Shown: positions 1-64,000 of the stretch, piece after piece
Layout of the letters: the number at the start of each line of letters is the position of its first letter
Numbering within the stretch: the first letter of the stretch is position 1
Notes under the pieces: model-generated
Databases searched by the model: none
Seen by the model: only the letters and a program-made list of their open reading frames with translations
Told to the model about the DNA's origin: nothing
Assembly: GCA_002478885.1 (NCBI GenBank)
Contig: DLKC01000097.1
Coordinates: forward strand, 1 to 64,000
Length of the DNA: 64,000 nucleotides
DNA from: Chitinophagaceae bacterium UBA7600
Lineage (GTDB): Bacteria > Bacteroidota > Bacteroidia > Chitinophagales > Chitinophagaceae
Reading direction: 5' to 3'
Program-made: the position numbers and the translations under genes

Positions 1-78
1 AAAATAAATTTAGACAAATCTAAAAATTAATGAGCAATGTTTTTGCTTTTAAAAATTACTTTTATCAAAATTTTTTCG

Positions 79-1041
79 ATGCCTTCAAAGCTTTTGCTCG
101 CCGCGGTGTTTTTTTTATTGTGCGCCTGTTCGGAAAAGCATCCATCTCTTTCGGGAGATGCACCTGTTGATGTCAGGGATTTTATCGCGGCATTTCCCGA
201 TGTTCAGTTCCCTTTCAAAGCTGCAGATACCAACTTTGCAAAACTCGCTGATACTACCAGCATAGGGTACAACGTTTTTACAGCATTTATTCCCGATAGT
301 GTTATCAGCACGATATATGGCAAGAACGCGAAGAAAATAACTGTTCACCCGCTTGGTAAGATTCAAAAGGAAAAAGAAGTCTATTTGCTTGTCGTAACTT
401 CTTTCAATAAAAAAGCGAAACTCAGCGCCTTCCTTTTCAATAAAGACAATAAATATCTTTCATCGCTTTCCCTGCTTGACCAGGGAGCGAGGGATGGTTA
501 TGTTCATACAGTGTCCATTACAAGTGAGCCGACGTTTATTTTAAGCAGGGAAAAAACAGACAACAAAAATGAGCTTGCTTATACAAGAACAGGATATGCT
601 TTCAACAGCGGCTCAGGCGAGTTCATTTCAGTGCTGACAGATACAAATGAAGATGAAAAACGTAACAACGAGATCATTAACCCGATCGATACGCTTCCCC
701 GCTTAAATAAGTGGAGCGGCGATTACGTGATTGATAAGCGCAACTACATTTCAGTGAGAGATGGCAGCAATCCGAATAAATATAATTTCTTTATCCACTT
801 TGAAAATGATGACGGGGATTGTACCGGCGAATTAAAAGGAGATCTTCGTTTGCGGGATGCCACACATGCTTATTTCCAGGAAAGCGGTGATCCATGTGTT
901 ATCGACTTTACACTTGATGGCAGTGAGTTATCGGTAAAGGAACAGGGTAACTGCGGCAATCACCGGGGCATAAAATGTTTTTTTGACGACAGCTACCGCA
1001 AAAAACGGGAAACAAAAGTGAATTCAAAGAAGCACAATTAA
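79..1041 (+). CDS. Hypothetical lipoprotein with Cys-rich C-terminal domain
   Basis: Predicted outer-membrane or periplasmic lipoprotein of 320 residues. I start it at the ATG at 79, because it gives a clean lipoprotein signal (charged start, hydrophobic stretch, lipobox LCAC with Cys17); an in-frame ATG at 37 would add 14 residues before it. The C-terminal third has four spaced cysteines (in DDGDC, GDPC, GNC and GIKC) and ends in a basic tail, suggesting a small disulfide-bonded beta domain. I do not recognise the rest. It stands alone upstream of the GT35 gene with about 240 bases between them. Function unknown. Confidence 0.75.
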   Translation: MPSKLLLAAVFFLLCACSEKHPSLSGDAPVDVRDFIAAFPDVQFPFKAADTNFAKLADTTSIGYNVFTAFIPDSVISTIYGKNAKKITVHPLGKIQKEKEVYLLVVTSFNKKAKLSAFLFNKDNKYLSSLSLLDQGARDGYVHTVSITSEPTFILSREKTDNKNELAYTRTGYAFNSGSGEFISVLTDTNEDEKRNNEIINPIDTLPRLNKWSGDYVIDKRNYISVRDGSNPNKYNFFIHFENDDGDCTGELKGDLRLRDATHAYFQESGDPCVIDFTLDGSELSVKEQGNCGNHRGIKCFFDDSYRKKRETKVNSKKHN

Positions 1042-1284
1042 ATTCACTGTAAAGTCTTTCTAAACTTTATCGCAATTAACTGTGTTTTACTTCATTTGTT
1101 ATCATGATTGAGTTGTCGACAATTTATACACAGCAAACGATTGTTTCGTTGTATCAAGCCTGATATTGTCTATTTATGCAAATTCATTTTTAAGGGTTTT
1201 ATGTTACAATTTTTATTGTGTAAAAAGTACATTTTGAATTTTAAGGCATAAATTGCATCGCTTTTTAAAACCAAAACTTGTTAT

Positions 1285-2991
1285 ATGAATTTTAGAAATT
1301 TCCATGTTCCTTACCAGGTTGACGAGCGGTACTCGAAGAAAGTGGCTTATTTTTCCATGGAGTTTGCTGTTCACCAGCCTTTGAAAATCTACAGTGGAGG
1401 ACTTGGGTTTCTCGCGGGTTCGCATATGCGCAGCGCATATGAATTAAAACAGAATCTTATCGGCATTGGCATATTATGGAAATATGGCTATTACGACCAG
1501 GCGCGTAACCAGGATCAGACTTTACAGGTTACCTGGATGGAAAAGATTTTTAATTTCCTCGAGGACACCGGCATTAAATTCCAGATACTTATTCACGATC
1601 ACCCGGTTTGGGTAAAAGCTTTGTATCTTAAGCCTGAAACATTTCAAACTGCACCGTTGTTTTTTCTCAGCACAGACCTGCCCGAGAATGACTATGTTTC
1701 GCAGACAATAACGCACAGGCTATACGATGCGAATACGGCAACCAAAGTAGCGCAGTTCATTTTGCTGGGCGTTGGTGGGGCCAAACTGATAGATGAACTT
1801 GGATATTCACCAGATCTTTATCATTTAAATGAAGCACACGGGATATCATCGGCATTTTACCTGCTAAACAAATTCAAGAGCATAGAAATGGTGCGCAAAC
1901 ACCTTGTGTTTACCACCCACACTCCTGAAGAAGCAGGTAATGAAAAACACGATATCTATCTCTGCCATAAAATGAGTTACTTCTGTGGCCTCAGCATCGA
2001 TGAAGTAAGAAAACTAACCAACACAGAAGGTGACCTCTTCAATCACTCGCTGGTCGCTTTGCGTTTTGCAAGATTGTCTAACGGTGTTTCGCAATTACAT
2101 GGACATGTATCCAGGGAAATGTGGAAGAAGTATGAAGGCATTTGCCCGATCATTTCGATTACGAATGCGCAGAACTGGCGCTATTGGGCCGATAAGCAAA
2201 TCTATCGCGCCATGGAAGAAGGCAACGACTGGGCTTTTGATGACAGGAAGAAATACCTGAAGAAAAGAGCATTTGAGATCGTTGCTGATCAAACCGGTAA
2301 ATTGTTTGACCCGAATGTACTTACCATTGTGTGGGCCCGTCGTTTTGCAGGCTACAAGCGGGCAGACATGCTTACTTACGATATGGAGCGGTTCAGGAAA
2401 TTACTGTCGAATACCAAATACCCCGTTCAAATCATTTGGGCAGGAAAGCCATACCCTGTTGACTATCCCGCTATTTCGCAATTTAACAGCCTTGTGCACA
2501 TTAGTAAAGAGTTTAATAATGTAGCAGTGGTTATTGGTTATGAACTGGCATTAAGCAAAAGGCTTAAGCAGGCCGCCGACATCTGGCTCAATAATCCACG
2601 TGTCCCGCGGGAAGCTTCCGGAACGAGTGGCATGACGGCCGCAATGAATGGTGCTGTTAACTTCTCTACCGACGATGGCTGGATACCCGAATTCATCAAC
2701 CATGGCCACAACGGTTTTGTAGTGCCTAAAGCAGATTATGAAAACATGACCGTTCACGACCAGGACCAATATGACCTGAACAAAACGTATGAAATTCTTG
2801 AAGAACAGATATTGCCTTTGTATTACGACAATTTCGATACATGGCGCCAGGTGGTGAAAAACGGAATGAGAGATGTACGCTTCCAGTTCGACAGTAACCG
2901 GATGGCTGACGAGTACTATGAACTGCTTTACAACGCCGATCCGGCCGAAGTAGCAAAATCACATAGCCTTATGGCGCAGGCTGTAGGTTAG
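1285..2991 (+). CDS. Alpha-glucan phosphorylase-like protein (GT35, short form)
   Basis: A 568-residue member of the short alpha-glucan phosphorylase group in family GT35, whose classical members release glucose-1-phosphate from glycogen-type glucans using PLP. Visible family features are the N-terminal YFSMEFA and YSGGLGFLAG motifs, the central HLNEAHG and TTHTPEEAGNE motifs, RRFAGYKR in the phosphate/sugar region, and EASGTSGMTAAMNG near the C-terminus. In classical phosphorylases the residue after GTSxM is the lysine that binds PLP; here it is Thr451. The enzyme may therefore lack PLP or act differently. It is monocistronic, with a strong hairpin terminator just downstream. Family assignment is firm; the reaction is not. 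Confidence 0.88.
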   Translation: MNFRNFHVPYQVDERYSKKVAYFSMEFAVHQPLKIYSGGLGFLAGSHMRSAYELKQNLIGIGILWKYGYYDQARNQDQTLQVTWMEKIFNFLEDTGIKFQILIHDHPVWVKALYLKPETFQTAPLFFLSTDLPENDYVSQTITHRLYDANTATKVAQFILLGVGGAKLIDELGYSPDLYHLNEAHGISSAFYLLNKFKSIEMVRKHLVFTTHTPEEAGNEKHDIYLCHKMSYFCGLSIDEVRKLTNTEGDLFNHSLVALRFARLSNGVSQLHGHVSREMWKKYEGICPIISITNAQNWRYWADKQIYRAMEEGNDWAFDDRKKYLKKRAFEIVADQTGKLFDPNVLTIVWARRFAGYKRADMLTYDMERFRKLLSNTKYPVQIIWAGKPYPVDYPAISQFNSLVHISKEFNNVAVVIGYELALSKRLKQAADIWLNNPRVPREASGTSGMTAAMNGAVNFSTDDGWIPEFINHGHNGFVVPKADYENMTVHDQDQYDLNKTYEILEEQILPLYYDNFDTWRQVVKNGMRDVRFQFDSNRMADEYYELLYNADPAEVAKSHSLMAQAVG

Positions 2992-3015
2992 CAGCTGCCG
3001 TAAACCGATATAAAG

Positions 3016-3041
3016 TCCCGCAAGTATTTGCGGGATTTTTT
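3016..3041 (+). terminator. Rho-independent terminator after the GT35 gene
   Basis: A perfect 8-bp stem (TCCCGCAA / TTGCGGGA) with a 4-base loop is followed by six T. It lies 24 bases after the GT35 stop codon and directly abuts the first dispersed two-box element. Confidence 0.9.
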
Positions 3042-3044
3042 ATG

Positions 3045-3092
3045 TACCGGCTTTAGGTTTTCATGGCATCGGCTGTTGCGTCGCACACTTGT
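3045..3092 (+). repeat. Dispersed two-box intergenic element, copy 1
   Basis: Box A CCGGCT is at 3047-3052 and box B GTTGCGTCGCAC at 3075-3086, separated by 22 bases and followed by ACTTGT. It sits just after the terminator of the GT35 gene. ATGGCATCGGCT before box B is shared with copies 8 and 16 (31.7 and 48.5 kb). Confidence 0.85.
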
Positions 3093-3260
3093 GCGCAGGG
3101 CACTAAACGCGGCGACGCTATTTGGCGTAATTAATTCAACAGCAGCTTTTTGCTCCCATATTAATTTCTGATAAAATAACAGCGCTGATACATTCACATC
3201 AATTTTTTTTTATAATTTAAAGCCGGGTTTTGCCAGCACACACTTATAAAAACGATTGTT

Positions 3261-3593
3261 ATGTCTTCAAATACCACTGCTGTTGATACAGCCTCCTTAC
3301 GTCAATGGTTTGCCGCCAAACTTACACCACAGGCTTTGGAAGCAGAGCTCACATCAAAAGGTCTCGATGCTGAGGCTATTATCAACCATGTAAAAGCGTA
3401 TAAAAAGCTTCGTAATGCAAAGCGCCAGAATACCGGTTTTATGACCCTCGGTATCGGCGCGGTGCTAGGTTTCATAGGCTGTGTGATGGCGCTCATTAAT
3501 CCTATTCCTGAACTGCACGACTTTTTTCTATACGGCGTTACAATGGTGGCCGTGGTTGTGATATTTATCGGGTTCTACTTCATATTTGAATGA
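3261..3593 (+). CDS. Small two-helix membrane protein
   Basis: A 110-residue protein of unknown function. The N-terminal half is soluble and likely helical (residues about 8-50, rich in Leu, Ala and Lys). Two hydrophobic segments follow, at about 57-79 and 86-109, so it probably forms an inner-membrane hairpin with the N-terminus in the cytoplasm. The ATG at 3261 follows an AT-rich leader. No operon partner is evident: the preceding gene ends at a terminator and the next gene is over 300 bases away. Confidence 0.7.
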   Translation: MSSNTTAVDTASLRQWFAAKLTPQALEAELTSKGLDAEAIINHVKAYKKLRNAKRQNTGFMTLGIGAVLGFIGCVMALINPIPELHDFFLYGVTMVAVVVIFIGFYFIFE

Positions 3594-3911
3594 GGCGATC
3601 TGCAGGCTGAATATCTTCTTCTTTTACAAACAGCGCCAGACCAACATTAATCTTTTCAGAAGGCATATTTTAAATTGCTGAAGAGCGATCGAATGCTCAG
3701 GGGCTGCCGGATGGAAACGTAAAGCCCGGTGAAGCTTTGTGTGTGGGGCTGTGCCGGACTTGCAGAGAACAGCCGGAACAACAGCAGCCGGTTGCGGTGC
3801 ACCCGATAGCCCCTGAAAGCCTTACGCGATAAACCCGGAAATGGTCGCATTTGTACCGGTTAAGTCCGCGTTTATACCAGTATGTTTGTTGTTCATTTTA
3901 AAGTAACCAAC
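3594..3911. other. Gene-free stretch
   Basis: No convincing gene. A 64-codon open frame on the minus strand (3656-3850) is rich in Arg, Phe and Pro and looks like chance. Bases 3791-3802 read GTTGCGGTGCAC, 10 of 12 matching box B of the dispersed element, but there is no box A at the usual distance. This may be a decayed copy. Confidence 0.4.
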
Positions 3912-4364
3912 ATGCAAAAGATCACCCCTTTTTTATGGTACGATGGCAATGCAGAAGAAGCCGCCAACCTTTACACTTCAATTTTTAAAGACGGAAAAAT
4001 TATCAGCACTATGCCCGGCCCGGGTGGGAAACCGATGGGCTTTACCCTTGAGCTCGACGGTCAACGTTTTATTGCTTTTAACGGTGGGCCTATGTTTAAG
4101 TTTACCGAGGCTGTTTCGATGTTTGTGAACTGCGAAACGCAGGATGAGATTGACTACTATTGGGAAAGGCTTTCGGAAGGTGGGCAGAAAAGCCGCTGCG
4201 GTTGGTTGAAAGACAAATTTGGTTTGTCATGGCAAATTGTACCGCCTGTGCTTGGGGAATTGCTTGGCGACGCCGACCGCGAAAAAGCGGGGCGTGTAAT
4301 GCAGGCAATGCTGCAGATGGATAAGATTGACATCGCTTCACTCAAAGCCGCGTATGACCGGTAA
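3912..4364 (+). CDS. VOC family protein, PhnB / 3-demethylubiquinone methyltransferase-like fold
   Basis: A 150-residue glyoxalase-fold protein. The ATG at 3912 gives the usual start MQKITPFLWYDGNAEEAA; the in-frame ATG at 3882 would add ten residues before the domain. Hallmarks of this VOC subgroup are FNGGPMFKFTEAVS in the middle, a Gln/Asp-rich helix with IDYYWERLS, and CGWLKDKFGLSWQIVP near the end. Members are often misnamed 3-demethylubiquinone methyltransferase; the real substrate is generally unknown. It is a single gene whose stop faces a gene on the minus strand. Confidence 0.88.
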   Translation: MQKITPFLWYDGNAEEAANLYTSIFKDGKIISTMPGPGGKPMGFTLELDGQRFIAFNGGPMFKFTEAVSMFVNCETQDEIDYYWERLSEGGQKSRCGWLKDKFGLSWQIVPPVLGELLGDADREKAGRVMQAMLQMDKIDIASLKAAYDR

Positions 4365-4399
4365 TAATAACGTTACAGGCACAGTCCAACATTGATCAA

Positions 4400-5062
4400 C
4401 TACTTTAATTGAAGTATGGCAAAGCCAGATTCGAAAGCTGCATTGTTTTGCAGGCTGACCGCCTTACCCGATTCGATCCACTGGTAATGCCCGTCAAGCA
4501 TCAACAGGGGCTGTTGCTTTTTGTTTACGGAGATATTTACATCAGCCTTATCAAGACAAATAATGAGCAGGCCTTTTTCGGTTGCGGGCAGGGTTGTCTT
4601 TGCCATTGCCGGCAACTGCAGTTTGTAAACATTCACCTGTTCTTCATCCAGGAGCAATTTCAGCGAATCATTCTTTAGCAAAGGCGGGTGTGATAAAACC
4701 CCCTTACCGGTAAGTTCAATATCCATCACATGAAACCAGCCTGTATCTGCATTCCACACACGGTGGATCTTTTCTTTTACCAGGCTTTCATACCAGATCG
4801 TTTTGGCTGCGGGTATGGCATTCGCAGGGGGCTGCCCAAGTAACTGGCTTCCTGTTTTTGTTACGGTGTAAGAAATAAAAACAGATGGCGTACTGTGCAC
4901 ATGGTATTGAGATGTATCGCCAGGCGGAAGAAAGACATTCAATATTCTAACGAGGTCGTTTTCGTAAACGTTGTGGTGTCGCGGTTCGAAACGCACCTGC
5001 ACCTGTGCATGAACGGTAAAGACAAATAATAAAGCTGCAAAACAGCTGCTGATCTTTTGCAT
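4400..5062 (-). CDS. Exported cupin-like protein
   Basis: A 220-residue protein with a signal peptide ending near residue 19 (FTVHAQ). The early part, with NDLVRILNVFLPPGD and YHVHSTPSVF, resembles a cupin barrel that could bind a metal through the two histidines. The remainder is beta-rich and has no catalytic motif I can name. It probably acts in the periplasm. It is transcribed convergently with the VOC gene and divergently from the carboxylase genes. Function unknown. Confidence 0.7.
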   Translation of the reverse strand: MQKISSCFAALLFVFTVHAQVQVRFEPRHHNVYENDLVRILNVFLPPGDTSQYHVHSTPSVFISYTVTKTGSQLLGQPPANAIPAAKTIWYESLVKEKIHRVWNADTGWFHVMDIELTGKGVLSHPPLLKNDSLKLLLDEEQVNVYKLQLPAMAKTTLPATEKGLLIICLDKADVNISVNKKQQPLLMLDGHYQWIESGKAVSLQNNAAFESGFAILQLK

Positions 5063-5312
5063 AAACTAAAGATAATATTAAACACCGAACGTATTCACCA
5101 AATATGTGTGCCGGTGCTGCGTGTTATAGCCTACAATATTAACAGCATCTGTTTTGCTGATATTAATCATTTTTTTTAATTCGGTGTTCTTCTACCTTGC
5201 ACCTGTTTCCTGCATATAGCGACAACCCAAACGAATCGCAGATTTATTGTTTTCAACTTTGGCTGCTATTACCTGCAGGATAGATTAACTTACAACAAAA
5301 TTCAGTTGCTGT

Positions 5313-5804
5313 ATGTCAGATGAAAAAAAATCCTTTAAGGTAAAATCCAACGAGTTTGTCTTTGCCTTTGACAAGGCCGAATTAGCCGCTCTTGATATTT
5401 TTCAAAAATCACCAACCTGGTACAATCTCATTAAAGATCACAAATCAATCAACGCAACCATTGTAGACGCAAACATCGCGGAAAAAATGGTTACGGTCGA
5501 GGTCGACGGTGAGTCTTACACCGTTAACATAAAAGATGAGCTCGACCAGATGCTGGAGAAAATGGGTTTCGGCGCCAGTTCAACCCGGCACGTAAAGGAA
5601 ATAAAGGCCCCAATGCCCGGCCTTGTGTTACAGGTGTCAGTCAAAGAAGGGCAGGAGGTAAAAGAGGGAGAACGCATACTTATACTTGAAGCCATGAAAA
5701 TGGAAAACAGTATTACGCTGCATACCAACGCGACCATCAAAAAAATACGGGTCATAAACGGGCAGGCCGTTGAAAAGGGCCAGGTGCTTGTTGAACTTGA
5801 ATAA
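5313..5804 (+). CDS. Biotin carboxyl carrier protein of an acyl-CoA carboxylase
   Basis: A 163-residue carrier subunit. The C-terminal 70 residues form a biotinyl domain with APMPG and EAMKMEN; Lys129 is the expected biotinylation site. The first 90 residues are a beta-rich extension as in Bacteroidota propionyl-CoA-type carboxylase carriers. The biotin group moves carboxyl from the biotin carboxylase (next gene) to the carboxyltransferase (third gene). The gap to the carboxylase gene is 193 bases and holds a dispersed two-box element, an unusual interruption for a subunit set. Confidence 0.93.
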   Translation: MSDEKKSFKVKSNEFVFAFDKAELAALDIFQKSPTWYNLIKDHKSINATIVDANIAEKMVTVEVDGESYTVNIKDELDQMLEKMGFGASSTRHVKEIKAPMPGLVLQVSVKEGQEVKEGERILILEAMKMENSITLHTNATIKKIRVINGQAVEKGQVLVELE

Positions 5805-5836
5805 ACAAGTCCGCAAAACATTGTGAATACCTGTGT

Positions 5837-5888
5837 GCCCGGCTTTCGAACAAACATGTTGCCTCCTTGCGTCGCACACTTGTACTTC
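5837..5888 (+). repeat. Dispersed two-box intergenic element, copy 2
   Basis: Box A CCGGCT is at 5839-5844 and box B TTGCGTCGCAC at 5867-5877, followed by ACTTGTACTTC. It lies between the carrier and biotin carboxylase genes, which are probably co-transcribed, so the element would be present in the mRNA. Confidence 0.83.
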
Positions 5889-5997
5889 ATAACAATAACC
5901 GGCAGTTCATTCACCATTGTATCAGCGCTTATACATTATTGCAAAAGCAACCACTTTATTAAAGCAGCAGGAAGCTGCGTCAAAAAATACAATCACG

Positions 5998-7473
5998 ATG
6001 CAAAAGATACTAGTAGCCAACAGGGGAGAAATAGCATTAAGAATCATGCGTACCATACGCCGCATGGGTATTAAATCAGTAGCTGTTTATTCAGAAGCCG
6101 ATCGCCATGCAAGGCATGTGCTTTTTGCTGATGAAGCAGTTTGTCTCGGACCTGCGCCATCCAACCAGTCTTACCTTAACGGTGATAAAATCATCGCCTT
6201 TGCAAAAGAGCTGGGTGTGGACGGTATTCATCCCGGTTACGGATTTCTTAGCGAAAATGCAGACTTTGCCCAGAAGGTCGAAGATGCCGGTATTACTTTT
6301 ATCGGCCCGGGTCCGGAGGCGATGCGTATCATGGGCTCAAAGCTTGCCGCGAAAGACTGCGTAAAGGCCTATGATATCCCGATGGTACCGGGTATACAGG
6401 AAGCCATTACCGATGTTCAGCTGGCCAAAAAAATTGCAGGGCAGGTAGGATATCCCATTCTTATCAAAGCCTCTGCAGGTGGTGGCGGGAAAGGCATGCG
6501 GATCGTTGATAAGGAAGAAGAGCTCGAAGAGCAAATGGAGCGTGCCATCAGCGAGGCCACATCATCGTTTGGAGACGGCTCTGTTTTTATAGAAAAATAT
6601 GTTACCTCGCCACGTCACGTGGAAATACAGGTGCTCGCCGATAAGTTTGGCAACACCGTTCATCTTTTCGAAAGAGAGTGCAGCGTACAGCGCCGTCACC
6701 AGAAAGTAGTGGAAGAATCACCTTCCTCTATCCTTACCCCGGAGCTTAGAAAGAAAATGGGTGCCGCCGCGGTAATGGTAGCAAAATCATGCAACTATAC
6801 CAGCACGGGTACGGTGGAATTCCTGATGGACGACAAGTTAAATTTCTACTTCCTTGAAATGAATACCCGACTGCAGGTTGAACACCCTGTAACGGAAATG
6901 ATCACGGGTATCGACCTCGTGGAAGAACAGATTAAAATAGCCCGTGGCGAACAGCTTGGTTTTACTCAAGACGATCTTAAGATCAATGGACATGCACTGG
7001 AATTAAGGGTATATGCCGAAGATCCGCTGAATAATTTCTTACCCTCCATAGGTACATTGGAAAAATATGTGAGGCCGCAAGGTGAAGGCGTAAGAGTCGA
7101 CGACGGGTACGAAGAAGGAATGGCCATTCCTATCTATTACGATCCAATGATCGCAAAGCTGGCTACTTTTGGCAGGAACCGTACCGAAGCGATTGCCAAT
7201 ATGCTGCAGGCCATTAAAGATTATAAGATTGAAGGATTGTCAACCACCCTGCCTTTCGGAACATTCGTTTTTGAACACGAAGCTTTTGTCAGTGGCAAAT
7301 TCGATACACATTTTGTAAAGAACTATTATACGCCTGAAAAGATAAAAGAGAAACAGAAGAACAATGCAGAGATCGCCGCGCTGGTAGCATTGAAACATTA
7401 CCTCGATAGCCAGGAAATTTTAAAACCAGTCGATAATAAATCAACAAGCTGGAAACGCAGGCTTGCTCATTAA
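5998..7473 (+). CDS. Acyl-CoA carboxylase, biotin carboxylase subunit
   Basis: A 491-residue biotin carboxylase, which uses ATP and bicarbonate to carboxylate biotin. I start it at the ATG at 5998 ([16 protein letters not shown]), the universal N-terminus of the family; the in-frame ATG at 5917 would add 27 unrelated residues encoded just after the repeat element. The ATP-grasp glycine loop [10 protein letters not shown], the [12 protein letters not shown] motif and [13 protein letters not shown] are all present. It is followed after 38 bases by the carboxyltransferase gene. With the upstream carrier it forms a propionyl-CoA/acetyl-CoA-type carboxylase. Confidence 0.95.
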
Positions 7474-7511
7474 TAAATTTACATGGCTGTTTACGCAAAA
7501 TATTTACACAT

Positions 7512-9053
7512 ATGAAATCGAAAGTTGAAATATTAAGGGAAAAGATAGAACAAGGTAAACTAGGTGGCGGTAGTAAACGAATCGCTACGCAGCACCAGAA
7601 AGGAAAGCTTACAGCAAGAGAGCGTGTGGAATTACTGATGGATCCCGGCTCTTTCGAAGAAGTTGGCGCACTGGTGGTACACCGCACAATCGACTTCGGC
7701 ATGGCTGATCAGCAATACTATGGCGATGGTGTGGTAACCGGCTACGGAACAGTTAACGGGAAGCTGGTTTACGTTTTTGCGCAGGATTTCACCGTTTTTG
7801 GCGGTGCATTATCCGAAACACATGCTGAAAAGATCTGCCGCATTATGGATCTTGCCATGAAAACCGGCGCTCCAATGGTCGGCCTCAACGACAGCGGCGG
7901 CGCAAGAATACAGGAAGGTGTAAGGTCACTCGGCGGCTATGCCGATATCTTTTATCGTAATGTGCAGTCTTCCGGTGTTATTCCCCAGATATCTGCCATT
8001 ATGGGGCCCTGTGCCGGCGGCGCAGTGTATTCTCCTGCCATGACGGATTTTACCATCATGGTTGAAAACACCAGTTATATGTTTGTTACCGGCCCCAACG
8101 TGGTAAAAACGGTTACCAATGAAGAAGTGAGTTCGGAAGAATTGGGTGGTGCCTCAACCCATTCTGTCAAGTCCGGTGTTACCCATCTTACAGCCACCAA
8201 CGATATGGAATGCATTGCGCAGGTAAAAAAGTTGCTGAGCTATATGCCGCAGAACTGTGAAGATGTTGTTCCAAAATTGCCCTACACGCTTGGCGATGAG
8301 GTACGACCAGAACTCGACACCATCGTTCCGTTAAGTGCCAACCAGCCATACGATATCCGTTCCGTGATAGAAGGCATCTGCGATACAGAAACATTCCTCG
8401 AAGTACATAAAGAATATGCTGATAATATTGTTGTAGGGTTTGCAAGACTGGCGGGAAGAAGTGTTGGCATTGTGGCCAATCAACCGATGTGTCTCGCCGG
8501 TGTGCTCGATATCAACAGTTCAAAGAAGGGCGCGAGGTTTACCCGTTTTTGCGACTGCTTTAATATTCCTTTGCTTGTGCTGGTTGATGTGCCCGGATTT
8601 CTGCCAGGTACCGACCAGGAATGGAATGGCATCATTACCAATGGCGCAAAATTATTGTATGCATTGAGTGAGGCAACGGTGCCACGTGTTACGGTCATTA
8701 CAAGAAAAGCCTATGGCGGCGCATATGATGTGATGAACTCGAAGCATATTGGCGCCGATATGAATTTCGCATGGCCAACAGCCGAAATCGCCGTGATGGG
8801 CGCAAAAGGTGCCAGTGAAATTATCTTTAAAAAGGAGATTTCCGAAGCTTCAGATCCGATTGCCAAGCTCAAAGAAAAGGAAACAGAATACGGTGAAAAA
8901 TTTGCCACACCTTATCTTGCTGCAGAGCGCGGCTTCATTGATGAAGTAATCGAACCTAGAGAAACAAGAAGAAAACTCATCAAGGCATTTGCCATGCTCG
9001 AGAACAAAGTGGCCAAACGCCCAAGGAGAAAGCACGGCAACATTCCGCTGTAA
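7512..9053 (+). CDS. Acyl-CoA carboxylase carboxyltransferase subunit, propionyl-CoA carboxylase beta-like
   Basis: A 513-residue carboxyltransferase of the crotonase-fold PccB type, which transfers carboxyl from biotin to an acyl-CoA, probably propionyl-CoA to give methylmalonyl-CoA. Both halves of the fold are complete. The N-terminal half has [19 protein letters not shown] and a [12 protein letters not shown] oxyanion-type loop. The C-terminal half has [13 protein letters not shown] and [11 protein letters not shown]. Length and motifs match PccB more closely than the second carboxyltransferase at 39.2 kb. It is the last gene of the set and is followed by a hairpin terminator. Confidence 0.94.
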
Positions 9054-9083
9054 ACCGCTAACAAAAACAGGAAGGATATCTTT

Positions 9084-9120
9084 TCCGGTTGCATCGGCTC
9101 GATGCAGCCGGATTTTTTTT
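9084..9120 (+). terminator. Rho-independent terminator of the carboxylase genes
   Basis: A 12-base stem (9084-9095 with 9101-9112, one G-T pair) has a 5-base loop and is followed by eight T. It begins 31 bases after the carboxyltransferase stop codon. Confidence 0.9.
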
Positions 9121-9170
9121 GAGCTATTGGCTGTAAATGCAGTAAGGTTTTCTTGCACTTGCCCCGCAAC

Positions 9171-9200
9171 GAACGATTCCGGGTCGCACCCTTGTACTTC
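9171..9200 (+). repeat. Dispersed two-box intergenic element, degenerate copy 3
   Basis: Only the right half of box B (GTCGCAC at 9183-9189) and the tail CCTTGTACTTC survive. No box A lies at the normal distance. It sits between convergent genes. Confidence 0.55.
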
Positions 9201-9299
9201 CGGATCATTGATGAGCAGTAATGAGTTCAACGCACTAGCAACCGCCCCTAACATGATGGTCACATTATAATTCCGGAGGCGATAAGCACGGCAAAAAAA

Positions 9300-9617
9300 T
9301 TAAAGCTTGCTGATATGCTGCACATCAATGATCGTTCCCTTACAGCCACCGGCCGATTCGCTCCAGGTAATAGAAACAGTCATCGGGAAACTGATGTTAG
9401 TGACATCAAAATCAACATCGTCGGGAAACTTATCAATGCGGTAAGTTTTGCCATCGATCTCCACGTTCCAGCCCCAGCAGCAGGCGCATTTATCCGGGCT
9501 AAAGCCGGTGATTACGGCATTGCCAATGGTTTCCTTTGCGGCAGCCGGGCTGCCATTTTTCTGGCAACCTGTTATGACCAACAGGAAGAGTGCGGGAAGT
9601 ATGATCAACTTTTTCAT
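9300..9617 (-). CDS. Small lipoprotein with CACC cluster
   Basis: A 105-residue predicted lipoprotein with lipobox VITGC (Cys18). The mature part carries a compact DKCACCWGW motif followed by a beta-rich region with GKTYRID, and a later Cys in GGCKG. The cysteine cluster could bind a metal or form disulfides, but no named family is recognised. It is convergent with the carboxylase genes and probably monocistronic. Confidence 0.72.
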   Translation of the reverse strand: MKKLIILPALFLLVITGCQKNGSPAAAKETIGNAVITGFSPDKCACCWGWNVEIDGKTYRIDKFPDDVDFDVTNISFPMTVSITWSESAGGCKGTIIDVQHISKL

Positions 9618-9721
9618 GATGACTTTTTTTAAAAGACTTGAATTGCGAAATAAACGTTGTATGGAAAAAATAATTTCCTGCGAGCTTTTTATGAGCGGTA
9701 GCTTTTATTTAATTTCAGGGC

Positions 9722-10516
9722 ATGTACCGATTTACCACCCTGATCCTGCTGCTGTTTATTACTGCGCATGCTGACGCGCAGGTGAAAAAAAAGATCAGGA
9801 AAGGACGGCGCAATAAATCAGAAAGCCAGTTTGCACTGTCAAAAGATGATTTTTTAGCAGAATGGGAGGTTGGCCACGAAGTATTGAACCCGCAATTAAG
9901 CACTATGGTTTACCCAAATGCTGTTTTGCATTTTGGCCTCAGCGACCGCACAGAAATTAACAGCGAGATAAGCCTGGTTACTGCAAAGGATAAAAGCGTA
10001 ACACCCACAAAATATAGCACTGGTATAGAGCCCGTTGCTTTTGGCATAAATTACCTGCTGCTGAAAGACACCGACAAACGGCCATCCATCATGCTTTCTG
10101 CGCAACTGGCGATTCCCTTTCTTGCAACGCATAACTATTCTGCCGATCATTTTGCGCCTGTATTGCAGGTAAATATTCAGCAGGCCATTAAACAACAAGC
10201 AACAGCCGGGTTAAGTGCGGGTATGTTCTGGGATGGCTTTTCCACATCGCCAACCTACACCTATAATGCGCAGGCGTCTTACACTTTCCTAAAGAAATGG
10301 CAATTTACCGGCGAATGCTTTGGATTTGTTAGTCAAGAGCCCCCTCAAAATAATCTCGACGCAAGCATTGATTATGTTATCAGTGACTATGTACAATTTG
10401 GCTTTACGGCCGGTATGGGCATTTCGGCAGCTGCCCATAAAAACTATTTGGCGGTGAACGGCACTTGGGGTTTTAATGGTGCAAAAAAGAAAAGGAGGAT
10501 CACTGCTCCAGGTTAA
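9722..10516 (+). CDS. Outer-membrane beta-barrel-like protein
   Basis: A 264-residue exported protein. A signal peptide (residues 1-20, ending HADAQ) is followed by a basic segment KKKIRKGRRNK and then alternating amphipathic beta strands with many Tyr, Phe and Gly. It resembles the MetA-pathway/transporter-type barrel proteins common in Bacteroidota, which are usually small outer-membrane barrels of unknown cargo. It ends with a basic tail rather than the usual aromatic residue. No linked operon partner. Confidence 0.65.
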   Translation: MYRFTTLILLLFITAHADAQVKKKIRKGRRNKSESQFALSKDDFLAEWEVGHEVLNPQLSTMVYPNAVLHFGLSDRTEINSEISLVTAKDKSVTPTKYSTGIEPVAFGINYLLLKDTDKRPSIMLSAQLAIPFLATHNYSADHFAPVLQVNIQQAIKQQATAGLSAGMFWDGFSTSPTYTYNAQASYTFLKKWQFTGECFGFVSQEPPQNNLDASIDYVISDYVQFGFTAGMGISAAAHKNYLAVNGTWGFNGAKKKRRITAPG

Positions 10517-10643
10517 AACTATTTGTATATTGTAATCAACATCGCTGTCACAAAGACCCGATTTATCAGACATATAGTCCGTACTTAAATCATTGGTCAG
10601 CAACCAGGATGTATTAATGCTCATAAAAACTAAAACTCAAAAC

Positions 10644-11546
10644 ATGGAACAGCCATCCGCATTCCCGGTAAAGACCCGGGAAATGCACAACCACCATTTT
10701 GACTCGACTATCTGGAACGAATTTCCCTTCAGGGATGATGATATTATCATCGCAACCTACGCAAAATCAGGCACCACCTGGATGCAGCAGATTGTTTCTC
10801 AATTAATTTTCAACGGCATTGAAGGTCTTGAAGTTGCAGAAATGTCGCCATGGCTTGATCTTCGTATTCCTCCCCGGGAAGTAAAAATGCCGCCCCTCGA
10901 AGCACAGACGCACAGGCGTTTTATTAAGACGCATTTACCGCTCGACGCATTGGTATTTTCGCCCAAAGCAAAATATATTTTTATTGGCCGCGACGGGAGG
11001 GATGTGATCTGGAGCATGTACAATCACCACTACAATGCCAACCAGCATTGGTATGATGCGCTGAATCTCACGCCCGGCCTCGTTGGCCCTCCAATCGGTA
11101 AAGCCAGTGATTCGGTAGTTGAATACTTCCAGGAATGGCTCGATAAAGATGGCTACCCTTTCTGGTCGTTTTGGCAATATCTTAATTCATGGTGGCCTGC
11201 ACGTAACCTGCCCAACGTACACTTTGTGCATTTTCAGAACCTTAAAGATGACCCGGCAGGTGAGATAAAAAAGATTGCTGCATTTCTTGATATTCCTGTG
11301 CAGGGAGAAACCTTCGATGCCATTTTGGAACATTGCAGTTTTAATTACATGAAGAAGAATGCGGTCAAAGCGGTGCCGCTTGGCGGCGCCTTCTGGGATG
11401 GCGGCGCTGAAACATTCATCAACAAAGGCGTAAATGGCCGATGGAAAGATGTGTTGAGTGCTGAGGAGTCTGCAAAATATGAAGCCATCGCAGCTGAAAA
11501 GCTGGATCCTGCATGCGAAAAATGGATAAGGACAGGCCAGATGTAA
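10644..11546 (+). CDS. Sulfotransferase, cytosolic SULT-like
   Basis: A 300-residue PAPS-dependent sulfotransferase (Sulfotransfer_1 fold). The ATG at 10644 (MEQPSAFPVKTREM) is preferred; 10593 would add 17 residues of unlikely sequence. The 5'-phosphosulfate loop is YAKSGTTWMQQ, the 3'-phosphate motif is FIGRDGRDVIWSMYNHH, and the C-terminal KGVNGRWKD matches the conserved GxxGxWK region. This is the eukaryotic-like soluble type that sulfates small hydroxyl compounds; the acceptor is unknown. It is distinct from the sulfotransferase at 20.7 kb. A bidirectional terminator follows. Confidence 0.9.
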   Translation: MEQPSAFPVKTREMHNHHFDSTIWNEFPFRDDDIIIATYAKSGTTWMQQIVSQLIFNGIEGLEVAEMSPWLDLRIPPREVKMPPLEAQTHRRFIKTHLPLDALVFSPKAKYIFIGRDGRDVIWSMYNHHYNANQHWYDALNLTPGLVGPPIGKASDSVVEYFQEWLDKDGYPFWSFWQYLNSWWPARNLPNVHFVHFQNLKDDPAGEIKKIAAFLDIPVQGETFDAILEHCSFNYMKKNAVKAVPLGGAFWDGGAETFINKGVNGRWKDVLSAEESAKYEAIAAEKLDPACEKWIRTGQM

Positions 11547-11568
11547 TATGCACAACATCCATAAAAAC

Positions 11569-11593
11569 CGCCGCAAAATATGCGGCGTTTTTT
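11569..11593. terminator. Bidirectional terminator between convergent genes
   Basis: The stem CGCCGCA / TGCGGCG has a 5-base loop, five A before it and six T after it. It serves the sulfotransferase on plus and probably the TMEM175-type gene on minus. Confidence 0.88.
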
Positions 11594-11607
11594 ATGCAGG
11601 CATATGG

Positions 11608-12330
11608 TCAGCGGGCTTTCGCCTTTCTTAATTTTTTGCTGAACATTTTTTCGTTGACTAAAAGCAAAGCGGGGATAGTCAAATAACAAAGACCCGACAG
11701 CCAATTGAGGCCGGTAGGCAGGAAAATAATGGCTAGCAGACCTACCATTGCATTCCACAAAGCACCCCGTGTTTCCTTGATAGTGTAGGCCGTTTCATAT
11801 TCATTCAATTCAAGCTCCTTCGCAGATCTTAAAGCAATGCTGTGCATAAAGAAAAGCAGCATCCAGATCAAAAAATAGCCGATACTGAACAAGCCGATGA
11901 GTTTTGGAAAGTCTTCATTTGATAATACTATCAGTCCTTGTGATGCAGCTTTGGGAAAAAGATCGAGACCGGTTGAGGCCGACAATAACACAGAAAACAA
12001 AAACTTTAGCGGGTAAATATAAAACAGGATAAGGGCGAGATAAATAAGGTTAAGTACAATGATCTTAATATCGTTCAGCCCGTAATGCCTGAAGAACTTG
12101 TATTGCTGGTACCACAAAACAAATACAAGGCTTACTGTGGCAAAAAAAGGGATGGCTCCTTTGATTATTACAAACAATTCGTCAAAGGTTTGTGGCACCT
12201 CCAATGCCGCAACAAGCAGTGACACGGAGAATGCAAATACAGCGTCGCTCAGGGCTTCAATTCTTAGTATTTCTTCGCCACGGTGCCTGAACCGTTCATG
12301 ATGAAGCGCCCCGAAAATTTTCTTGCGCAT
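11608..12330 (-). CDS. TMEM175 / DUF1211 family membrane protein
   Basis: A 240-residue integral membrane protein with about six hydrophobic segments. I choose the ATG at 12330 (MRKKIFGALHHERF); the longer in-frame start at 12465 adds 45 residues that look non-coding. The motif RIEALSDAVFAFSVSLL matches the R-x-x-x-(F/L)SD signature of the TMEM175 family, whose bacterial members form potassium-conducting channels. LSD replaces the more usual FSD. No operon partner is seen. A lysosome-type role does not apply in bacteria; an ion-channel role is inferred from the family. Confidence 0.85.
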   Translation of the reverse strand: MRKKIFGALHHERFRHRGEEILRIEALSDAVFAFSVSLLVAALEVPQTFDELFVIIKGAIPFFATVSLVFVLWYQQYKFFRHYGLNDIKIIVLNLIYLALILFYIYPLKFLFSVLLSASTGLDLFPKAASQGLIVLSNEDFPKLIGLFSIGYFLIWMLLFFMHSIALRSAKELELNEYETAYTIKETRGALWNAMVGLLAIIFLPTGLNWLSGLCYLTIPALLLVNEKMFSKKLRKAKAR

Positions 12331-12566
12331 ACATGGATTTTTGGCCTTACAAATTAGCTGGGGGCAAACAAATAAAACATGACCCCTGTTAGCAGATTTG
12401 AGTAAATTATGAACAACCCGCTGTAATTTTCTTATTTCATAACACGCTGAAAATATTGTCTTCAATTAACTGAGTTTACTCATAATTTTCGTTGACCGGC
12501 ATCATAGATTTTATGTTATAGTTAAATGATATTTGAAATATAATTAAACCACAAAATCATACAGCC

Positions 12567-12947
12567 ATGAGCTACACAAGCGCCTCTCACCTGATGACAA
12601 GAGATAACAGCTGGTTAAGGTCTCTCGAATTTTATCATACTGAAATAGGCATCCTGGAAAATCGCCTTGCGGAAGTAGCAACGAAAAATACCAGTATCGA
12701 TGCAAGGGCAGGTGTTGAGCATTTCCAAAACCAATTCATTGTTCAGCGAAACAATATTGATGAATTAAAACATGAAATAAAAGAACACGATCATATGGTT
12801 TATGAAGATGCAAGACATCATGAAGGGAAGGTTGACCTTGGCCGTGTTGCACAAAATGAAAAAATACACGATTCGGTAAAGACCTTTGAAAAAGTGGTTA
12901 ACGAACTCAGGCTTGAGTTTAACGAGTTCGCATCAAAATGGATGTAA
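12567..12947 (+). CDS. Hypothetical coiled-coil protein
   Basis: A 126-residue soluble protein with no signal peptide or membrane segment. Residues about 20-120 are nearly all helical, rich in Glu, Lys, His and Asn with heptad-like spacing, so it probably forms a helical bundle. It is preceded by an AT-rich leader and followed by a strong hairpin. No family recognised. A cytoplasmic stress or storage role would be speculation. Confidence 0.7.
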   Translation: MSYTSASHLMTRDNSWLRSLEFYHTEIGILENRLAEVATKNTSIDARAGVEHFQNQFIVQRNNIDELKHEIKEHDHMVYEDARHHEGKVDLGRVAQNEKIHDSVKTFEKVVNELRLEFNEFASKWM

Positions 12948-12976
12948 CATAGCAGTAGTTTAGTCATAACCAAACC

Positions 12977-13007
12977 AAAGCTCCTTTGTTTAAACGAAAG
13001 GAGCTTT
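12977..13007. terminator. Hairpin between convergent genes
   Basis: A perfect 11-bp stem (AAAGCTCCTTT / AAAGGAGCTTT) with a 9-base loop lies between convergent stop codons. The T tract after it is weak, so it may act in both directions or mainly as an mRNA 3' end. Confidence 0.75.
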
Positions 13008-13052
13008 CGCGTTTAAGGAGGCAGATGTTATCTGTTGTTTGCGGGCCAGTGG

Positions 13053-14888
13053 TTATTCAAATTCCCAGATCGTACGATATACGCCATACTTTTCGATGTA
13101 TTCCAGGAAGGAAACATAAAAGGCGTCATGGCCAATCGTAGCACTGTCCCCAATAACAAACAATTTTTCTTTGGCTCTTGTGATGGCCACATTCATTCTG
13201 CGGTAATCTTTCAAAAATCCTATTTCGCCATCTTCATTACTTCTCACCAGTGATAGAATAATGACTTCTTTTTCCTGTCCCTGGAAGCTGTCGATCGTAC
13301 TGATGCGCAAAGCCTTTGGCAGCAGTTCTCTTGCTGCGGCAACCTGTCCTGCATAGGGCGAAATAAAAGCAGCCGATGACAAATCGGGCGCTTCCGATTC
13401 AATGAGTTTTTGCGCCAGCTCCAATTCACCTTCATTTTGCAGGCTTGTTCCATCACTGCCATGTTTTTCGTTGTTACCAGATCCGGCAGTATCGATAAAA
13501 ACGAGATGAGTGGCTGTGTTTATTAAATGAGGGGCGGCGATAAGGGCGCCACCATAAAAATATCCTGATGAAAAACCTGCTATTACCTGGCGCATGCGGT
13601 ACTGCGTGTTAAGCAAATAGCTTTGTTCAACAGCGGCAATGCACACTTCCAGTATCGATCTTTCATAACCAAGCTTCGCAGCCTCGTAGCTTAAAACAGT
13701 TGGCGGAAGTTGAAAGTGGTCTCCTGCTAAAACATATTTGTCAGCCAGCGGGAAAATACACCAGGCCAGTGGCTCAAGGCATTGGCCGGCTTCATCAATA
13801 ACCAGCGTACTGAATTTAAACTTTCGCAGATCCGCGTCGTAAAGCCCTATTGGTGTACCGGCTATAACGTCGGCTTCATGGTATAATTTCTCTTCATTAT
13901 AAGCCTGTAATTTCTTTATTTCGTCGCGTATCGACCGCACTTCTTTCATTAAAAGGCTGCGTTGTTCCCTTTCCGCTTTACCGAAGTTTCTTTTGTACTT
14001 CAGCGCCATTTTACGAAACGCTTCGGCTCTTATCTTCAATTCCTTGATTTCTTTCTGCAGCCCGCTTTTTGCCAGTTTGCCTTCTGCAGTAAAAGGAAAT
14101 ATTTGTTCACTCACCTTACTGCTGTTACCCACCCGCAACAACCGGACGCCTTTTTCAATAAGGCTGCTGCTGATATGATCAACCGCGGTATTGCTTGGCG
14201 CTGATACCAGTACCTTTTCGCCCCGGTCTATGAGTTGCAATATCGCTTCTGTTAGTGTCGTGGTTTTTCCCGTGCCGGGCGGGCCATGCACAATGGTAAT
14301 GGTTTCATTCTGCGTAATTGCAGCAACGGCTTGTTGCTGACTTTTATTAAGGCCTTTATTGCGGAAGACAAGCTGAATGCCAGGGTTGATCGCCGGCGTT
14401 TGCAAATCGCTTTTTGTTTCATGCCATTGCGCAAATAAATGCGAGAGCTTTTTATGCTGTTCAATGCCGCGCAAACCATTTTTCATGATAGTGCTGGTAT
14501 GTTGATCCGGCGCCAGTTTTATACCAACAGCATCATCTTCCACCCAGTCAGGAAAATCCGGCGCAAACAACCTGAACTCACCCGCCTTACCATCAAAACC
14601 GATGAGCAGCCCTTTCACCGGTTCTTCCCCTGCACAAAAAAATTCAATGGCAGAGCCGTCCCTGAACTGATTTGTCTCTGCCGGAAACGCAACGCGGAAG
14701 CTGATTTCGGGGTAATCGGCATAGCCAAAAGTTTTCCGTGTCACAATCAACGGATGCAGGGCTAGCCCCTCAGCCTTTAATTCTCTTAATGTATGCTGCT
14801 GGTCAAGACGATACCTTCTAACCTGTTCTTTTTCCTCCAGTTCAATACACTGCAATAATCTTTGTATATGCGGATGCCACGCTGCCAT
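13053..14888 (-). CDS. SF1 (Upf1/IGHMBP2-like) DNA/RNA helicase
   Basis: A 611-residue superfamily 1B helicase. Walker A HGPPGTGKTTT is near residue 202, the Q-motif-like region LNKSQQQAV precedes it, Walker B VIDEAGQCLEP is near 364, then GDHFQLPPT, and the C-terminal RecA domain carries TIDSFQGQEKEVIILSLVRS and NVAITRAK. A beta-rich OB-like segment fills the first 180 residues, as in IGHMBP2 relatives. It is expected to unwind nucleic acid with ATP. It stands alone between the coiled-coil gene and the MBL-fold hydrolase. Confidence 0.92.
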   Translation of the reverse strand: MAAWHPHIQRLLQCIELEEKEQVRRYRLDQQHTLRELKAEGLALHPLIVTRKTFGYADYPEISFRVAFPAETNQFRDGSAIEFFCAGEEPVKGLLIGFDGKAGEFRLFAPDFPDWVEDDAVGIKLAPDQHTSTIMKNGLRGIEQHKKLSHLFAQWHETKSDLQTPAINPGIQLVFRNKGLNKSQQQAVAAITQNETITIVHGPPGTGKTTTLTEAILQLIDRGEKVLVSAPSNTAVDHISSSLIEKGVRLLRVGNSSKVSEQIFPFTAEGKLAKSGLQKEIKELKIRAEAFRKMALKYKRNFGKAEREQRSLLMKEVRSIRDEIKKLQAYNEEKLYHEADVIAGTPIGLYDADLRKFKFSTLVIDEAGQCLEPLAWCIFPLADKYVLAGDHFQLPPTVLSYEAAKLGYERSILEVCIAAVEQSYLLNTQYRMRQVIAGFSSGYFYGGALIAAPHLINTATHLVFIDTAGSGNNEKHGSDGTSLQNEGELELAQKLIESEAPDLSSAAFISPYAGQVAAARELLPKALRISTIDSFQGQEKEVIILSLVRSNEDGEIGFLKDYRRMNVAITRAKEKLFVIGDSATIGHDAFYVSFLEYIEKYGVYRTIWEFE

Positions 14889-14970
14889 GCGGTGAAAATA
14901 CAGCGAACGGCACTAATAAAAAACTCATGCATTTTCGTGTTAGCCGCCACCTTTTTTAGAACAGTTATGC

Positions 14971-15016
14971 AGCCGGCTGTAGAACATGCATGAGGCTTTC
15001 GTTGCGTCGCACGCTT
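14971..15016 (+). repeat. Dispersed two-box intergenic element, copy 4
   Basis: Box A CCGGCT is at 14973-14978 and box B GTTGCGTCGCAC at 15001-15012 with 22 bases between. The right tail is altered. It lies between the MBL hydrolase stop codon and the helicase start on the minus strand. Confidence 0.83.
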
Positions 15017-15051
15017 CAGGTGTCAGTACAACACTGAACCATCTAAACGTT

Positions 15052-15948
15052 TTATGCACTCAACTCTTCATATGCTGCAGTAAGCGGCCTGTCAATGCCA
15101 TCCCCTTTCCATTCTTCTGCACCCGGAATAACCGTTGTTTTTAATATTTCGTCTTTTGATTTGCCGCTCCTGATCGCAGCCTCTACATAGGTGAGTGTTT
15201 TGTCTAGATAATTCCTGAAGGCTTTCAGGTCTTCGGCGTTGCCGGTTACTTCGTAACCATCGGCTGCATGTCCAAAAACATAAGTAGTTTTCTTTGGGAA
15301 TTTATCTACGGCCTTATCAAGAACAGTGATCCAGTTTTTCATGTTGGCGCCGGCGCTCCTGTCAACAAACGGATGGCGGCGGTTGAACACCAGGTCGCCC
15401 ATATGAACGATGTGTTCTTTTTCAAAATGGATCAGGGCATCACCGTTGGTATGACCTGCGCCGAAGTAATGCAAGCTGATTTTTTCAGCGCCGGTCTTCT
15501 GGCTCCAAACCGTGCCAAAAACCTGGTCGGGGTATAATTGTTTGTCTTCAGCGTTTTTCTCTTTTGCCACCCGTTGCTGGTTGGCTTTACTGTTTTCGTG
15601 TGCCAGCACATTCTGCACCAGTCCTTTAAAGGCAATATTGCCACTGGTATGGTCGCCGTGATGGTGTGTATTCATTAATAATTTGAAGGATAGGGCAGAC
15701 TGTTTCTTCAGCTCATCGATCAGGTGTTGCGATTGTTCGGGAAACTGTGAATCCACCACGATAATACCTTCTTTGTTAAACTGGAAAAGTATGGTGCCGC
15801 CCTTTTCGGTGAAGATGCCTGTTTCTTTTGTAAGCATTTTTATTTTCCAGGCCGGTTGCTGGAAGAATGCCGCCATTAATTGTTGTTTTGACAATAACAA
15901 AGCGCCTGTAGCCAGCGCTGAACTGCGCAGAAATGATTTACGGTTCAT
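15052..15948 (-). CDS. Exported MBL-fold metallo-hydrolase
   Basis: A 298-residue metallo-beta-lactamase-fold protein. The N-terminus MNRKSFLRSSALATGALLL resembles a Tat-type signal, with Arg-Lys in place of the twin arginines, so it probably works in the periplasm. The zinc motif THHHGDHTSG is clear, followed by a second-site GAGHTNGD and GDLVFNRRHP. The closest general group is the periplasmic MBL hydrolases related to subclass B3 and quinoprotein-linked enzymes; the substrate is unknown. Two-box elements flank it on both sides. Confidence 0.88.
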   Translation of the reverse strand: MNRKSFLRSSALATGALLLSKQQLMAAFFQQPAWKIKMLTKETGIFTEKGGTILFQFNKEGIIVVDSQFPEQSQHLIDELKKQSALSFKLLMNTHHHGDHTSGNIAFKGLVQNVLAHENSKANQQRVAKEKNAEDKQLYPDQVFGTVWSQKTGAEKISLHYFGAGHTNGDALIHFEKEHIVHMGDLVFNRRHPFVDRSAGANMKNWITVLDKAVDKFPKKTTYVFGHAADGYEVTGNAEDLKAFRNYLDKTLTYVEAAIRSGKSKDEILKTTVIPGAEEWKGDGIDRPLTAAYEELSA

Positions 15949-15990
15949 AGTGTGATTTTTTGTTGGTTAACCCTGGTGCTTAAAGATACA

Positions 15991-16042
15991 AAGTACAAGA
16001 GTGCGACGCAACAATGTTCCATAGAATTGGTCAGCCGGGCTC
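15991..16042 (-). repeat. Dispersed two-box intergenic element, copy 5
   Basis: Minus orientation: tail AGTACAAGA, box B complement GTGCGACGCAAC at 16001-16012, then box A complement AGCCGG at 16033-16038 after 20 bases. A second, opposite CCGGCT follows at 16049-16054. It lies upstream of the MBL-fold gene. Confidence 0.83.
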
Positions 16043-16136
16043 CTATAACCGGCTGTTGGAAACAATGATCTTACGTTGCTAAATATGGCTAAAGCGTACT
16101 TTGCAGAATATGAGATTAGAACACACTGTTGCCTAT

Positions 16137-16165
16137 AAAAAAAGCAGTGCAAAAAATGCACTGCT
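16137..16165 (-). terminator. Rho-independent terminator of the Calx-beta/T9SS gene
   Basis: A 9-bp perfect stem (AGCAGTGCA / TGCACTGCT) with an A5 loop. Read on the minus strand it is followed by seven T. It lies just beyond the stop codon of the large surface protein. Confidence 0.88.
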
Positions 16166-16188
16166 CTTGTTATTTGACCACAACGTTA

Positions 16189-19005
16189 TTATCGCTCGAT
16201 GATCACCTTTTCTGACCTGGCAGTTCCTTTCTGATCGATTATTGTAAGCAGGTAAACACCACCAGCCACCATTGATACATCCATCGTTTGCTGCGCGGTT
16301 ATGGAGGGGCTCATCTGCAGTTTTTGCTGTACAAGCATTTTGCCTTCGAGGCTGCGCAACTGTATGGCAACACTGCCGGTATAACCGGTTAATTGTATAT
16401 ATATAACCGATTTGGCAGGGTTAGGTGATATGCGCACACCGGGCAGCACCTGTCCTGTTTTTAAATTGGTGGAACTGGTCATTTTGCAGGTCAACAGGCT
16501 CACCGCTAAAGATTGGAACGAAGAGCTACCACAGGCATTGCTGCCGGAGACTCTCACATTACCGGCGAGCGTGCCCATATTCATTGTTATTGCTGCAGTA
16601 CCTTGTCCTGCTGTTATGCTGGCGCCATTAGGCACCACCCAGTTATACGTTACCCCCGGAACTGCAGTTGTGTTGTACTTGAGACCTATAGCCTGCGGAC
16701 AAACAGCAGCGGGCCCGGTAATAGCAGCAGGTACAGCCGGCTTGGATGCAATTGAAATACTTTTCGCAGCGCTTTTGGTAGCGCAGGATGTTCCTGCAGT
16801 TACCGATATAGACCCTTGTACGAAGCTGGCACCAAAGTTTACCGATATGGCATTTGTTCCCTGCCCGCTTGCGATAACAGCGGTGGAAGGCACTTTCCAT
16901 GTGTAGACTGTGGCACCCGTAACGAGCGCACAAGAATAGTTTTGAGTAGAACCAGCACAAACAGCCGATATAGGCCCGGCTATGCTGGAAGGCATATCGG
17001 GATTACGGGACAACTGAACCGATTGCGCGGCACTGGCGCCATTGCAATTGGAAGCGGTTACGCTAAGGGTTCCCGATGCAAACCCTGACAGGAAAGACAG
17101 TTCAATTTGTTCCGTTCCCTGGCCGGACTTTATATTGGTGTTGGCGGGTACTACCCAGTTGTATACGGTTGCATTCGGTACGGAAGCGATCGTATATATT
17201 TGATTGGAGCACAATCCGACTGTTTTCCCATTTATAGCACCCGGGGTAATTGGTTTGGCATCGTAATATTTTATCTGCCGGCAGAACGAAGCCGATTGTC
17301 CGCATGCGTTGATCGCTTTTACACATATATCACCACTTACATAAGCAGCATTAAAGCTCAGCACGATACTGTCTTTTGTTGAACTTCCCGTTGCACCTGG
17401 TGGCAGCGTCCATTGGTACGACGCCGCGCCAGCCACCGGGGCTACCGAGAATACCTGGTTGGTTGAATTGCGGCATACGCCGGCAGGCCCTACAATTGCA
17501 GTTGGAGCGACAAGGTCAGGAACAGGATTAATGATAACCGGGTTCGAAGCATAGGTTGTTTTACAATCAGGCGTTGCGAGCAGACGTACAACAATATTAT
17601 AACTGCCCACAGCAAGACTTTTAAAAGTGGCTGTATTCTTAAAACTTACTCCATTATCAATACTATACTGCATGGTAGACGCCGAAGTGGCTTTCACAGT
17701 AATTTGCCCTGCAGGCACCAGGCAACTGGGTTGTGTAACCCGGGGATCTGTAACCACGGGCGGGGTACAGTTATTATTATCATCATTCGAGATGGTGCCG
17801 AGACCCTGGGCGTCGGATACGGTAGCGCCTGTTACGCTGCTGACGTTCACAAAGAAAGTCTCATTGGGCTCAACCGTTATGTCGCCATTTACGGTAACAG
17901 TAAAATTATAAGACAAGCTGCCAGCAGGTATGGTTTGGCTGGTCAAAGATTTCGCTACATAATCAGCATTAGCAGTGGTGGCGGTATTGTCTGCCGTAGC
18001 AATATTAAAGGTTACGCCGCCAGCCGGTGCGGGGGAAGAAAGGCTGACGGTAAAGTTAAAGCTGGAACTGCCACTGTTGCCTTCGTTTTGCGTAACATCA
18101 TTTATGGAGAGTGATGGAATCACAACCGGTGCATTGTACTTGTATATTACCTGTGTTGCAGTGGTTATTTCCTTGTTAAGCGTAACTGCTGCTATGGGCT
18201 CCTTGGCCACATTGTTATAGAAAAAATAGGTAATGATGGTATCTACGCTGAGCCCATGAAAACCGGCCTGGCGGGCAATATCACTAATGTCCAGCCAGCC
18301 AAGAAAATTTTTGCCGTCGAGACGGGTAATCCAGTATTCTGTGCGTTTTTCCCGGAGTACGTTGTAGGAGCCGCCGGGTATGCTTAGTGTACCAAAAGCA
18401 TCCACCACGTCGGTACGGCTTATGGATACCCGATAGCGTAGGGAGTCAAAGGTGGCGGGTAAAGCCGCTATCAATGAAGGCGTAAAAGCCGAGGGCAAAA
18501 AGCCTTCAAGTGATGACGATGAACTTTGGTAGATATCGAAAAAATTTAAGGGTGCCTGGCGTTCCGGCACCGGGGGAAGGTAATCGAAAAGACTATTGGC
18601 AACGAGGTCATATGGTGCAATGCCATAGTACGCTTGCCTTTCAAACCTGTTACTGGTTACATTGTAGTAATCTTCGGTGCCGGGAGCATTTACCGTAAAC
18701 AATTCTGCACCGGGCACCTGTGCGCCAACTGAACCCTGGTTGGCCGGCTTATAGATGTTGGTTTGGATCGTGCCGGGTTGCAGGGCGCTGAGGTCCCAAA
18801 ACTGGGGGCCGCCGGGGGCAGTGTAGACGGCTATACCGATTGCGGGGTTTGTGGCCACCGCGGTTTTCAGCGTATCCCCGGCAACAGGAAAGGTTGCGTT
18901 GGTTACAGTAATCTGGGCGAATGATACGGTGCTGGCACCGAGGCTGACAATGATAGCCATTGATAAATTGCGAATGGCAGTTAAAAAGATTGATTTGAAT
19001 TGCAT
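16189..19005 (-). CDS. Large T9SS-secreted protein with Calx-beta and PKD-like domains
   Basis: A 938-residue surface or secreted protein. The ATG at 19005 (MQFKSIFLTAIRNL) gives a good signal peptide ending VSFAQ. After a 300-residue N-terminal region of unknown fold comes a Calx-beta domain (SINDVTQNEGNSG to TISNDD), a SprB-like stretch with DCKTTYASNPV, and then at least four tandem PKD/Ig-like domains of about 80 residues. Each of these has a Y-x-W core and GTxxIxVxF. The last 80 residues are a type A T9SS sorting domain (ISPNPAKSVIYIQL to KVIIER). It is likely cell-surface attached, perhaps adhesive; no catalytic domain is evident. Confidence 0.88.
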   Translation of the reverse strand: MQFKSIFLTAIRNLSMAIIVSLGASTVSFAQITVTNATFPVAGDTLKTAVATNPAIGIAVYTAPGGPQFWDLSALQPGTIQTNIYKPANQGSVGAQVPGAELFTVNAPGTEDYYNVTSNRFERQAYYGIAPYDLVANSLFDYLPPVPERQAPLNFFDIYQSSSSSLEGFLPSAFTPSLIAALPATFDSLRYRVSISRTDVVDAFGTLSIPGGSYNVLREKRTEYWITRLDGKNFLGWLDISDIARQAGFHGLSVDTIITYFFYNNVAKEPIAAVTLNKEITTATQVIYKYNAPVVIPSLSINDVTQNEGNSGSSSFNFTVSLSSPAPAGGVTFNIATADNTATTANADYVAKSLTSQTIPAGSLSYNFTVTVNGDITVEPNETFFVNVSSVTGATVSDAQGLGTISNDDNNNCTPPVVTDPRVTQPSCLVPAGQITVKATSASTMQYSIDNGVSFKNTATFKSLAVGSYNIVVRLLATPDCKTTYASNPVIINPVPDLVAPTAIVGPAGVCRNSTNQVFSVAPVAGAASYQWTLPPGATGSSTKDSIVLSFNAAYVSGDICVKAINACGQSASFCRQIKYYDAKPITPGAINGKTVGLCSNQIYTIASVPNATVYNWVVPANTNIKSGQGTEQIELSFLSGFASGTLSVTASNCNGASAAQSVQLSRNPDMPSSIAGPISAVCAGSTQNYSCALVTGATVYTWKVPSTAVIASGQGTNAISVNFGASFVQGSISVTAGTSCATKSAAKSISIASKPAVPAAITGPAAVCPQAIGLKYNTTAVPGVTYNWVVPNGASITAGQGTAAITMNMGTLAGNVRVSGSNACGSSSFQSLAVSLLTCKMTSSTNLKTGQVLPGVRISPNPAKSVIYIQLTGYTGSVAIQLRSLEGKMLVQQKLQMSPSITAQQTMDVSMVAGGVYLLTIIDQKGTARSEKVIIER

Positions 19006-19289
19006 GTTGTCTTTTTTGGGGGTGTGGTTGTCCTTAATATGACCGGAAAGAGTCAAATTGTTTACCTGCTGAAGGGTTAGTACCTACAGTGGGTATGGAC
19101 ATTTTAAAGTATTTACAAGCCTGGATAAAGGAAGATAAATGGTAGGGTGTCAGACAAGCGGCTATGTTCGGGCTCTTTCAAAAAAGAAAGTCAATAATCG
19201 GGTACAATCAAAAATCATTGCACATAGCAATTTAGTGAAATAATTACGATATCATTTTTTTTAAGGATAAAAACAGCAAAAGACAAGTC

Positions 19290-20558
19290 TTATGCAAATG
19301 GTTGTGAAATAGAAGGGCTCGGCTGCGAAAACCAACGTACGCCATCTTCAGCCATATAAGCACAGTCTTCGAGCCGTACGCCAAATTCACCGGGGATGGC
19401 AATGGTCGGCTCCACGCTGAAACACATGCCCACCTGCAACAATTGCTTATTGCCTTTAACCATATTGCCCCACTCATGTCCATCCATCCCGATACCATGA
19501 CCGGTGCGGTGTGGTAAACCGGGCAACCTATAACCGGGGCCGAAACCCGCGTCTGTCAATACTTTTCGGGCAGCCGCATCAACATTTTCACACGGCGATC
19601 CAAGCTTTGCTGCAGCAAAGCCTGCAGCCTGCGATTGTTTTTCAAGATTCCATATGTCGAGTTGACGTTTGGTGGGTTCGGCACCGAAAACGATCGTTCT
19701 GCTGATATCGGAACTGTAGCCATGAACTGAACAGCCGCAATCCATCAGCACAATGTCGCCGGCTTTTAGTTTCTGTGGTTTCACGCTGCCATGGGGCAGG
19801 GCAGAAGCCTCTGCAAAATTGGCCATAGCGAAGTCGTGATTGCCACCAAGCTTTTCATGCGTCGCTGCCACTGCAGCGGCAAATACGGCCGGGCTATCGC
19901 CTTCCTTTAACGCAGCGATGCCTGCTTTTATCGCCGCAACAGTAATGTCATTTGCTTTTTGCATCAAGGCGAGTTCGGCTGCAGATTTTATTAAACGGCA
20001 TTGCGCGGTTACGGGATCAGCACTTACATATTCCAAATGCGCAGCTTCTTTTCTCAGCCCGTCGAATACAAAAAAGCGGAGCCGCTCCTCCATACCAATC
20101 TTACCTGCTTTAATGCCCGAATCTTTAAGCGCCGTAGCTATAAGTTTATATGGGCTTTCATCTTCCTGCCATACATAAACATCTTTGCCGATCTTAAGCA
20201 ATTCCCTGAATCGGTCTTCTTCAAAAGCAGGGCATACGTATTTGATATCGCCTTTGGCGGGTATTATGGCAACGAAAGTCCGCTCGCTGGGCCACCAGCT
20301 TACACCGGTAAAATACATCAATGTAGTGCCTGAATCGATCACTACTGCTTCGATCTTTTTTTCTGCCATAAGCTGCTGCGCTTTGGCAATCCGGGTAAGC
20401 CTTTCGGCATCGGTGATAGGAGGGGGAATATCATTAGGCAGCAGTATTGGTTCAATAGTATTGTTATCTTTTTTCCTGAACGAGCTAAACCCTGTAACAA
20501 TACCTGCGCCTGCTGCAATAACGGAGCGATTGATAAAATCTCTTCTTCTGAGACCCAT
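19290..20558 (-). CDS. Tat-exported M24 aminopeptidase (Xaa-Pro peptidase)
   Basis: A 422-residue pita-bread metallopeptidase. The start at 20558 gives MGLRRRDFINRSVIAAGAG, a twin-arginine signal; the longer start at 20633 lacks this context. The creatinase-type N-domain is followed by the catalytic domain, with metal ligands in MDCGCSVHGYSSDISRT (two Asp), HRTGHGIGMDGHE (His) and VEPTIAI with VRLEDC (two Glu). It is expected to cleave N-terminal residues before proline in the periplasm. It is monocistronic. Confidence 0.9.
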   Translation of the reverse strand: MGLRRRDFINRSVIAAGAGIVTGFSSFRKKDNNTIEPILLPNDIPPPITDAERLTRIAKAQQLMAEKKIEAVVIDSGTTLMYFTGVSWWPSERTFVAIIPAKGDIKYVCPAFEEDRFRELLKIGKDVYVWQEDESPYKLIATALKDSGIKAGKIGMEERLRFFVFDGLRKEAAHLEYVSADPVTAQCRLIKSAAELALMQKANDITVAAIKAGIAALKEGDSPAVFAAAVAATHEKLGGNHDFAMANFAEASALPHGSVKPQKLKAGDIVLMDCGCSVHGYSSDISRTIVFGAEPTKRQLDIWNLEKQSQAAGFAAAKLGSPCENVDAAARKVLTDAGFGPGYRLPGLPHRTGHGIGMDGHEWGNMVKGNKQLLQVGMCFSVEPTIAIPGEFGVRLEDCAYMAEDGVRWFSQPSPSISQPFA

Positions 20559-20721
20559 ATGAGTTATGTTGAATGACTTTAGATAATTGCCAAATGTAGT
20601 GAAATATATAGCGGGCAGTAACTGTAATTGCATCCGTATTTATGGCATTTGCCCGATGCCTGAGAGCGGCTACAGCCAGGCTGTTGCAAATTAAACAGCG
20701 AAATTTATCAGGAAAATCTGA

Positions 20722-21471
20722 TTAAATAAAATGACCATAGTTAGAAGCATTCAAAAGCTTTTCGATTGCTTCAAAGTTAATAACCTCGTCTTGCCATCTC
20801 GGAGCACCGATTTTCTTCAAAGCCGCTTTCAACGGAATTGGATTTACACCAATAAATTCTTGAATCCGGCTAGTGATTTCATTCCAGTTTTCAAAATCTT
20901 CGTAGCAAACCTGCATGCTATTTGATTCTTTAGCAAGAACACATAGCATCTTGTTTACTTTTTCGAGTTCTTCTATGTCCCGAATCAATTTTGAGGAAGG
21001 CAAACTAAACCGCAGATAAGAAGCTGCTGCTTCGTTCATATGAGCAATTCTATTGTTTGCCTTGCGATACCTTGAAAGAACGGTTTTGAAAACATTATTT
21101 CTCTTAAGGATGATTATTTTTATTGGAGCTGATTTGATGAAATCCCACAGATAAGCTGCCTTGTTAACATTAGAATACATCAATTTGAATCCTCTTGCCT
21201 TTTCATGCTTACTGTTTGCTGAATAAAACTTTTTAATATGTGGAATAGCTCTCAAACGTTGATTTGGGTAGTCAATAAACCTGTTGATGGTTTGTATAAA
21301 ATGTATTTTCGTATTAAACCCCCAGGAAGGGAAATGGAATTCAGGGTGATAAATATTGCCAGATACATTGAAAAGCTCACCTGCACAAAATATTTCCGGG
21401 TGACTGTCAAGGGTTCTTGCTAAAACAGTTGACCCACTTCTAGGAACGGACAAAATGATAAATTGTTCCAT
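20722..21471 (-). CDS. Sulfotransferase of the glycan/sulfate island
   Basis: A 249-residue PAPS-dependent sulfotransferase. The 5'-phosphosulfate loop LSVPRSGSTVLARTLDSHP is at residues 7-25, and the 3'-phosphate motif IIILKRNNVFKTVLSRYRKA lies near 130. This arrangement matches the Stf0/carbohydrate sulfotransferase type, which sulfates glycans or glycolipids, rather than the SULT type at 10.6 kb. It is the last gene of a three-gene minus-strand operon and starts 21 bases after the stop of the GINT1-type gene. The acceptor is probably the product of the two upstream genes. Confidence 0.88.
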   Translation of the reverse strand: MEQFIILSVPRSGSTVLARTLDSHPEIFCAGELFNVSGNIYHPEFHFPSWGFNTKIHFIQTINRFIDYPNQRLRAIPHIKKFYSANSKHEKARGFKLMYSNVNKAAYLWDFIKSAPIKIIILKRNNVFKTVLSRYRKANNRIAHMNEAAASYLRFSLPSSKLIRDIEELEKVNKMLCVLAKESNSMQVCYEDFENWNEITSRIQEFIGVNPIPLKAALKKIGAPRWQDEVINFEAIEKLLNASNYGHFI

Positions 21472-21492
21472 ATTAACGCGTCATTCTTTTTT

Positions 21493-23091
21493 TCACATAG
21501 TTTTTATTCTTGCATCAACAACCGATACATCTCCAAACGTGAAATAGGAATGAACCGCGGAGATATCGTTGCGCCAAGGCTCAATCGAGCCTACTTTTTT
21601 TTCTATATATTCGGTGACGGATAGCGTCACTATTTCATTAATATTAATTGCGTATCCGTAAGTTTTGGAGCAGTCCTGTGATGGTCTGTAAAATTTGCCA
21701 TTTTGGGAAAAGATATTACCTGCTGGCCTTGCCTTTCTCACATCGGATACGACGGGATTACAGGGATGCGCATGCCACTCGCTAGTTAATAGTTTATCTG
21801 AAAAGAAAATACAAAGCTCATCCCAGTCGGATGCGCCTGGGTTTGCCCTAATCCCCGTAAACATCCAGTACATATTATCAATAAAATGAACGGTAGTATC
21901 AACCGCATGTACGTTATTGATAAGATTCATCACAAATTCCCATTTGCCTGGAAAAGATTCACATTTATATAAGTCAATGCTGTTATTCGCGCTCGATTCG
22001 GGTATCATATAAATATTATCGTCTTTATCACTGAAAACAAACGGGTATGAAAGATGGTAGTCTTTTTCCAAAACTCTTATCGCTTCAGGTGTTTTATTGT
22101 TTTTATTGAGATGCAATACGCTGATATGTGCTTTTTTTTTCGCATAAATGTATTCCTCAAAAAAAACATAATGGTTACGATTGTCAAGGCTAAATACACA
22201 CGGGTCAGCCCAGAAACGATCGGAAGGGGGTTGAATTTTATGATAGTTTAGAAAGTCAAAATTCAAGAGGGCTGTATTTGCGGGGTTAAAATAAAAAGCC
22301 CATTGTTCCGTAGGACCCATTCTAAAAAATTTCTTCTGTAATAACAGGAAAAATTGTTTGGCAAGAAACAGCATAATGCTGCCGCTAGATGTTGCTACAG
22401 CCGGCCTGTTTTCAAGAGATTTATGGCAATTGCGGACACCCCCTGTTTGATTTAGTTCTCGTAACACGAAAGATGCAGCCTTCCAGTATTGCCAGTTAAT
22501 GGTCTTGCTAAGCAAAATATTCTTTGCTGAAAAGGATTCATACAATACAACACCTTCAGGTGATTGAAAATCATATTTTTTTAATGTTATTGCCCAATCA
22601 GGATTATTGTTGATTAAAGCATTTCTAAATACGGAATGTCGAAAATCGCCTGGCGGATCATATGCCCATAACCCATGCTCCGCCACTTTTAATATTTCAC
22701 CCTTAAATCGATATCCGGTAAGATTGATTAAAACACTCGGCTCATGAGCTTTAATCTTCAAGATGTCCTCAAACACCAACTGTTGCAGATCATCATTCTC
22801 TGTTATAGAGATTGTGTTCAAAACCGGTACTTGCTTTAATAACATGCTTGCATCTGCATAACCAAATGCAGGCTTTTGTCTAGTTAAATTGCTCTCTAAC
22901 GCTGTATATGTTCTCAACAAAAAAGCGCTAAAGAATGATTTCTTTCTCGGCCTATCATTATTTCTGGAATGAATAACCAGCACTATTTCGGCAAAGACGG
23001 AATCAATGATTTGTTGCAGCATCAAGTATTGCCATGATTGCACTTTATTGTTGCTCATTAATATAGCGACTCTTATTTTTTTTCCCCTCAT
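21493..23091 (-). CDS. Formyltransferase-like / GINT1-type beta-propeller fusion protein
   Basis: A 532-residue two-part protein. Residues about 5-200 resemble the N-terminal fold of formyl transferases (KIRVAILMSNN at the start, VLINLTGYRFKG, then HGLWAYDPPGDFRHS, like the HPSLLPxYRG region), though no clear catalytic Asn-His-Asp set can be assigned. Residues about 260-530 match the propeller found at the N-terminus of plant glucosamine inositolphosphorylceramide transferase (FWADPCVF, YVFFEEYIYAKKKAHISV, PFVFSDKDDNIYMIPES). It lies between the GT4 and sulfotransferase genes with short gaps (39 and 21 bases). A role in modifying a glycan or glycolipid is inferred. Confidence 0.72.
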   Translation of the reverse strand: MRGKKIRVAILMSNNKVQSWQYLMLQQIIDSVFAEIVLVIHSRNNDRPRKKSFFSAFLLRTYTALESNLTRQKPAFGYADASMLLKQVPVLNTISITENDDLQQLVFEDILKIKAHEPSVLINLTGYRFKGEILKVAEHGLWAYDPPGDFRHSVFRNALINNNPDWAITLKKYDFQSPEGVVLYESFSAKNILLSKTINWQYWKAASFVLRELNQTGGVRNCHKSLENRPAVATSSGSIMLFLAKQFFLLLQKKFFRMGPTEQWAFYFNPANTALLNFDFLNYHKIQPPSDRFWADPCVFSLDNRNHYVFFEEYIYAKKKAHISVLHLNKNNKTPEAIRVLEKDYHLSYPFVFSDKDDNIYMIPESSANNSIDLYKCESFPGKWEFVMNLINNVHAVDTTVHFIDNMYWMFTGIRANPGASDWDELCIFFSDKLLTSEWHAHPCNPVVSDVRKARPAGNIFSQNGKFYRPSQDCSKTYGYAININEIVTLSVTEYIEKKVGSIEPWRNDISAVHSYFTFGDVSVVDARIKTM

Positions 23092-23130
23092 AATAAACTC
23101 TTTTGGCCTCGCTAGTTGTGTGATTGCTGA

Positions 23131-24234
23131 TTACCTGTGTTTCAGCAAATTTTTGTACAATGTTATTATTGCATCTGCCTGCTGGTTAAGCGAAAAGGAT
23201 TGCACTGCAAATGCCCGCGCCAGGCGACTCTCATTAGCATACTTATCACGATGGTCTGAATAGTCTATTATCTTTTTCGCAATTTCAGCGGTATCATACT
23301 CCGAAAACTTGAAACCTATGCCGTCGAATCTCAACTGCTTTATTCCACCGACATTGTTTACTGCCGGAACGCAACCGCAGCTCATGGCTTCCATCAATGC
23401 AAGAGGCTGCCCTTCAAGATCGCTCGTAAGTAAAAACACATCAATATGCTTGTATGCGTTTAATGTGTCTTCTGCTCTTCCAGCTAATTCAACAATACCG
23501 TTTAGATGATGTATGTCAACATACTGCCTTAACAAATTGAATTCCGGGCCATCTCCAACAATAACAAATCGGATCATTTTGTTTCTGCGATGAATCTCTT
23601 CTGCAATCTCCATCCATTTATCAAGCCTTTTGTGCGGACGTAACCTTGCAACCAGGCCTACAATAAGATTTTCATTGACCGGAGAAGCTAATCTTTCAGG
23701 AACATTAAATCGTCCGGTGTCGACGCCATTGAGAATTGTCACCGCCTTTCTTCGATTAAACAGATATCTTTTCTGGCATTTCTTGATTTCATCACTCACT
23801 TCTTCCGAAACTGAGATAACGCAATCATTGAAACCATAGCTGATACCGGAAAAGATGTAGTTATAACCTTTCAGTGATGAGATCAATGTGTGCTCAGTGA
23901 AAACAAAGCGGGTTTTGGGCGAAAATATTTTTGCTGTTATCCCCATCCAGCCGGCAACAGATAAATGCATATGTACTATATCATACTTATTTTGTGCGAG
24001 CTTCTTAATAAACCTGAAAAATTCCCATAAAAGCATAGGCGTTGCCATTTTGTATATGTAACAGTTCCTAATATTTGGCCGGGTTTGAATTACCAAGCCA
24101 AGTTTTTTATGATCCAGTACGAAAAGATCCGACACAATATTGTGCCTGAAAGATTCGGTTGAAAGTATTTCTTTTAATGAGATCTCTGCTCCACCATAGC
24201 TGAATACCCTTATCACATGAGCAACCTTTAGCAT
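23131..24234 (-). CDS. Family 4 glycosyltransferase
   Basis: A 367-residue retaining GT-B glycosyltransferase (GT4). The ATG at 24234 starts MLKVAHVIRVFSYGGAE, with the typical acceptor-side motif FSYGGAE; another in-frame ATG lies three codons upstream. The C-terminal donor domain has VGLVARLRPHKRLDKWMEIA, VIVGDGPE, and the E-x7-E motif in EGQPLALMEAMSCG. It acts on the cytoplasmic face of the inner membrane and adds a sugar to a lipid-linked or polymer acceptor. It is the first gene of the operon with the propeller fusion and sulfotransferase. Confidence 0.92.
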   Translation of the reverse strand: MLKVAHVIRVFSYGGAEISLKEILSTESFRHNIVSDLFVLDHKKLGLVIQTRPNIRNCYIYKMATPMLLWEFFRFIKKLAQNKYDIVHMHLSVAGWMGITAKIFSPKTRFVFTEHTLISSLKGYNYIFSGISYGFNDCVISVSEEVSDEIKKCQKRYLFNRRKAVTILNGVDTGRFNVPERLASPVNENLIVGLVARLRPHKRLDKWMEIAEEIHRRNKMIRFVIVGDGPEFNLLRQYVDIHHLNGIVELAGRAEDTLNAYKHIDVFLLTSDLEGQPLALMEAMSCGCVPAVNNVGGIKQLRFDGIGFKFSEYDTAEIAKKIIDYSDHRDKYANESRLARAFAVQSFSLNQQADAIITLYKNLLKHR

Positions 24235-24453
24235 GTTACACATAGATTGTTTTTTGATTTATGATTCGAATTCAAAAGCCGTAATGTCATGACAGTTTTT
24301 GTGATTTTAGTAGGTATCGGTTACAGCCTGGCCTGCTACGGAAATTGTCTTTAAAGTCTGGTTTGTATTTGTTCACCAGTGTTATATTGCTGAATGGTGC
24401 AACGTAACAAAAGTTGCCTTGTGTGTCACAGCATGGCCAATAAAAAAACACTG

Positions 24454-25902
24454 CTATCGGAAACGATATTCCGGATCCTTATGCATCATTTGAATTACGG
24501 AAAGCAGGCTATCGCGTATTTTATTTTCCTTTTTTGTAAGAGTTGTAACATCCAGTTGTGGCTCTATTTCAGTAAAATTTTCAAGCTTGTAAAAATAGCC
24601 TTTCATTTCGAGCGAAGAGGAGTCATAGAGTTTGTAGCTGCTTGTTTGCGCCCATTCGGCAAATGTTTTAATCCCTGGCCTATTGGGAACGGGCCAATAA
24701 TAATCGTATATCCAACTTCGTTTTTTACCTGCTTGTCCAATGATGCCAGCGTAAAAACTCACTCCATCAATTTTCCCGTAGGTCGAAGGAACAGGGATAT
24801 TCGCAACTCCTGCCAGTGTTGGAAGGAAATCAGTAAAATCAACCAAATCATTGTTTACCGTATGAGGGGCGACAGTACCGGGCCAGTAAACAAACAGTGA
24901 AACATGGGTTCCGTATTCAGAAACCTCTTTCCTCGATCCGGGAATGACCGATCCATTGAAGATGGAGGTAACACCTTCTCTTGTGCCATTATCACCGAAA
25001 ACAACGATTACTACAGTTTCGGAAGCAATGTTCATCTTATTGACCTTTCTGATAATATCTCCGATCTTCTTATCAGCGTATTTTACCTGAGACGGAAAAT
25101 ATGTCGTGTCATCTACATAGGTATAGGGATCCCATGTCGCAAAAGCCGGGTCGTCCGGTGTGGGATTTGCCGGCATGTGGCTAAGCGTCATGGGATAATA
25201 TACGAAGAATGGCTTATTCTTGTTAACCTGCATAAAATGAATAACTGAATCCGTGAATATATCATCGCCAAATTTGCCTTCAGTAAGGCTATCGGCAATG
25301 TAATCACCAGTCTCATAAATACTTGGATTCTTGTAGATCGACCCTTTTTTGTCTCCAGGTAAAGGGTCTTTGTATGGGTTCCATATCGCGTAATGATTGA
25401 AACCAAAATTATGTACAGAAGTATCCCCTCCATCAAGTGCCCACTTTCCGTATACTCCGGTTTCATAGCCTGCATCTTTTAGCATATTCGCAAAAGTGCG
25501 CTGATCGCTATACATTTTTCCATAGTAGAAATAATTGCGGAAATTGTATTTCCCGGTCATCATCATCCACCTCGACGGCGCACACTGTGGCGAACCGTGA
25601 CACTGCGTAAACCGCATGCCTTCTTTTGCTATTTTGTCTAATGTGGGAGTTTCATAAGACTCTCCTCCATTTACCGTTGGCACTTCATATCCCATATCTT
25701 CCGACATTATCAAAATAATATTAGGTTTGTCCATGTGCAGAATGGTAAGATCATCAGGCTGTTCAGCACCATGGCTTATGTTAGTGTCTGTTCTAATTTT
25801 TGTGCAGCTAAAAAATAAGAGTAATAAAATGACAACAGGGAGCATTGATTTTATCCCACAGGAGGGTAAATTATGGTGGGTTTGTGGTTTCATACTTTTC
25901 AT
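24454..25902 (-). CDS. Lipoprotein sulfatase (alkaline-phosphatase superfamily)
   Basis: A 482-residue sulfatase that hydrolyses sulfate esters. A lipobox LFFSC (Cys33) follows a long N-terminal signal, so it is probably anchored in the outer membrane or periplasm. The maturation motif CAPSR at 107-111 supplies the cysteine that becomes formylglycine. The metal-binding start ILIMSEDMG has Glu where most sulfatases have the first Asp of the DD pair. Later motifs are VIVVFGDNGTREG and YGTHVSLFVYWPG. It is 219 bases upstream of the GT4 operon on the same strand. No sulfatase-maturing enzyme is in the window. Confidence 0.9.
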   Translation of the reverse strand: MKSMKPQTHHNLPSCGIKSMLPVVILLLLFFSCTKIRTDTNISHGAEQPDDLTILHMDKPNIILIMSEDMGYEVPTVNGGESYETPTLDKIAKEGMRFTQCHGSPQCAPSRWMMMTGKYNFRNYFYYGKMYSDQRTFANMLKDAGYETGVYGKWALDGGDTSVHNFGFNHYAIWNPYKDPLPGDKKGSIYKNPSIYETGDYIADSLTEGKFGDDIFTDSVIHFMQVNKNKPFFVYYPMTLSHMPANPTPDDPAFATWDPYTYVDDTTYFPSQVKYADKKIGDIIRKVNKMNIASETVVIVVFGDNGTREGVTSIFNGSVIPGSRKEVSEYGTHVSLFVYWPGTVAPHTVNNDLVDFTDFLPTLAGVANIPVPSTYGKIDGVSFYAGIIGQAGKKRSWIYDYYWPVPNRPGIKTFAEWAQTSSYKLYDSSSLEMKGYFYKLENFTEIEPQLDVTTLTKKENKIRDSLLSVIQMMHKDPEYRFR

Positions 25903-25974
25903 TTTTAGGTTTGTCTCTAAATTTAATCCTTTTTAGCGGCAATCAAAAGTTTAAACCAAACCTCCTGTTACGGC

Positions 25975-26016
25975 AAAAAAAATAAGGCCCGATAATAAAT
26001 CTGGGCCTTATTTTTT
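25975..26016 (-). terminator. Bidirectional-type terminator after the rhodanese gene
   Basis: A perfect 10-bp stem (AATAAGGCCC / GGGCCTTATT) with a 12-base loop, with A tract on the left and T tract on the right. It ends the ddl-PASTA-rhodanese string on the minus strand. Confidence 0.87.
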
Positions 26017-26069
26017 ATTTAAATGTATTGATCAGGATTCTGCTCAATTGAGCGCCTCATACATATTGT

Positions 26070-26378
26070 TTAACCGCCATATTTTTGCTGCCAGGCGAGC
26101 ATGCCTCCTGTGAGGTTAACTGTATTTTTAAAACCCATTTGGTCAAGAAACATAGCTGCAATACCGCTGCGGTTGCCGCTGCGGCAATAGATAACAATCT
26201 CTCCGTCTTTCCAATCCTCGATTTCGTCTACCTGCATTGCCTGTATTTTTCCGACGGGTACATGCCTGCCTCCGATATTAAATTCGGCTCTTTCAGAGGA
26301 TTCACGCACGTCGAGCAAATTAATGTGCTCTCCCTTGTCGAGCCTTTCTTTTAGCGCTTCAGAAGTAATGGTTGTCAT
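26070..26378 (-). CDS. Rhodanese-domain sulfurtransferase
   Basis: A 102-residue single rhodanese domain. The active-site loop is YCRSGNRS with Cys65 as the persulfide carrier. LLDVRESSERAEFNI at the start and NLTGGMLAWQ at the end are both typical. It is cytoplasmic, with no signal peptide. It lies 11 bases downstream of the PASTA gene and so is probably translated from the ddl-PASTA mRNA. The sulfur donor and acceptor are unknown. Confidence 0.92.
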   Translation of the reverse strand: MTTITSEALKERLDKGEHINLLDVRESSERAEFNIGGRHVPVGKIQAMQVDEIEDWKDGEIVIYCRSGNRSGIAAMFLDQMGFKNTVNLTGGMLAWQQKYGG

Positions 26379-26389
26379 ATTGTGTAAAA

Positions 26390-27217
26390 TTAATTCGGTG
26401 ATGCATTCGGTGTAACGGTTGTTGTGTCTCTTGCAACCGGCTTACTGCTGATCCATATATCCATGATCTGCCCGGGGCTTATCTTATTTTTTACCACTTC
26501 ACCGGTGGAAAGTGTTGAATAAAGATCCGGCTTTTGCTGTGCAATAAATGCATTGGCGGTATCAGTGATGGCGTCTAAACCTATCATCGCACCCAATTCA
26601 ATGCTGTTGCCTGAAAGAAGGGCCCTGGCCTGGTCTACGGTTAATCCGACAAGATCCGGCACTTCCATTTCCTCGCTGCCAACGCCATTACCGACCACTA
26701 CGCTGATGCTGCTCCCCATATTGATCTTCGTACCGGGTGTGATCGGCGCATTATTGAACAATTGCTCCTTCACTGCATTTTTGGCAATATCAGGCACATA
26801 AGAAACATCGCCCAGTTTCAAACCGACGCTTTGAAGATAAAGCTCCGTACTCTTAATGGAAAAGCCACGCAGGTCGGGCATCTCAACCTGGGGCGGAACC
26901 AGCCGGTTGATGGTGAGGTAAATTGTCCTGCCTTCCTTCACAACTTCGTCAACATCTGGCGACTGGCGAAGCACCTGTAGAGGTCTTGCCGTGTCAGCAT
27001 AAACAGAATCCTGTATGCCAGCTTCAAGACCCGCCTGCGCCAATATTTTCTTTGCTTCTTCAAAACTCTTTCCCGTCACATAAGGCACTTTGGTTGTTTC
27101 GTTGTGACGGGTAATAATTCCAAGCAGGCTAAAAAACAAAAAGATCATGATCAGCACAACCAGCAATACAACAAGCAGGTTTACAAAAAACGACTTTCCG
27201 GTTATGAATTTGAACAC
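26390..27217 (-). CDS. PASTA-domain membrane protein
   Basis: A 275-residue protein with one transmembrane helix (about residues 12-36) and then three PASTA domains (about 42-108, 109-182 and 183-260), which usually bind muropeptides or beta-lactam-like ligands. There is no kinase or penicillin-binding domain, so it is a stand-alone periplasmic PASTA protein of the type common in Bacteroidota. It lies 61 bases downstream of ddl, consistent with a cell-wall role. The last 12 residues are Thr/Pro/Ser-rich. Confidence 0.92.
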   Translation of the reverse strand: MFKFITGKSFFVNLLVVLLVVLIMIFLFFSLLGIITRHNETTKVPYVTGKSFEEAKKILAQAGLEAGIQDSVYADTARPLQVLRQSPDVDEVVKEGRTIYLTINRLVPPQVEMPDLRGFSIKSTELYLQSVGLKLGDVSYVPDIAKNAVKEQLFNNAPITPGTKINMGSSISVVVGNGVGSEEMEVPDLVGLTVDQARALLSGNSIELGAMIGLDAITDTANAFIAQQKPDLYSTLSTGEVVKNKISPGQIMDIWISSKPVARDTTTVTPNASPN

Positions 27218-27278
27218 AGGATTAAATTTCAGTTCTATCGAATATTGCTTAACTATCTTTCAATGTCAATGAAACAGT

Positions 27279-28262
27279 TTATGCCAACGCTTCTTCTATA
27301 AGTGCGGTGTAGAATTCCTTTAAGGTCCAGCCGTTCGCCTTTACCTGTTGCGGTACAAGGCTCGCTTCACTCTGGCCAGGGACGGTGTTTATTTCCAGCA
27401 TAAACGGTTCGCCGGCTTTTTCATTGTAAATAAAATCAATTCTAACAATTCCCCTGCAATTAAAAATACTGTAGATCTTCCTGGCCGCATCCCGTACTTT
27501 GTTCAGCACTGCTTCGTCGGCCTGTGCCGGGGTTATCTCTTCACTAGCTCCCAGGTATTTTGCCTCAAAATCGAAAAAGTCTTTTTTGGAAATAATTTCG
27601 GTGATCGGAAGTGTGATCACTTCCTTGTTTTTTCTGAACACGCCTATGGTAAATTCACGGCCCTGTATATATTCCTCTACCAAAACCTGGTTGTCTTCTT
27701 TAAATGCCTTTTCAATGGCCGCACCCAGTTCTTCACTGGCCGTATTCACTTTCGACATGCCGATGCTTGAACCGCCATTGTTGGGCTTAACAAATACAGG
27801 AAACCTTAATGTGTTTACAATCTCTTCCGGACTGGTAAACCGGTCTTTAAAAAGCAACACGGAACGCGCCACGTGTATGCCACTGAATGCTGCAACGGCA
27901 ACCGTATACCTTTTGTTGAATGTAAGCGCCGATGTTGCGGCATCGCAACTCGTGTAAGGCAGGTTAAGCATATCAAAATAGCCTTGCAACTTGCCGTCTT
28001 CACCGGGATTGCCGTGAATACACATCAGTGCGGCATCAAATTTAATCTTGCTGCTACCATCACTCACCGAAAAGTCGCTTATATCAACAGGTGATTTGCT
28101 CCCGTCTTTTGCCAGGTAAAACCAACCGTTCTGGGTAATATCTATCTTGTAAACCTCAAACTTCCCGAGGTCTATATTTTGTTCTACCGTTATCGCACTT
28201 TTGTAACTGATCTCCGCCTCGCCGCTATAACCTCCCGTAACCAGCGCTATTCTTTTTTTCAT
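27279..28262 (-). CDS. ddl: D-alanine--D-alanine ligase
   Basis: A 327-residue ATP-grasp enzyme that joins two D-Ala for peptidoglycan precursors. The N-terminal TGGYSGEAEIS matches the GGxSxE motif, then HGNPGEDGKLQGYFD, the glycine-rich ATP loop KPNNGGSSIGMSK, LVEEYIQGREFT, and the metal-binding MLEINTVPGQSE. Length matches the family. It begins a minus-strand operon with PASTA and rhodanese genes. Its upstream region, shared with the divergent FKBP gene, contains an inverted pair of two-box elements. Confidence 0.95.
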   Translation of the reverse strand: MKKRIALVTGGYSGEAEISYKSAITVEQNIDLGKFEVYKIDITQNGWFYLAKDGSKSPVDISDFSVSDGSSKIKFDAALMCIHGNPGEDGKLQGYFDMLNLPYTSCDAATSALTFNKRYTVAVAAFSGIHVARSVLLFKDRFTSPEEIVNTLRFPVFVKPNNGGSSIGMSKVNTASEELGAAIEKAFKEDNQVLVEEYIQGREFTIGVFRKNKEVITLPITEIISKKDFFDFEAKYLGASEEITPAQADEAVLNKVRDAARKIYSIFNCRGIVRIDFIYNEKAGEPFMLEINTVPGQSEASLVPQQVKANGWTLKEFYTALIEEALA

Positions 28263-28332
28263 TGACAGGTGTTGTATTTATGCAAGCAAAGAAATAGAAT
28301 TTTTTCTGAAGCTTTATTTAAAAGAAAATTTG

Positions 28333-28393
28333 TTTTTGGTTACCGGCTTCAAGGCCACGGAGCAGCTGCTGTTGCGTCGCACACCTGGGCTTC
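28333..28393 (+). repeat. Dispersed two-box intergenic element, copy 6 (left arm of inverted pair)
   Basis: A T-rich end, then box A CCGGCT at 28343-28348 and box B GTTGCGTCGCAC at 28371-28382 with 22 bases between. It faces copy 7, about 70 bases away, in inverted orientation. Confidence 0.88.
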
Positions 28394-28462
28394 CAAGCCC
28401 TGATCGGCAATTTCATTGATTGCCTATACCGGCGACAGCCGCAACTGCTGACGCATGTTTTA

Positions 28463-28521
28463 GAAGTACAAGTGTGCGACGCAACGAAGCTTAATAGCAG
28501 TGCTACAGCCGGGTACAAAAA
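28463..28521 (-). repeat. Dispersed two-box intergenic element, copy 7 (right arm of inverted pair)
   Basis: Tail complement GAAGTACAAGT, box B complement at 28474-28485, box A complement AGCCGG at 28507-28512, then GTACAAAAA. With copy 6 it forms a 189-bp unit with T-rich/A-rich inverted ends, like a small non-autonomous mobile element. It lies between the divergent ddl and FKBP genes. Confidence 0.88.
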
Positions 28522-28609
28522 GTCACCTATAAATGATCGCGCCGGCTGATTCGTGGTTATAATAAAAAGCAATTATTTTTCATTCCTTACTTTCGTAAAA
28601 ACTTATATC

Positions 28610-29044
28610 ATGAGTCTTTTTGAAAAATTAACCAAAGCCAAAGAAGAAAAAGCCAACGCTAACCTGAAAGCGGGACAGGAATATCTCGCAACCAACAAAA
28701 CCAAACCCGGAATAACCGAAACTGCAAGCGGCCTTCAGTATGAAGTTATTGTGATGGGAGAGGGCGCCCAACCGAATGCATCACAAAATGTTACTTGTCA
28801 TTATCATGGCATGCTCATCGATGGAACTGTTTTTGACAGCTCCCTTAAAAGAGGGGTACCCGCAACGTTTCCGCTGGGGCATGTGATTGCCGGCTGGACT
28901 GAAGGCCTTCAATTAATGCCGGTAGGTAGTAAGTTCAGGTTTTATATACCACCGCATTTGGGTTATGGCAACCGCCAGGTGGGGCCAACCATAGCACCAA
29001 ACAGCACACTTGTTTTTGACGTAGAGTTGCTGGGAATAAGTTAA
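28610..29044 (+). CDS. FKBP-type peptidyl-prolyl cis-trans isomerase
   Basis: A 144-residue FKBP. I choose the ATG at 28610 (MSLFEKLTKAKEEKANANLK); an in-frame ATG at 28553 would add 19 residues. A short helical N-terminal part (GQEYLATNKTKPGI) is followed by the catalytic domain, with VTCHYHGMLIDGTVFDSS, PLGHVIAGWTEGLQLMPVG and YIPPHLGYG. It lacks a signal peptide, so it is probably cytoplasmic and helps folding at prolyl bonds. Monocistronic. Confidence 0.93.
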   Translation: MSLFEKLTKAKEEKANANLKAGQEYLATNKTKPGITETASGLQYEVIVMGEGAQPNASQNVTCHYHGMLIDGTVFDSSLKRGVPATFPLGHVIAGWTEGLQLMPVGSKFRFYIPPHLGYGNRQVGPTIAPNSTLVFDVELLGIS

Positions 29045-29116
29045 ACACATTGAAGGTTACAGGATAGCCGGTACCATCATAAAACCAACACAAGAGATGC
29101 TCTGACTTTCCTGTAA

Positions 29117-29641
29117 CTATTTTTCGCTTTTCTCGCCCTCGAAATTGTCACTTTTATACTTGAATAAAATATTAAAAGTGGTTAGCGAACCATAAATACG
29201 GGTAATATATTGCTGCAGGTTTATCTTGTCTTCGTCGCTCATTTTGTCATGCGCATTAATGCGTTGTTCCATCACCCGAAGCCTGTCGCGCAGCATTACG
29301 ATCTTATGAAAAAAAGCATCGATAGGGATTTCCTTTTCTTTAAGGGACGTATCGCCCGGCCTGAGGATCATTACGCCATCTTTCCATTTATCGCCGAGCG
29401 GCACCAGTTCTGTTACATCGCTCCACTCACGTAAAATCTTCATCAGCGATTCTTCGGCCTCATTAAAACTGATATTGTACTCGGGCTCGATTCTTTCGAT
29501 GATTTCAAGTCCGTGCTCTTTGCTCACGGTCTTAATTCCCTGCTCCATAAAACAGATCTCGTACACCCGTTTGTGCACGTGAACAACAACACCAGTGCCA
29601 TATGACAGATGTTTTACTCTTGAGCCTACACCAAGACCTTC
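29117..29641 (-). CDS. Hypothetical protein with CarD/Tudor-like N-terminus
   Basis: A cytoplasmic protein of about 175 residues. Residues 4-45 (GSRVKHLSYGTGVVV, then EICFMEQGIKTV) look like a small SH3/Tudor barrel of the sort seen in CarD and in helicase-associated domains. The rest, about 60-175, is mainly helical with charged residues. The family is conserved in Bacteroidota by my recollection, but I cannot give it a function. It is convergent with the FKBP gene and lies 84 bases downstream of the ABC-F gene on the same strand, so it may be co-transcribed with it. Confidence 0.7.
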   Translation of the reverse strand, partial: EGLGVGSRVKHLSYGTGVVVHVHKRVYEICFMEQGIKTVSKEHGLEIIERIEPEYNISFNEAEESLMKILREWSDVTELVPLGDKWKDGVMILRPGDTSLKEKEIPIDAFFHKIVMLRDRLRVMEQRINAHDKMSDEDKINLQQYITRIYGSLTTFNILFKYKSDNFEGEKSEK

Positions 29642-29728
29642 CATAAAAAATGTTTAGCAGTTTTTGATTGTGGTATTTAATTTTTCCTGGCAAGCTGAAA
29701 CTATGAAGCCAGGTGATTAGTAATTCAA

Positions 29729-31621
29729 TTATACAACCTCACTTAGTTCGAGCCAGCGCAATTCCTTTTCTTCCAGCAATTGTGTTATCGCTGTCATCCG
29801 CTCGCTGATGGTATTCAATTCCTCAAAACTTATTTGTTCCATCATTTTCTGTGTGAGTTGTTTTTTTTCTGTCTCCAGCGCGGCAATATCTTTTTCCAGC
29901 AATTCAAACTCCCGTTTTTCTTTAAAGCCTGCTTTCTTTTTGCTTGTGGTTGTTAATTGCTTTTGATCTGCCTCGGCTGTTTGCCCGGCAGTAGCAATCG
30001 GTTTATTAGTTGTGGCCCTCTTCTTTTCCTCTTCTTTCTGCCAGATCCTGTATTGTGTATAGTTTCCCGGGAAATCGCGTACCACGGCGTCGCCTTCAAA
30101 TACGAAAAGATGATCAACAAGCCTGTCCATAAAATAACGGTCGTGGGATACAATTAAAATGCAGCCCTGGTAATCGCTGAGAAAATTTTCCAACACTGCG
30201 AGTGTCGGCAGATCCAGGTCGTTTGTTGGCTCGTCGAGGATTAAAAAGTTGGGATTGCGGAACAAAACGGTCAGTAACTGCAACCTTTTCTTTTCACCAC
30301 CACTCAGCGAATTCAAATAAGTGTATTGTTTCTCGGGCGGAAAAAGAAATAATTCCAGGAACTGTGCCGCGCTAAGGCTGCCGCCGTTTGCCAGTGGAAA
30401 ATTTTCTGCGAAACTCTTCACATATTCAATCACCCGTATATTGTCTTTTATCTCCAGCCCAAGCTGTGAGAAATTGCCAAACACAATTGTATCCCCAATA
30501 TTGACCTTGCCGCTGTCCGCAGGCTCCAGGCCCTGCAATATGTTTAAGAAAGTGGATTTACCCACGCCATTCTTACCGATAATGCCTGCACGTTCACCTT
30601 TGGAAAAAGTATAATCAAAGCCTTTTAATATTGGTTTGTTATCATAACTCTTATAGACTTTTTTCATCTCGGCGATCTTACCACCGAGTCTTGTCATTTT
30701 TACCTGCAGCTGAACTTGCGCGTCAACAATTTTTTGTTTGGCCTTTGCTTCCACATCATAAAAATTATCCTGCCTGCTTTTGCTTTTGGTTGTCCGTGCT
30801 TTGGGTTGTTTGCGCATCCATTCAAGTTCCTTACGATATTCATTGCGCGCTTTGTCAATGCTCGCCTGTTCACTTTCGAGACGGGCGGCTTTCTTTTCAA
30901 GATAATTTTCGTAGTCACCTTTGTACACAAACATGTTGCTGCGTTCAAGCTCCCAGATCTCTTCGCAAACCGCATCCAGGAAATAGCGGTCGTGCGTGAC
31001 CATCAGCAGGGTAACATTCTCCTGGTTAAGAAAATGTTCCAGCCATTCAATCATTTCCACATCGAGGTGGTTGGTCGGTTCATCCATCATTAGCAGCGTG
31101 TGCTTATGATCGAAGCCGATATCGATCAGTGTTTTTGCAAGTGCCACTCGCTTACGCTGGCCGCCGCTGAGTTCGCCAACGCTGTTTTGCAGGTGGTGAA
31201 TATTGAGTTTGCCGAGGATTTCTTTCACTTTTGCTTCAAAGACCCATGCATTCAGTTCATCCATCTCTGCCATGGCATGCAGCATTGCTTCACTGTCGTC
31301 TTTTTCCAATGCCGCTTCGTATTTGCGCGTGGCCAGCATTACCGGGTGCGTGCTATGAAAAATATTCTCCAGTACGGTCTTGTCTTCCTCGAATTGGGGG
31401 TCCTGTTCAAAGAGCGCAACAGTAACCTCTTTGTTAATCCAGAGTTTGCCCTCGTCTTCGGTTTCTTTGCCCGCCAGTATGCGCAGCAATGTGCTTTTGC
31501 CAACACCGTTGCGGGCAACAAGTGCGATTTTATCGCCTTCGTTTATATGAAAAGAGATATTATTAAACAGCGGCGTAATGCCATAACTCTTCGTCAGTCC
31601 TTCTGCAGATACATAATGCAT
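29729..31621 (-). CDS. ABC-F family ATPase (Uup/ribosome-associated type)
   Basis: A 630-residue soluble protein with two ABC ATPase domains and no membrane domain. I start it at the ATG at 31621 (MHYVSAEGLTKSYG); an ATG three codons upstream is also open. Each domain has a Walker A (GKSTLLRIL and GKSTFLNIL), a signature (LSGGQRKRVALA and LSGGEKKRLQLL) and a Walker B with DEPTN(H/D)LD. A linker with the KKAARLESEQ region and a C-terminal coiled coil match the Uup group. ABC-F proteins act on the ribosome or DNA; which one is not visible here. Confidence 0.93.
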   Translation of the reverse strand: MHYVSAEGLTKSYGITPLFNNISFHINEGDKIALVARNGVGKSTLLRILAGKETEDEGKLWINKEVTVALFEQDPQFEEDKTVLENIFHSTHPVMLATRKYEAALEKDDSEAMLHAMAEMDELNAWVFEAKVKEILGKLNIHHLQNSVGELSGGQRKRVALAKTLIDIGFDHKHTLLMMDEPTNHLDVEMIEWLEHFLNQENVTLLMVTHDRYFLDAVCEEIWELERSNMFVYKGDYENYLEKKAARLESEQASIDKARNEYRKELEWMRKQPKARTTKSKSRQDNFYDVEAKAKQKIVDAQVQLQVKMTRLGGKIAEMKKVYKSYDNKPILKGFDYTFSKGERAGIIGKNGVGKSTFLNILQGLEPADSGKVNIGDTIVFGNFSQLGLEIKDNIRVIEYVKSFAENFPLANGGSLSAAQFLELFLFPPEKQYTYLNSLSGGEKKRLQLLTVLFRNPNFLILDEPTNDLDLPTLAVLENFLSDYQGCILIVSHDRYFMDRLVDHLFVFEGDAVVRDFPGNYTQYRIWQKEEEKKRATTNKPIATAGQTAEADQKQLTTTSKKKAGFKEKREFELLEKDIAALETEKKQLTQKMMEQISFEELNTISERMTAITQLLEEKELRWLELSEVV

Positions 31622-31686
31622 ATGCCGCAAATATAAACCAGCGATTGGAGTTTAAGATTTCAAGTTTATTGTTTCGAAGATTGGGA

Positions 31687-31738
31687 GCCCGGCTGCGGTA
31701 TTTTATGGCATCGGCTGTTGCGTCGCACTCTTGTAGGT
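31687..31738 (+). repeat. Dispersed two-box intergenic element, copy 8
   Basis: Box A CCGGCT is at 31689-31694 and box B GTTGCGTCGCAC at 31717-31728 with 22 bases between, then TCTTGTAGGTTC. It lies upstream of the ABC-F gene and contains ATGGCATCGGCT like copies 1 and 16. Confidence 0.86.
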
Positions 31739-31803
31739 TCGGAACTTTGCGCAGCATCCTGAATTTTTAAGGTAGGTTTCACGAGTCGCAGGATACATTT
31801 TAG

Positions 31804-31986
31804 CGAACTCATTGTTTAGTTGTGATTAATGAAGGTAAAAGCGTATGGAAGCAAAATATGGGTGAGCTTTCAGCAACTGTTTCAAAAACGGTTAGTCTAC
31901 AATCTAAACCTGCAGCGGGTCTTTATATTCTACGGATTGAAAGAACAGATACAATTATTGTTTCCAAAATAATTATTGTGGACTAA
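31804..31986 (+). pseudogene. Remnant of a T9SS C-terminal sorting domain
   Basis: An open frame of 60 codons bounded by TAG at 31801 and TAA at 31984, without a credible start. It reads INEGKSVWKQNM, a turn region, then PAAGLYILRIERTD and IIVSKIIIVD at the end. This order (G-K-x-V-W-K, then G-x-Y-x-L-x-I, then K-I-I-V at the very end) is the classic type A sorting domain. The rest of the protein is gone, so this is probably the tail of a deleted surface-protein gene. Below the size of a normal gene. Confidence 0.7.
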
Positions 31987-32294
31987 ACTTGAGACAATAC
32001 CTTACCGAGGCCTTACTTGGTAGATACCCCGTAGATACTTAATGGATAAGCCGTAGTAAAAGCGCATAAGACTACAGCATATAGTTATGGCAAAAATACC
32101 CCACCGGTCTAGGGATAGTTCATTGATGGGTTACTAAACAGGAGGCTTTGTATAAGACATTGACTGCCTATACCCTGCTGCACAAAGCTTTAAGGTACAC
32201 GTATGCGTCTCGATGAAACATACGGGAAAGAAAGCAAGGAATCGACAATAGCATTACATAAGCCGGCTCCAAAAAAATAGTTCTCCGCAGGCAT
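31987..32294. other. Gene-free stretch after the T9SS remnant
   Basis: No convincing gene or RNA. There is a 17-codon frame from ATG at 32087 that I do not support. Bases 32261-32277 (AGCCGGCTCC followed by seven A) match the outer end of a two-box element in minus orientation, but box B is not recognisable at the expected distance. It is probably a truncated copy. Confidence 0.4.
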
Positions 32295-32327
32295 AAAAAA
32301 CAAAGGGCGCGATTGGCCGCGCCTTTT
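32295..32327 (-). terminator. Terminator of the Trp-repeat T9SS gene
   Basis: Stem GGCGCG / CGCGCC with a 6-base loop, extended by three A-T pairs and a G-T pair. On the minus strand it ends in a T-rich tract. It lies 20 bases beyond the gene's stop codon. Confidence 0.82.
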
Positions 32328-32347
32328 GCAATCAGGTCGACTGAGCG

Positions 32348-33820
32348 TTATTCTATTACTAATTTCTGTTTGAGTATTTCTTTGCCCGTTGTTACCGTTA
32401 CAATATAAACGCCTTTTTGCAACGATGGCAGGTTTACTTTCTGCACACCTGCCGGCTGCATTTTTTGCTGCAATACCAGCCTGCCCGAAAGATCGTGCAA
32501 AGTGAGCATGGCTGGGTTGCGGCTATTGATGTTGATGTTAAAATAACTCTTCGCAGGGTTCGGACTGATGACGAGGCTACCTGTATTTGTTTGCTGTGCA
32601 TTTGATGCATCGGCATTTGCAATGGTTGCACTCTTCTTAATGGCCTGGATGATTTGGAAACTGTACTCGCCACTGTTGTTTTTGCCTGCAACGTTTACAT
32701 CATAAACCATTGCGTCGCTGCCGCTTTCAAAATGATTAAAGCTGATCGCCGTATTGTTAACCGGCTTTTGATCCAATCCGAGCATGGCGCGCACACTACT
32801 CAATACAGTAGCATTGTTGTCGCTTCCTTTTGCGACTGCAGGACTAAAGTGTAATTCAACAGGGCATGTATGATTGGTCTGTGTAAAGCGGTTACCGGGC
32901 ACCCATGCAGCTGAAGAAGCATCCCAAAGCTGCAGCACATAAACTGAGGGCTGACCATTGGCGTAGTAATCCTGTTTGCCCCTGTAAATCTTTGACCAGG
33001 AAGAACTACCTGCATCCCAGATTTCAAGGCTGGAGCCGATTTGCTTCAGGTCACTTGTATAACTGTTGGCGGTGCGTGCACTGTTAACCCAAATATTGCC
33101 GTTTAAAAACTGGCTCAGCGACTTTTCGGTGTACAACGTATTGTCAACATAATCGTTAAAATTCCTGTCGGATTTTACCCACTGCTGGTCAAAGTCGCTC
33201 CAATAAAAACCCAGGCTCTCCCCTTTGCCGTCGTAACTGTTTGTTCTTTTACTGCTGTTTGCCCAGGCGCTGCCGTTCCATACCTGGCTTATGATGGTAG
33301 CAGGCCTTTCAGTATTGTTATATTCAAGAGAGGTCCTTGTACCTGGTTGCCATTGATTATCGGCGAACATATCAAATTCATCAAGTATTGTATTGCCTGA
33401 TGTGTTAAATGTTGTTTTTACTTTATAGAGATTAAGCCATGCCTGGGATACAGCATCCCAGGTTTGGTTGATCGAAATAAGCTGGCTGTGATCGGCAGAA
33501 TAGGTCTGTGAAGATTTGGCAGTATTGTCCCAGCTGTTTGTGCCGGGATTCCATGACTGGTTTATGATAATTGTTTTATCCGGACCTGTACTGTATCCAT
33601 GATTACTTTGATAGGCATTTACCCATGACGATGCAAAACTGTCCCAGTTTTGCGTTATTACATTAGTGATATTGCAGGAAGCGTTAAAAGTAAAAATACT
33701 CCGGCTAGTTAGTTGCCAACTGCCATTGATGTAATTTTCCGTGAGGCTGGTATCTTTTACCTGCGAAAAAGATGAAAGCAGGGCAATGGCCGATACAAGG
33801 GTTAGTACAACTTTTTTCAT
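32348..33820 (-). CDS. T9SS-secreted protein with nine 31-residue Trp repeats
   Basis: A 490-residue exported protein: signal peptide to about residue 20, repeat region about 50-310, a further 100 residues, and a type A sorting domain in the last 75 (SPNPAKSYFNINI to KQKLVIE). The repeats have a Trp near 59, 90, 121, 181, 207, 268 and 299, with a second Trp about seven residues later. At the two positions where the first Trp is missing (about 152 and 238), a Phe stands nearby. Each unit reads roughly W-(D/N)-x5-W-x-N followed by a Tyr/Phe strand, suggesting a beta-propeller or a beta-solenoid. Function unknown; probably at the cell surface. Confidence 0.85.
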   Translation of the reverse strand: MKKVVLTLVSAIALLSSFSQVKDTSLTENYINGSWQLTSRSIFTFNASCNITNVITQNWDSFASSWVNAYQSNHGYSTGPDKTIIINQSWNPGTNSWDNTAKSSQTYSADHSQLISINQTWDAVSQAWLNLYKVKTTFNTSGNTILDEFDMFADNQWQPGTRTSLEYNNTERPATIISQVWNGSAWANSSKRTNSYDGKGESLGFYWSDFDQQWVKSDRNFNDYVDNTLYTEKSLSQFLNGNIWVNSARTANSYTSDLKQIGSSLEIWDAGSSSWSKIYRGKQDYYANGQPSVYVLQLWDASSAAWVPGNRFTQTNHTCPVELHFSPAVAKGSDNNATVLSSVRAMLGLDQKPVNNTAISFNHFESGSDAMVYDVNVAGKNNSGEYSFQIIQAIKKSATIANADASNAQQTNTGSLVISPNPAKSYFNININSRNPAMLTLHDLSGRLVLQQKMQPAGVQKVNLPSLQKGVYIVTVTTGKEILKQKLVIE

Positions 33821-33937
33821 AAGCGATGATTGTTTGGTTGTAAGAAAATGAAAAGCAGACGTTGTACATGAAGGTAGCGCAATTGCCTGGAACGTATATG
33901 ATTTTCAGTTTTTCCAGGGCTGCTTAATCAGTTTGGC

Positions 33938-35254
33938 TTAATTGTAATGTTGCACTTTTCTGAAGACATTGCTTTTAACCATGGAAAAAGGTAATGAGCC
34001 GTGCATCAATATGCGGTCATGAAAATCTTTTATGTTGAACTGGCTGCCTTGCAGTTCAATGAGGCTGCACTTCCATTGCTGTATTTGCGTTGCACCGTAT
34101 TTATAAGTCACCACCTGTGCAGGCCATTTTTTGATACGGTTGATTTCACGCAGGGCGATTGCATCCTGGTTAGCGATATGTTCTTTCCAAAATGCAAGTG
34201 CTTTTTCATCGCTCCAGCCATAGTAGTTTATGCCTACATCGAGCGGCACACGAACAGAACGAACAAGGTCCCATTCCCATTTTCCGAGCTCATCGTATAT
34301 TGTTTGATAGGCGCCGAGTTCTTTGCCAAGCTCCTCAGTATATGCAGCCCAACCTTCAGCAAAGCCGGGGTAGTGAAATAGTTGTTCAACTGCAGTATTG
34401 CTGATGTCATTTTCAATGGCAAGCTGGTAATGATGACCAGGAACAGCTTCGTGAAGAAACAGCCATGCAACCTGTCGTTTATTATAAGGCGCGTTGAAGA
34501 GATTGTAATAGAAAGTATTGTTATCATAGTAACCAGGCGTTTGTGCAAGTGCTTCGTTGCTACCGCGTTTAATGCTGAGTTCCGGTGCCGGTTGCACATT
34601 AAAAAGTTTTGATAGGTTTTGAAGCACGATTTTGCCCGTGCGCTCAAATGCCTGTTGCACCTGTTCTTCGGCTGTGAGAAAAAAAGAGGAGTCATTGAGG
34701 TAGGCATAAAAAGCGCTGTCGCTCATCCCGGTTTTAATACGTATAGTATCTATGTGTTTTTGAACGCGGCTGATCTCTTCCATGCCGTTCAGGTAAATTT
34801 CGTCGGGGTTTACTTCCGCGCCGGTCCAACGCTTTAGAAAATAGGCATACCATTCCGGCCCGTACGGCAGGCTGTGGAGGTTATTCTCGGGAATTACAGC
34901 AGGTGCACGGTTCATGTATTTCTTTTCGAGTGCAATGCGTTCAAGGTTCATGTCGGTTTCATAAACGAGTATTTCAAAGTCTTGTTCTTCCTGTTCGTTC
35001 AGTTCCATCCCCGCATAGACCCGGAGTGACTTTTTCATTTGTTCAAAAAAATCCTGTTGCCGTTGAATGCCTGCAGTTGATTGAATGTGCTTTAAATTCT
35101 GCGCATAGCTAAGTTCAAGATCGGGAAGGTTTAATGCTTTGTATCCGTCGATAAAACTGCTGCTGAAATTTTTGAATGACTGCCTTGCATTGGTTGGTTT
35201 TATACCAGATGAAAAAACAATTACCAGTATAAAACCGAAAGTGATTGTTTTCAT
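33938..35254 (-). CDS. Exported DUF885 metallopeptidase-like protein
   Basis: A 438-residue protein of the DUF885 family, which adopts a carboxypeptidase-like helical fold. The ATG at 35254 (MKTITFGFILVIVF) gives a signal peptide ending near TNARQ. The zinc-binding HEAVPGHHYQ motif is intact. Downstream, FAEGWAAYTEELGKELG and ALREINRIKKWPAQVVTYKYG are typical. It is likely a periplasmic peptidase, with substrate unknown. It is monocistronic. Confidence 0.88.
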   Translation of the reverse strand: MKTITFGFILVIVFSSGIKPTNARQSFKNFSSSFIDGYKALNLPDLELSYAQNLKHIQSTAGIQRQQDFFEQMKKSLRVYAGMELNEQEEQDFEILVYETDMNLERIALEKKYMNRAPAVIPENNLHSLPYGPEWYAYFLKRWTGAEVNPDEIYLNGMEEISRVQKHIDTIRIKTGMSDSAFYAYLNDSSFFLTAEEQVQQAFERTGKIVLQNLSKLFNVQPAPELSIKRGSNEALAQTPGYYDNNTFYYNLFNAPYNKRQVAWLFLHEAVPGHHYQLAIENDISNTAVEQLFHYPGFAEGWAAYTEELGKELGAYQTIYDELGKWEWDLVRSVRVPLDVGINYYGWSDEKALAFWKEHIANQDAIALREINRIKKWPAQVVTYKYGATQIQQWKCSLIELQGSQFNIKDFHDRILMHGSLPFSMVKSNVFRKVQHYN

Positions 35255-35390
35255 ATGCCTGTATTTATAAATCAAGTTAGCCTGATTACGAAATAAAACG
35301 TAGCCATTCGTGTATTATTAAAACAATTGTGATGAAAGGCAACAGTGAGCACGGGTGCAGTTGATCTTTTGTGCTGAAGAAAAAGACAAA

Positions 35391-35436
35391 AAGTACGAGT
35401 GTGCGGCACCCAATCATTCCTCTCGGGCTAAGCGTA
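35391..35436 (-). repeat. Dispersed two-box intergenic element, degenerate copy 9
   Basis: AGTACGAGT, then GTGCGGCACCCA (box B complement with several changes) and CGGGCT further on. The general order of the minus-orientation element is kept but both boxes are altered. It lies between the DUF885 start and the DUF4399 stop. Confidence 0.5.
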
Positions 35437-35479
35437 AGGAAAGCTTAATAACCATACAAATACCGTCAACAAAATGTAT

Positions 35480-35509
35480 AAAAAAGGGCCGGCAAAACCA
35501 GCCGGCCCT
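35480..35509 (-). terminator. Terminator of the DUF4399 gene
   Basis: A perfect 9-bp GC-rich stem (AGGGCCGGC / GCCGGCCCT) with a 7-base loop. On the minus strand a run of T follows. It lies 22 bases beyond the stop codon. Confidence 0.88.
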
Positions 35510-35530
35510 AAAGCATTTGAAAGAGTCACA

Positions 35531-36040
35531 CTATTTCTTCACATCAACCGTAACACTGCTGGTAAGCCTTGCACCATAGGAACGGTGAAGGCCGTCGCCC
35601 AGCTGAAGGGTGAGCTTATGTTTACCTGGAGTAAGCGTAACCGTTGTTTCTGCCTGGCCTTTGCCAAAGTGCAGGTGTGTTGAATCTTTTGGCACGACGG
35701 TGCCTTCCGGAATAGAATCAAGGTCTATCAACAAATGATGATGTCCTGTACCTGCAGCCATAGACCCGGCAGTATCGATGGCCATGCCCTCGATGCCCAT
35801 TTCAATTTTTACAGGATTGCTGACAGACTGCCCGTCTTTCAGGTTTTTGAAAAACACTTTGGCTCCCGCAGGTGCAGGCTGCATAGCTGCAGGTTCAGCA
35901 GGCATCGGCATGTCGTGATGCATTGTATCTGTTGCCACAGCGGCTGACGCAGTATCGGTTCCGGTGCTGTTATCCGAACCAGTATTGCATGACATCAACG
36001 TGAAAAAAATTGCAGCAGTAACGAAAGAAAGTGTTCGCAT
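35531..36040 (-). CDS. DUF4399 lipoprotein
   Basis: A 169-residue lipoprotein with lipobox TLMSC (Cys18) after the start at 36040; the ATG two codons earlier is also open. A low-complexity Asp/Thr/Met/Pro linker (with HHDMPMPAEPA) leads into a DUF4399 domain with VFFKNLKDGQSVSNPVKI, a His-rich GTGHHHLLIDLD and THLHFGKGQ. DUF4399 domains are small beta sandwiches of unknown function; the histidines suggest metal binding. Monocistronic. Confidence 0.88.
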   Translation of the reverse strand: MRTLSFVTAAIFFTLMSCNTGSDNSTGTDTASAAVATDTMHHDMPMPAEPAAMQPAPAGAKVFFKNLKDGQSVSNPVKIEMGIEGMAIDTAGSMAAGTGHHHLLIDLDSIPEGTVVPKDSTHLHFGKGQAETTVTLTPGKHKLTLQLGDGLHRSYGARLTSSVTVDVKK

Positions 36041-36183
36041 GATCATTAATATTTCAAGGTGATAAAAAAAGAAACGGCCGTAAAGTTAGCATCAAATCTT
36101 TAACCGTAAAATGGATTTTAACATTACAAATCAAAGACCCCTTGCCGGATAAATGTAATTTGCTTCATCGAAATTTATTATAC

Positions 36184-36936
36184 ATGAAGCATTGCTACAA
36201 GTTATTGCAGAGGCTTGCAAACATTATGCTGCTGAGTTTATTCCTGGCCTGCACTATAAGCAGCAACGCCCAAAAAATAAAACTGTTTGGATATGTGCTT
36301 GACAGTTCAACCTATTCGCCCGTAAACAATGCGGCTGTCACCAATGTGAACACCAACAAAAAAATCAACACCAATGAACGAGGACAGTTTCAGCTTGTTG
36401 CTTCGCCTGGCGACCGCCTGTTTGTTTCAGTAGAAGGCTACCATTTTCAGCATTTGAAATTCAGCATGATTATGCAGGATACCATTGTTATTTACCTCGC
36501 ACAACTTCCGCATGTGTTGCCTGGCGTTACCGTTACAACTACCGGCTACACCAAATACCAGCACGACAGTGTGCGGCGCCGGCAAGAGTTTGCCGATGAC
36601 ATGATCGCAAAAAAATACCCGCTGCTAAAGCAAAACAATACCAACTCTGCCGGGCTAACTTTCAACCTTGATTATTTCAGTAGCAGGGAAAAATCAAAAC
36701 GCAGGGAAGTGAAAGCTTTTGATGAGCGTGAAAAAGATGCTTACGTCAACTTTCGTTTTTCGCCTGACTTGGTGAAATCATACACGGGGTTTACCGGCGA
36801 CACACTCAATAAATTTCGCATGAGATATTATCCCGATTACGATTGGCTGAGAGCCAACACCGACGATGAGGCAATACTATATTACATTAACGACAAGCTG
36901 AAAGGATTTTATGCCGACATAGATAAAAAGAAGTAG
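36184..36936 (+). CDS. Carboxypeptidase-regulatory-like (CarboxypepD_reg) exported protein
   Basis: A 250-residue protein whose start at 36184 (MKHCYKLLQRLANI) gives a signal peptide ending SSNAQ. Residues about 32-105 form a regulatory-like beta sandwich (FGYVLDSSTYSPVNNAAV, NERGQFQLVASPGD) of the kind that precedes TonB-dependent receptors, but no receptor follows here. The rest is charged and rich in Tyr and Asp. This is a common Bacteroidota family of unknown function, likely periplasmic. Confidence 0.8.
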   Translation: MKHCYKLLQRLANIMLLSLFLACTISSNAQKIKLFGYVLDSSTYSPVNNAAVTNVNTNKKINTNERGQFQLVASPGDRLFVSVEGYHFQHLKFSMIMQDTIVIYLAQLPHVLPGVTVTTTGYTKYQHDSVRRRQEFADDMIAKKYPLLKQNNTNSAGLTFNLDYFSSREKSKRREVKAFDEREKDAYVNFRFSPDLVKSYTGFTGDTLNKFRMRYYPDYDWLRANTDDEAILYYINDKLKGFYADIDKKK

Positions 36937-36943
36937 TTAGTAT

Positions 36944-36990
36944 CAGGCTTTCACCTTAATGGCATCGCCTGTTGCGTCGCACTCTTGAAC
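36944..36990 (+). repeat. Dispersed two-box intergenic element, copy 10
   Basis: Box A-like CAGGCT is at 36944-36949 and box B GTTGCGTCGCAC at 36971-36982, with 21 bases between containing ATGGCATCGCCT. It starts eight bases after the preceding stop codon, between convergent genes. Confidence 0.83.
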
Positions 36991-37068
36991 ATTCGGCTCG
37001 TAGCCAGGCAAGAGCTCAGTGCTTTTTCATGATTCGCAAAGAAGCACTTTTGCTTGCTCGCCAAAAAC

Positions 37069-37099
37069 AAAAGACCCGCACCATCATTGCGGGTCTTTT
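37069..37099. terminator. Bidirectional terminator
   Basis: A perfect 12-bp stem (AAAAGACCCGCA / TGCGGGTCTTTT) with a 7-base loop, between convergent genes at 36936 and 37119. Confidence 0.88.
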
Positions 37100-37118
37100 C
37101 TACTTTATGCCGTGTAAA

Positions 37119-37841
37119 TTAGTTCAGCTTCTTTATCTTGATATTCCTGAAGCACACGCCTGTTCCGTCAACACCGCTGTGTGAGGCCTGGAAAGCAATG
37201 TGTCCCGATTTGGAAGCACCATAACCCGGTGCATCTTTCCATTTGCCGCTTTCCTTATTTTTCTTCCATTCATCGCTCCACATTTCATACTCCACTACTT
37301 TCTTTCCGTTGAGCCAGTGTTCAACATGGCCATGATTAACGATAATTAAAGTATGGTTCCAGGTACCGGGCGCATTATATGCTTTGACCATTGGCGGGTT
37401 CATTGCATAGTTGGCACCGGTCTTCTGCCAGTCCTGTATTTTTTCCGGGAAACCTTCATCATCGATCAATTGATATTCCGGCCCACTGTAAAAAGTGGCG
37501 TCATAGTCTTCCGTTACATGATACAAAATGCCACTGTTGCCTTGTGGTGACAGCTTCCAGTCGACCTGCAACTCAAAATTCTCATAAACATCATTGCTGA
37601 GAATATCGGGGTTTTCTTTATTGATGGGCTTCTCGCTACAGAGCATACCATCCTTCGCAGCCCAATTACCGGGAATATTTTTAAATGTTCTCCAGTTGGT
37701 CAGGCTTGTACCGTCGAAGAGTAGTACCCAGCCATCTTTCTTTTCTTTTTTTGAAAGACTGTTGTCTTGTGCGAACGAATTTGATACGGCAGCAAGCATA
37801 ACAAAAACCATTAAACCGGCAAGGCAAGATAAATTTTTCAT
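37119..37841 (-). CDS. DUF1080 (3-keto-disaccharide hydrolase-type) exported protein
   Basis: A 240-residue periplasmic or secreted concanavalin-like jelly roll. A signal peptide ends near residue 24 (SNSFAQ). DUF1080 hallmarks are GWVLLFDGTSLTNWR, NFELQVDWKLSPQGNSGILY, YQLIDDEGF and WNHTLIIVNHGHVEHWLNGKKVVEYE. Members act on 3-keto-glycosides made by periplasmic Gfo/Idh/MocA oxidoreductases; genes for two such oxidoreductases lie elsewhere in the window (45.6 and 49.0 kb) but not next to it. Monocistronic. Confidence 0.92.
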   Translation of the reverse strand: MKNLSCLAGLMVFVMLAAVSNSFAQDNSLSKKEKKDGWVLLFDGTSLTNWRTFKNIPGNWAAKDGMLCSEKPINKENPDILSNDVYENFELQVDWKLSPQGNSGILYHVTEDYDATFYSGPEYQLIDDEGFPEKIQDWQKTGANYAMNPPMVKAYNAPGTWNHTLIIVNHGHVEHWLNGKKVVEYEMWSDEWKKNKESGKWKDAPGYGASKSGHIAFQASHSGVDGTGVCFRNIKIKKLN

Positions 37842-37935
37842 GTCCAGAATTTAAGTGCGGTAAGATAGAGATTTTTATTGGTTAACAATTCAGTTTAACA
37901 GTGAACAGGAAATGAGTTTTTTCTTACATTCAAAG

Positions 37936-39018
37936 ATGAAAAAGCCAACCATGAAAAATATGTCACTGCTGTGCTGTTTCCTTTTTGCCATGACCGCCAC
38001 CACCGCCCAATGGACAAAAAAACTAACACTACCCGCATCAGAAACTTTCAGTTTCATATCTGCGGTGGATGATAACGTGGTTTGGGGTTTTACTAACATC
38101 AAACAAATTTACATAAGCACAAACGCAGGTAACAAGTGGCGGAAAATTATTCCTGCGGGCATTGCGACAAACACAAGTTCCAAAGCTTTTTATGCAGTAA
38201 CGGCCTCTATGGCCCTTCTTGCGGTGAGTACCGATTTAACCGGCATTGGCCCGGGAATAATTTACCTGACACAAGACACCGGAAATACCTGGGTTCCGGT
38301 TTTTACACATGCAGGCAATTGCGAATTCAACATTGCCATGTACAATGCGAAAACGGGTTTAATGACTTGCAGTTTTGACAGCTTCAACGGATCGGTAAAA
38401 GCGGGTCAGCAATTACTTAAGACAACCAATGGTGGAAAGACCTGGACTTCCGACAACAGCACCGATCCAAGCGATGACAGCAGGCTGCTTTGCCTGCAGG
38501 TAAGCGGAAAAAACGCATGGCTGGCAGACGGCAGCAAAATATACAATTCTTCAGACGGTGGTTTTACATGGGTAAAACAAGGGATGCCAAAAAAAAGGAC
38601 TTATTACAATAATCTTCAAATTGTATCCAATGATTATGCAGTTATTAATGAAGGATCATTGATTAATATTTATGCAAAAAGGCCCGGCTCCTTGCTTTGG
38701 AATGACCTGGGTGACCCAACCGGTTTTAGCGGCGCGTTAACCTGTATGCTGCTCGACAGCAGTGAGTGTTGGTTTGCCACCCCGTTTGACCTTTTACAAA
38801 ACTTCTATTCACACGATAGTGCCAAAACTTTTACAGCAGTGCAGGTAGACAACAATGGAGCATTTAATGTACTTACAAAATCCAGAAATGGAAGAAATTT
38901 CTGGGGCGCTGTGTCTTTTTCAAGAACGTTATGGATGCTGGATAGAAATGCAGAAAAATTTGTTTGCAAGCCGCAAAATAAACCGGAAATAGCTGCAAAA
39001 TGGAAAACCGTTCGTTGA
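37936..39018 (+). CDS. Exported Asp-box (BNR/Ycf48-like) beta-propeller protein
   Basis: A 360-residue protein. The ATG at 37936 gives a signal peptide ending TTAQ; several upstream and downstream in-frame ATGs are possible. At least four Asp-box-like turns are visible (STNAGNKW, TQDTGNTW, TTNGGKTW, SSDGGFTW), the signature of sialidase/Ycf48-type propellers. No sialidase arginine triad can be assigned, so it is probably a binding or structural propeller. No T9SS domain is seen at its C-terminus. Confidence 0.82.
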   Translation: MKKPTMKNMSLLCCFLFAMTATTAQWTKKLTLPASETFSFISAVDDNVVWGFTNIKQIYISTNAGNKWRKIIPAGIATNTSSKAFYAVTASMALLAVSTDLTGIGPGIIYLTQDTGNTWVPVFTHAGNCEFNIAMYNAKTGLMTCSFDSFNGSVKAGQQLLKTTNGGKTWTSDNSTDPSDDSRLLCLQVSGKNAWLADGSKIYNSSDGGFTWVKQGMPKKRTYYNNLQIVSNDYAVINEGSLINIYAKRPGSLLWNDLGDPTGFSGALTCMLLDSSECWFATPFDLLQNFYSHDSAKTFTAVQVDNNGAFNVLTKSRNGRNFWGAVSFSRTLWMLDRNAEKFVCKPQNKPEIAAKWKTVR

Positions 39019-39111
39019 CACTGCGAACAGGGCGTTATTGAGGCCTCCGAAAAAGTAATGGCAGTAAATTAAATTCACGAACGTCCCGCACTGCGTTGCC
39101 CGGAGATATGA

Positions 39112-39177
39112 TGTACAAGGGTGCGACGCAACAGGTGTTGCTGGTTGCACAATTGCCGGGCACCAAATAATCAAAAA
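39112..39177 (-). repeat. Dispersed two-box intergenic element, copy 11
   Basis: Tail complement TGTACAAGG, box B complement GTGCGACGCAAC at 39121-39132, 21 bases, then TGCCGG (box A complement) at 39154-39159 and an A-rich end. It lies between the Asp-box propeller and carboxyltransferase genes. Confidence 0.84.
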
Positions 39178-39233
39178 TTAGAACACCGAATTCGAAATCA
39201 TAGCGCATCTTTGTCACACTAACAATTGTAAGC

Positions 39234-40868
39234 ATGAATATAGAACAGAACCGCAATGAAGACTGGATGAAACGCTTGCTGAGTGAGATCAGGCAACAGT
39301 ATGAAAAAATAAAAGCCGGCGGCGGGAAAAAAAATATCGACAAACAGCATGAGAGAAACAAAATGACAGCCCGTGAGCGGGTGCAATATCTCGTTGACAA
39401 GAACAAACCTGTTGTAGAGATCGGAGCTTTTGCAGGCCTCGACATGTACGAGGAGCAGGGTGGCTGCCCTTCAGGTGGAACGGTTGCGGTGATGGCATAT
39501 GTTAACGATCGGCAATGTGTAGTCGTCGCCAATGATCAAACGGTGAAAGCAGGCGCATGGTTCCCGATTGCATGTAAGAAAAACCTGCGTATGCAGGAAA
39601 TAGCCATGGAGAACCATTTGCCCATTATTTATCTTGTTGATAGCGCCGGTGTTTTTCTTCCCATGCAGGATGAGATATTTCCCGACAAAGAACATTTCGG
39701 CCGCATCTTTCGCAATAATGCGCGCATGAGCGCAATGGGCATAACGCAAATAGCTGCGGTGATGGGCGCCTGCGTGGCCGGCGGTGCATACCTGCCTATT
39801 ATGAGCGACGAAACATTGATGGTAGAAGGCAACGGAAGTATTTTTCTTGCCGGCGCCTACCTGGTAAAAGCGGCAATTGGGGAAGACATCGACAACGAAA
39901 CACTCGGCGGCGCAGTTACCCATACAGAGATCAGTGGTATTGCCGATTATAAATTTAAAACAGAGCAGGAATGTTTGGATGAAATTAAAAAGATCATCGG
40001 CAAGTTGGGCGACAAGCCAAAGGCCGGGTTTAACCGCATTGACCCGGCTGCTCCGGCAAAAGATCCGCTCGGGATTTACGGGATTATGAGCGTAAGCAAC
40101 GGAAAACCTTACGACATGCTCGATATCATCGATCGTATTGTAGATGCTGACGATACAGATACAAAAAGGTCGGGGTTTGCTCAATTCAAAAAAGATTATG
40201 GCAAAACCATTCTTTGCGGTTATGCGCGAATCGATGGCTGGGCCGTTGGCATAGTTGCCAACCAGAGGCTGATCGTAAAAAATAAAAGAGGCGAAATGCA
40301 ATTGGGTGGAGTGATCTATAACGACAGCGCCGACAAGGCCGCCCGTTTTATTCTAAACTGCAACCAGAAAAAAATTCCATTGCTTTTTTTACAGGATGTT
40401 ACAGGGTTTATGGTGGGTAGCCGCAGCGAACATGCAGGAATTATTAAAGACGGAGCCAAACTGGTGAATGCAGTAGCCAACAGTGTTGTTCCAAAGATCA
40501 CTATAATCATAGGCAATAGTTATGGCGCAGGCAACTATGCCATGTGCGGAAAAGCCTATGATCCACGGTTTATTTATGCGTGGCCGGGAGCAAAAATCGC
40601 GGTTATGGGTGGGGAGCAAGCGGCCAAAACATTGCTTCAGATACAGGTTGCAGGCAAGGAGGTTAGTGCGGATGAACAAAATCATTTGCTCGATACGATA
40701 AAAGCCCGTTACGAAAAACAAACAACACCTCAATACGCAGCCGCCCGTTTATGGGTTGACGACATTATTGATCCCATTAATACCCGCATGCTGGTTTCAG
40801 AGGCTATTGCCGCGGCAAATCACAATCCGCATACTGAGGAGATGAAGACAGGGGTTTTTCAGGTGTAG
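39234..40868 (+). CDS. Acyl-CoA carboxylase carboxyltransferase, methylcrotonyl-CoA carboxylase beta-like
   Basis: A 544-residue carboxyltransferase of the MccB/glutaconyl type. Features include MTARERVQYLVD, VDSAGVFLPMQDEIFPDKEHFGRIF, VMGACVAGGAYLPIMSDE and the C-terminal FLQDVTGFMVGSRSE and GNSYGAGNYAMCGKAYDP. This matches MCC-beta subunits, which carboxylate 3-methylcrotonyl-CoA in leucine breakdown, more than the PccB-like subunit at 7.5 kb. No biotin carboxylase or carrier is adjacent; it may borrow those at 5.3-7.5 kb or have partners elsewhere. Confidence 0.9.
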   Translation: MNIEQNRNEDWMKRLLSEIRQQYEKIKAGGGKKNIDKQHERNKMTARERVQYLVDKNKPVVEIGAFAGLDMYEEQGGCPSGGTVAVMAYVNDRQCVVVANDQTVKAGAWFPIACKKNLRMQEIAMENHLPIIYLVDSAGVFLPMQDEIFPDKEHFGRIFRNNARMSAMGITQIAAVMGACVAGGAYLPIMSDETLMVEGNGSIFLAGAYLVKAAIGEDIDNETLGGAVTHTEISGIADYKFKTEQECLDEIKKIIGKLGDKPKAGFNRIDPAAPAKDPLGIYGIMSVSNGKPYDMLDIIDRIVDADDTDTKRSGFAQFKKDYGKTILCGYARIDGWAVGIVANQRLIVKNKRGEMQLGGVIYNDSADKAARFILNCNQKKIPLLFLQDVTGFMVGSRSEHAGIIKDGAKLVNAVANSVVPKITIIIGNSYGAGNYAMCGKAYDPRFIYAWPGAKIAVMGGEQAAKTLLQIQVAGKEVSADEQNHLLDTIKARYEKQTTPQYAAARLWVDDIIDPINTRMLVSEAIAAANHNPHTEEMKTGVFQV

Positions 40869-40970
40869 CTTGTTGCTATGAGGCAGTTAAAATCAATGTA
40901 TTTCTAATTAACGGTATAATTAATTTCAGTTTCTCCAAAGTTTTCATTTTCTTGTCAAAAATTAATGATT

Positions 40971-41975
40971 ATGAGACGACCTCTAATCCCGATAGTAAAG
41001 TCTGCGCTCGTTCTCGGCATTGTAATGATCAGTATATTTCTGAGTTGTAAGAAAAAGAATCCCGATCCACCTGTAAATATCCCTCCGGTTGCTAATGCAA
41101 AAATATCAAGACCTGAAGCAATTGCAGGTGACACGATTACATTAAAAGGAAGTGGCACAGATGCTGATGGAACGGTTACCGCTTATTTGTGGAGCCAAGT
41201 ATCAGGACCTAGTAGCGCAAGTATTTTAAATGCAGGTTCTGCCAATTCAATTGTGAACGGTCTTGCTGAAGGTACCTATATTTTTCAGCTTATTGTAACC
41301 GATAATGCAGGGGCAAGCGCCGTCGACACTACATCAGTAAAAATTATCCCACCTCCGTGTAATGAAAATGGCGAATGGCATGGGTTTTATGGTACTCCCG
41401 GAGTAGACATCTTACTTGCTCCTGATCTTTCTTTTATCAACGGCGGTATTGCGCAGCTCAATAACAGTCCATGGAGTTATTTTTATAGTTCCGTGCAATT
41501 GTTGATCCCTGCCTGTAGAATAATTAGCGCAGACTCAGTTCGGCTCGAAGTAAGATTAAAAAATCCATCGACAGGATTAAATGCGATAACCGATTACGAT
41601 GCCGGGCTGTATTTGGAAGGGGAAAATGATACTGCTTCTGCACAATATATTGGATTCCGGTCTGATTTTACAAAGTTTGGATTGACAAAAAAGAATATTA
41701 CCAATTCAGTTAACCTATTACATGTTTTTGAAGATTGGTCAACCGTTACCCTTGGCGCAAGTAATAGTGTACTAACTACAACTAGGGATGGTGTAATGAC
41801 TGAAACGATGTCCTATAACGGCTATTCCGTTGGTTTATTAAAGGCAATAAGTGTATCCTTTAAAGGCCCGGGAAGCATAGATTGGATAAAACTTTATAGC
41901 AGTGGCAAATCAAACAGGTTATTAATGCAGGAAGATTTTGATACAGACGGGCATTCAAATGTTATCTGGTATTGA
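40971..41975 (+). CDS. Lipoprotein with PKD/K319L-like domain
   Basis: A 334-residue surface lipoprotein. The start at 40971 (MRRPLIPIVKSAL) gives lipobox IFLSC with Cys26; an ATG two codons upstream also works. Residues about 35-125 form a PKD-type Ig domain (PPVANAKIS, GSGTDADGTVTAYLWSQ, TDNAGASAVDTTSV). The remainder is an unrecognised beta-rich domain with few charged motifs. It is encoded just upstream of the CotH gene and may be linked to it in function, though a two-box element lies between them. Confidence 0.8.
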   Translation: MRRPLIPIVKSALVLGIVMISIFLSCKKKNPDPPVNIPPVANAKISRPEAIAGDTITLKGSGTDADGTVTAYLWSQVSGPSSASILNAGSANSIVNGLAEGTYIFQLIVTDNAGASAVDTTSVKIIPPPCNENGEWHGFYGTPGVDILLAPDLSFINGGIAQLNNSPWSYFYSSVQLLIPACRIISADSVRLEVRLKNPSTGLNAITDYDAGLYLEGENDTASAQYIGFRSDFTKFGLTKKNITNSVNLLHVFEDWSTVTLGASNSVLTTTRDGVMTETMSYNGYSVGLLKAISVSFKGPGSIDWIKLYSSGKSNRLLMQEDFDTDGHSNVIWY

Positions 41976-42066
41976 CCGACTAGTTCCGATGCGTAGTGTT
42001 ATTTGTCCCGGAGAGTATACGGGATTTTTTTATAAGTTTTTGTTCACTGCTGATAAGCAGCCTGGC

Positions 42067-42126
42067 GTACAAGTGTGCGACGCAACCGGAGATGCAGCAC
42101 AGTACTCCAGCTTGGCTCCAAAAAAT
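42067..42126 (-). repeat. Dispersed two-box intergenic element, copy 12
   Basis: Tail complement GTACAAGT, box B complement at 42075-42086, 22 bases, then AGCTTG (altered box A) at 42109-42114 and GGCTCCAAAAAA. The outer CTCCAAAAAA end is shared with copies 15 and 18. Confidence 0.83.
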
Positions 42127-42213
42127 TTCACCACAACTTACAAAGAAGTTGCAGCCTACATATAAAGACGAATAGCGTTGTTCCTCATCATTAAATAACT
42201 GTTGCCGCAATTG

Positions 42214-42221
42214 TATATTTG
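42214..42221 (+). promoter_or_regulatory. Bacteroidota -7 promoter box upstream of CotH gene
   Basis: TATATTTG is a perfect match to the Bacteroidota -7 consensus TAnnTTTG, 30 bases upstream of the CotH start codon. No convincing -33 TTTG is seen at 19-21 bases. Confidence 0.45.
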
Positions 42222-42251
42222 TCGCAGATTGCTGTATTTCAAACTTATGTG

Positions 42252-43880
42252 ATGAAAATTTTCCTTTCTCTGCTTGCGTTTTTATCGGTTATAACACCGG
42301 TTCAAAGCCAGGTGAATTTAACTTCCTCAAACCTGCCCATTATTGTAATCAATACCAACGGGCAAGAAATACCTGATGAACCGAAGATTACCGCGGACAT
42401 GGGCATCATTTATAACGGGTCTGCCGTGCGCAACGATATCACTGATGCGTTCAATGAGTATAATGGGAAAATAGGAATTGAAATAAGAGGCCAATCGTCG
42501 CAGATGTTTCCGATGAAATCTTACAGTATCGAATTGCGTGACGATGCCGGCGAAAGTGTGGATGAACCACTTTTTGGTATGCCAAAAGAAAGTGATTGGG
42601 TAATGTATGCTCCTTATACTGACAAAACACTCATGCGCAATTTTCTTGCATACAGCATGTCGAATATGCTTGGCCATTGGGCTGCTCACTGTCGTTTTGC
42701 AGAAGTAATAATAAATGGCAACTATGTGGGCATTTATGTATTCATGGAAAAAATTAAACGCAATAGTGGGAGGGTTAATATCAAGAAATTGGGTAGTGGT
42801 GATATAACCGGCGATGCGGTTACCGGTGGCTATATTTTTAGTATTGACAAGGAAGCCGATGGCTGGTTCTCGAAATATCACCCGAATAATGAACCTAATG
42901 CTGTAATCCAGTTTAGCTATGTTTATCCAAAACTTGAAGACATAGTTCCCGAGCAACAACAGTATATTCAAAGTTATGTAGACAGTTTCGAAAATGCGCT
43001 CGCCGGCGATGATTTCCAGGATCCGGTGACAGGCTTCAGAAGGTTTGCCGACGAGCAGTCATTTATCGATTACCTTATTGTTAATGAAATAAGCCGTAAC
43101 GTAGATGGATACAGGCTCAGCAGCTTCTTCTATAAAAACCGTAACAGTATTAACGGGAAGATCGTTGCCGGGCCAGTGTGGGATTATGATCTCGCTTTTA
43201 GGAATGCTGATTATTGTGACGGCAGCCTTTCAACTGGCTGGGCCTATAATTTCAATAGTGTTTGTTCAGGCGATTATTGGCAAATTCCATTTTGGTGGGA
43301 TCGCTTCATAAAAGATACTGCCTTCAATTCTCATTTGTTATGCCGCTGGAAAGACTTGCGCCAAACGGTCTTAAGCAACGACAATATTTTGTATATGATT
43401 GACTCGGTGAATAATCTTGTCGCCGAAGCGCAGCGCAGGCATTTTACGCAATGGCCAATACTCGGAACTTATGTGTGGCCAAATCCTCAACCGATTCCGG
43501 CGACGTATGCAGGAGAAATAAGCTCGCTGAAAAACTGGCTCACATTGCGATTGAAATGGATTGATGAAAACCTTACGCAGACTGGCCCATGTTCAACCTG
43601 GCCAACCGGTGCGACAGGTACCATGGCCTTTAAAATGGCGAACCCTGTAACTGATTTCAATGCTGCGTTTATTGCAAGTAAAAAGTCGCAGAAAATATAT
43701 CTGCGCATTATTGATCTTAACGGCCGAATCGTGGCCTCTTCAAGCATAATGGCAATTCAGGGCAACAACAGTTTTCCCAATGCCAATCAGTTAAATACGC
43801 TGCAGCGGTCGGTTTATTTTATACAGGCTTTCAACGATGCGGGAGAAAAAATCACCAATAAAATACTGCGGCAATATTAA
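42252..43880 (+). CDS. CotH-kinase-family protein with T9SS tail
   Basis: A 542-residue exported protein. The start at 42252 (MKIFLSLLAFLSVI) gives a signal peptide ending VQSQ. The CotH region is clear: IEIRGQSSQMFPMKSYSIEL, WVMYAPYTDKTLMRNFLAY, GNYVGIYVFMEKIKRN, DYLIVNEISRNVDGYRLSSFFYK and VWDYDLAFRN. The spore-coat CotH is an atypical kinase; the activity of Bacteroidota secreted members is unproven. The C-terminal about 75 residues look like a sorting domain (SQKIYLRIIDLNGRIVAS to ITNKILRQY). Confidence 0.9.
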   Translation: MKIFLSLLAFLSVITPVQSQVNLTSSNLPIIVINTNGQEIPDEPKITADMGIIYNGSAVRNDITDAFNEYNGKIGIEIRGQSSQMFPMKSYSIELRDDAGESVDEPLFGMPKESDWVMYAPYTDKTLMRNFLAYSMSNMLGHWAAHCRFAEVIINGNYVGIYVFMEKIKRNSGRVNIKKLGSGDITGDAVTGGYIFSIDKEADGWFSKYHPNNEPNAVIQFSYVYPKLEDIVPEQQQYIQSYVDSFENALAGDDFQDPVTGFRRFADEQSFIDYLIVNEISRNVDGYRLSSFFYKNRNSINGKIVAGPVWDYDLAFRNADYCDGSLSTGWAYNFNSVCSGDYWQIPFWWDRFIKDTAFNSHLLCRWKDLRQTVLSNDNILYMIDSVNNLVAEAQRRHFTQWPILGTYVWPNPQPIPATYAGEISSLKNWLTLRLKWIDENLTQTGPCSTWPTGATGTMAFKMANPVTDFNAAFIASKKSQKIYLRIIDLNGRIVASSSIMAIQGNNSFPNANQLNTLQRSVYFIQAFNDAGEKITNKILRQY

Positions 43881-43889
43881 CTTATTATG

Positions 43890-43931
43890 TTACCGGCTGT
43901 AACCCAAATGGCATCGCCTGTTGCCACGCTC
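43890..43931 (+). repeat. Dispersed two-box intergenic element, degenerate copy 13
   Basis: Box A CCGGCT is at 43893-43898; box B is altered to GTTGCCACGCTC at 43920-43931, at the normal spacing of 21 bases. The ATGGCATCGCCT segment before box B is the same as in copy 10. It lies 10 bases after the CotH stop codon. Confidence 0.72.
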
Positions 43932-44044
43932 GGTTGACAGTTCCACTTCCATGGCAACAATTCGTGCTTAAGCGTCCATTACGATTCACGGTTATTTTGT
44001 AATGCAAATACTTTCAGGCATTCATATTTGAAACGACTTATTTT

Positions 44045-44052
44045 ACATTTGT
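44045..44052 (+). promoter_or_regulatory. Bacteroidota -7 promoter box upstream of the hydrolase gene
   Basis: TACATTTG matches TAnnTTTG exactly, 36 bases upstream of the ATG at 44089. TTTG occurs at 44027-44030, a shorter spacing than the usual -33 box. Confidence 0.45.
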
Positions 44053-44088
44053 TTTCTTTAATCATCTTAGCTGAAATTTCTTATGCTT

Positions 44089-45492
44089 ATGGCGAACTTT
44101 CGCAATACCTTGATCGCTGCTGCTTTTCTTTTATCTGTTTCCTGTTCCGGCACAACAGACAATAATAATGTTGATACAACAAACTCAACTGCTTCTACTG
44201 GCGATTCAATTGTTTCGGGAAGAGTTATTGAACGGCTGGTATGCAAAAGCAATCCTGCACAATCGTACGCCCTGTATATTCCAACAGGTATGCAAAACAA
44301 CGTATTGCCGATTGTTTATTTTTTTGATCCGCATGCCGCCGGAGCATTGCCTTTAAATAAATACAAAGCACTTGCAGATCACTACCGGTTTATATTGGTG
44401 GGCAGTAACAATTCAAAGAACGGCACACAGATCGCGGCCATAGAAAACATATGGCAGGCCCTGGTTACAGACACAAAGAACAGGTTGCATGTCGATACAA
44501 ACCGGATGTATGTTTGCGGGTTTTCCGGCGGTGCTAAAACGGCCAGCTCCATTGCGCTGGGGCATAGGGAAATTAAAGGCGTGATAGCAGGCGGAGCAGC
44601 GTTGCCAGACGGAACACCCGCAGGCAACTTCCCATTTAGCTTTACTACTATTGCAGGCGAAGGCGATCTTAACATGACCGATCTTATCGCTACAAACGAT
44701 GACTTTGGGAAAACTTCAACCAAACACCGCATCATTTTTTTCAACGGCATTCATGAATGGTCGCCTGAAAGCACAATGAATATTGCGTTTACGGGTTTGC
44801 AGTTTGATGCGATGCGCAATAATTTGATTGCAAAAAATGATTTCCTGATCGACTCGTATGTAAAAGAAAGTAAAGACACTATTAACAGTTTTGTAAACGG
44901 AAATGATCTGATACATGCGGAGGCGGCATGCACACTTTCTGCCGCGCTGCTCGAAGGATTGAGTAGTGAGGTGAGCTGGTTTAAACAAAAAAATGCCTCG
45001 ATTAAAGGCAGCACAGGTTTTCAAAATCAGTGGAAAGAAAGACAAACATTATTGAGGCAGGAGGAAACAACCAAAAGCATTTATATGCAGCAATTTCAGC
45101 AAGGTGATCTCAATTACTGGACAAGCACCATCAACGACCTGAAAGCAAAATCAAAAGCAAACACCCCAGAAGCGGCTATGAACCAACGGCTGCTAGCCTA
45201 CCTTTCTCTTTCGTTCTATTCTATCACCAATCATTTCGTACAGGCGAGCCAGGATGACCAGGCTGAATATTTTGATGACCTGTATAGACTTGCGGATTCA
45301 ACAAACAGTGAAGCATGGTATTTTTCTGCATTGATCAACACGAGAAAAAATAATTTAACCGGCGCAAAGTCTGATTTGCTTAAAGCTGTTGATCTTGGTT
45401 TTGCAGATAAGGAACGCATGCTGACACAAGTGGAATTCCAGGTAGTTGCAAAAGACATTAACCTGCAGGAAATTGCAGCCAGCATAAAATAA
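44089..45492 (+). CDS. Lipoprotein alpha/beta-hydrolase with helical C-terminal part
   Basis: A 467-residue lipoprotein; the ATG at 44089 gives lipobox SVSC with Cys19, and an ATG two codons upstream is also open. Residues about 50-270 look like an esterase-type alpha/beta hydrolase: YALYIPTGMQNNVLPIVYFFDPH, then MYVCGFSGGAKTASSIAL, where GFSGG is the likely nucleophile elbow. A His follows near FFNGIHEWSPES. Residues about 300-467 are helical and TPR-like. The substrate is unknown; it is probably periplasmic. Confidence 0.8.
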   Translation: MANFRNTLIAAAFLLSVSCSGTTDNNNVDTTNSTASTGDSIVSGRVIERLVCKSNPAQSYALYIPTGMQNNVLPIVYFFDPHAAGALPLNKYKALADHYRFILVGSNNSKNGTQIAAIENIWQALVTDTKNRLHVDTNRMYVCGFSGGAKTASSIALGHREIKGVIAGGAALPDGTPAGNFPFSFTTIAGEGDLNMTDLIATNDDFGKTSTKHRIIFFNGIHEWSPESTMNIAFTGLQFDAMRNNLIAKNDFLIDSYVKESKDTINSFVNGNDLIHAEAACTLSAALLEGLSSEVSWFKQKNASIKGSTGFQNQWKERQTLLRQEETTKSIYMQQFQQGDLNYWTSTINDLKAKSKANTPEAAMNQRLLAYLSLSFYSITNHFVQASQDDQAEYFDDLYRLADSTNSEAWYFSALINTRKNNLTGAKSDLLKAVDLGFADKERMLTQVEFQVVAKDINLQEIAASIK

Positions 45493-45529
45493 GTGAACCC
45501 TGGCAATCATTGCCCAATGTCTTGTTGCT

Positions 45530-45586
45530 GTACAAAAGTGCGACGCAACCGATGCTTAATGGCTGCACTGCTGCATGGCCCCGAAA
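45530..45586 (-). repeat. Dispersed two-box intergenic element, copy 14
   Basis: Tail complement TGTACAAAA, box B complement GTGCGACGCAAC at 45538-45549, 22 bases, then TGCATGG where box A is expected and an A-rich end. It lies between convergent genes, ending just before the stop codon of the oxidoreductase. Confidence 0.82.
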
Positions 45587-45593
45587 AACTTTA

Positions 45594-46715
45594 TTACTTA
45601 TCCAGGTAAATCGTTTTACCTGCTTGTGCAGATTTTCTCGCCGCATCTAAAATACGCACTGCTGTTACGTTTGTAGGCAAAGCATACAACCCATTCTCAG
45701 GGACAGCTATATTTTTTCTTATTACATCGGCGAAGTAAGAAAAAGGGTCGTCATAAACAGGTATATCCTTTGACGTAACAACAAGCTGATGCTCTGCTGC
45801 ATCGGCAGCGGCACGTAAACGCATGCCAGTATTGTTCGTTGTGATAATATAGCCTGTTTGTCCGTATACCTCCATGTCTTTTCTGCCAAAAGGCCAGTTC
45901 CATGAAGCCTGGATAATGCATTGTGCTTTTGGGTAGGTTACAATAATTGTCGCCTCGTCATCGACTTTTGGATAAATCTCCGGTTTGAAATGCTGGGTTA
46001 CAGCTGTAACGGAAACAGGCTGCTCGCCCTTCATGAGGTAGGTCATGAGATTAGCCCCGTAGCATCCAAAATCGATGAGTGCACCGCCGCCATTCTGTAT
46101 GGGATCGGTAAGCCATTTAAAAAACTCCTTATTCACATTGATCTCTTTTGGCCCCTGGTGGCCATCGTGGATTACAACCTTTTTTATGGCGCCGATATAG
46201 TTACTGTCGTTCACCAATTGATATGCCTTGGCCGTAGTCGGGTACCAGGAGGTTTCAAAATTGGTGAGCAGGAATATATGATTTTGCTGTGCCAGCTTTT
46301 GCATTTTCAAGGCCTGTTCTATGGTGGTGGCCAGCGGCTTTTCCACCATAACATGTATGCCTTTTGGCGCGCAAGCTTCAACTACCATCATATGCTCGAG
46401 TATGGAGCCGAACGCAACAACGGCTTCGGGCTTTACGGCATCGAGCATTTTATTAAGATCGTTGTAAATAAGCGATTCATTAAAGCCATATTGCTTTGCA
46501 TAACGATGAGCCAACTCGCTGTCGGGTTCATAAACGCCTACCATTTCCATATCTGGTTTATGGCGGCTGAGTATCCAGCCAACATGACCGTGGGTTATTC
46601 CAGCAACCGCAACACGTACCGGTGTAGTATTAGTTGTTTGTGCTGATGCAAGCAATGGCGCGGCAAATAAAAAACAGCACAACAATGCTATTAATGGGGT
46701 AATATTTTTTTTCAT
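45594..46715 (-). CDS. Exported Gfo/Idh/MocA-family oxidoreductase
   Basis: A 373-residue NAD(P)-dependent sugar oxidoreductase. The Sec-type signal peptide ends near LLASAQ (residue 26). The Rossmann start VRVAVAGITHGHVGWI and the conserved EKPLATTIEQALKMQ are present, then the C-terminal sheet domain with DFGCYGANLMTYLM. Periplasmic members oxidise sugars, often at C3 of glucosides, using a bound cofactor. It is 155 bases downstream of the PGM1-like ligase gene on the same strand. Confidence 0.9.
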   Translation of the reverse strand: MKKNITPLIALLCCFLFAAPLLASAQTTNTTPVRVAVAGITHGHVGWILSRHKPDMEMVGVYEPDSELAHRYAKQYGFNESLIYNDLNKMLDAVKPEAVVAFGSILEHMMVVEACAPKGIHVMVEKPLATTIEQALKMQKLAQQNHIFLLTNFETSWYPTTAKAYQLVNDSNYIGAIKKVVIHDGHQGPKEINVNKEFFKWLTDPIQNGGGALIDFGCYGANLMTYLMKGEQPVSVTAVTQHFKPEIYPKVDDEATIIVTYPKAQCIIQASWNWPFGRKDMEVYGQTGYIITTNNTGMRLRAAADAAEHQLVVTSKDIPVYDDPFSYFADVIRKNIAVPENGLYALPTNVTAVRILDAARKSAQAGKTIYLDK

Positions 46716-46808
46716 GTGGTGGTATTAAAAATAACGTGGATGAATTGATTGCATTTTAGATGCAACACTTTATTGTCGCTTTTGTATTGCTGTTGAATAT
46801 TGTTCTGA

Positions 46809-46868
46809 AAGTACAAGAGTGCGACGCAACGAGTGCTTCATCATGTTTCCTAAGCCAGGCTCCAAAAA
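46809..46868 (-). repeat. Dispersed two-box intergenic element, copy 15
   Basis: Tail complement AGTACAAGA, box B complement at 46819-46830, 22 bases, then AGCCAGG at 46853-46859 and CTCCAAAAAAA. It ends within three bases of the PGM1-like gene's stop codon at 46871. Confidence 0.85.
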
Positions 46869-46870
46869 AA

Positions 46871-48433
46871 TTAACCTGCTGATTCTGCATCGAGCACTTC
46901 GAGCGCACGATCGTACAATGCTTTGGCTCTTTCGGGAGTGCTGCCGATACAAACGAGGCCGAGTTTACCAAACTCTGATAAAGCACCAACCAAATGGAAC
47001 ATTACACCTTCCTGGGTGGCGCCATCGAACATGAGCGAATGGAACATGGCAATATCGATAAGATCAGAAGGTGTAAGGCCCTTATAATTATCGTTGCTAA
47101 CGTTGTCGGATGCAAAATAAAAACGCTTGTTGCCGCTTGCTGTAATGAATGCTCCATCATTGGACTGATACTTGCCATCGGTTAAAAACTGCAGCATTAA
47201 AAACGGATGCGTTGTACCACCTTTTCGCAGGTTTATTTCAATAGCATAATGCCTCCATGAGCTATCATCCTGCTTTACAGAAATAAAATCAACCGCAAAC
47301 CTGCCCATGGCACCTTTTGCTGCCAGCGCTGTAGCTATTTTCTTTCCTTCGGTGGCAAGCGAAACGCTGTATGCTTCGTCAGCAGGAAAGATTGCGCCAA
47401 GAAATATTTGTCCATCATCGCCGCCAAGTAATTGGTCGTGGGTGCTTACGATATCAATATTTTTATCAGGATTAATCACACACTGGACAGAAGGAGACAT
47501 CTTGATCTCTCCATCGAGAAACACTTCCACAATGCCGCCCATATCATGAAATTTTTCGAAGAACAGTTCTTCGCTCACATCCTTTGCAACTGTTTTAAAC
47601 TGTTGCGACAGGGTAGCTGCGAGATGTTGTTCCAGTTGATCGTCAACGGGCACATCAGGGTAGCGATACATGGCATTGCCATCACCGCTGAAACCATCAT
47701 TCATTTTCACCACCGCTTTGCGCAAGCCGGGATATTTTCTCTTAAGTGCCGCAAGTGCCCGCACCACATCTTCCCTTGTGTGCAGGTCTTCAAAACCATC
47801 GGGTAAATCAACGCCGCACTCGCGAAAGGTTTTTCTGCCTCCCGACTTTGACCCTTCATAAAACTTGTCGGGGTCTGTTCCAAACAGCGGAACACTAAGC
47901 TGCACCGATAGCGTTTTTTCGAGCGGAGTTATGTTATAGCAGGTAAGATGCGCCGTCTCGGGGTTGTGAATATGCTCTTTAATGGTCTGGAGTAATCTGG
48001 GCCTGTCAAGAATTTTTTGGGTAAGCGGCTTAACGGAGGAATCGTAGCAGCTCAACATAGTAAGCCTTTTTCTTGCGTGGTGGCCGGTAATGCCTGGCAA
48101 AAGATTTAGGTAATAATCGATAATTACTTCAGGCACCGGCACACTGGTAACATAAATCACCTTGGTAAGCGGCATACGAAGTAACATCAGCAGGCATAGC
48201 ATCCTTTCCTCGTAATGCAAGGCACCTTTAATCTTGGATAATATTTCCATGTCCAATGTAAGCGAAGGAATAATCACAACGGTTCGCTCAGCAAGTTTGT
48301 CAGAGAACACCTGCTCGTATTGCTTTTTCATTACCTGCTGAATATCGTTGAACAATGTTCGCTCGGCGTCGGAACCGGGTTCGGGAAAATGGTTGCTCTT
48401 TATAAACGTCTTACGTGTTATCAGGGAGTTCAT
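46871..48433 (-). CDS. PGM1-like ATP-grasp peptide ligase
   Basis: A 520-residue protein resembling the peptide ligase PGM1 of pheganomycin biosynthesis and its relatives. The ATP-grasp core has RKAVVKMNDGFSGDGNAMY (glycine-rich loop), GGIVEVFLDGE and the metal-binding YAIEINLRKGGTTHP. An N-terminal part of about 180 residues with YVTSVPVPEVIIDYYL and a C-terminal domain of about 100 residues (NYKGLTPSDLIDIAMF) match the PGM1-type layout. It should join a carboxylate to an amine using ATP. No biosynthetic partner is adjacent. Cytoplasmic. Confidence 0.8.
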   Translation of the reverse strand: MNSLITRKTFIKSNHFPEPGSDAERTLFNDIQQVMKKQYEQVFSDKLAERTVVIIPSLTLDMEILSKIKGALHYEERMLCLLMLLRMPLTKVIYVTSVPVPEVIIDYYLNLLPGITGHHARKRLTMLSCYDSSVKPLTQKILDRPRLLQTIKEHIHNPETAHLTCYNITPLEKTLSVQLSVPLFGTDPDKFYEGSKSGGRKTFRECGVDLPDGFEDLHTREDVVRALAALKRKYPGLRKAVVKMNDGFSGDGNAMYRYPDVPVDDQLEQHLAATLSQQFKTVAKDVSEELFFEKFHDMGGIVEVFLDGEIKMSPSVQCVINPDKNIDIVSTHDQLLGGDDGQIFLGAIFPADEAYSVSLATEGKKIATALAAKGAMGRFAVDFISVKQDDSSWRHYAIEINLRKGGTTHPFLMLQFLTDGKYQSNDGAFITASGNKRFYFASDNVSNDNYKGLTPSDLIDIAMFHSLMFDGATQEGVMFHLVGALSEFGKLGLVCIGSTPERAKALYDRALEVLDAESAG

Positions 48434-48529
48434 ATGCTGCAGCTTTTTTGAAAAGATAATACAATCATACGAAACAATATTTTAGGCTGAATAAATTTTA
48501 TTCAGGTAGAATGTTAATGATGTTTTTGT

Positions 48530-48580
48530 TCCCGGCTTTAGTGCTACTGGCATCGGCTCTTGCGTCGCACTCTTCAACGT
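48530..48580 (+). repeat. Dispersed two-box intergenic element, copy 16
   Basis: Box A CCGGCT is at 48532-48537 and box B CTTGCGTCGCAC at 48559-48570 with 21 bases between, then TCTTCAACG. It lies between divergent genes. Confidence 0.84.
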
Positions 48581-48713
48581 TCCCCAAAAAATAGGCAATA
48601 ATTTTGCTGATTTAACCAAAGATACTCCGGCATGAGGAGGATCATCAATCGCAGTTTTGTATAAGAATAAATTTGTGATGGATTTTATTTATTAAGCTTT
48701 TAAAAACTTATCT

Positions 48714-48902
48714 ATGGAACCCAGGGAAAAATTAGCCGAACTTAATAAAGCCAAGCTTGAGAAAGTGGAAGAATACCTGCAGTCAAAAGTAAATCTTCGG
48801 GAAGACCATCAGCAGAAAATAGACAATGCAAAAAATGAATGGCAGGCTTCGTGGAATAAATTCATGGAAGTATTATTGGTTTTGGAAAGCCTCGAAATAT
48901 AA
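48714..48902 (+). CDS. Small charged helical protein
   Basis: A 62-residue protein, almost wholly helical and strongly charged (MEPREKLAELNKAKLEKVEE at the start), with no signal. It may be a short coiled coil. TAAATTTG at 48668-48675 fits a -7 promoter box, with a start codon 39 bases further on. It is divergent from the PGM1-like gene, with 280 bases between. No family recognised; the regular codon pattern and promoter-like box support a real gene only moderately. Confidence 0.55.
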   Translation: MEPREKLAELNKAKLEKVEEYLQSKVNLREDHQQKIDNAKNEWQASWNKFMEVLLVLESLEI

Positions 48903-49029
48903 TACTGCCTTCAAGCGACATAAATACAGTTTTAGTTCACTATATATGATAGGCCTATGTAAAATATTATGTCTATGTAATCTTCATATGCTGTAATTTT
49001 AAGACCGCTCTAACGATAAATACAGCAAC

Positions 49030-50625
49030 ATGAAAAAAGACATTAATGATGTTATCCGCGCTGCGGATAACCATGAGGAAATATCTTCTGCCTCAGCTCC
49101 AATCAAAACCCAACTAAGCAGGCGAAAATTCGTAGAAATGACAGCGGCATCAGCGCTGGCTTTCACAATTGTTCCAAGGCACGTGCTGGGGGGAAGAAAT
49201 TTTACACCGCCAAGTGATAAGATTACACTGGCATATATAGGTTGCGGAACACAAGGTATAAGAGAACTGCTTCCTTTGCTTGGCAACGATCAGTTCCAGG
49301 TTACGGCTGTGTGCGATGCAAATAAAGAGGCAAGGGGCTACAGGGATTGGGGAAAAGATTACCTGCGTAGTGAAATTCGTAAAACCATTAAACAGGCAGA
49401 TTGGGATTGTGGCGGAGATGGCCTGATACCCGGGGGCAGGGATAATGGCAAATCGATCGTTGATACCTTCTACGCCAATATTCGGCCAGAACAAAAATTT
49501 AATGGTTGCACCGCTTACGAAGATGTGCGCGAACTGTTCGACAAGGAGAAAGACCTTGACGCTGTTAAGATAATGACCCCTGATCATCTGCACGGTATTC
49601 TTTGCATGGCTGCCATAAAACGTGGCAAACACGTATTGGTTCATAAGCCACTTTCGAACCGGTTGATCGAAGGCAAAAAAGTGATCGGAATGTCGCGAAA
49701 CAGCAAAGTGATCACGCACCTTATACCGTGGGATTCCAACGGCTCCATGGAAACTGTGATGGCATGGATTAATGCAGGCGCCATCGGTACTTTGCAGGAA
49801 GTGCACAACTGGACCAACAGGCCTGTATGGCCACAATACGCCGATTTACCCGCCGATAAACCAGCGGTGCCGCAAGGCTTTAATTGGGATCTTTGGCTTG
49901 GGCCCGAGGCAGACCGGCCCTATTCTCCCAACTATACAAATATGGTGTTCAGGGGCTGGTATGATTTCGGCGGTGGCTCCATGGCAGACATGGGCCACTA
50001 TAGTTTGTGGACGGTTTTTAACGCATTAAAACTTACCTCGCCAACTATCATAGAACCAAACAGGAGCCATGTTTGTGCTTTTCATGAGCCGTTACCATAC
50101 CGAATTAATAATGACTTCTCTTTTCCTATGGCAAGTATGGTACGGTTTAAATATCCCGCAAATGGTGACAGGCCACCGGTAGACCTCTGCTGGTATGATG
50201 GCGGCATGCGGCCTGCAACACCTGTTGAGCTGATGAACGACAACAAAGGCCTGCCAGAAGAAGGAATGATGTTCATTGGTGATAAAGGAAAAATACTTGC
50301 CGGGTTTAATGTGCAGGATCCTCAAATCATATCTGGTAAAAAAATGGAGAAACCAAATGCAAAGGCTGATGCGAGAAGCCAGGTGGAACAGACCTCACAG
50401 GCATTGCCCTTGTTTGTTGATGCATGCAGGAGCGGTAAACAATACCCCGGCAATTTTTCGGAAGCCGAATACTTAACCGAGGCGGTGAACTTATATGCCG
50501 TAGCATTGCGCACAAACAAGATGCTGAAGTATGATGCGGCCAATCTCAAGATTACAAACGTTGCAGATGCCAACAAATATCTTAACCGCGAATACCGGAA
50601 AGGGTGGGAGCCCGATTCGATATAA
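49030..50625 (+). CDS. Tat-exported Gfo/Idh/MocA-family oxidoreductase
   Basis: A 531-residue sugar oxidoreductase. A 28-residue leader precedes a twin-arginine signal (SRRKFVEMTAASALAFTI). The Rossmann motif is AYIGCGTQGIRELLP, then VHKPLSNRLIEGKK (the K-P of the catalytic EKP motif, here VHKP), HNWTNRPVWPQYADLP and GGSMADMGHYSLW. Tat export suggests folding with its NAD(P) cofactor before export. It is followed after 124 bases by a TIM-barrel isomerase that also has a Tat signal; the two may act in sequence on a keto-sugar. Confidence 0.9.
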   Translation: MKKDINDVIRAADNHEEISSASAPIKTQLSRRKFVEMTAASALAFTIVPRHVLGGRNFTPPSDKITLAYIGCGTQGIRELLPLLGNDQFQVTAVCDANKEARGYRDWGKDYLRSEIRKTIKQADWDCGGDGLIPGGRDNGKSIVDTFYANIRPEQKFNGCTAYEDVRELFDKEKDLDAVKIMTPDHLHGILCMAAIKRGKHVLVHKPLSNRLIEGKKVIGMSRNSKVITHLIPWDSNGSMETVMAWINAGAIGTLQEVHNWTNRPVWPQYADLPADKPAVPQGFNWDLWLGPEADRPYSPNYTNMVFRGWYDFGGGSMADMGHYSLWTVFNALKLTSPTIIEPNRSHVCAFHEPLPYRINNDFSFPMASMVRFKYPANGDRPPVDLCWYDGGMRPATPVELMNDNKGLPEEGMMFIGDKGKILAGFNVQDPQIISGKKMEKPNAKADARSQVEQTSQALPLFVDACRSGKQYPGNFSEAEYLTEAVNLYAVALRTNKMLKYDAANLKITNVADANKYLNREYRKGWEPDSI

Positions 50626-50668
50626 CGTATCTTAAATAGATTGGTTGTTTTGCTGCATGAAGAAAAGA

Positions 50669-50730
50669 AAGTACAAGAGTGCGACGCAACCAACGCGCAA
50701 TAGCGCCTATACAGTTTGAAACAAAAAAAT
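50669..50730 (-). repeat. Dispersed two-box intergenic element, copy 17
   Basis: Tail complement AAGTACAAGA, box B complement at 50679-50690, 22 bases, then AGTTTG (altered box A) at 50713-50718 and an A-rich end. It sits between the oxidoreductase and isomerase genes, probably inside their transcript. Confidence 0.82.
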
Positions 50731-50749
50731 AATCATCAAATTAAACGAC

Positions 50750-51613
50750 ATGGAAAAGATAAACAGGAGATCATTTCTTACAAAGGCCGCTGTGGGTACC
50801 GGCGCTACGCTTGCGTTAACCCAATTGCCCGGGACAATTCTTGCTGCTGCTAATGCCAATGATATGCCGATTGGCTTTCAATCGTGGACCGTGAAAGAAA
50901 TGCTGAGTAAGGATTTTGAAGGCACATTAAAAGTAATGGCTGGCATGGGTTATAAAATGATAGAGATGTGCTCACCTAAAGGGTATGCGCAAATAGGCTT
51001 TGGCAAATTTGCCGCAATGAAAACAGCTGATATAAAAACTACCATCAATAATGCGGGCCTCACCTGTCCAAGCTGCCATTTTGGATCTGCAGAATTTGCC
51101 GATGATAAGATCGATGAAACCATTCAGTTCGCAAAGGAACTAGGGTTAACCCAAATGATCTGCTCAACTTTTTGGCTTCCTAAGACCGCCACGCTGAATG
51201 ATTATCTCGCATCGGCTGACAAATTGAACAAGGCGGCGGACAAGATAAAAGCGGCGGGCATGCAGGCAGGCTTTCACAACCACGAGTTTGAGTTTGCACA
51301 ACTGGAAGGAGAACTTATTTACGATGCCTTAATGAAGCGGTTTGATGCGAATCTTGTTAAGATGCAGTTTCAAACAGAGGTGATCAATCTTGGATACAAA
51401 GCTGCTGAATATTTTAAAAAATATCCCGGGAGATTTATTTCATCGCATTTATCAGATTGGACCGCTGACAAAAAAGAAATTGCCATTGGGCAAGGGGTGA
51501 TAGACTGGAAGGAATTTTTTGCCGCCGCCAAAACCGGTGGCGTTAAAAACTTTTTTGTGGAAATGAATTTCGACAAATTCAAAGACAGCGCTGCCTTTAT
51601 ACATAGCATGTAA
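50750..51613 (+). CDS. Tat-exported sugar phosphate isomerase/epimerase-family protein
   Basis: A 287-residue TIM-barrel protein of the AP_endonuc_2/xylose-isomerase-like superfamily. The twin-arginine signal is NRRSFLTKAAVGTGATLAL, with cleavage near ILAAANA. Family features include YKMIEMCSPKGYAQ, the metal-binding GFHNHEFEFAQLEG and SSHLSDWTADKKEI, and a final FFVEMNFD. Periplasmic members act with Gfo/Idh/MocA oxidoreductases in keto-sugar chemistry, matching its neighbour. Metal ligands appear intact (His, Asp, Glu). Confidence 0.9.
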   Translation: MEKINRRSFLTKAAVGTGATLALTQLPGTILAAANANDMPIGFQSWTVKEMLSKDFEGTLKVMAGMGYKMIEMCSPKGYAQIGFGKFAAMKTADIKTTINNAGLTCPSCHFGSAEFADDKIDETIQFAKELGLTQMICSTFWLPKTATLNDYLASADKLNKAADKIKAAGMQAGFHNHEFEFAQLEGELIYDALMKRFDANLVKMQFQTEVINLGYKAAEYFKKYPGRFISSHLSDWTADKKEIAIGQGVIDWKEFFAAAKTGGVKNFFVEMNFDKFKDSAAFIHSM

Positions 51614-51744
51614 TTTTTGGTGCCCAACAGTAGAATATATGGCGTCGTTCCTTGCGTCGCACTTTTTGACTTCAGCAATTCAGTTGGTACATTTTTGTGC
51701 TTTCCTGTACTGCGTGACGAAACCGGATTCGCTCCAAAAAATAC
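51614..51744 (+). repeat. Dispersed two-box intergenic element, copy 18, with degenerate inverted right arm
   Basis: TTTTTGG end, CCCAAC at the box A position (51623-51628), and box B CTTGCGTCGCAC at 51651-51662. About 80 bases later comes GTACTGCGTGACGAAACCGG and GCTCCAAAAAATA, a weak inverted copy. Together they resemble the paired unit at 28.4 kb. It starts at the stop codon of the isomerase. Confidence 0.75.
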
Positions 51745-51958
51745 GCCATTAAAACACTTTATGCGCAACATGCATAACCCTTTACAGCTTCGCGAAAGCC
51801 AAGTGGAAATGACTCTCGTGTTTCAGAATCGTGCCAACGAAAAGTACATTATTTGAATTAATGGTTAATTAATTTGCATTTAATAACTATGTGCTAATTT
51901 AAGCACTGCCCCCTTTTTTTTAGGTTTACTTTGCAGGTATTAAACCAATTCTCATCCT

Positions 51959-54900
51959 GTGAACAATCGTATCAAAAGGTGCATTGTTTTTATCCTGTTC
52001 ATCTTAGTTTCAGGAAGGCTTTTCTCCCAGTTAAAAGTCGGAAATAATGTCACAAACATCAACGCAAATTCAATTCTTGAACTGGAAAGTACTAACCAGG
52101 GTTTTGTATTACCCCGTTTATCGTTATCAAGTGTAAATTCGTCAAGCCCATTAACGGCAACCCTGCTTACAGGAACTGTTGTTTATAATACAAATAGCGC
52201 AATCACCGGTGGCGGAGGCGCTGGGTTGTACTATTGGGATGGAAGCAAATGGAACTATCTTTCCACGGCAACAGCGCTTGGTGGAAACTATTGGGATCTT
52301 AGTGGCAACAGCGGAACAAATTCTGCCAACAATTATATCGGCACAAATGATAACCAACCACTAATTTTTAAAGTAAATAGTTTAAGTGCAGGATATATCG
52401 GCTTGAGTGGCGCTTCTTATGCCACTTCACTTGGTGTGGGTTCATCGGGGGCATCAACTGCGTTCCAATCGACCGCGATCGGCGCGGGGGCACAGGCAAC
52501 GGGTTCAAATGCATCGCTGGCGGTTGGCTACAATGCAATTGCCAGTGCTCAGGATGCCATTGCGATTGGAGAAAGCGCAGTGTCTTCAACGAACAATGAA
52601 GCTATAGCAATCGGCCATAATACATCAGCGACATCCTTCCAGGGAATTGCAATAGGAGCTACAGCAAAAGTCTCCACAAATAACCAGGCTATCGCAATTG
52701 GTTATGGTGCAACAGCGACCGGCTTCCAGTCAACAGCATTGGGCAATGGAGCAAGCGCGGTGGCGCAAAACTCTACTGCCATTGGAAACGGCGCAACTTC
52801 TGCTCAAATCAATTCGCTCATATTGGGCAATTCGTTGGTAAAAGTTGGCATTTTGACGAACACTCCAACGATGCCGCTGGATGTAAACGGAACTATCAAT
52901 ACTGGCAAGGCTTCAGGAAGTAACGGTGTGTTACAATTTACTACCAGCAATTCAACAGGAAATACTGTCTCATTACAATCCGGCGTTACAGCAACTTCGT
53001 ATGCGTTAACGCTCCCGACGGCAATTGGCATTACAGGCCAGGCACTTACGATCTCAGGCATTTCAGGTACAACAGCTACGTTAGGATGGTCAAACGTTGC
53101 AAATAACTCATGGTTACTTACGGGTAATAGCAGTACTACAGCAAGTACTTCGTTGATTGGCACTACGGCGAATAATAATTTTATTGGCACTGTTGATGCA
53201 AAGGACTGGATCATGGCTACGAACGGCTTCGAAAGAATGCGTATAGGGGCATCGGGCAATATTGGCATTCAAACTACGCCTGGCGCAACTAATCTGCTCG
53301 ATATAACTTCAAGCAGTGCCACAAATGCATTTAATGTGACAACAGGAAACGTCGTTAACATTGCAGGCAATAATATCACAAGCGGAACTGCATTGAATGT
53401 TGTTTCAACTTCAACTGCCGGTGTAGGTAGTGGTAGTTCATATTTAATGAAATTGAGCCGTTCCGGCGCAAATGCATCAGGGTCACATACTGCCTACGGT
53501 GTTAATAGCACTGTAAGCAACACCGGAACGACGAGTACAAACATCGCCGGCTATTTTAGCGCGTCAGGCGCCACAAACAACTATGGAATAATTGTTCCAT
53601 CATCGGGTGGATATTCCGGGTTTTACACCGCCGCTCCAAACAGTTATTTAGATGTTGCAGGTTCTTTTGGTACGGGTATCTCGGCCATCTCATCTGCTAC
53701 AACCCTTGATGCCAGTTATTCTACGGTACTTGCAACACCATCGTCAGCATACACAATAACACTTCCTGCTGCAAATACAACCGGACGGCGCTTATATAGG
53801 CTTGTGTACAATGGTTCCGGCAGTAATGTTATTACGGTTTCACGGTCAGGCTCTGATAATATCTCCTCAGGAGGTAGCTCTATCACCACACTAGCGCTTA
53901 CTGGTGGCAGTGTAACACTGCAAAGTGATGGCACGTCCAAATGGTATGTCGTTGAAAATGTCACCACGTCAGGCAACTATTGGTCGCTCACAGGTAACGG
54001 ATCAACAACTGCTAGTAGCAGTGCCATTGGTACTACTGCCAACAACAACTTTATTGGCACCACAGATGGTCGCGATTTTGTTCTGGCAACAAGCGGTTTT
54101 GAAAGAATGCGCATAGGCTCGCTTGGAAATATAGGCATTCAGACTACACCAGGTGCATCCAATTTACTTGACATAACATCAAGCAGTGCTACAAACGCGT
54201 TTAACGTAACTACAGGCAACATAGTCAACATTGCAGGAAATGCAATTACAAGTGGAACAGCCCTGAACATTACTTCTGCTTCAACCGCCGGATTGGCGAG
54301 TGGCTCTTCCTATCTGTTGAAAATAAACAGGTCAGGCGCAAATGCGGCGGCATCGCATACGGCATACGGTGTTAATAGTAGTATTAGCAACAGCGGAACA
54401 ACAAGCACGAACATTGCGGGCTACTTTAGCGCGTCAGGCGCCACAAACAACTATGGAATAATTGTTCCGTCTGGCGGTGGTAACGTTGGTATAGGAACTT
54501 TAGTGCCAGGCCAGCTTCTTGAAACAATGAATGGCAATATCATGGTCAATAACAATAACAATACTTCCGGAGAATTTAGACTAGCCGAACCAAGCACCAG
54601 TGGAACGGACTACACGGCCTTTAAAACCCAGGCACAAGCCGCAACTATTACCTATACACTTCCTGCAAGCCAGGGTGGAGCAAATACCGTTCTTACTAAT
54701 GATGGCACGGGAATCTTAACATGGGGCACCGGAAGCGTTCAATTTAAGACAAAGGCGTCGAACGAATCGGTTACCAACAGTGCCACATTACAAGATGATA
54801 ATGACTTCAGTTTTTCATTGGGTGCAAATCAGACCTATGAGATTTTTGCGATGATAAGAGTTTCGTGTGCAGATAACGGGCTTTTAAAAATGCAGTTTGT

Positions 54901-55168
54901 CGGGCCAACAGGATGCACGGAATTTATTAACGTTTTTGTAAACAGGAGCGCCCAAGATGATGTGTCATGGGTAACCAGCCCCACTACTGCTTACCAGGTG
55001 GCAACGTCTGCCATAAGTAACACCACAGATGTTTTAATGCTTAATGGCACTATAACGACGGCTGCTACTAGCGGCACCTTTAAAATGCAATGGGCACAAC
55101 AAACAAGTTCTAACACAGCCACAACCTATTACAGTGGCTCTTACATGAAAGTGACTTTGGTTAAATAA
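51959..55168 (+). CDS. Large YadA-like/beta-repeat surface protein
   Basis: A 1069-residue secreted protein starting at a GTG at 51959, which gives a signal peptide ending GRLFSQ. Residues about 160-290 are tandem YadA-head-like repeats of 14 residues (AIAIGxxAxAxxxxx patterns such as QAIAIGYGATATGF). Two modules of about 180 residues (near 380-555 and 670-845) are near-identical: SSTTAS, TANNNFIGT, FERMRIG, NIGIQTTPGA, TSTNIAGYFSASGATNN. Between them is an adhesin-like segment with TPSSAYTITLPAANTTGR. No T9SS domain is seen at its C-terminus; it ends in a beta-rich tail domain. It resembles tail-fibre or head-type adhesins of Bacteroidota. Confidence 0.85.
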   Translation: MNNRIKRCIVFILFILVSGRLFSQLKVGNNVTNINANSILELESTNQGFVLPRLSLSSVNSSSPLTATLLTGTVVYNTNSAITGGGGAGLYYWDGSKWNYLSTATALGGNYWDLSGNSGTNSANNYIGTNDNQPLIFKVNSLSAGYIGLSGASYATSLGVGSSGASTAFQSTAIGAGAQATGSNASLAVGYNAIASAQDAIAIGESAVSSTNNEAIAIGHNTSATSFQGIAIGATAKVSTNNQAIAIGYGATATGFQSTALGNGASAVAQNSTAIGNGATSAQINSLILGNSLVKVGILTNTPTMPLDVNGTINTGKASGSNGVLQFTTSNSTGNTVSLQSGVTATSYALTLPTAIGITGQALTISGISGTTATLGWSNVANNSWLLTGNSSTTASTSLIGTTANNNFIGTVDAKDWIMATNGFERMRIGASGNIGIQTTPGATNLLDITSSSATNAFNVTTGNVVNIAGNNITSGTALNVVSTSTAGVGSGSSYLMKLSRSGANASGSHTAYGVNSTVSNTGTTSTNIAGYFSASGATNNYGIIVPSSGGYSGFYTAAPNSYLDVAGSFGTGISAISSATTLDASYSTVLATPSSAYTITLPAANTTGRRLYRLVYNGSGSNVITVSRSGSDNISSGGSSITTLALTGGSVTLQSDGTSKWYVVENVTTSGNYWSLTGNGSTTASSSAIGTTANNNFIGTTDGRDFVLATSGFERMRIGSLGNIGIQTTPGASNLLDITSSSATNAFNVTTGNIVNIAGNAITSGTALNITSASTAGLASGSSYLLKINRSGANAAASHTAYGVNSSISNSGTTSTNIAGYFSASGATNNYGIIVPSGGGNVGIGTLVPGQLLETMNGNIMVNNNNNTSGEFRLAEPSTSGTDYTAFKTQAQAATITYTLPASQGGANTVLTNDGTGILTWGTGSVQFKTKASNESVTNSATLQDDNDFSFSLGANQTYEIFAMIRVSCADNGLLKMQFVGPTGCTEFINVFVNRSAQDDVSWVTSPTTAYQVATSAISNTTDVLMLNGTITTAATSGTFKMQWAQQTSSNTATTYYSGSYMKVTLVK

Positions 55169-55219
55169 TCAATACCGCAGATATTCAAAAGCTGATAACT
55201 AATCGTTAGGAAATCGCTA

Positions 55220-55253
55220 ATAAAAAGGGCTCACAATTGTGAGCCCTTTTTAT
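55220..55253 (+). terminator. Perfect 34-bp palindromic terminator
   Basis: ATAAAAAGGGCTCACAA and its exact complement TTGTGAGCCCTTTTTAT meet with no loop bases between them. It acts after the adhesin-like gene and could work in both directions. Confidence 0.85.
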
Positions 55254-55270
55254 ATCATCAAGCTTTTTAT

Positions 55271-55411
55271 TTACCTGGATTTCTGGCAAGATCAAATTCA
55301 GCCTTCGTATAATAAAAATATCGCTCCCCATCTCCAGTCACACCGCTTTTCTTTCACCTGGCAGAAGTCAACAAGTTGATTTGGAATTGTCACTTCGTTC
55401 AGGTCAGCCCT
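55271..55411 (-). pseudogene. Possible decayed coding fragment
   Basis: On the minus strand, two short protein-like runs lie in different frames. ADLNEVTIPNQLVDFCQVKE lies upstream. GVTGDGERYFYYTKAEFDLA, ending NPGK before a TAA at 55271, lies downstream. A single frameshift would join them. There is no start codon or family I recognise, so this may be the tail of a degraded gene. Confidence 0.35.
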
Positions 55412-55584
55412 AGTACGCTATTCAAGGCAAAAATCCAAACCTGGAAAAGCACAGCTACCTCCTGCTTTCTTTTTCCGCATCATATTCATCCTGATTCCAC
55501 AAATTTTGTTGTCGAAAGGGTTTCTGGATGTCCGCATAATGTCATTTTATTCCCATAGTGGGAACGTTAAAAAAGAAGCGATTC
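55412..55584. other. Gene-free leader region of the next surface protein
   Basis: No gene. AAGGGTTTC at 55516-55524 repeats the right arm of the hairpin at 55585-55613. Confidence 0.4.
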
Positions 55585-55613
55585 CTGAAACCCTTCATGG
55601 CAAAGGGTTTCAG
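55585..55613 (+). other. Perfect hairpin in the leader of the T9SS gene at 55.7 kb
   Basis: CTGAAACCCTT and its exact complement AAGGGTTTCAG flank a 7-base loop (CATGGCA). No T tract follows, so it is not a simple terminator. It sits 75 bases before the start codon and may be an mRNA stability or control element. Confidence 0.6.
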
Positions 55614-55688
55614 AGCTTGTCCCTGTTTGGCATGTTCTGTGAAAATAATGAGCACCATCAATCCTGTAATAAAATCAAAAAGACCTTT

Positions 55689-57902
55689 ATGGCAACCCTT
55701 ATTAAAAAACAGACTTTCGCTCAGGTAACTTTCAGGCTTACTTCAACCCTATTTACGCTAATCGTTTTGTTTTGCGCAATTGCCCATGCACAAGGTTACA
55801 ATACCGGCAACATATACATCAATGGCAACGTATACCTGAATGGATCATTTACAAATGAAAACACTGCCAATTATTTGAATAATGGTACATATTCTCTTGC
55901 CGGCGATTTTATTAATAACCAGGCATCAATGAGTGCAGGAACAGCTACCAGTTCAGGTACAATCGCTTTTGCTGGTGTTTCATTACAGACTGTAGGTGGC
56001 ACTCAACCCAGTAACTTTTACAATGCGACCATTAACAATGCCTCCCATGTAAAAATGGGCGCCGATCTATATATCTCAAACATCTTTACTCCTAAAAATG
56101 GAAATCTCCTGATTAACGGTAACAATCTAAATCTTGGTGGCGTAATTGACAATTCGGGTAGCAACACCGGTGCAATTGCAGCCGATGCAGATGCAAACGG
56201 CACTTCAAGTCTCAGCATCACGGGTGCCGGTAATCTTACTGGTAGTTTGAAATTTGCCACCGGGTCACAGGTACTCAAAAATTTTAGCTTAAACAGAACA
56301 GCATCAGGAATTGCAACGCTTGCAAGTGATCTCTCAGTTGGCGGTACCACTTCAATAACGAACAATGGGGTAGCGAATTTTAAATCAGGGTCACTGGTTA
56401 TCAATGGAAACACTTTGTCGCTTAACGGCACAGTAACGGGAACCGGCACATTAACCGGTTCAACAACTTCCAATCTTTCTATAGGAGGTAATCTTAGCAC
56501 TCAATTAGGGACTATCTACTTCACAAATAACGGGGCAGGTCAGCAGTTGAATACTATCTCAATAAACCGCGCAATTGGCACCACTATCGGGAATGCTGTT
56601 TTAGGAACGGCGCTTACTGTTAACAATATAACCCTCACAAAAGGTGTTATCGCAACAGGAGACAACCTGTTTACATGGAATAAAACAGGCGCCCTTACAG
56701 CACCTAACATACCATATGCAGCTCACACGGCGAATTACAATAACAGTTTTATTGCCACCTGTAACGCCAATGGAGCACCTATAACTGCATCAATTCCTTT
56801 TGATGGCTCAAAGGGTTTTCGTATCAATAACGTAAGCAACAACGACACGTATTTCCCTGTAGGTTCAAGCTTCCTGGGCGCCGGACCTGGGCTAAGCGCA
56901 GCGCCTAACAGAATGATGTTAAACAACCATGGCACAACCGATAACTTTACTGTAGTTGTAAATAATGGCGACGCCGGCAATACTCCCGCAAAAATCGTTG
57001 AAAGAATCTGGTATGTCAAAGCAACAAGTAACGCAACAATCAAAGCTGATATGAACCTGTATTTTACAAAGAGAGACCCTGCAGCCTATGCAACCGGCGG
57101 ACAAAACGAAGTGGAGACTGGGTTTAATTATTCGGATTCAAGATTGTTGCAGGAAAGCTATCAGCAGGCCTACCTTAACATATCAAACGTTGCGTCAGAC
57201 ATCCACAACTTTTCTGCCTATACAAATAACCAGGACGAGATTTATGCAGAATATGATCTTGGTGAAAGCACCGATTGGATGGGGGCCGCAAATGGTATTA
57301 ACTATTTCAACAAATTCACAGTTATTAACCAGGCTAATATTATTCTTCCTGTTACAATTCTCGATGTCAATGCAAGCCTTAAAAATGATAAGGTTTCCGT
57401 TAATTGGGCTGCAGGCAACGAAGTAAACATCGATCGTTATGAAGTTGAGCACTCTTCAGATGCAGTCAACTTTACTGTAATTGGGAAGGCAAAGGCATTG
57501 AATAACGGCCAGCTTCGGACAGACTATCAGTTAACCGACGATCAACCTGCACAGGGCAACAACTACTATCGCATCAGGGCGATCGACAAAACAGATAAAA
57601 ATACTTATAGCAAAATTGTAAAAGTGGTTACCGGCGATGCTAAAAATAATATTACGGTTTATCCAAACCCTATCACAGGTTCAACCACCAATCTTCAGTT
57701 CCAAAATATTCCTTCTGGCAATTACAGTTTGCAGTTATTTAATGCTGCTGGTAAAATGATCTGGCAAAAAAATATCGACCATCAATCAACGGTTACAACT
57801 TACCAGGTACAACTGGGTTCCGGTCTTTCAAAAGGAATTTATCACCTCCTTATCCAGGGCAACAACAACAAGTTTGATAAAAAGCTTTTCATTGTAGAAT
57901 AG
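55689..57902 (+). CDS. Large T9SS-secreted beta-repeat protein
   Basis: A 737-residue surface protein. The ATG at 55689 gives MATLIKKQTFAQVTFRL and a signal peptide ending AIAHAQ; the frame stays open upstream to 55506 but that part looks non-coding. Residues 40-400 are Asn/Thr/Ser/Gly-rich short beta repeats (NIYINGNVYLNGSF, GNLLINGNNLNLGG), suggesting a beta-helix as in autotransporter passenger domains. Then comes a region with SFLGAGPGLSAAPNRM, a fibronectin-like segment with SVNWAAGNEVNIDRYEVEHS, and a type A sorting domain in the last 75 residues (VYPNPITGS to KKLFIVE). Confidence 0.87.
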   Translation: MATLIKKQTFAQVTFRLTSTLFTLIVLFCAIAHAQGYNTGNIYINGNVYLNGSFTNENTANYLNNGTYSLAGDFINNQASMSAGTATSSGTIAFAGVSLQTVGGTQPSNFYNATINNASHVKMGADLYISNIFTPKNGNLLINGNNLNLGGVIDNSGSNTGAIAADADANGTSSLSITGAGNLTGSLKFATGSQVLKNFSLNRTASGIATLASDLSVGGTTSITNNGVANFKSGSLVINGNTLSLNGTVTGTGTLTGSTTSNLSIGGNLSTQLGTIYFTNNGAGQQLNTISINRAIGTTIGNAVLGTALTVNNITLTKGVIATGDNLFTWNKTGALTAPNIPYAAHTANYNNSFIATCNANGAPITASIPFDGSKGFRINNVSNNDTYFPVGSSFLGAGPGLSAAPNRMMLNNHGTTDNFTVVVNNGDAGNTPAKIVERIWYVKATSNATIKADMNLYFTKRDPAAYATGGQNEVETGFNYSDSRLLQESYQQAYLNISNVASDIHNFSAYTNNQDEIYAEYDLGESTDWMGAANGINYFNKFTVINQANIILPVTILDVNASLKNDKVSVNWAAGNEVNIDRYEVEHSSDAVNFTVIGKAKALNNGQLRTDYQLTDDQPAQGNNYYRIRAIDKTDKNTYSKIVKVVTGDAKNNITVYPNPITGSTTNLQFQNIPSGNYSLQLFNAAGKMIWQKNIDHQSTVTTYQVQLGSGLSKGIYHLLIQGNNNKFDKKLFIVE

Positions 57903-57917
57903 TTTAACACTTAGTGC

Positions 57918-57959
57918 AACCAGGTGCCGGCCTCAGTTTTTTGAGGCCGGCACCTGGTT
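57918..57959 (+). terminator. 18-bp perfect hairpin terminator overlapping a two-box element
   Basis: Left arm 57918-57935, loop GTTTTT, right arm 57942-57959, with a T-rich tract after it. The right arm contains CCGGCA exactly where box A of element copy 19 is expected. Confidence 0.9.
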
Positions 57960-57996
57960 CATTTTTACGCTATTGTTGCGTCGCACTCTTGTACTG
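57947..57996 (+). repeat. Dispersed two-box intergenic element, copy 19
   Basis: Box A-like CCGGCA is at 57947-57952, inside the terminator arm. Box B GTTGCGTCGCAC is at 57975-57986 after 22 bases, then TCTTGTACTGC. Confidence 0.83.
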
Positions 57997-58098
57997 CAAC
58001 AACTGCCGCATCAATTTGTCTTCGTTTTTCTAGTTGGCGCTGTAACCATATCTTTATCGCCGTTAACAACACGTTCATTTCGCAGAAATCAGTTCAAA

Positions 58099-58839
58099 AT
58101 GGAAGTACAGTCACAGGTTGCAGTTCAAATATTCATTCCTTGTTTTGTCGATCAGCTATATCCAACTGTTGCTTTCAACATGGTTAAGGTATTGCGCAAA
58201 GCGGGTTGCCTTGTTACGTATAACAGCAATCAAACCTGTTGTGGGCAGCCAGCATTTAATGCAGGTTTTTGGAACGAATCGAAAGATATTTGCGCAAAGT
58301 TCATCAAAGACTTCAGTGGACCCGGATACATAGTTGCGCCAAGTGCAAGCTGTGTTGGTTTTGTAAAAAATTATTACAATACACTTTTCGATAATTCATC
58401 GCTGCATAACGATGTAAAAAACCTCGGCGAAAACATCTTCGAGTTTTCCGACTTTCTCGTTAACGTATTAAAGATGGATGATTTTGGTGCGGTGCTGCCG
58501 GGCCTCGCAACTTACCATGATAGCTGTGCGGCATTAAGAGAATGTAAAATAAAAGAAGAGCCAAGAAAATTATTGGCAAACGTAAAAGGATTACAACTGA
58601 CAGAAATGAATGATGTAGAAACCTGTTGCGGTTTCGGCGGAACATTTGCCGTAAAATTTGAACCGATCAGCATTGCCATGGCCGATCAAAAAGTCGCAAA
58701 TGCCACTGCAACCGGGGCCGACTACCTCATTAGCACAGACATGAGTTGTCTTATGCATCTCGATGGTTATATCAGGAACAAACAAGCTGCCATACGTGTA
58801 ATGCATATTGCCGATGTACTTGCAAGCGGATGGGAGTAA
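58099..58839 (+). CDS. LutA-like (Fe-S)-binding oxidoreductase subunit
   Basis: A 246-residue protein of the LutA/CCG-domain family, which in other bacteria forms the lactate-utilisation complex LutABC. I start it at the ATG at 58099 (MEVQSQVAVQIFIPCFVDQL), matching the family's length; 57973 would add 42 residues reading through the repeat element. The two CCG-type cysteine motifs are TCCGQPAFNAG and ETCCGFGGTFAVKF, and IFIPCFVDQLYP and TYHDSCAALRE are also typical. LutB and LutC genes are not in the window. Confidence 0.92.
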   Translation: MEVQSQVAVQIFIPCFVDQLYPTVAFNMVKVLRKAGCLVTYNSNQTCCGQPAFNAGFWNESKDICAKFIKDFSGPGYIVAPSASCVGFVKNYYNTLFDNSSLHNDVKNLGENIFEFSDFLVNVLKMDDFGAVLPGLATYHDSCAALRECKIKEEPRKLLANVKGLQLTEMNDVETCCGFGGTFAVKFEPISIAMADQKVANATATGADYLISTDMSCLMHLDGYIRNKQAAIRVMHIADVLASGWE

Positions 58840-58888
58840 TTTCGGCCGGAAAGATTAGCGCCCTGTTTATTGCTGACCTCGGAACGGA

Positions 58889-58950
58889 ACGTTGCAGTGT
58901 GCGACGCAACGAAGACGCCGGAATAGCTGAAGCCGGGTACATAAATTATT
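58889..58950 (-). repeat. Dispersed two-box intergenic element, copy 20
   Basis: Box B complement GTGCGACGCAAC at 58899-58910, 20 bases, then box A complement AGCCGG at 58931-58936 and GTACATAAATTA. The tail before box B is altered. It lies between the LutA and SMC genes. Confidence 0.83.
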
Positions 58951-59123
58951 TTTCCGCCTTTATTTTTGTCTAATAATAACAAAGCCCTTCCCAGCACCTT
59001 ACATTGAAAATCAACGGGTTTTATCACTTACCGTTATTTCTTCACTACTTCTCCACAGCAGGAATATCATTCTTCAGTTATTTAGCGTTTTAAGCTATGT
59101 TCGCATAGATAAAATGGCTAAAC

Positions 59124-62100
59124 GTGAGATTAAAATCATTAGAAATAAAAGGCTTCAAAAGTTTTGCTGACAAAACAGTAGTAAACTTTGACGAAGGCAT
59201 CACCGGAATTATCGGGCCTAATGGCTGCGGTAAGAGTAATATTATTGATTCCATTCGCTGGGTAATAGGAGAGCAGAAGATATCTGCGCTTCGTAGTGAA
59301 AATCTTGAAGCGCTCGTGTTTAATGGAAGCAAAACGCGCACTGCCAGCGGTTTGGCAGAAGTGAGCCTGACCTTCGAAAATACGCGGAACCTGCTTCCTA
59401 CCGAATTCAGTACTGTTACAGTTACAAGACGTTTTTTTAAAAATGGCGAAAGCGAATACCGGCTGAATGATGTGCAATGCCGTTTGAAAGATATTCATAA
59501 TCTTTTTATGGATACGGGTGTCTCAAATGACAGCTACGCCATTATTGAGCTTGGCATGGTTGATGACATTATTAAAGACAAAGACAACAGCCGTCGCCGT
59601 ATGCTTGAGCAGGCAGCCGGTATAACCATTTACAAAACCCGCAAAAAAGAAGCGAAGAATAAACTCGATCTTACCGAGCAAGACCTTAACCGCATCGAAG
59701 ACCTGTTGTTCGAAATAAACAACCAGTTGAAAATGCTGGAGAGCCAGGCCAAGAAAGCTGAAAAGTACTTTGAGATAAAGAAAGATTATAAGGAGATTGC
59801 CGTTGAGCTTGCAAAGGCCGCGTTGGAAGGTTTTAACATCACTTATAAACAACTTAATGAACAGCAGGATGATGAGGTTAATAAGAGAACTGTGCTGGAA
59901 GCAGAAATAGCCACGGAAGAGGCTGCAATAGAACAGGAGAAGGTTGGGTTTATAGAAAAGGAACGCGCTTTGCAAGGGATGCAACAAGAGTTTAATCTTT
60001 TTCAGCAGGATGTACGTTCAAAAGAGAATGAAAAAAACCTTGCTTCACAGAAACTACATTTTCTGAAAGACAAAGAGGCCGGGTTAAAAGATTTTCTTGG
60101 TAAGGCAGAAGGCCAATTGAAGGGGATACAAGATTCTATTGAATTTTCCCATTTACAGGTGGGTGAAGAAGAATCAAGACTTGCTGAGTTGCTGGAAAAG
60201 CTTGAAACAATAAAAGAAGAAACCGGCGATAAACGTATTCAATTTGAACAAAAGAGAGCCGCAGTTGATGGTTCGAGAAGTAAATATCAACAGGTACAAC
60301 GCAACCAGTTTGATGCGGAAAAGAAAGTTGCAGTTGCTGATACATCCATCCAAAACCTGCAAAGAGCCCATGCGCAGTTGACCGATGAAAAGGAAAACCG
60401 TTCGGCTCAGTTGCAGCAACTGGAAAAAGAACTAGCCGAAAAAGAAGAATTGCTCGAAAATAAAAGAAATGATCTGCGCGAGTTACAGGAACACCATGAA
60501 AGAACCAAGGAGCAAATACTGGAAACGCAAAGCCAGCTGGAAGTGTTACGCAATCAGCTCGCCGAGGAAAACAGAAGACTTGATGCAAAGCGCAATGAAC
60601 ACGATTTGCTGAAGAGCCTTATTGATTCCATGGAAGGCTACCCGGAAAGTGTAAAATTCCTGCACAAAAATCCAAATTGGAATAATAACGCGCCCATACT
60701 TTCAGATATTATTTATGTAAACGAAGCATATCGAACAGCGGTTGAAAATGTTTTAGAGCCTTACCTGAGCTATTATGTTGTAAATAATTTAAAGGAAGGA
60801 TTGCAGGCTGTTCAACTGTTGGATGAAAACAAAAAAGGGAAAGCGAATTTTTTTATCCTTGACAGGATTGGTGAAAACGAGACGATTACCAAGCAACCGG
60901 AGTTTACAATACGTGCGCTGGATGTAATTGAGGTTGACGACGAATATCGTGAACTCGCTGAATATCTCTTAGGTAACGTGTACATCGCAGAAAATGATGA
61001 AGCGATCAATACTTCAACCAACGCTGTTATACTGGAGAAACATGGCAAATATGTAAAGGGTAAATATGCCCTTAGCGGAGGCAGTGTTGGATTGTTTGAA
61101 GGCAAGAAAATAGGCCGTGCAAAGAATCTTGAAAAAATTCATGACGAGATTGTTTTACAAGACGCGGTGGTGAATGCATTGAAAGCGGAGATCAAACAAA
61201 AACATAATGAAGTAATTGGTTTCAATGAGCAATTGAAAGAAAACCTGATCAGGCAGACCGAAAATGAAATCAATCAATTAACCAACCAGGTTTTTGCTGC
61301 AAAAAATAAGGCTGAAAACCTGCAAGCTGCCCAGCAAAACGCCACACAAAGAATAGAAGATCTCGAATCAAGATTACAGGATGACCAGGATGGTATCGCC
61401 ACAACCAGAGAAGCACTTGCCGAGCTGAGTAACGAACTTCAGGCAATACTTGAAGCTACAAAAGCTGCAGAACAGGAATTTCAATCAGCGGAACAGGAGT
61501 TTGCATTTGCGAATGCGAAATACAATGAAACCAATCTTCTTGTAACAAGGCAACAAAGCAAACTCGTTGCGATCAAGCAGGAACTGGTTTTCAAGCAAAA
61601 CCAACTGACCGAGCTCGGTAATCAGGTTGAATCAAATACCCAACAATTAAGCAACGCAGCTCAACTGATAGAGGAGGGCCAGCAGGCCTTGATCGACAGC
61701 GAAGCATTACTTGTGCAGATGCTACGCCGCAAAGAAGAGGAACAACAAAAGCTAAACGAAGCAGACCAGGCATACTATAACCTGCGCAATGCGTTGCAGG
61801 CAAAAGAAAGTGAGTTGCGCCATAAAGTAAAAAGCAGGGAGATTGTTGAACATCTACTAAGCGAAATTAAGGATCGCCTTAATGAATTAAAACTGCAACT
61901 GGCAGGCATGAAAGAAAGATTGCATGTTGAATTCAAGATAGCGCTGGATGACATTCTTGATCAACCAAGAACCAGTACAACGCCATTGGAAGAACTGCAG
62001 GCAACAAGTGACAGGATGAGAAAACGGCTGGAAAATATTGGGGAGGTCAATCCCACGGCTATCGAAGCTTTCCAGGAAATGCGGAAACGTTATGAGTTTA

Positions 62101-62642
62101 TTCTTGAACAAAAGAATGATCTTGTTAACGCCAAGGAAAGCCTTTTGCAAACCATACAAGAAGTCGAAGCTACAGCCAACCAGCAATTTCTCGATACTTT
62201 CAATAAGGTCAGAGAAAATTTTCAAAGGGTATTCAAAGCATTATTTACTGAAGAAGATACAGCAGACATGATCCTTGACAACCCGGATAACCTTGCTGAA
62301 ACCGGCATCGACATTGTAGCAAAGCCTAAAGGTAAGAGGCCATCATCCATTAACCAGTTAAGCGGCGGAGAAAAAACACTCACGGCCACAGCCTTATTAT
62401 TTTCCATTTACTTGATTAAGCCTGCACCGTTCTGTATTCTAGATGAAGTCGATGCTCCGCTCGATGATGCAAATGTTGGCAAGTTCACACAAATGATCAA
62501 AAAATTCAGTGAGAATTCGCAGTTCATTATTGTTACGCATAATAAAATGACCATGGGCACTGTTGACGTAATATATGGCGTAACCATGCAGGAACCTGGC
62601 GTAAGCAAGCTTGTACCGGTCGATTTCCGCAGCCTGAATTAA
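59124..62642 (+). CDS. smc: Chromosome segregation protein SMC
   Basis: A 1172-residue SMC ATPase that forms condensin rings for chromosome packing. The N-terminal Walker A is GIIGPNGCGKSNIID (about residues 28-42), followed by a long coiled coil, a hinge near 500-660 (GYPESVKFLHKNPNW, ENVLEPYLSYYVVNN), a second coiled coil, and the C-terminal signature LSGGEKTLTATALLF with Walker B FCILDEVDAPLDDANV. Full length and intact. It starts at 59124 (MRLKSLEIKGFKSFADKT), the typical family N-terminus. A terminator follows. Confidence 0.96.
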   Translation: MRLKSLEIKGFKSFADKTVVNFDEGITGIIGPNGCGKSNIIDSIRWVIGEQKISALRSENLEALVFNGSKTRTASGLAEVSLTFENTRNLLPTEFSTVTVTRRFFKNGESEYRLNDVQCRLKDIHNLFMDTGVSNDSYAIIELGMVDDIIKDKDNSRRRMLEQAAGITIYKTRKKEAKNKLDLTEQDLNRIEDLLFEINNQLKMLESQAKKAEKYFEIKKDYKEIAVELAKAALEGFNITYKQLNEQQDDEVNKRTVLEAEIATEEAAIEQEKVGFIEKERALQGMQQEFNLFQQDVRSKENEKNLASQKLHFLKDKEAGLKDFLGKAEGQLKGIQDSIEFSHLQVGEEESRLAELLEKLETIKEETGDKRIQFEQKRAAVDGSRSKYQQVQRNQFDAEKKVAVADTSIQNLQRAHAQLTDEKENRSAQLQQLEKELAEKEELLENKRNDLRELQEHHERTKEQILETQSQLEVLRNQLAEENRRLDAKRNEHDLLKSLIDSMEGYPESVKFLHKNPNWNNNAPILSDIIYVNEAYRTAVENVLEPYLSYYVVNNLKEGLQAVQLLDENKKGKANFFILDRIGENETITKQPEFTIRALDVIEVDDEYRELAEYLLGNVYIAENDEAINTSTNAVILEKHGKYVKGKYALSGGSVGLFEGKKIGRAKNLEKIHDEIVLQDAVVNALKAEIKQKHNEVIGFNEQLKENLIRQTENEINQLTNQVFAAKNKAENLQAAQQNATQRIEDLESRLQDDQDGIATTREALAELSNELQAILEATKAAEQEFQSAEQEFAFANAKYNETNLLVTRQQSKLVAIKQELVFKQNQLTELGNQVESNTQQLSNAAQLIEEGQQALIDSEALLVQMLRRKEEEQQKLNEADQAYYNLRNALQAKESELRHKVKSREIVEHLLSEIKDRLNELKLQLAGMKERLHVEFKIALDDILDQPRTSTTPLEELQATSDRMRKRLENIGEVNPTAIEAFQEMRKRYEFILEQKNDLVNAKESLLQTIQEVEATANQQFLDTFNKVRENFQRVFKALFTEEDTADMILDNPDNLAETGIDIVAKPKGKRPSSINQLSGGEKTLTATALLFSIYLIKPAPFCILDEVDAPLDDANVGKFTQMIKKFSENSQFIIVTHNKMTMGTVDVIYGVTMQEPGVSKLVPVDFRSLN

Positions 62643-62664
62643 TCTTTAAAAACATTTTTATTAT

Positions 62665-62709
62665 AAAAGGATTAGCAGCAATTTTACCGCTGCTGATCCT
62701 TTTTTATTT
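62665..62709 (+). terminator. Rho-independent terminator of smc
   Basis: A 15-base stem (AAAAGGATTAGCAGC with GCTGCTGATCCTTTT, one U-G pair) has a 9-base loop and is followed by more T. It lies 22 bases after the stop codon. Confidence 0.88.
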
Positions 62710-62730
62710 TAACGCTCATCTCTTTATATT

Positions 62731-63168
62731 TTGTTTAAACCAGCACTCGTTTTATATGTTGTTTGCTTCGGCTTATACATCCTGTTTAGCAGGCAACCAG
62801 ACTATTTTGATGGAGAAATGGGTAAGGCGGTCATTCATTTTTTACAAGACACGCTAAGCAAAGAGTTAGAGCCATTTGCTATTTATTCGGTCGAGGGCAA
62901 AGAATACCGTATAAAAGCCGGCTATTTTTTCAGGAATTTTGAGGAGGGCCAGCGAGTTAATATTATCTATGAGCTTTCACAGCCTGCAAAAGGCGCTGTT
63001 TACAATTTTTGGGGATACTGGATTACCTGGGGCGAAACTCTTTTTTCCCTTTTTCTCATGACCGCCTTATACAAAATATCTCATGCAGTCACAAAAAATC
63101 CATCGCCTGAATCGCTGGTAGAACAAATGGAGTTTAAGCCGGCTAAAAGAAGAAAATACGAAGACTAA
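62731..63168 (+). CDS. Two-helix membrane protein, DUF3592-like topology
   Basis: A 145-residue protein starting at a TTG at 62731, the first usable start after an in-frame stop at 62710. An ATG at 62819 would remove the first membrane helix. Hydrophobic segments at about 3-19 and 93-115 flank a soluble region of about 75 residues (YSVEGKEYRIKAGYFF, GQRVNIIYE), a layout like DUF3592 proteins. The C-terminus is basic and cytoplasmic. It is 16 bases upstream of the DUF486 gene, so the two are probably co-transcribed. Confidence 0.7.
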   Translation: MFKPALVLYVVCFGLYILFSRQPDYFDGEMGKAVIHFLQDTLSKELEPFAIYSVEGKEYRIKAGYFFRNFEEGQRVNIIYELSQPAKGAVYNFWGYWITWGETLFSLFLMTALYKISHAVTKNPSPESLVEQMEFKPAKRRKYED

Positions 63169-63184
63169 TCTTAAAACGCCCGAT

Positions 63185-63514
63185 ATGCGCACTGTTATTT
63201 TACTTGTTTTTTCTAACGTCTTTATGACGTTTGCCTGGTACGGAAATCTAAAAGATCCAAGCCTGCCTTTATGGAAAGCGGTACTCATAAGCTGGGGAAT
63301 CGCTTTTTTTGAATATTGTTTAATGGTACCTGCTAACAGGGCTGGGTTTGAAGATGGATTCAATGGTTTCCAGTTGAAAATGATCCAGGAAGTAATTACC
63401 CTTACCGTATTCACAGTATTTGCTGTGCTGTATCTTAAAGAGCCATTTCAGTGGAAGTACCTTGTGAGCTTCGGTTTCCTTCTCGGTGCAGTTTATTTCG
63501 CTTTCAAAAAGTAA
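63185..63514 (+). CDS. DUF486 (DMT superfamily) membrane protein
   Basis: A 109-residue protein with four hydrophobic segments, of the DUF486/DMT-like family of small inner-membrane proteins. Features are SNVFMTFAWYGNLK at the start, SWGIAFFEYCLMVPANR, and FAVLYLKEPFQWKYLVSFGFLLGAVYF at the end. Homologues are small multidrug-resistance-like proteins, but no transport function is proven. It is probably co-transcribed with the preceding membrane protein. Confidence 0.9.
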   Translation: MRTVILLVFSNVFMTFAWYGNLKDPSLPLWKAVLISWGIAFFEYCLMVPANRAGFEDGFNGFQLKMIQEVITLTVFTVFAVLYLKEPFQWKYLVSFGFLLGAVYFAFKK

Positions 63515-63530
63515 AATGCCGTAAAAAAAT

Positions 63531-63590
63531 AAGGGCATCAAGCTCTCGCAATGACGCCCTGTTTTAACCCTGCTGCTAGTTTATAGTAAG
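63531..63590 (-). repeat. Direct repeat with hairpin, copy 1
   Basis: This 60-base segment recurs at 63662-63721 with one mismatch. It holds a hairpin AGGGCATCA / TGACGCCCT which on the minus strand ends in a T run, so it may serve as a terminator for the minus-strand gene at the right edge. Confidence 0.8.
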
Positions 63591-63661
63591 TAAATACTAA
63601 TACGTGGTTACAAATTTTCAAAACTCCCTTCTCGACCCCGGCATTTACAGATTTTTAAATA

Positions 63662-63721
63662 AAGGGCATCATGCTCTCGCAATGACGCCCTGTTTTAACC
63701 CTGCTGCTAGTTTATAGTAAG
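63662..63721 (-). repeat. Direct repeat with hairpin, copy 2
   Basis: A 59 of 60 match to 63531-63590, in direct orientation 131 bases apart, including the same hairpin. The similarity continues a few bases beyond (ATACTAA). It looks like a recent tandem-type duplication of a terminator region. Confidence 0.8.
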
Positions 63722-63740
63722 TGATACTAATTCTTTTGTC

Positions 63741-63792
63741 CCGGGCATCTCATTTTGCTTCAGCTTCTGTTGCGTCGCACTCTTGTACTTCA
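63741..63792 (+). repeat. Dispersed two-box intergenic element, copy 21
   Basis: Box A-like CCGGGC is at 63741-63746 and box B GTTGCGTCGCAC at 63769-63780 after 22 bases, then TCTTGTACTTC. It lies between convergent genes at the right edge of the window. Confidence 0.84.
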
Positions 63793-63899
63793 TCAATACT
63801 GTTCAACACTGTCATTTTTCAACCGCACGTATAATAGACTATGCCTTTTTTTCAAGGTTTAAAAGAAAATAAAAAATATTTTATTTTTTATTAGCGGAC

Positions 63900-64000
63900 C
63901 TAAAGATCAAGCACTGCAATTTTTCCATTGCTGCCGGCTAAGAAAACCTTGCTGCCGTTTTTTGCCTTTTTACATACATGAAAGCTAAGCCTTGAAACGA
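63900..64000 (-). CDS. Partial gene, C-terminal end of a possible beta-propeller protein
   Basis: An open frame on the minus strand enters from beyond the window and ends at a TAG at 63900-63902. The last residues read GSKVFLAGSNGKIAVLDL, the blade-like pattern of WD40/YVTN or quinoprotein propellers. Only 32 codons are visible, so the family is a guess. The stop codon lies about 180 bases from the duplicated hairpins. Confidence 0.5.
   Translation of the reverse strand, partial: VSRLSFHVCKKAKNGSKVFLAGSNGKIAVLDL

What the first reader, a model, noticed from the sequence alone, without database searches (positions are those of the whole stretch)
3045..63792. A family of about 21 two-box intergenic elements with near-constant spacing
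Seen: about 18 good and 3 decayed copies of CCGGCT, 20-22 variable bases, GTTGCGTCGCAC and a TCTTGTACTT-like tail, often with a T-rich outer end. Box B starts are near 3075, 5866, 15001, 28371, 31717, 36971, 48559, 51651, 57975 and 63769 on plus, and 16001, 28474, 39121, 42075, 45538, 46819, 50679 and 58899 on minus. Decayed copies are near 9183, 35401 and 43920. All lie between genes. The constant 27-28 base distance between box starts, kept while the spacer drifts, suggests selection on both boxes, as for a protein-binding site or a small mobile element. Inference: a REP/MITE-like family mobilised by an enzyme encoded elsewhere, or an mRNA 3'-end signal. I do not know this family from the literature.
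Basis: partly seen in the sequence, partly recalled or inferred. Interest (0 to 1): 0.9.

Follow-up and report, generated by a model that had tools for sequence, protein, structure and literature searches.

The report
Alternating intergenic DNA sites, 1,400 copies
A group of bacteria carries hundreds to two thousand copies of a short DNA sign between its genes; at least some species keep the signs at the same places over long times, with neighbouring signs mostly pointing opposite ways, which hints at an undescribed way of organising a bacterial chromosome.

Summary
The core TTGCGTCGCAC occurs 1,367 times in this genome; the same pattern read backwards occurs once. It sits in a ~78-bp element (T-run, GC box, variable spacer, core, CTTGTAC tail). 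In held stretches of five genomes 254 of 254 exact copies are intergenic. Copy number in the family is patchy, 0 to 2,170.

(1) A second core type, TTGTGTCACTC, broadly rises and falls with the first. (2) Between two species of one genus, 10 of 16 exact-core elements at conserved gene junctions have a counterpart of the same strand and type, although the flanks have turned over. (3) Neighbouring solitary elements alternate in strand: 182 of 222, against 110 in context-matched shuffles, maximum 137. Two smaller samples (8 of 13, 7 of 14) do not show this.

Tests of a RAYT link, RNA folding, terminator, uptake signal and mobile gene cargo did not support them; a mobile origin remains open.

Best reading: double-stranded sites of an unidentified protein, born as inverted pairs and kept in alternating order. 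My listed literature searches found no description.

The parts
3037..3114 (+). element (span = profile columns -39 to +38), core S1 at 3076; its T-run doubles as the tail of a terminator-like hairpin
5828..5905 (+). element, core S1 at 5867, between a biotin-carrier gene (5313-5804) and the next gene
9183..9219 (+). weak copy, right half only (18.8 bits)
14963..15040 (+). element; forms a + gene - bracket with 15973-16050 around gene 15052-15837
15973..16050 (-). element, partner of 14963-15040
28333..28410 (+). element, first arm of a direct tail-to-tail pair
28446..28523 (-). element, second arm of the pair
31679..31756 (+). element
36933..37010 (+). element abutting the stop codon of 36226-36936; the next element (-) follows after two genes
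39093..39170 (-). element, opposite strand to 36933-37010
42047..42124 (-). element
43882..43924 (+). left half of an S3-type element (10.7 bits); its core TTGCCACGCTC starts at 43921
45510..45587 (-). element between convergent genes
46791..46868 (-). element, in sense directly behind gene 46871-48433
48521..48598 (+). element; next element (-) at 50651-50728
50651..50728 (-). element with a poor A box
51613..51690 (+). element starting at the stop codon of 50750-51613
57937..58014 (+). element whose left half is replaced by a terminator-like hairpin; brackets gene 58180-58839 with 58871-58948
58871..58948 (-). element upstream of the SMC gene 59124-62642
63731..63808 (+). element

Best explanation
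The element is a double-stranded DNA site of about 78 bp read by an unidentified sequence-specific, probably dimeric, DNA-binding protein. The near-palindrome TGCGTCGCA is the main contact; the CTTGTAC tail, GC box and T-run are weaker contacts. Sites arose as inverted, tail-to-tail pairs that entered intergenic DNA, often right behind a stop codon, and some were later separated by genes or rearrangements. The host keeps many of them: sites with intact cores persist at the same gene junctions. Neighbouring sites are kept in opposite orientation over distances up to about 3 kb, as expected if the protein bridges neighbouring sites and so divides the chromosome into small loops. Shown: the family, its intergenic location, retention of type and strand at matching junctions of one species pair, alternation in three genomes, size limit of tail-to-tail neighbours. 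Inferred: the protein, the bridging, the loops, the birth as pairs.
For: Copy number and control. Profile with a sharp ~78-bp footprint. 254 of 254 S1 and 70 of 71 S2 copies intergenic in held stretches of five genomes. G140 against G058: 22 conserved junctions with 60 bp or more of spacer; by profile 9 have elements in both, 11 in neither, 2 in G140 only (by hand, one-sided p about 1e-4). By exact core, 10 of 16 G140 elements at conserved junctions have a G058 counterpart of the same strand and type, 1 faces a variant, 5 nothing; 11 of 11 G058 elements have a same-strand partner. Spacer columns -24 to -13 are 39% alike in these pairs (random pairs 30%), columns 19-32 39% (random 38%). Alternation 182 of 222 against a mean of 110.4, maximum 137, in 2,000 context-matched shuffles; G140 79 of 85, G058 31 of 36, G000 54 of 70. 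Tail-to-tail neighbours under 3 kb in 222 of 231. No RNA structure and retention of antisense copies point to DNA.
Against: No protein found; PF01797, PF00239 and PF01548 do not follow copy number. Alternation is not seen in G069 (7 of 14) or G148 (8 of 13). Junction retention rests on one genus pair; elements were found by their core or by a profile dominated by it, so the 0.98 core identity of matched pairs is by construction and lost cores count as absent. Some cores hold a 23-base or longer hairpin at their centre, which a rigid dimer site should not tolerate. Within-genus contrasts (G102 385 copies, G003 none) show that the system is dispensable.
Confidence: 0.4

Rival explanations
1. A MITE/BIME-like mobile family with long inverted ends, moved by an enzyme not recognised here. 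Solitary elements are split pairs; the core is kept because the enzyme needs it or because interiors are re-copied.
For: Patchy copy number between species of one genus. Right-side similarity between loci far exceeds left-side: 215 against 12 pairs of 50 bp or more at 80% or more. Twelve loci from G148, G207, G069 and G140 share an interior (BLAST identity 76-95%) while their outer halves differ, the break being at the cores (the loci were picked for similarity to this stretch, so only the breaks are informative). Element inside a small inverted-repeat unit in G171, with a third copy broken directly behind the core. In genus g25 a pair in one species is found as separate halves at different junctions in another.
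Against: 537 of 584 profile hits keep an exact 10-bp core, though a profile trained on exact cores under-counts damaged ones. Type and strand are retained at matching junctions. No near-identical copies among 109 in this genome (best pair 74%). No candidate enzyme follows copy number.
Confidence: 0.3
2. Sites of a site-specific recombinase: direct repeats are purged because recombination between them deletes genes, inverted repeats survive, and interiors are exchanged between loci at the core.
For: Few same-strand solitary neighbours within 3 kb (19 of 161). Breaks at cores. S1 and S2 differ at facing columns around the dyad, as incompatible recombination sites do (analogy recalled). A rearrangement between + and - elements in g25.
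Against: Serine recombinases (PF00239) are not found in G000, G140, G058, G148, G025, G102 and G067, all rich in copies. Bracketed genes are not less syntenic than others (17 of 19 against 63 of 94, approximate). Tail-to-tail and head-to-head neighbours differ in size range, which purging alone does not explain. Tyrosine recombinases were not searched.
Confidence: 0.14
3. A transcription terminator or mRNA 3'-end element.
For: In sense behind a gene, the element often begins at the stop codon: 77 of 181 within about 10 bp; core 36-46 bp behind the stop in 67 of the 106 cases within 70 bp.
Against: 155 of 333 copies are antisense to the upstream gene; 20 of 107 lie between divergent genes. No structure. 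Hairpins directly before the T-run are rare: 12 of 269 elements with a T-run (4.5%) against 108 of 4,036 other intergenic T-runs (2.7%). Does not predict alternation.
Confidence: 0.1
4. A DNA uptake sequence maintained by biased transformation.
For: High copy number, dialect-like types, inverted pairs.
Against: 254 of 254 S1 copies intergenic, whereas 47-70% of uptake sequences in five Pasteurellaceae genomes lie in coding DNA (PMC2346458, passages). Does not predict alternation.
Confidence: 0.04

Closest known systems
REP/BIME elements of enterobacteria and GTAG-tagged REPs with RAYT transposases
   Same: Many short intergenic copies, inverted pairs, patchy between species
   Different: No hairpin in the common types, no associated Y1 gene found, retention of type and strand at matching junctions, alternation of neighbours
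CGTC-tagged REPs (PMC3733652, passages read)
   Same: The core contains CGTC; reported also from Bacteroidetes; no dedicated transposase known; dimers common
   Different: Those have an 8-9 bp stem with a 4-5 base loop behind the tag and also occur inside genes; here CGTC sits inside a 9-bp near-palindrome and nothing folds
DNA uptake sequences of Neisseriaceae and Pasteurellaceae
   Same: Copy number, dialects, inverted pairs
   Different: Intergenic only in what I examined, ~78 bp, alternating
RUP, BOX, Correia-type MITEs (recalled, not tested)
   Same: Short non-coding intergenic units with inverted ends
   Different: Here the inner core, not the outer end, is conserved; most loci are solitary halves
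CTCF sites of animal chromosomes (recalled)
   Same: Oriented sites with a preference for facing neighbours
   Different: Different domain of life, scale of 0.06-3 kb, no known protein; an analogy only

Membership tests
REP (RAYT-associated) | palindromic stem-loop in each copy | tested here: not met
   RNAalifold of 109 copies finds only 3 bp; mean z -0.00 sense and -0.14 antisense for 120 sampled copies; only rare S5-like copies carry a hairpin
REP (RAYT-associated) | Y1 transposase gene flanked by the repeat | tested here: not met
   G140 has no PF01797 match; 12 Y1 loci read, none with inverted copies close on both sides, L114 with one copy 25 bp behind the gene; L114 and L116 carry GCCCCGGAGGGGC repeats. 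Weak class-2-like Y1 hits were not followed
REP (CGTC-tagged) | unpaired CGTC tag plus 8-9 bp stem | tested here: not met
   definition from passages
MITE | terminal inverted repeats | tested here: met
   for paired copies only: neighbours closer than 250 bp are tail-to-tail in 78 of 86; most loci are solitary (322 of 453)
MITE | clean insertion with target-site duplication | tested here: inconclusive
   spacers of the compared species no longer align
DNA uptake sequence | occurs in coding DNA as well | tested here: not met
   254 of 254 S1 intergenic
DNA uptake sequence | preferential uptake | not testable with these tools
   needs transformation assays
Intrinsic terminator | GC hairpin followed by T-run | tested here: not met
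   12 of 269 elements with a T-run have a hairpin before it, control 108 of 4,036
Known RNA family | match to an Rfam model | tested here: not met
   0 matches at gathering scores in the window

The most novel reading that the evidence does not exclude
An oriented site grammar of bacterial chromosomes: one to two thousand intergenic sites of two or more exclusive types, kept by selection and ordered so that neighbours face alternate ways within about 3 kb, read by an unknown bridging protein that folds the chromosome into gene-sized loops; whole lineages gain or lose it.
Probability: 0.25. Interest if true: 0.95.

Novelty: new variant of a known kind. Interest (0 to 1): 0.75.

Why it matters
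If the reading holds, a bacterial lineage marks roughly half of its larger gene spacers (109 elements, 12 close pairs, 204 spacers of 80 bp or more in 378 kb) with oriented sites that evolution retains in alternating order. That would give a countable sequence rule for fine-scale chromosome folding and a direct handle, the core, to fish out the protein. Even on the mobile-element reading, alternation of strand along a chromosome and retention of subtype at matching junctions are unusual and testable. The patchy distribution provides natural knock-outs: species of one genus with hundreds of copies and with none.

Tried and rejected
REP with its own Y1 transposase: not supported (see above); the Bacteroidetes Y1 subclass with 'atypical' flanking structures mentioned in PMC6006769 (passages) was not tested separately. 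Serine recombinase and IS110 transposase as partner: presence does not follow copy number. RNA structure: alifold (16), covariation (14, 59; the listed top signals are columns within one half shifted by one-base indels, none joins left and right halves), z-scores (52). Intrinsic terminator next to the T-run. Small unannotated genes ending at antisense elements: 13 of 155 against 67 of 620 controls. Genes between + and - elements as mobile cargo: I held this for a while because bracketed genes looked like units and because upstream of the SMC gene three genomes have different bracketed genes. One search went against it: orthologue pairs with a bracketed member are syntenic in 17 of 19, others in 63 of 94 (p 0.056, opposite direction), and the DnaJ case proved syntenic. 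At least two pairs are listed twice, so its counts are approximate. Local duplication of neighbours: left-half identity within close tail-to-tail pairs equals random (0.39 against 0.40); two same-strand pairs of G140 are the exception at 0.71. Element upstream of SMC: of 80 loci 65 have no element at all; in five genomes, window included, a minus element lies there, but types differ (S1 in two, S2 in three) and the upstream genes that could be read differ, so I drew nothing from it. Literature: exact-letter searches (1 and 24 papers, of which 20 of 24 were listed, none on this by title) and topic searches found no description; the library holds only open-licence papers. From PMC3733652, PMC6006769 and PMC2346458 I saw passages; all other papers only in listings.

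Dropped before counts: elements near ends of stretches; orthologue pairs within 3 kb of an end or without an element on one side; junctions with under 60 bp of spacer (29 reduced to 22). Search listings were capped or long; counts used are the whole-genome counts, not the listed places. One search used filters to pick core interruptions, so it is not a full census.
Full report
What is there. The 11-mer TTGCGTCGCAC occurs 1,367 times in the 5.47-Mb genome of the window (665 on one strand, 702 on the other); the same pattern read backwards occurs once. A profile of 109 copies from 378 kb shows one element from about -39 to +38 around the first T of the core: a T-run (88% T at -36), CC-S-G-S at -29 to -25, a variable spacer, a weak GGCATC or TTAAGC block at -10 to -6, the core, CTTGTAC or CTTCARC at +12 to +18, and a weak CAGCAA block at +33 to +38. 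Columns beyond carry little information. Copies have a median identity of 49% over 80 columns, core included; the best pair of 109 is 74%.

Types. Besides S1 (TTGCGTCGCAC) there is S2 (TTGTGTCACTC), 397 exact copies here, with the same kind of left half. The two differ at columns that face each other across the dyad, and at one more. Rarer types have TTGC-N-ACGCTC (S3) or TTGCGTCGCAA (S4). In S5 a 23-base hairpin-forming stretch sits at the dyad; it has 26 matches in this genome and none in 12 relatives tested. All 20 copies read lie at a core position, some with a decayed core; one of them shows compensating changes in the stem. G148 has another hairpin at the same spot (two loci).

Where. 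By core position, exact S1 copies are intergenic in 254 of 254 cases in held stretches of five genomes (109 of them here), S2 in 70 of 71 (gene calls are from my own script, coding fraction 0.72-0.81; 9 of the 109 elements overlap a called gene by some bases). Orientation to genes is mixed: 178 of 333 in sense behind a gene, 155 antisense. In sense the element often begins at the stop codon: core 36-46 bp behind the stop in 67 of the 106 cases within 70 bp.

Spread. In 244 genomes of the family, drawn from a larger group, the 11-mer is found in 167, mostly as a few copies. Counts above 900 occur in G000, G025, G058, G140, G069, G148 and G207. Within one genus counts can be 955, 3 and 1 (g26), 385 and 0 (g4), or 172, 0 and 9 (g5). 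In 40 genomes S2 counts broadly follow S1, but the ratio varies, for instance 749 S2 to 924 S1 in G058, 61 to 955 in G025 and 1 to 68 in G010. Named relatives are mostly labelled Chitinophagaceae or its genera.

Retention. I compared 215 kb each of G140 and G058, one genus, with reciprocal best proteins at a median 80% identity. Of 29 conserved gene adjacencies, 22 have a spacer of 60 bp or more. By profile, 9 carry elements in both, 11 in neither, 2 in G140 only. By exact core, G140 has 16 elements at conserved junctions: 10 have a G058 counterpart of the same strand and type, 1 faces a variant, 5 nothing. G058 has 11: 10 matched as above, 1 facing a variant of the same strand. In two matched S1 pairs one member is of the S4 type. 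The elements were found by their core or by a profile dominated by it, so the 98% core identity of the pairs is by construction, and a lost core counts as an absent element. What is informative is that most exact cores persist at their junction while the surroundings do not: columns -24 to -13 are 39% alike (random pairs of the same type 30%) and columns 19-32 39% (random 38%). This is the main evidence for selection and rests on one genus pair. G148 against G207 gives 2 of 3 elements retained, one of them with a changed core.

Order. Neighbours closer than 250 bp are tail-to-tail in 78 of 86 cases. Over all consecutive elements in the held stretches the counts are +- 231, -+ 229, ++ 54, -- 56; tail-to-tail (+-) neighbours lie within 3 kb in 222 of 231. 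To exclude an effect of close pairs I kept pairs as units and shuffled solitary elements: 332 alternating of 440, mean 242.4, maximum 275 in 2,000. To exclude an effect of gene context I called strands from exact cores and shuffled only among elements with the same flanking gene strands and near/far classes: 182 of 222, mean 110.4, maximum 137; within 3 kb 142 of 161, mean 80.2, maximum 100. By genome: G140 79 of 85, G058 31 of 36, G000 54 of 70, G148 8 of 13, G069 7 of 14. The last two give no support. In G140 close pairs are mostly mixed S1/S2 (41 of 63, 16 S1/S1, 6 with a variant), in G000 not (8 of 26).

Interiors. Core-to-core lengths of pairs start at 62 bp. Twelve loci of G148, G207, G069 and G140, picked because they resemble one interior, share it at 76-95% while outer halves differ, with the break at the cores. 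Unselected, similarity to the right of the core is far more common than to the left (215 against 12 strong pairs), though low-complexity stretches in interiors contribute. In genus g25 one species (G120) has a + - pair between blocks L and R; G024 and G189 have L with a + element next to another gene (the core of G024 is altered), G024 has R with a - element elsewhere, and G237 has no element at either place. Solitary elements can thus be separated halves of pairs, or pairs can be joined halves.

What it is not. No folding. No Rfam match in the window. Copy number does not follow Y1 transposases, serine recombinases or IS110 enzymes. Genes between + and - elements look ordinary by their sequences (my reading) and are not less syntenic. 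Uptake sequences lie in genes at 47-70% in five Pasteurellaceae genomes (passages of PMC2346458).

Mechanism. Strand-neutral placement, lack of RNA structure, retention of a near-palindromic core and alternating order are best explained by a protein that binds double-stranded DNA and joins neighbouring sites in inverted arrangement. The protein and the joining are inference. A mobile family with an unknown enzyme is the closest rival and may also be the origin; the two do not exclude each other. I put 0.4 on the first and 0.3 on the second; the corrections made on re-checking did not change these odds.

Novelty. As a kind, it belongs with short interspersed intergenic elements, hence 'new variant of a known kind'. 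Alternation and retained dialects at matching junctions are, by the searches and to my knowledge, not described. The library held is open-licence only.

Noticed in passing
L114 and L116 (Y1 gene loci of G207 and G148): Y1 transposase genes lie among repeats TTTGCCCCGGAGGGGCAACCT..TTTGTAGAAA, which look like their own REP family; in G000 (L115) TTTTGTCCC..GGGACGA..AAGC units follow the gene.
   Followed up: partly
G000, 26 places; L223-L242: A 23-base hairpin CGATAGTGCCGGCTTATCCGGCA; 20 of 20 copies read lie at the dyad of an element core, and it was found only in this genome among 13 searched; six of seven copies in the held stretches lie on contig C5.
   Followed up: partly
L049 and L091 (G148): Another hairpin, with CCCCGA and TCGGGG arms, sits at the same dyad of a core in a different genus.
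   Followed up: no
L062:5816-5979 and 18716-18879 (G171): A small unit with outer inverted repeats TCAATGCC..TTTAGTTAAGC carries a whole element; a third copy is broken directly behind the core.
   Followed up: partly
L110 near 7300 and L049 near 250: Tandem GTGAAAAATCAC repeats upstream of orthologous genes in two species.
   Followed up: no
L243 (G024): An unrelated small palindrome-like insert (TTTTTTATTGCCACGAATT...CGTGGCTAATAA) directly behind an element, absent from the matching place in G189.
   Followed up: no
window:57900-57970: A long perfect hairpin (GTGCCGGCCTCA / TGAGGCCGGCAC) replaces the left half of the element at 57937-58014.
   Followed up: no
interiors of pairs in G148, G207, G069, G140: Shared TTTAGCTATTAGCTAACAGCC..GGCTAATAGCTA hairpin-like sequence between two inverted elements.
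   Followed up: partly
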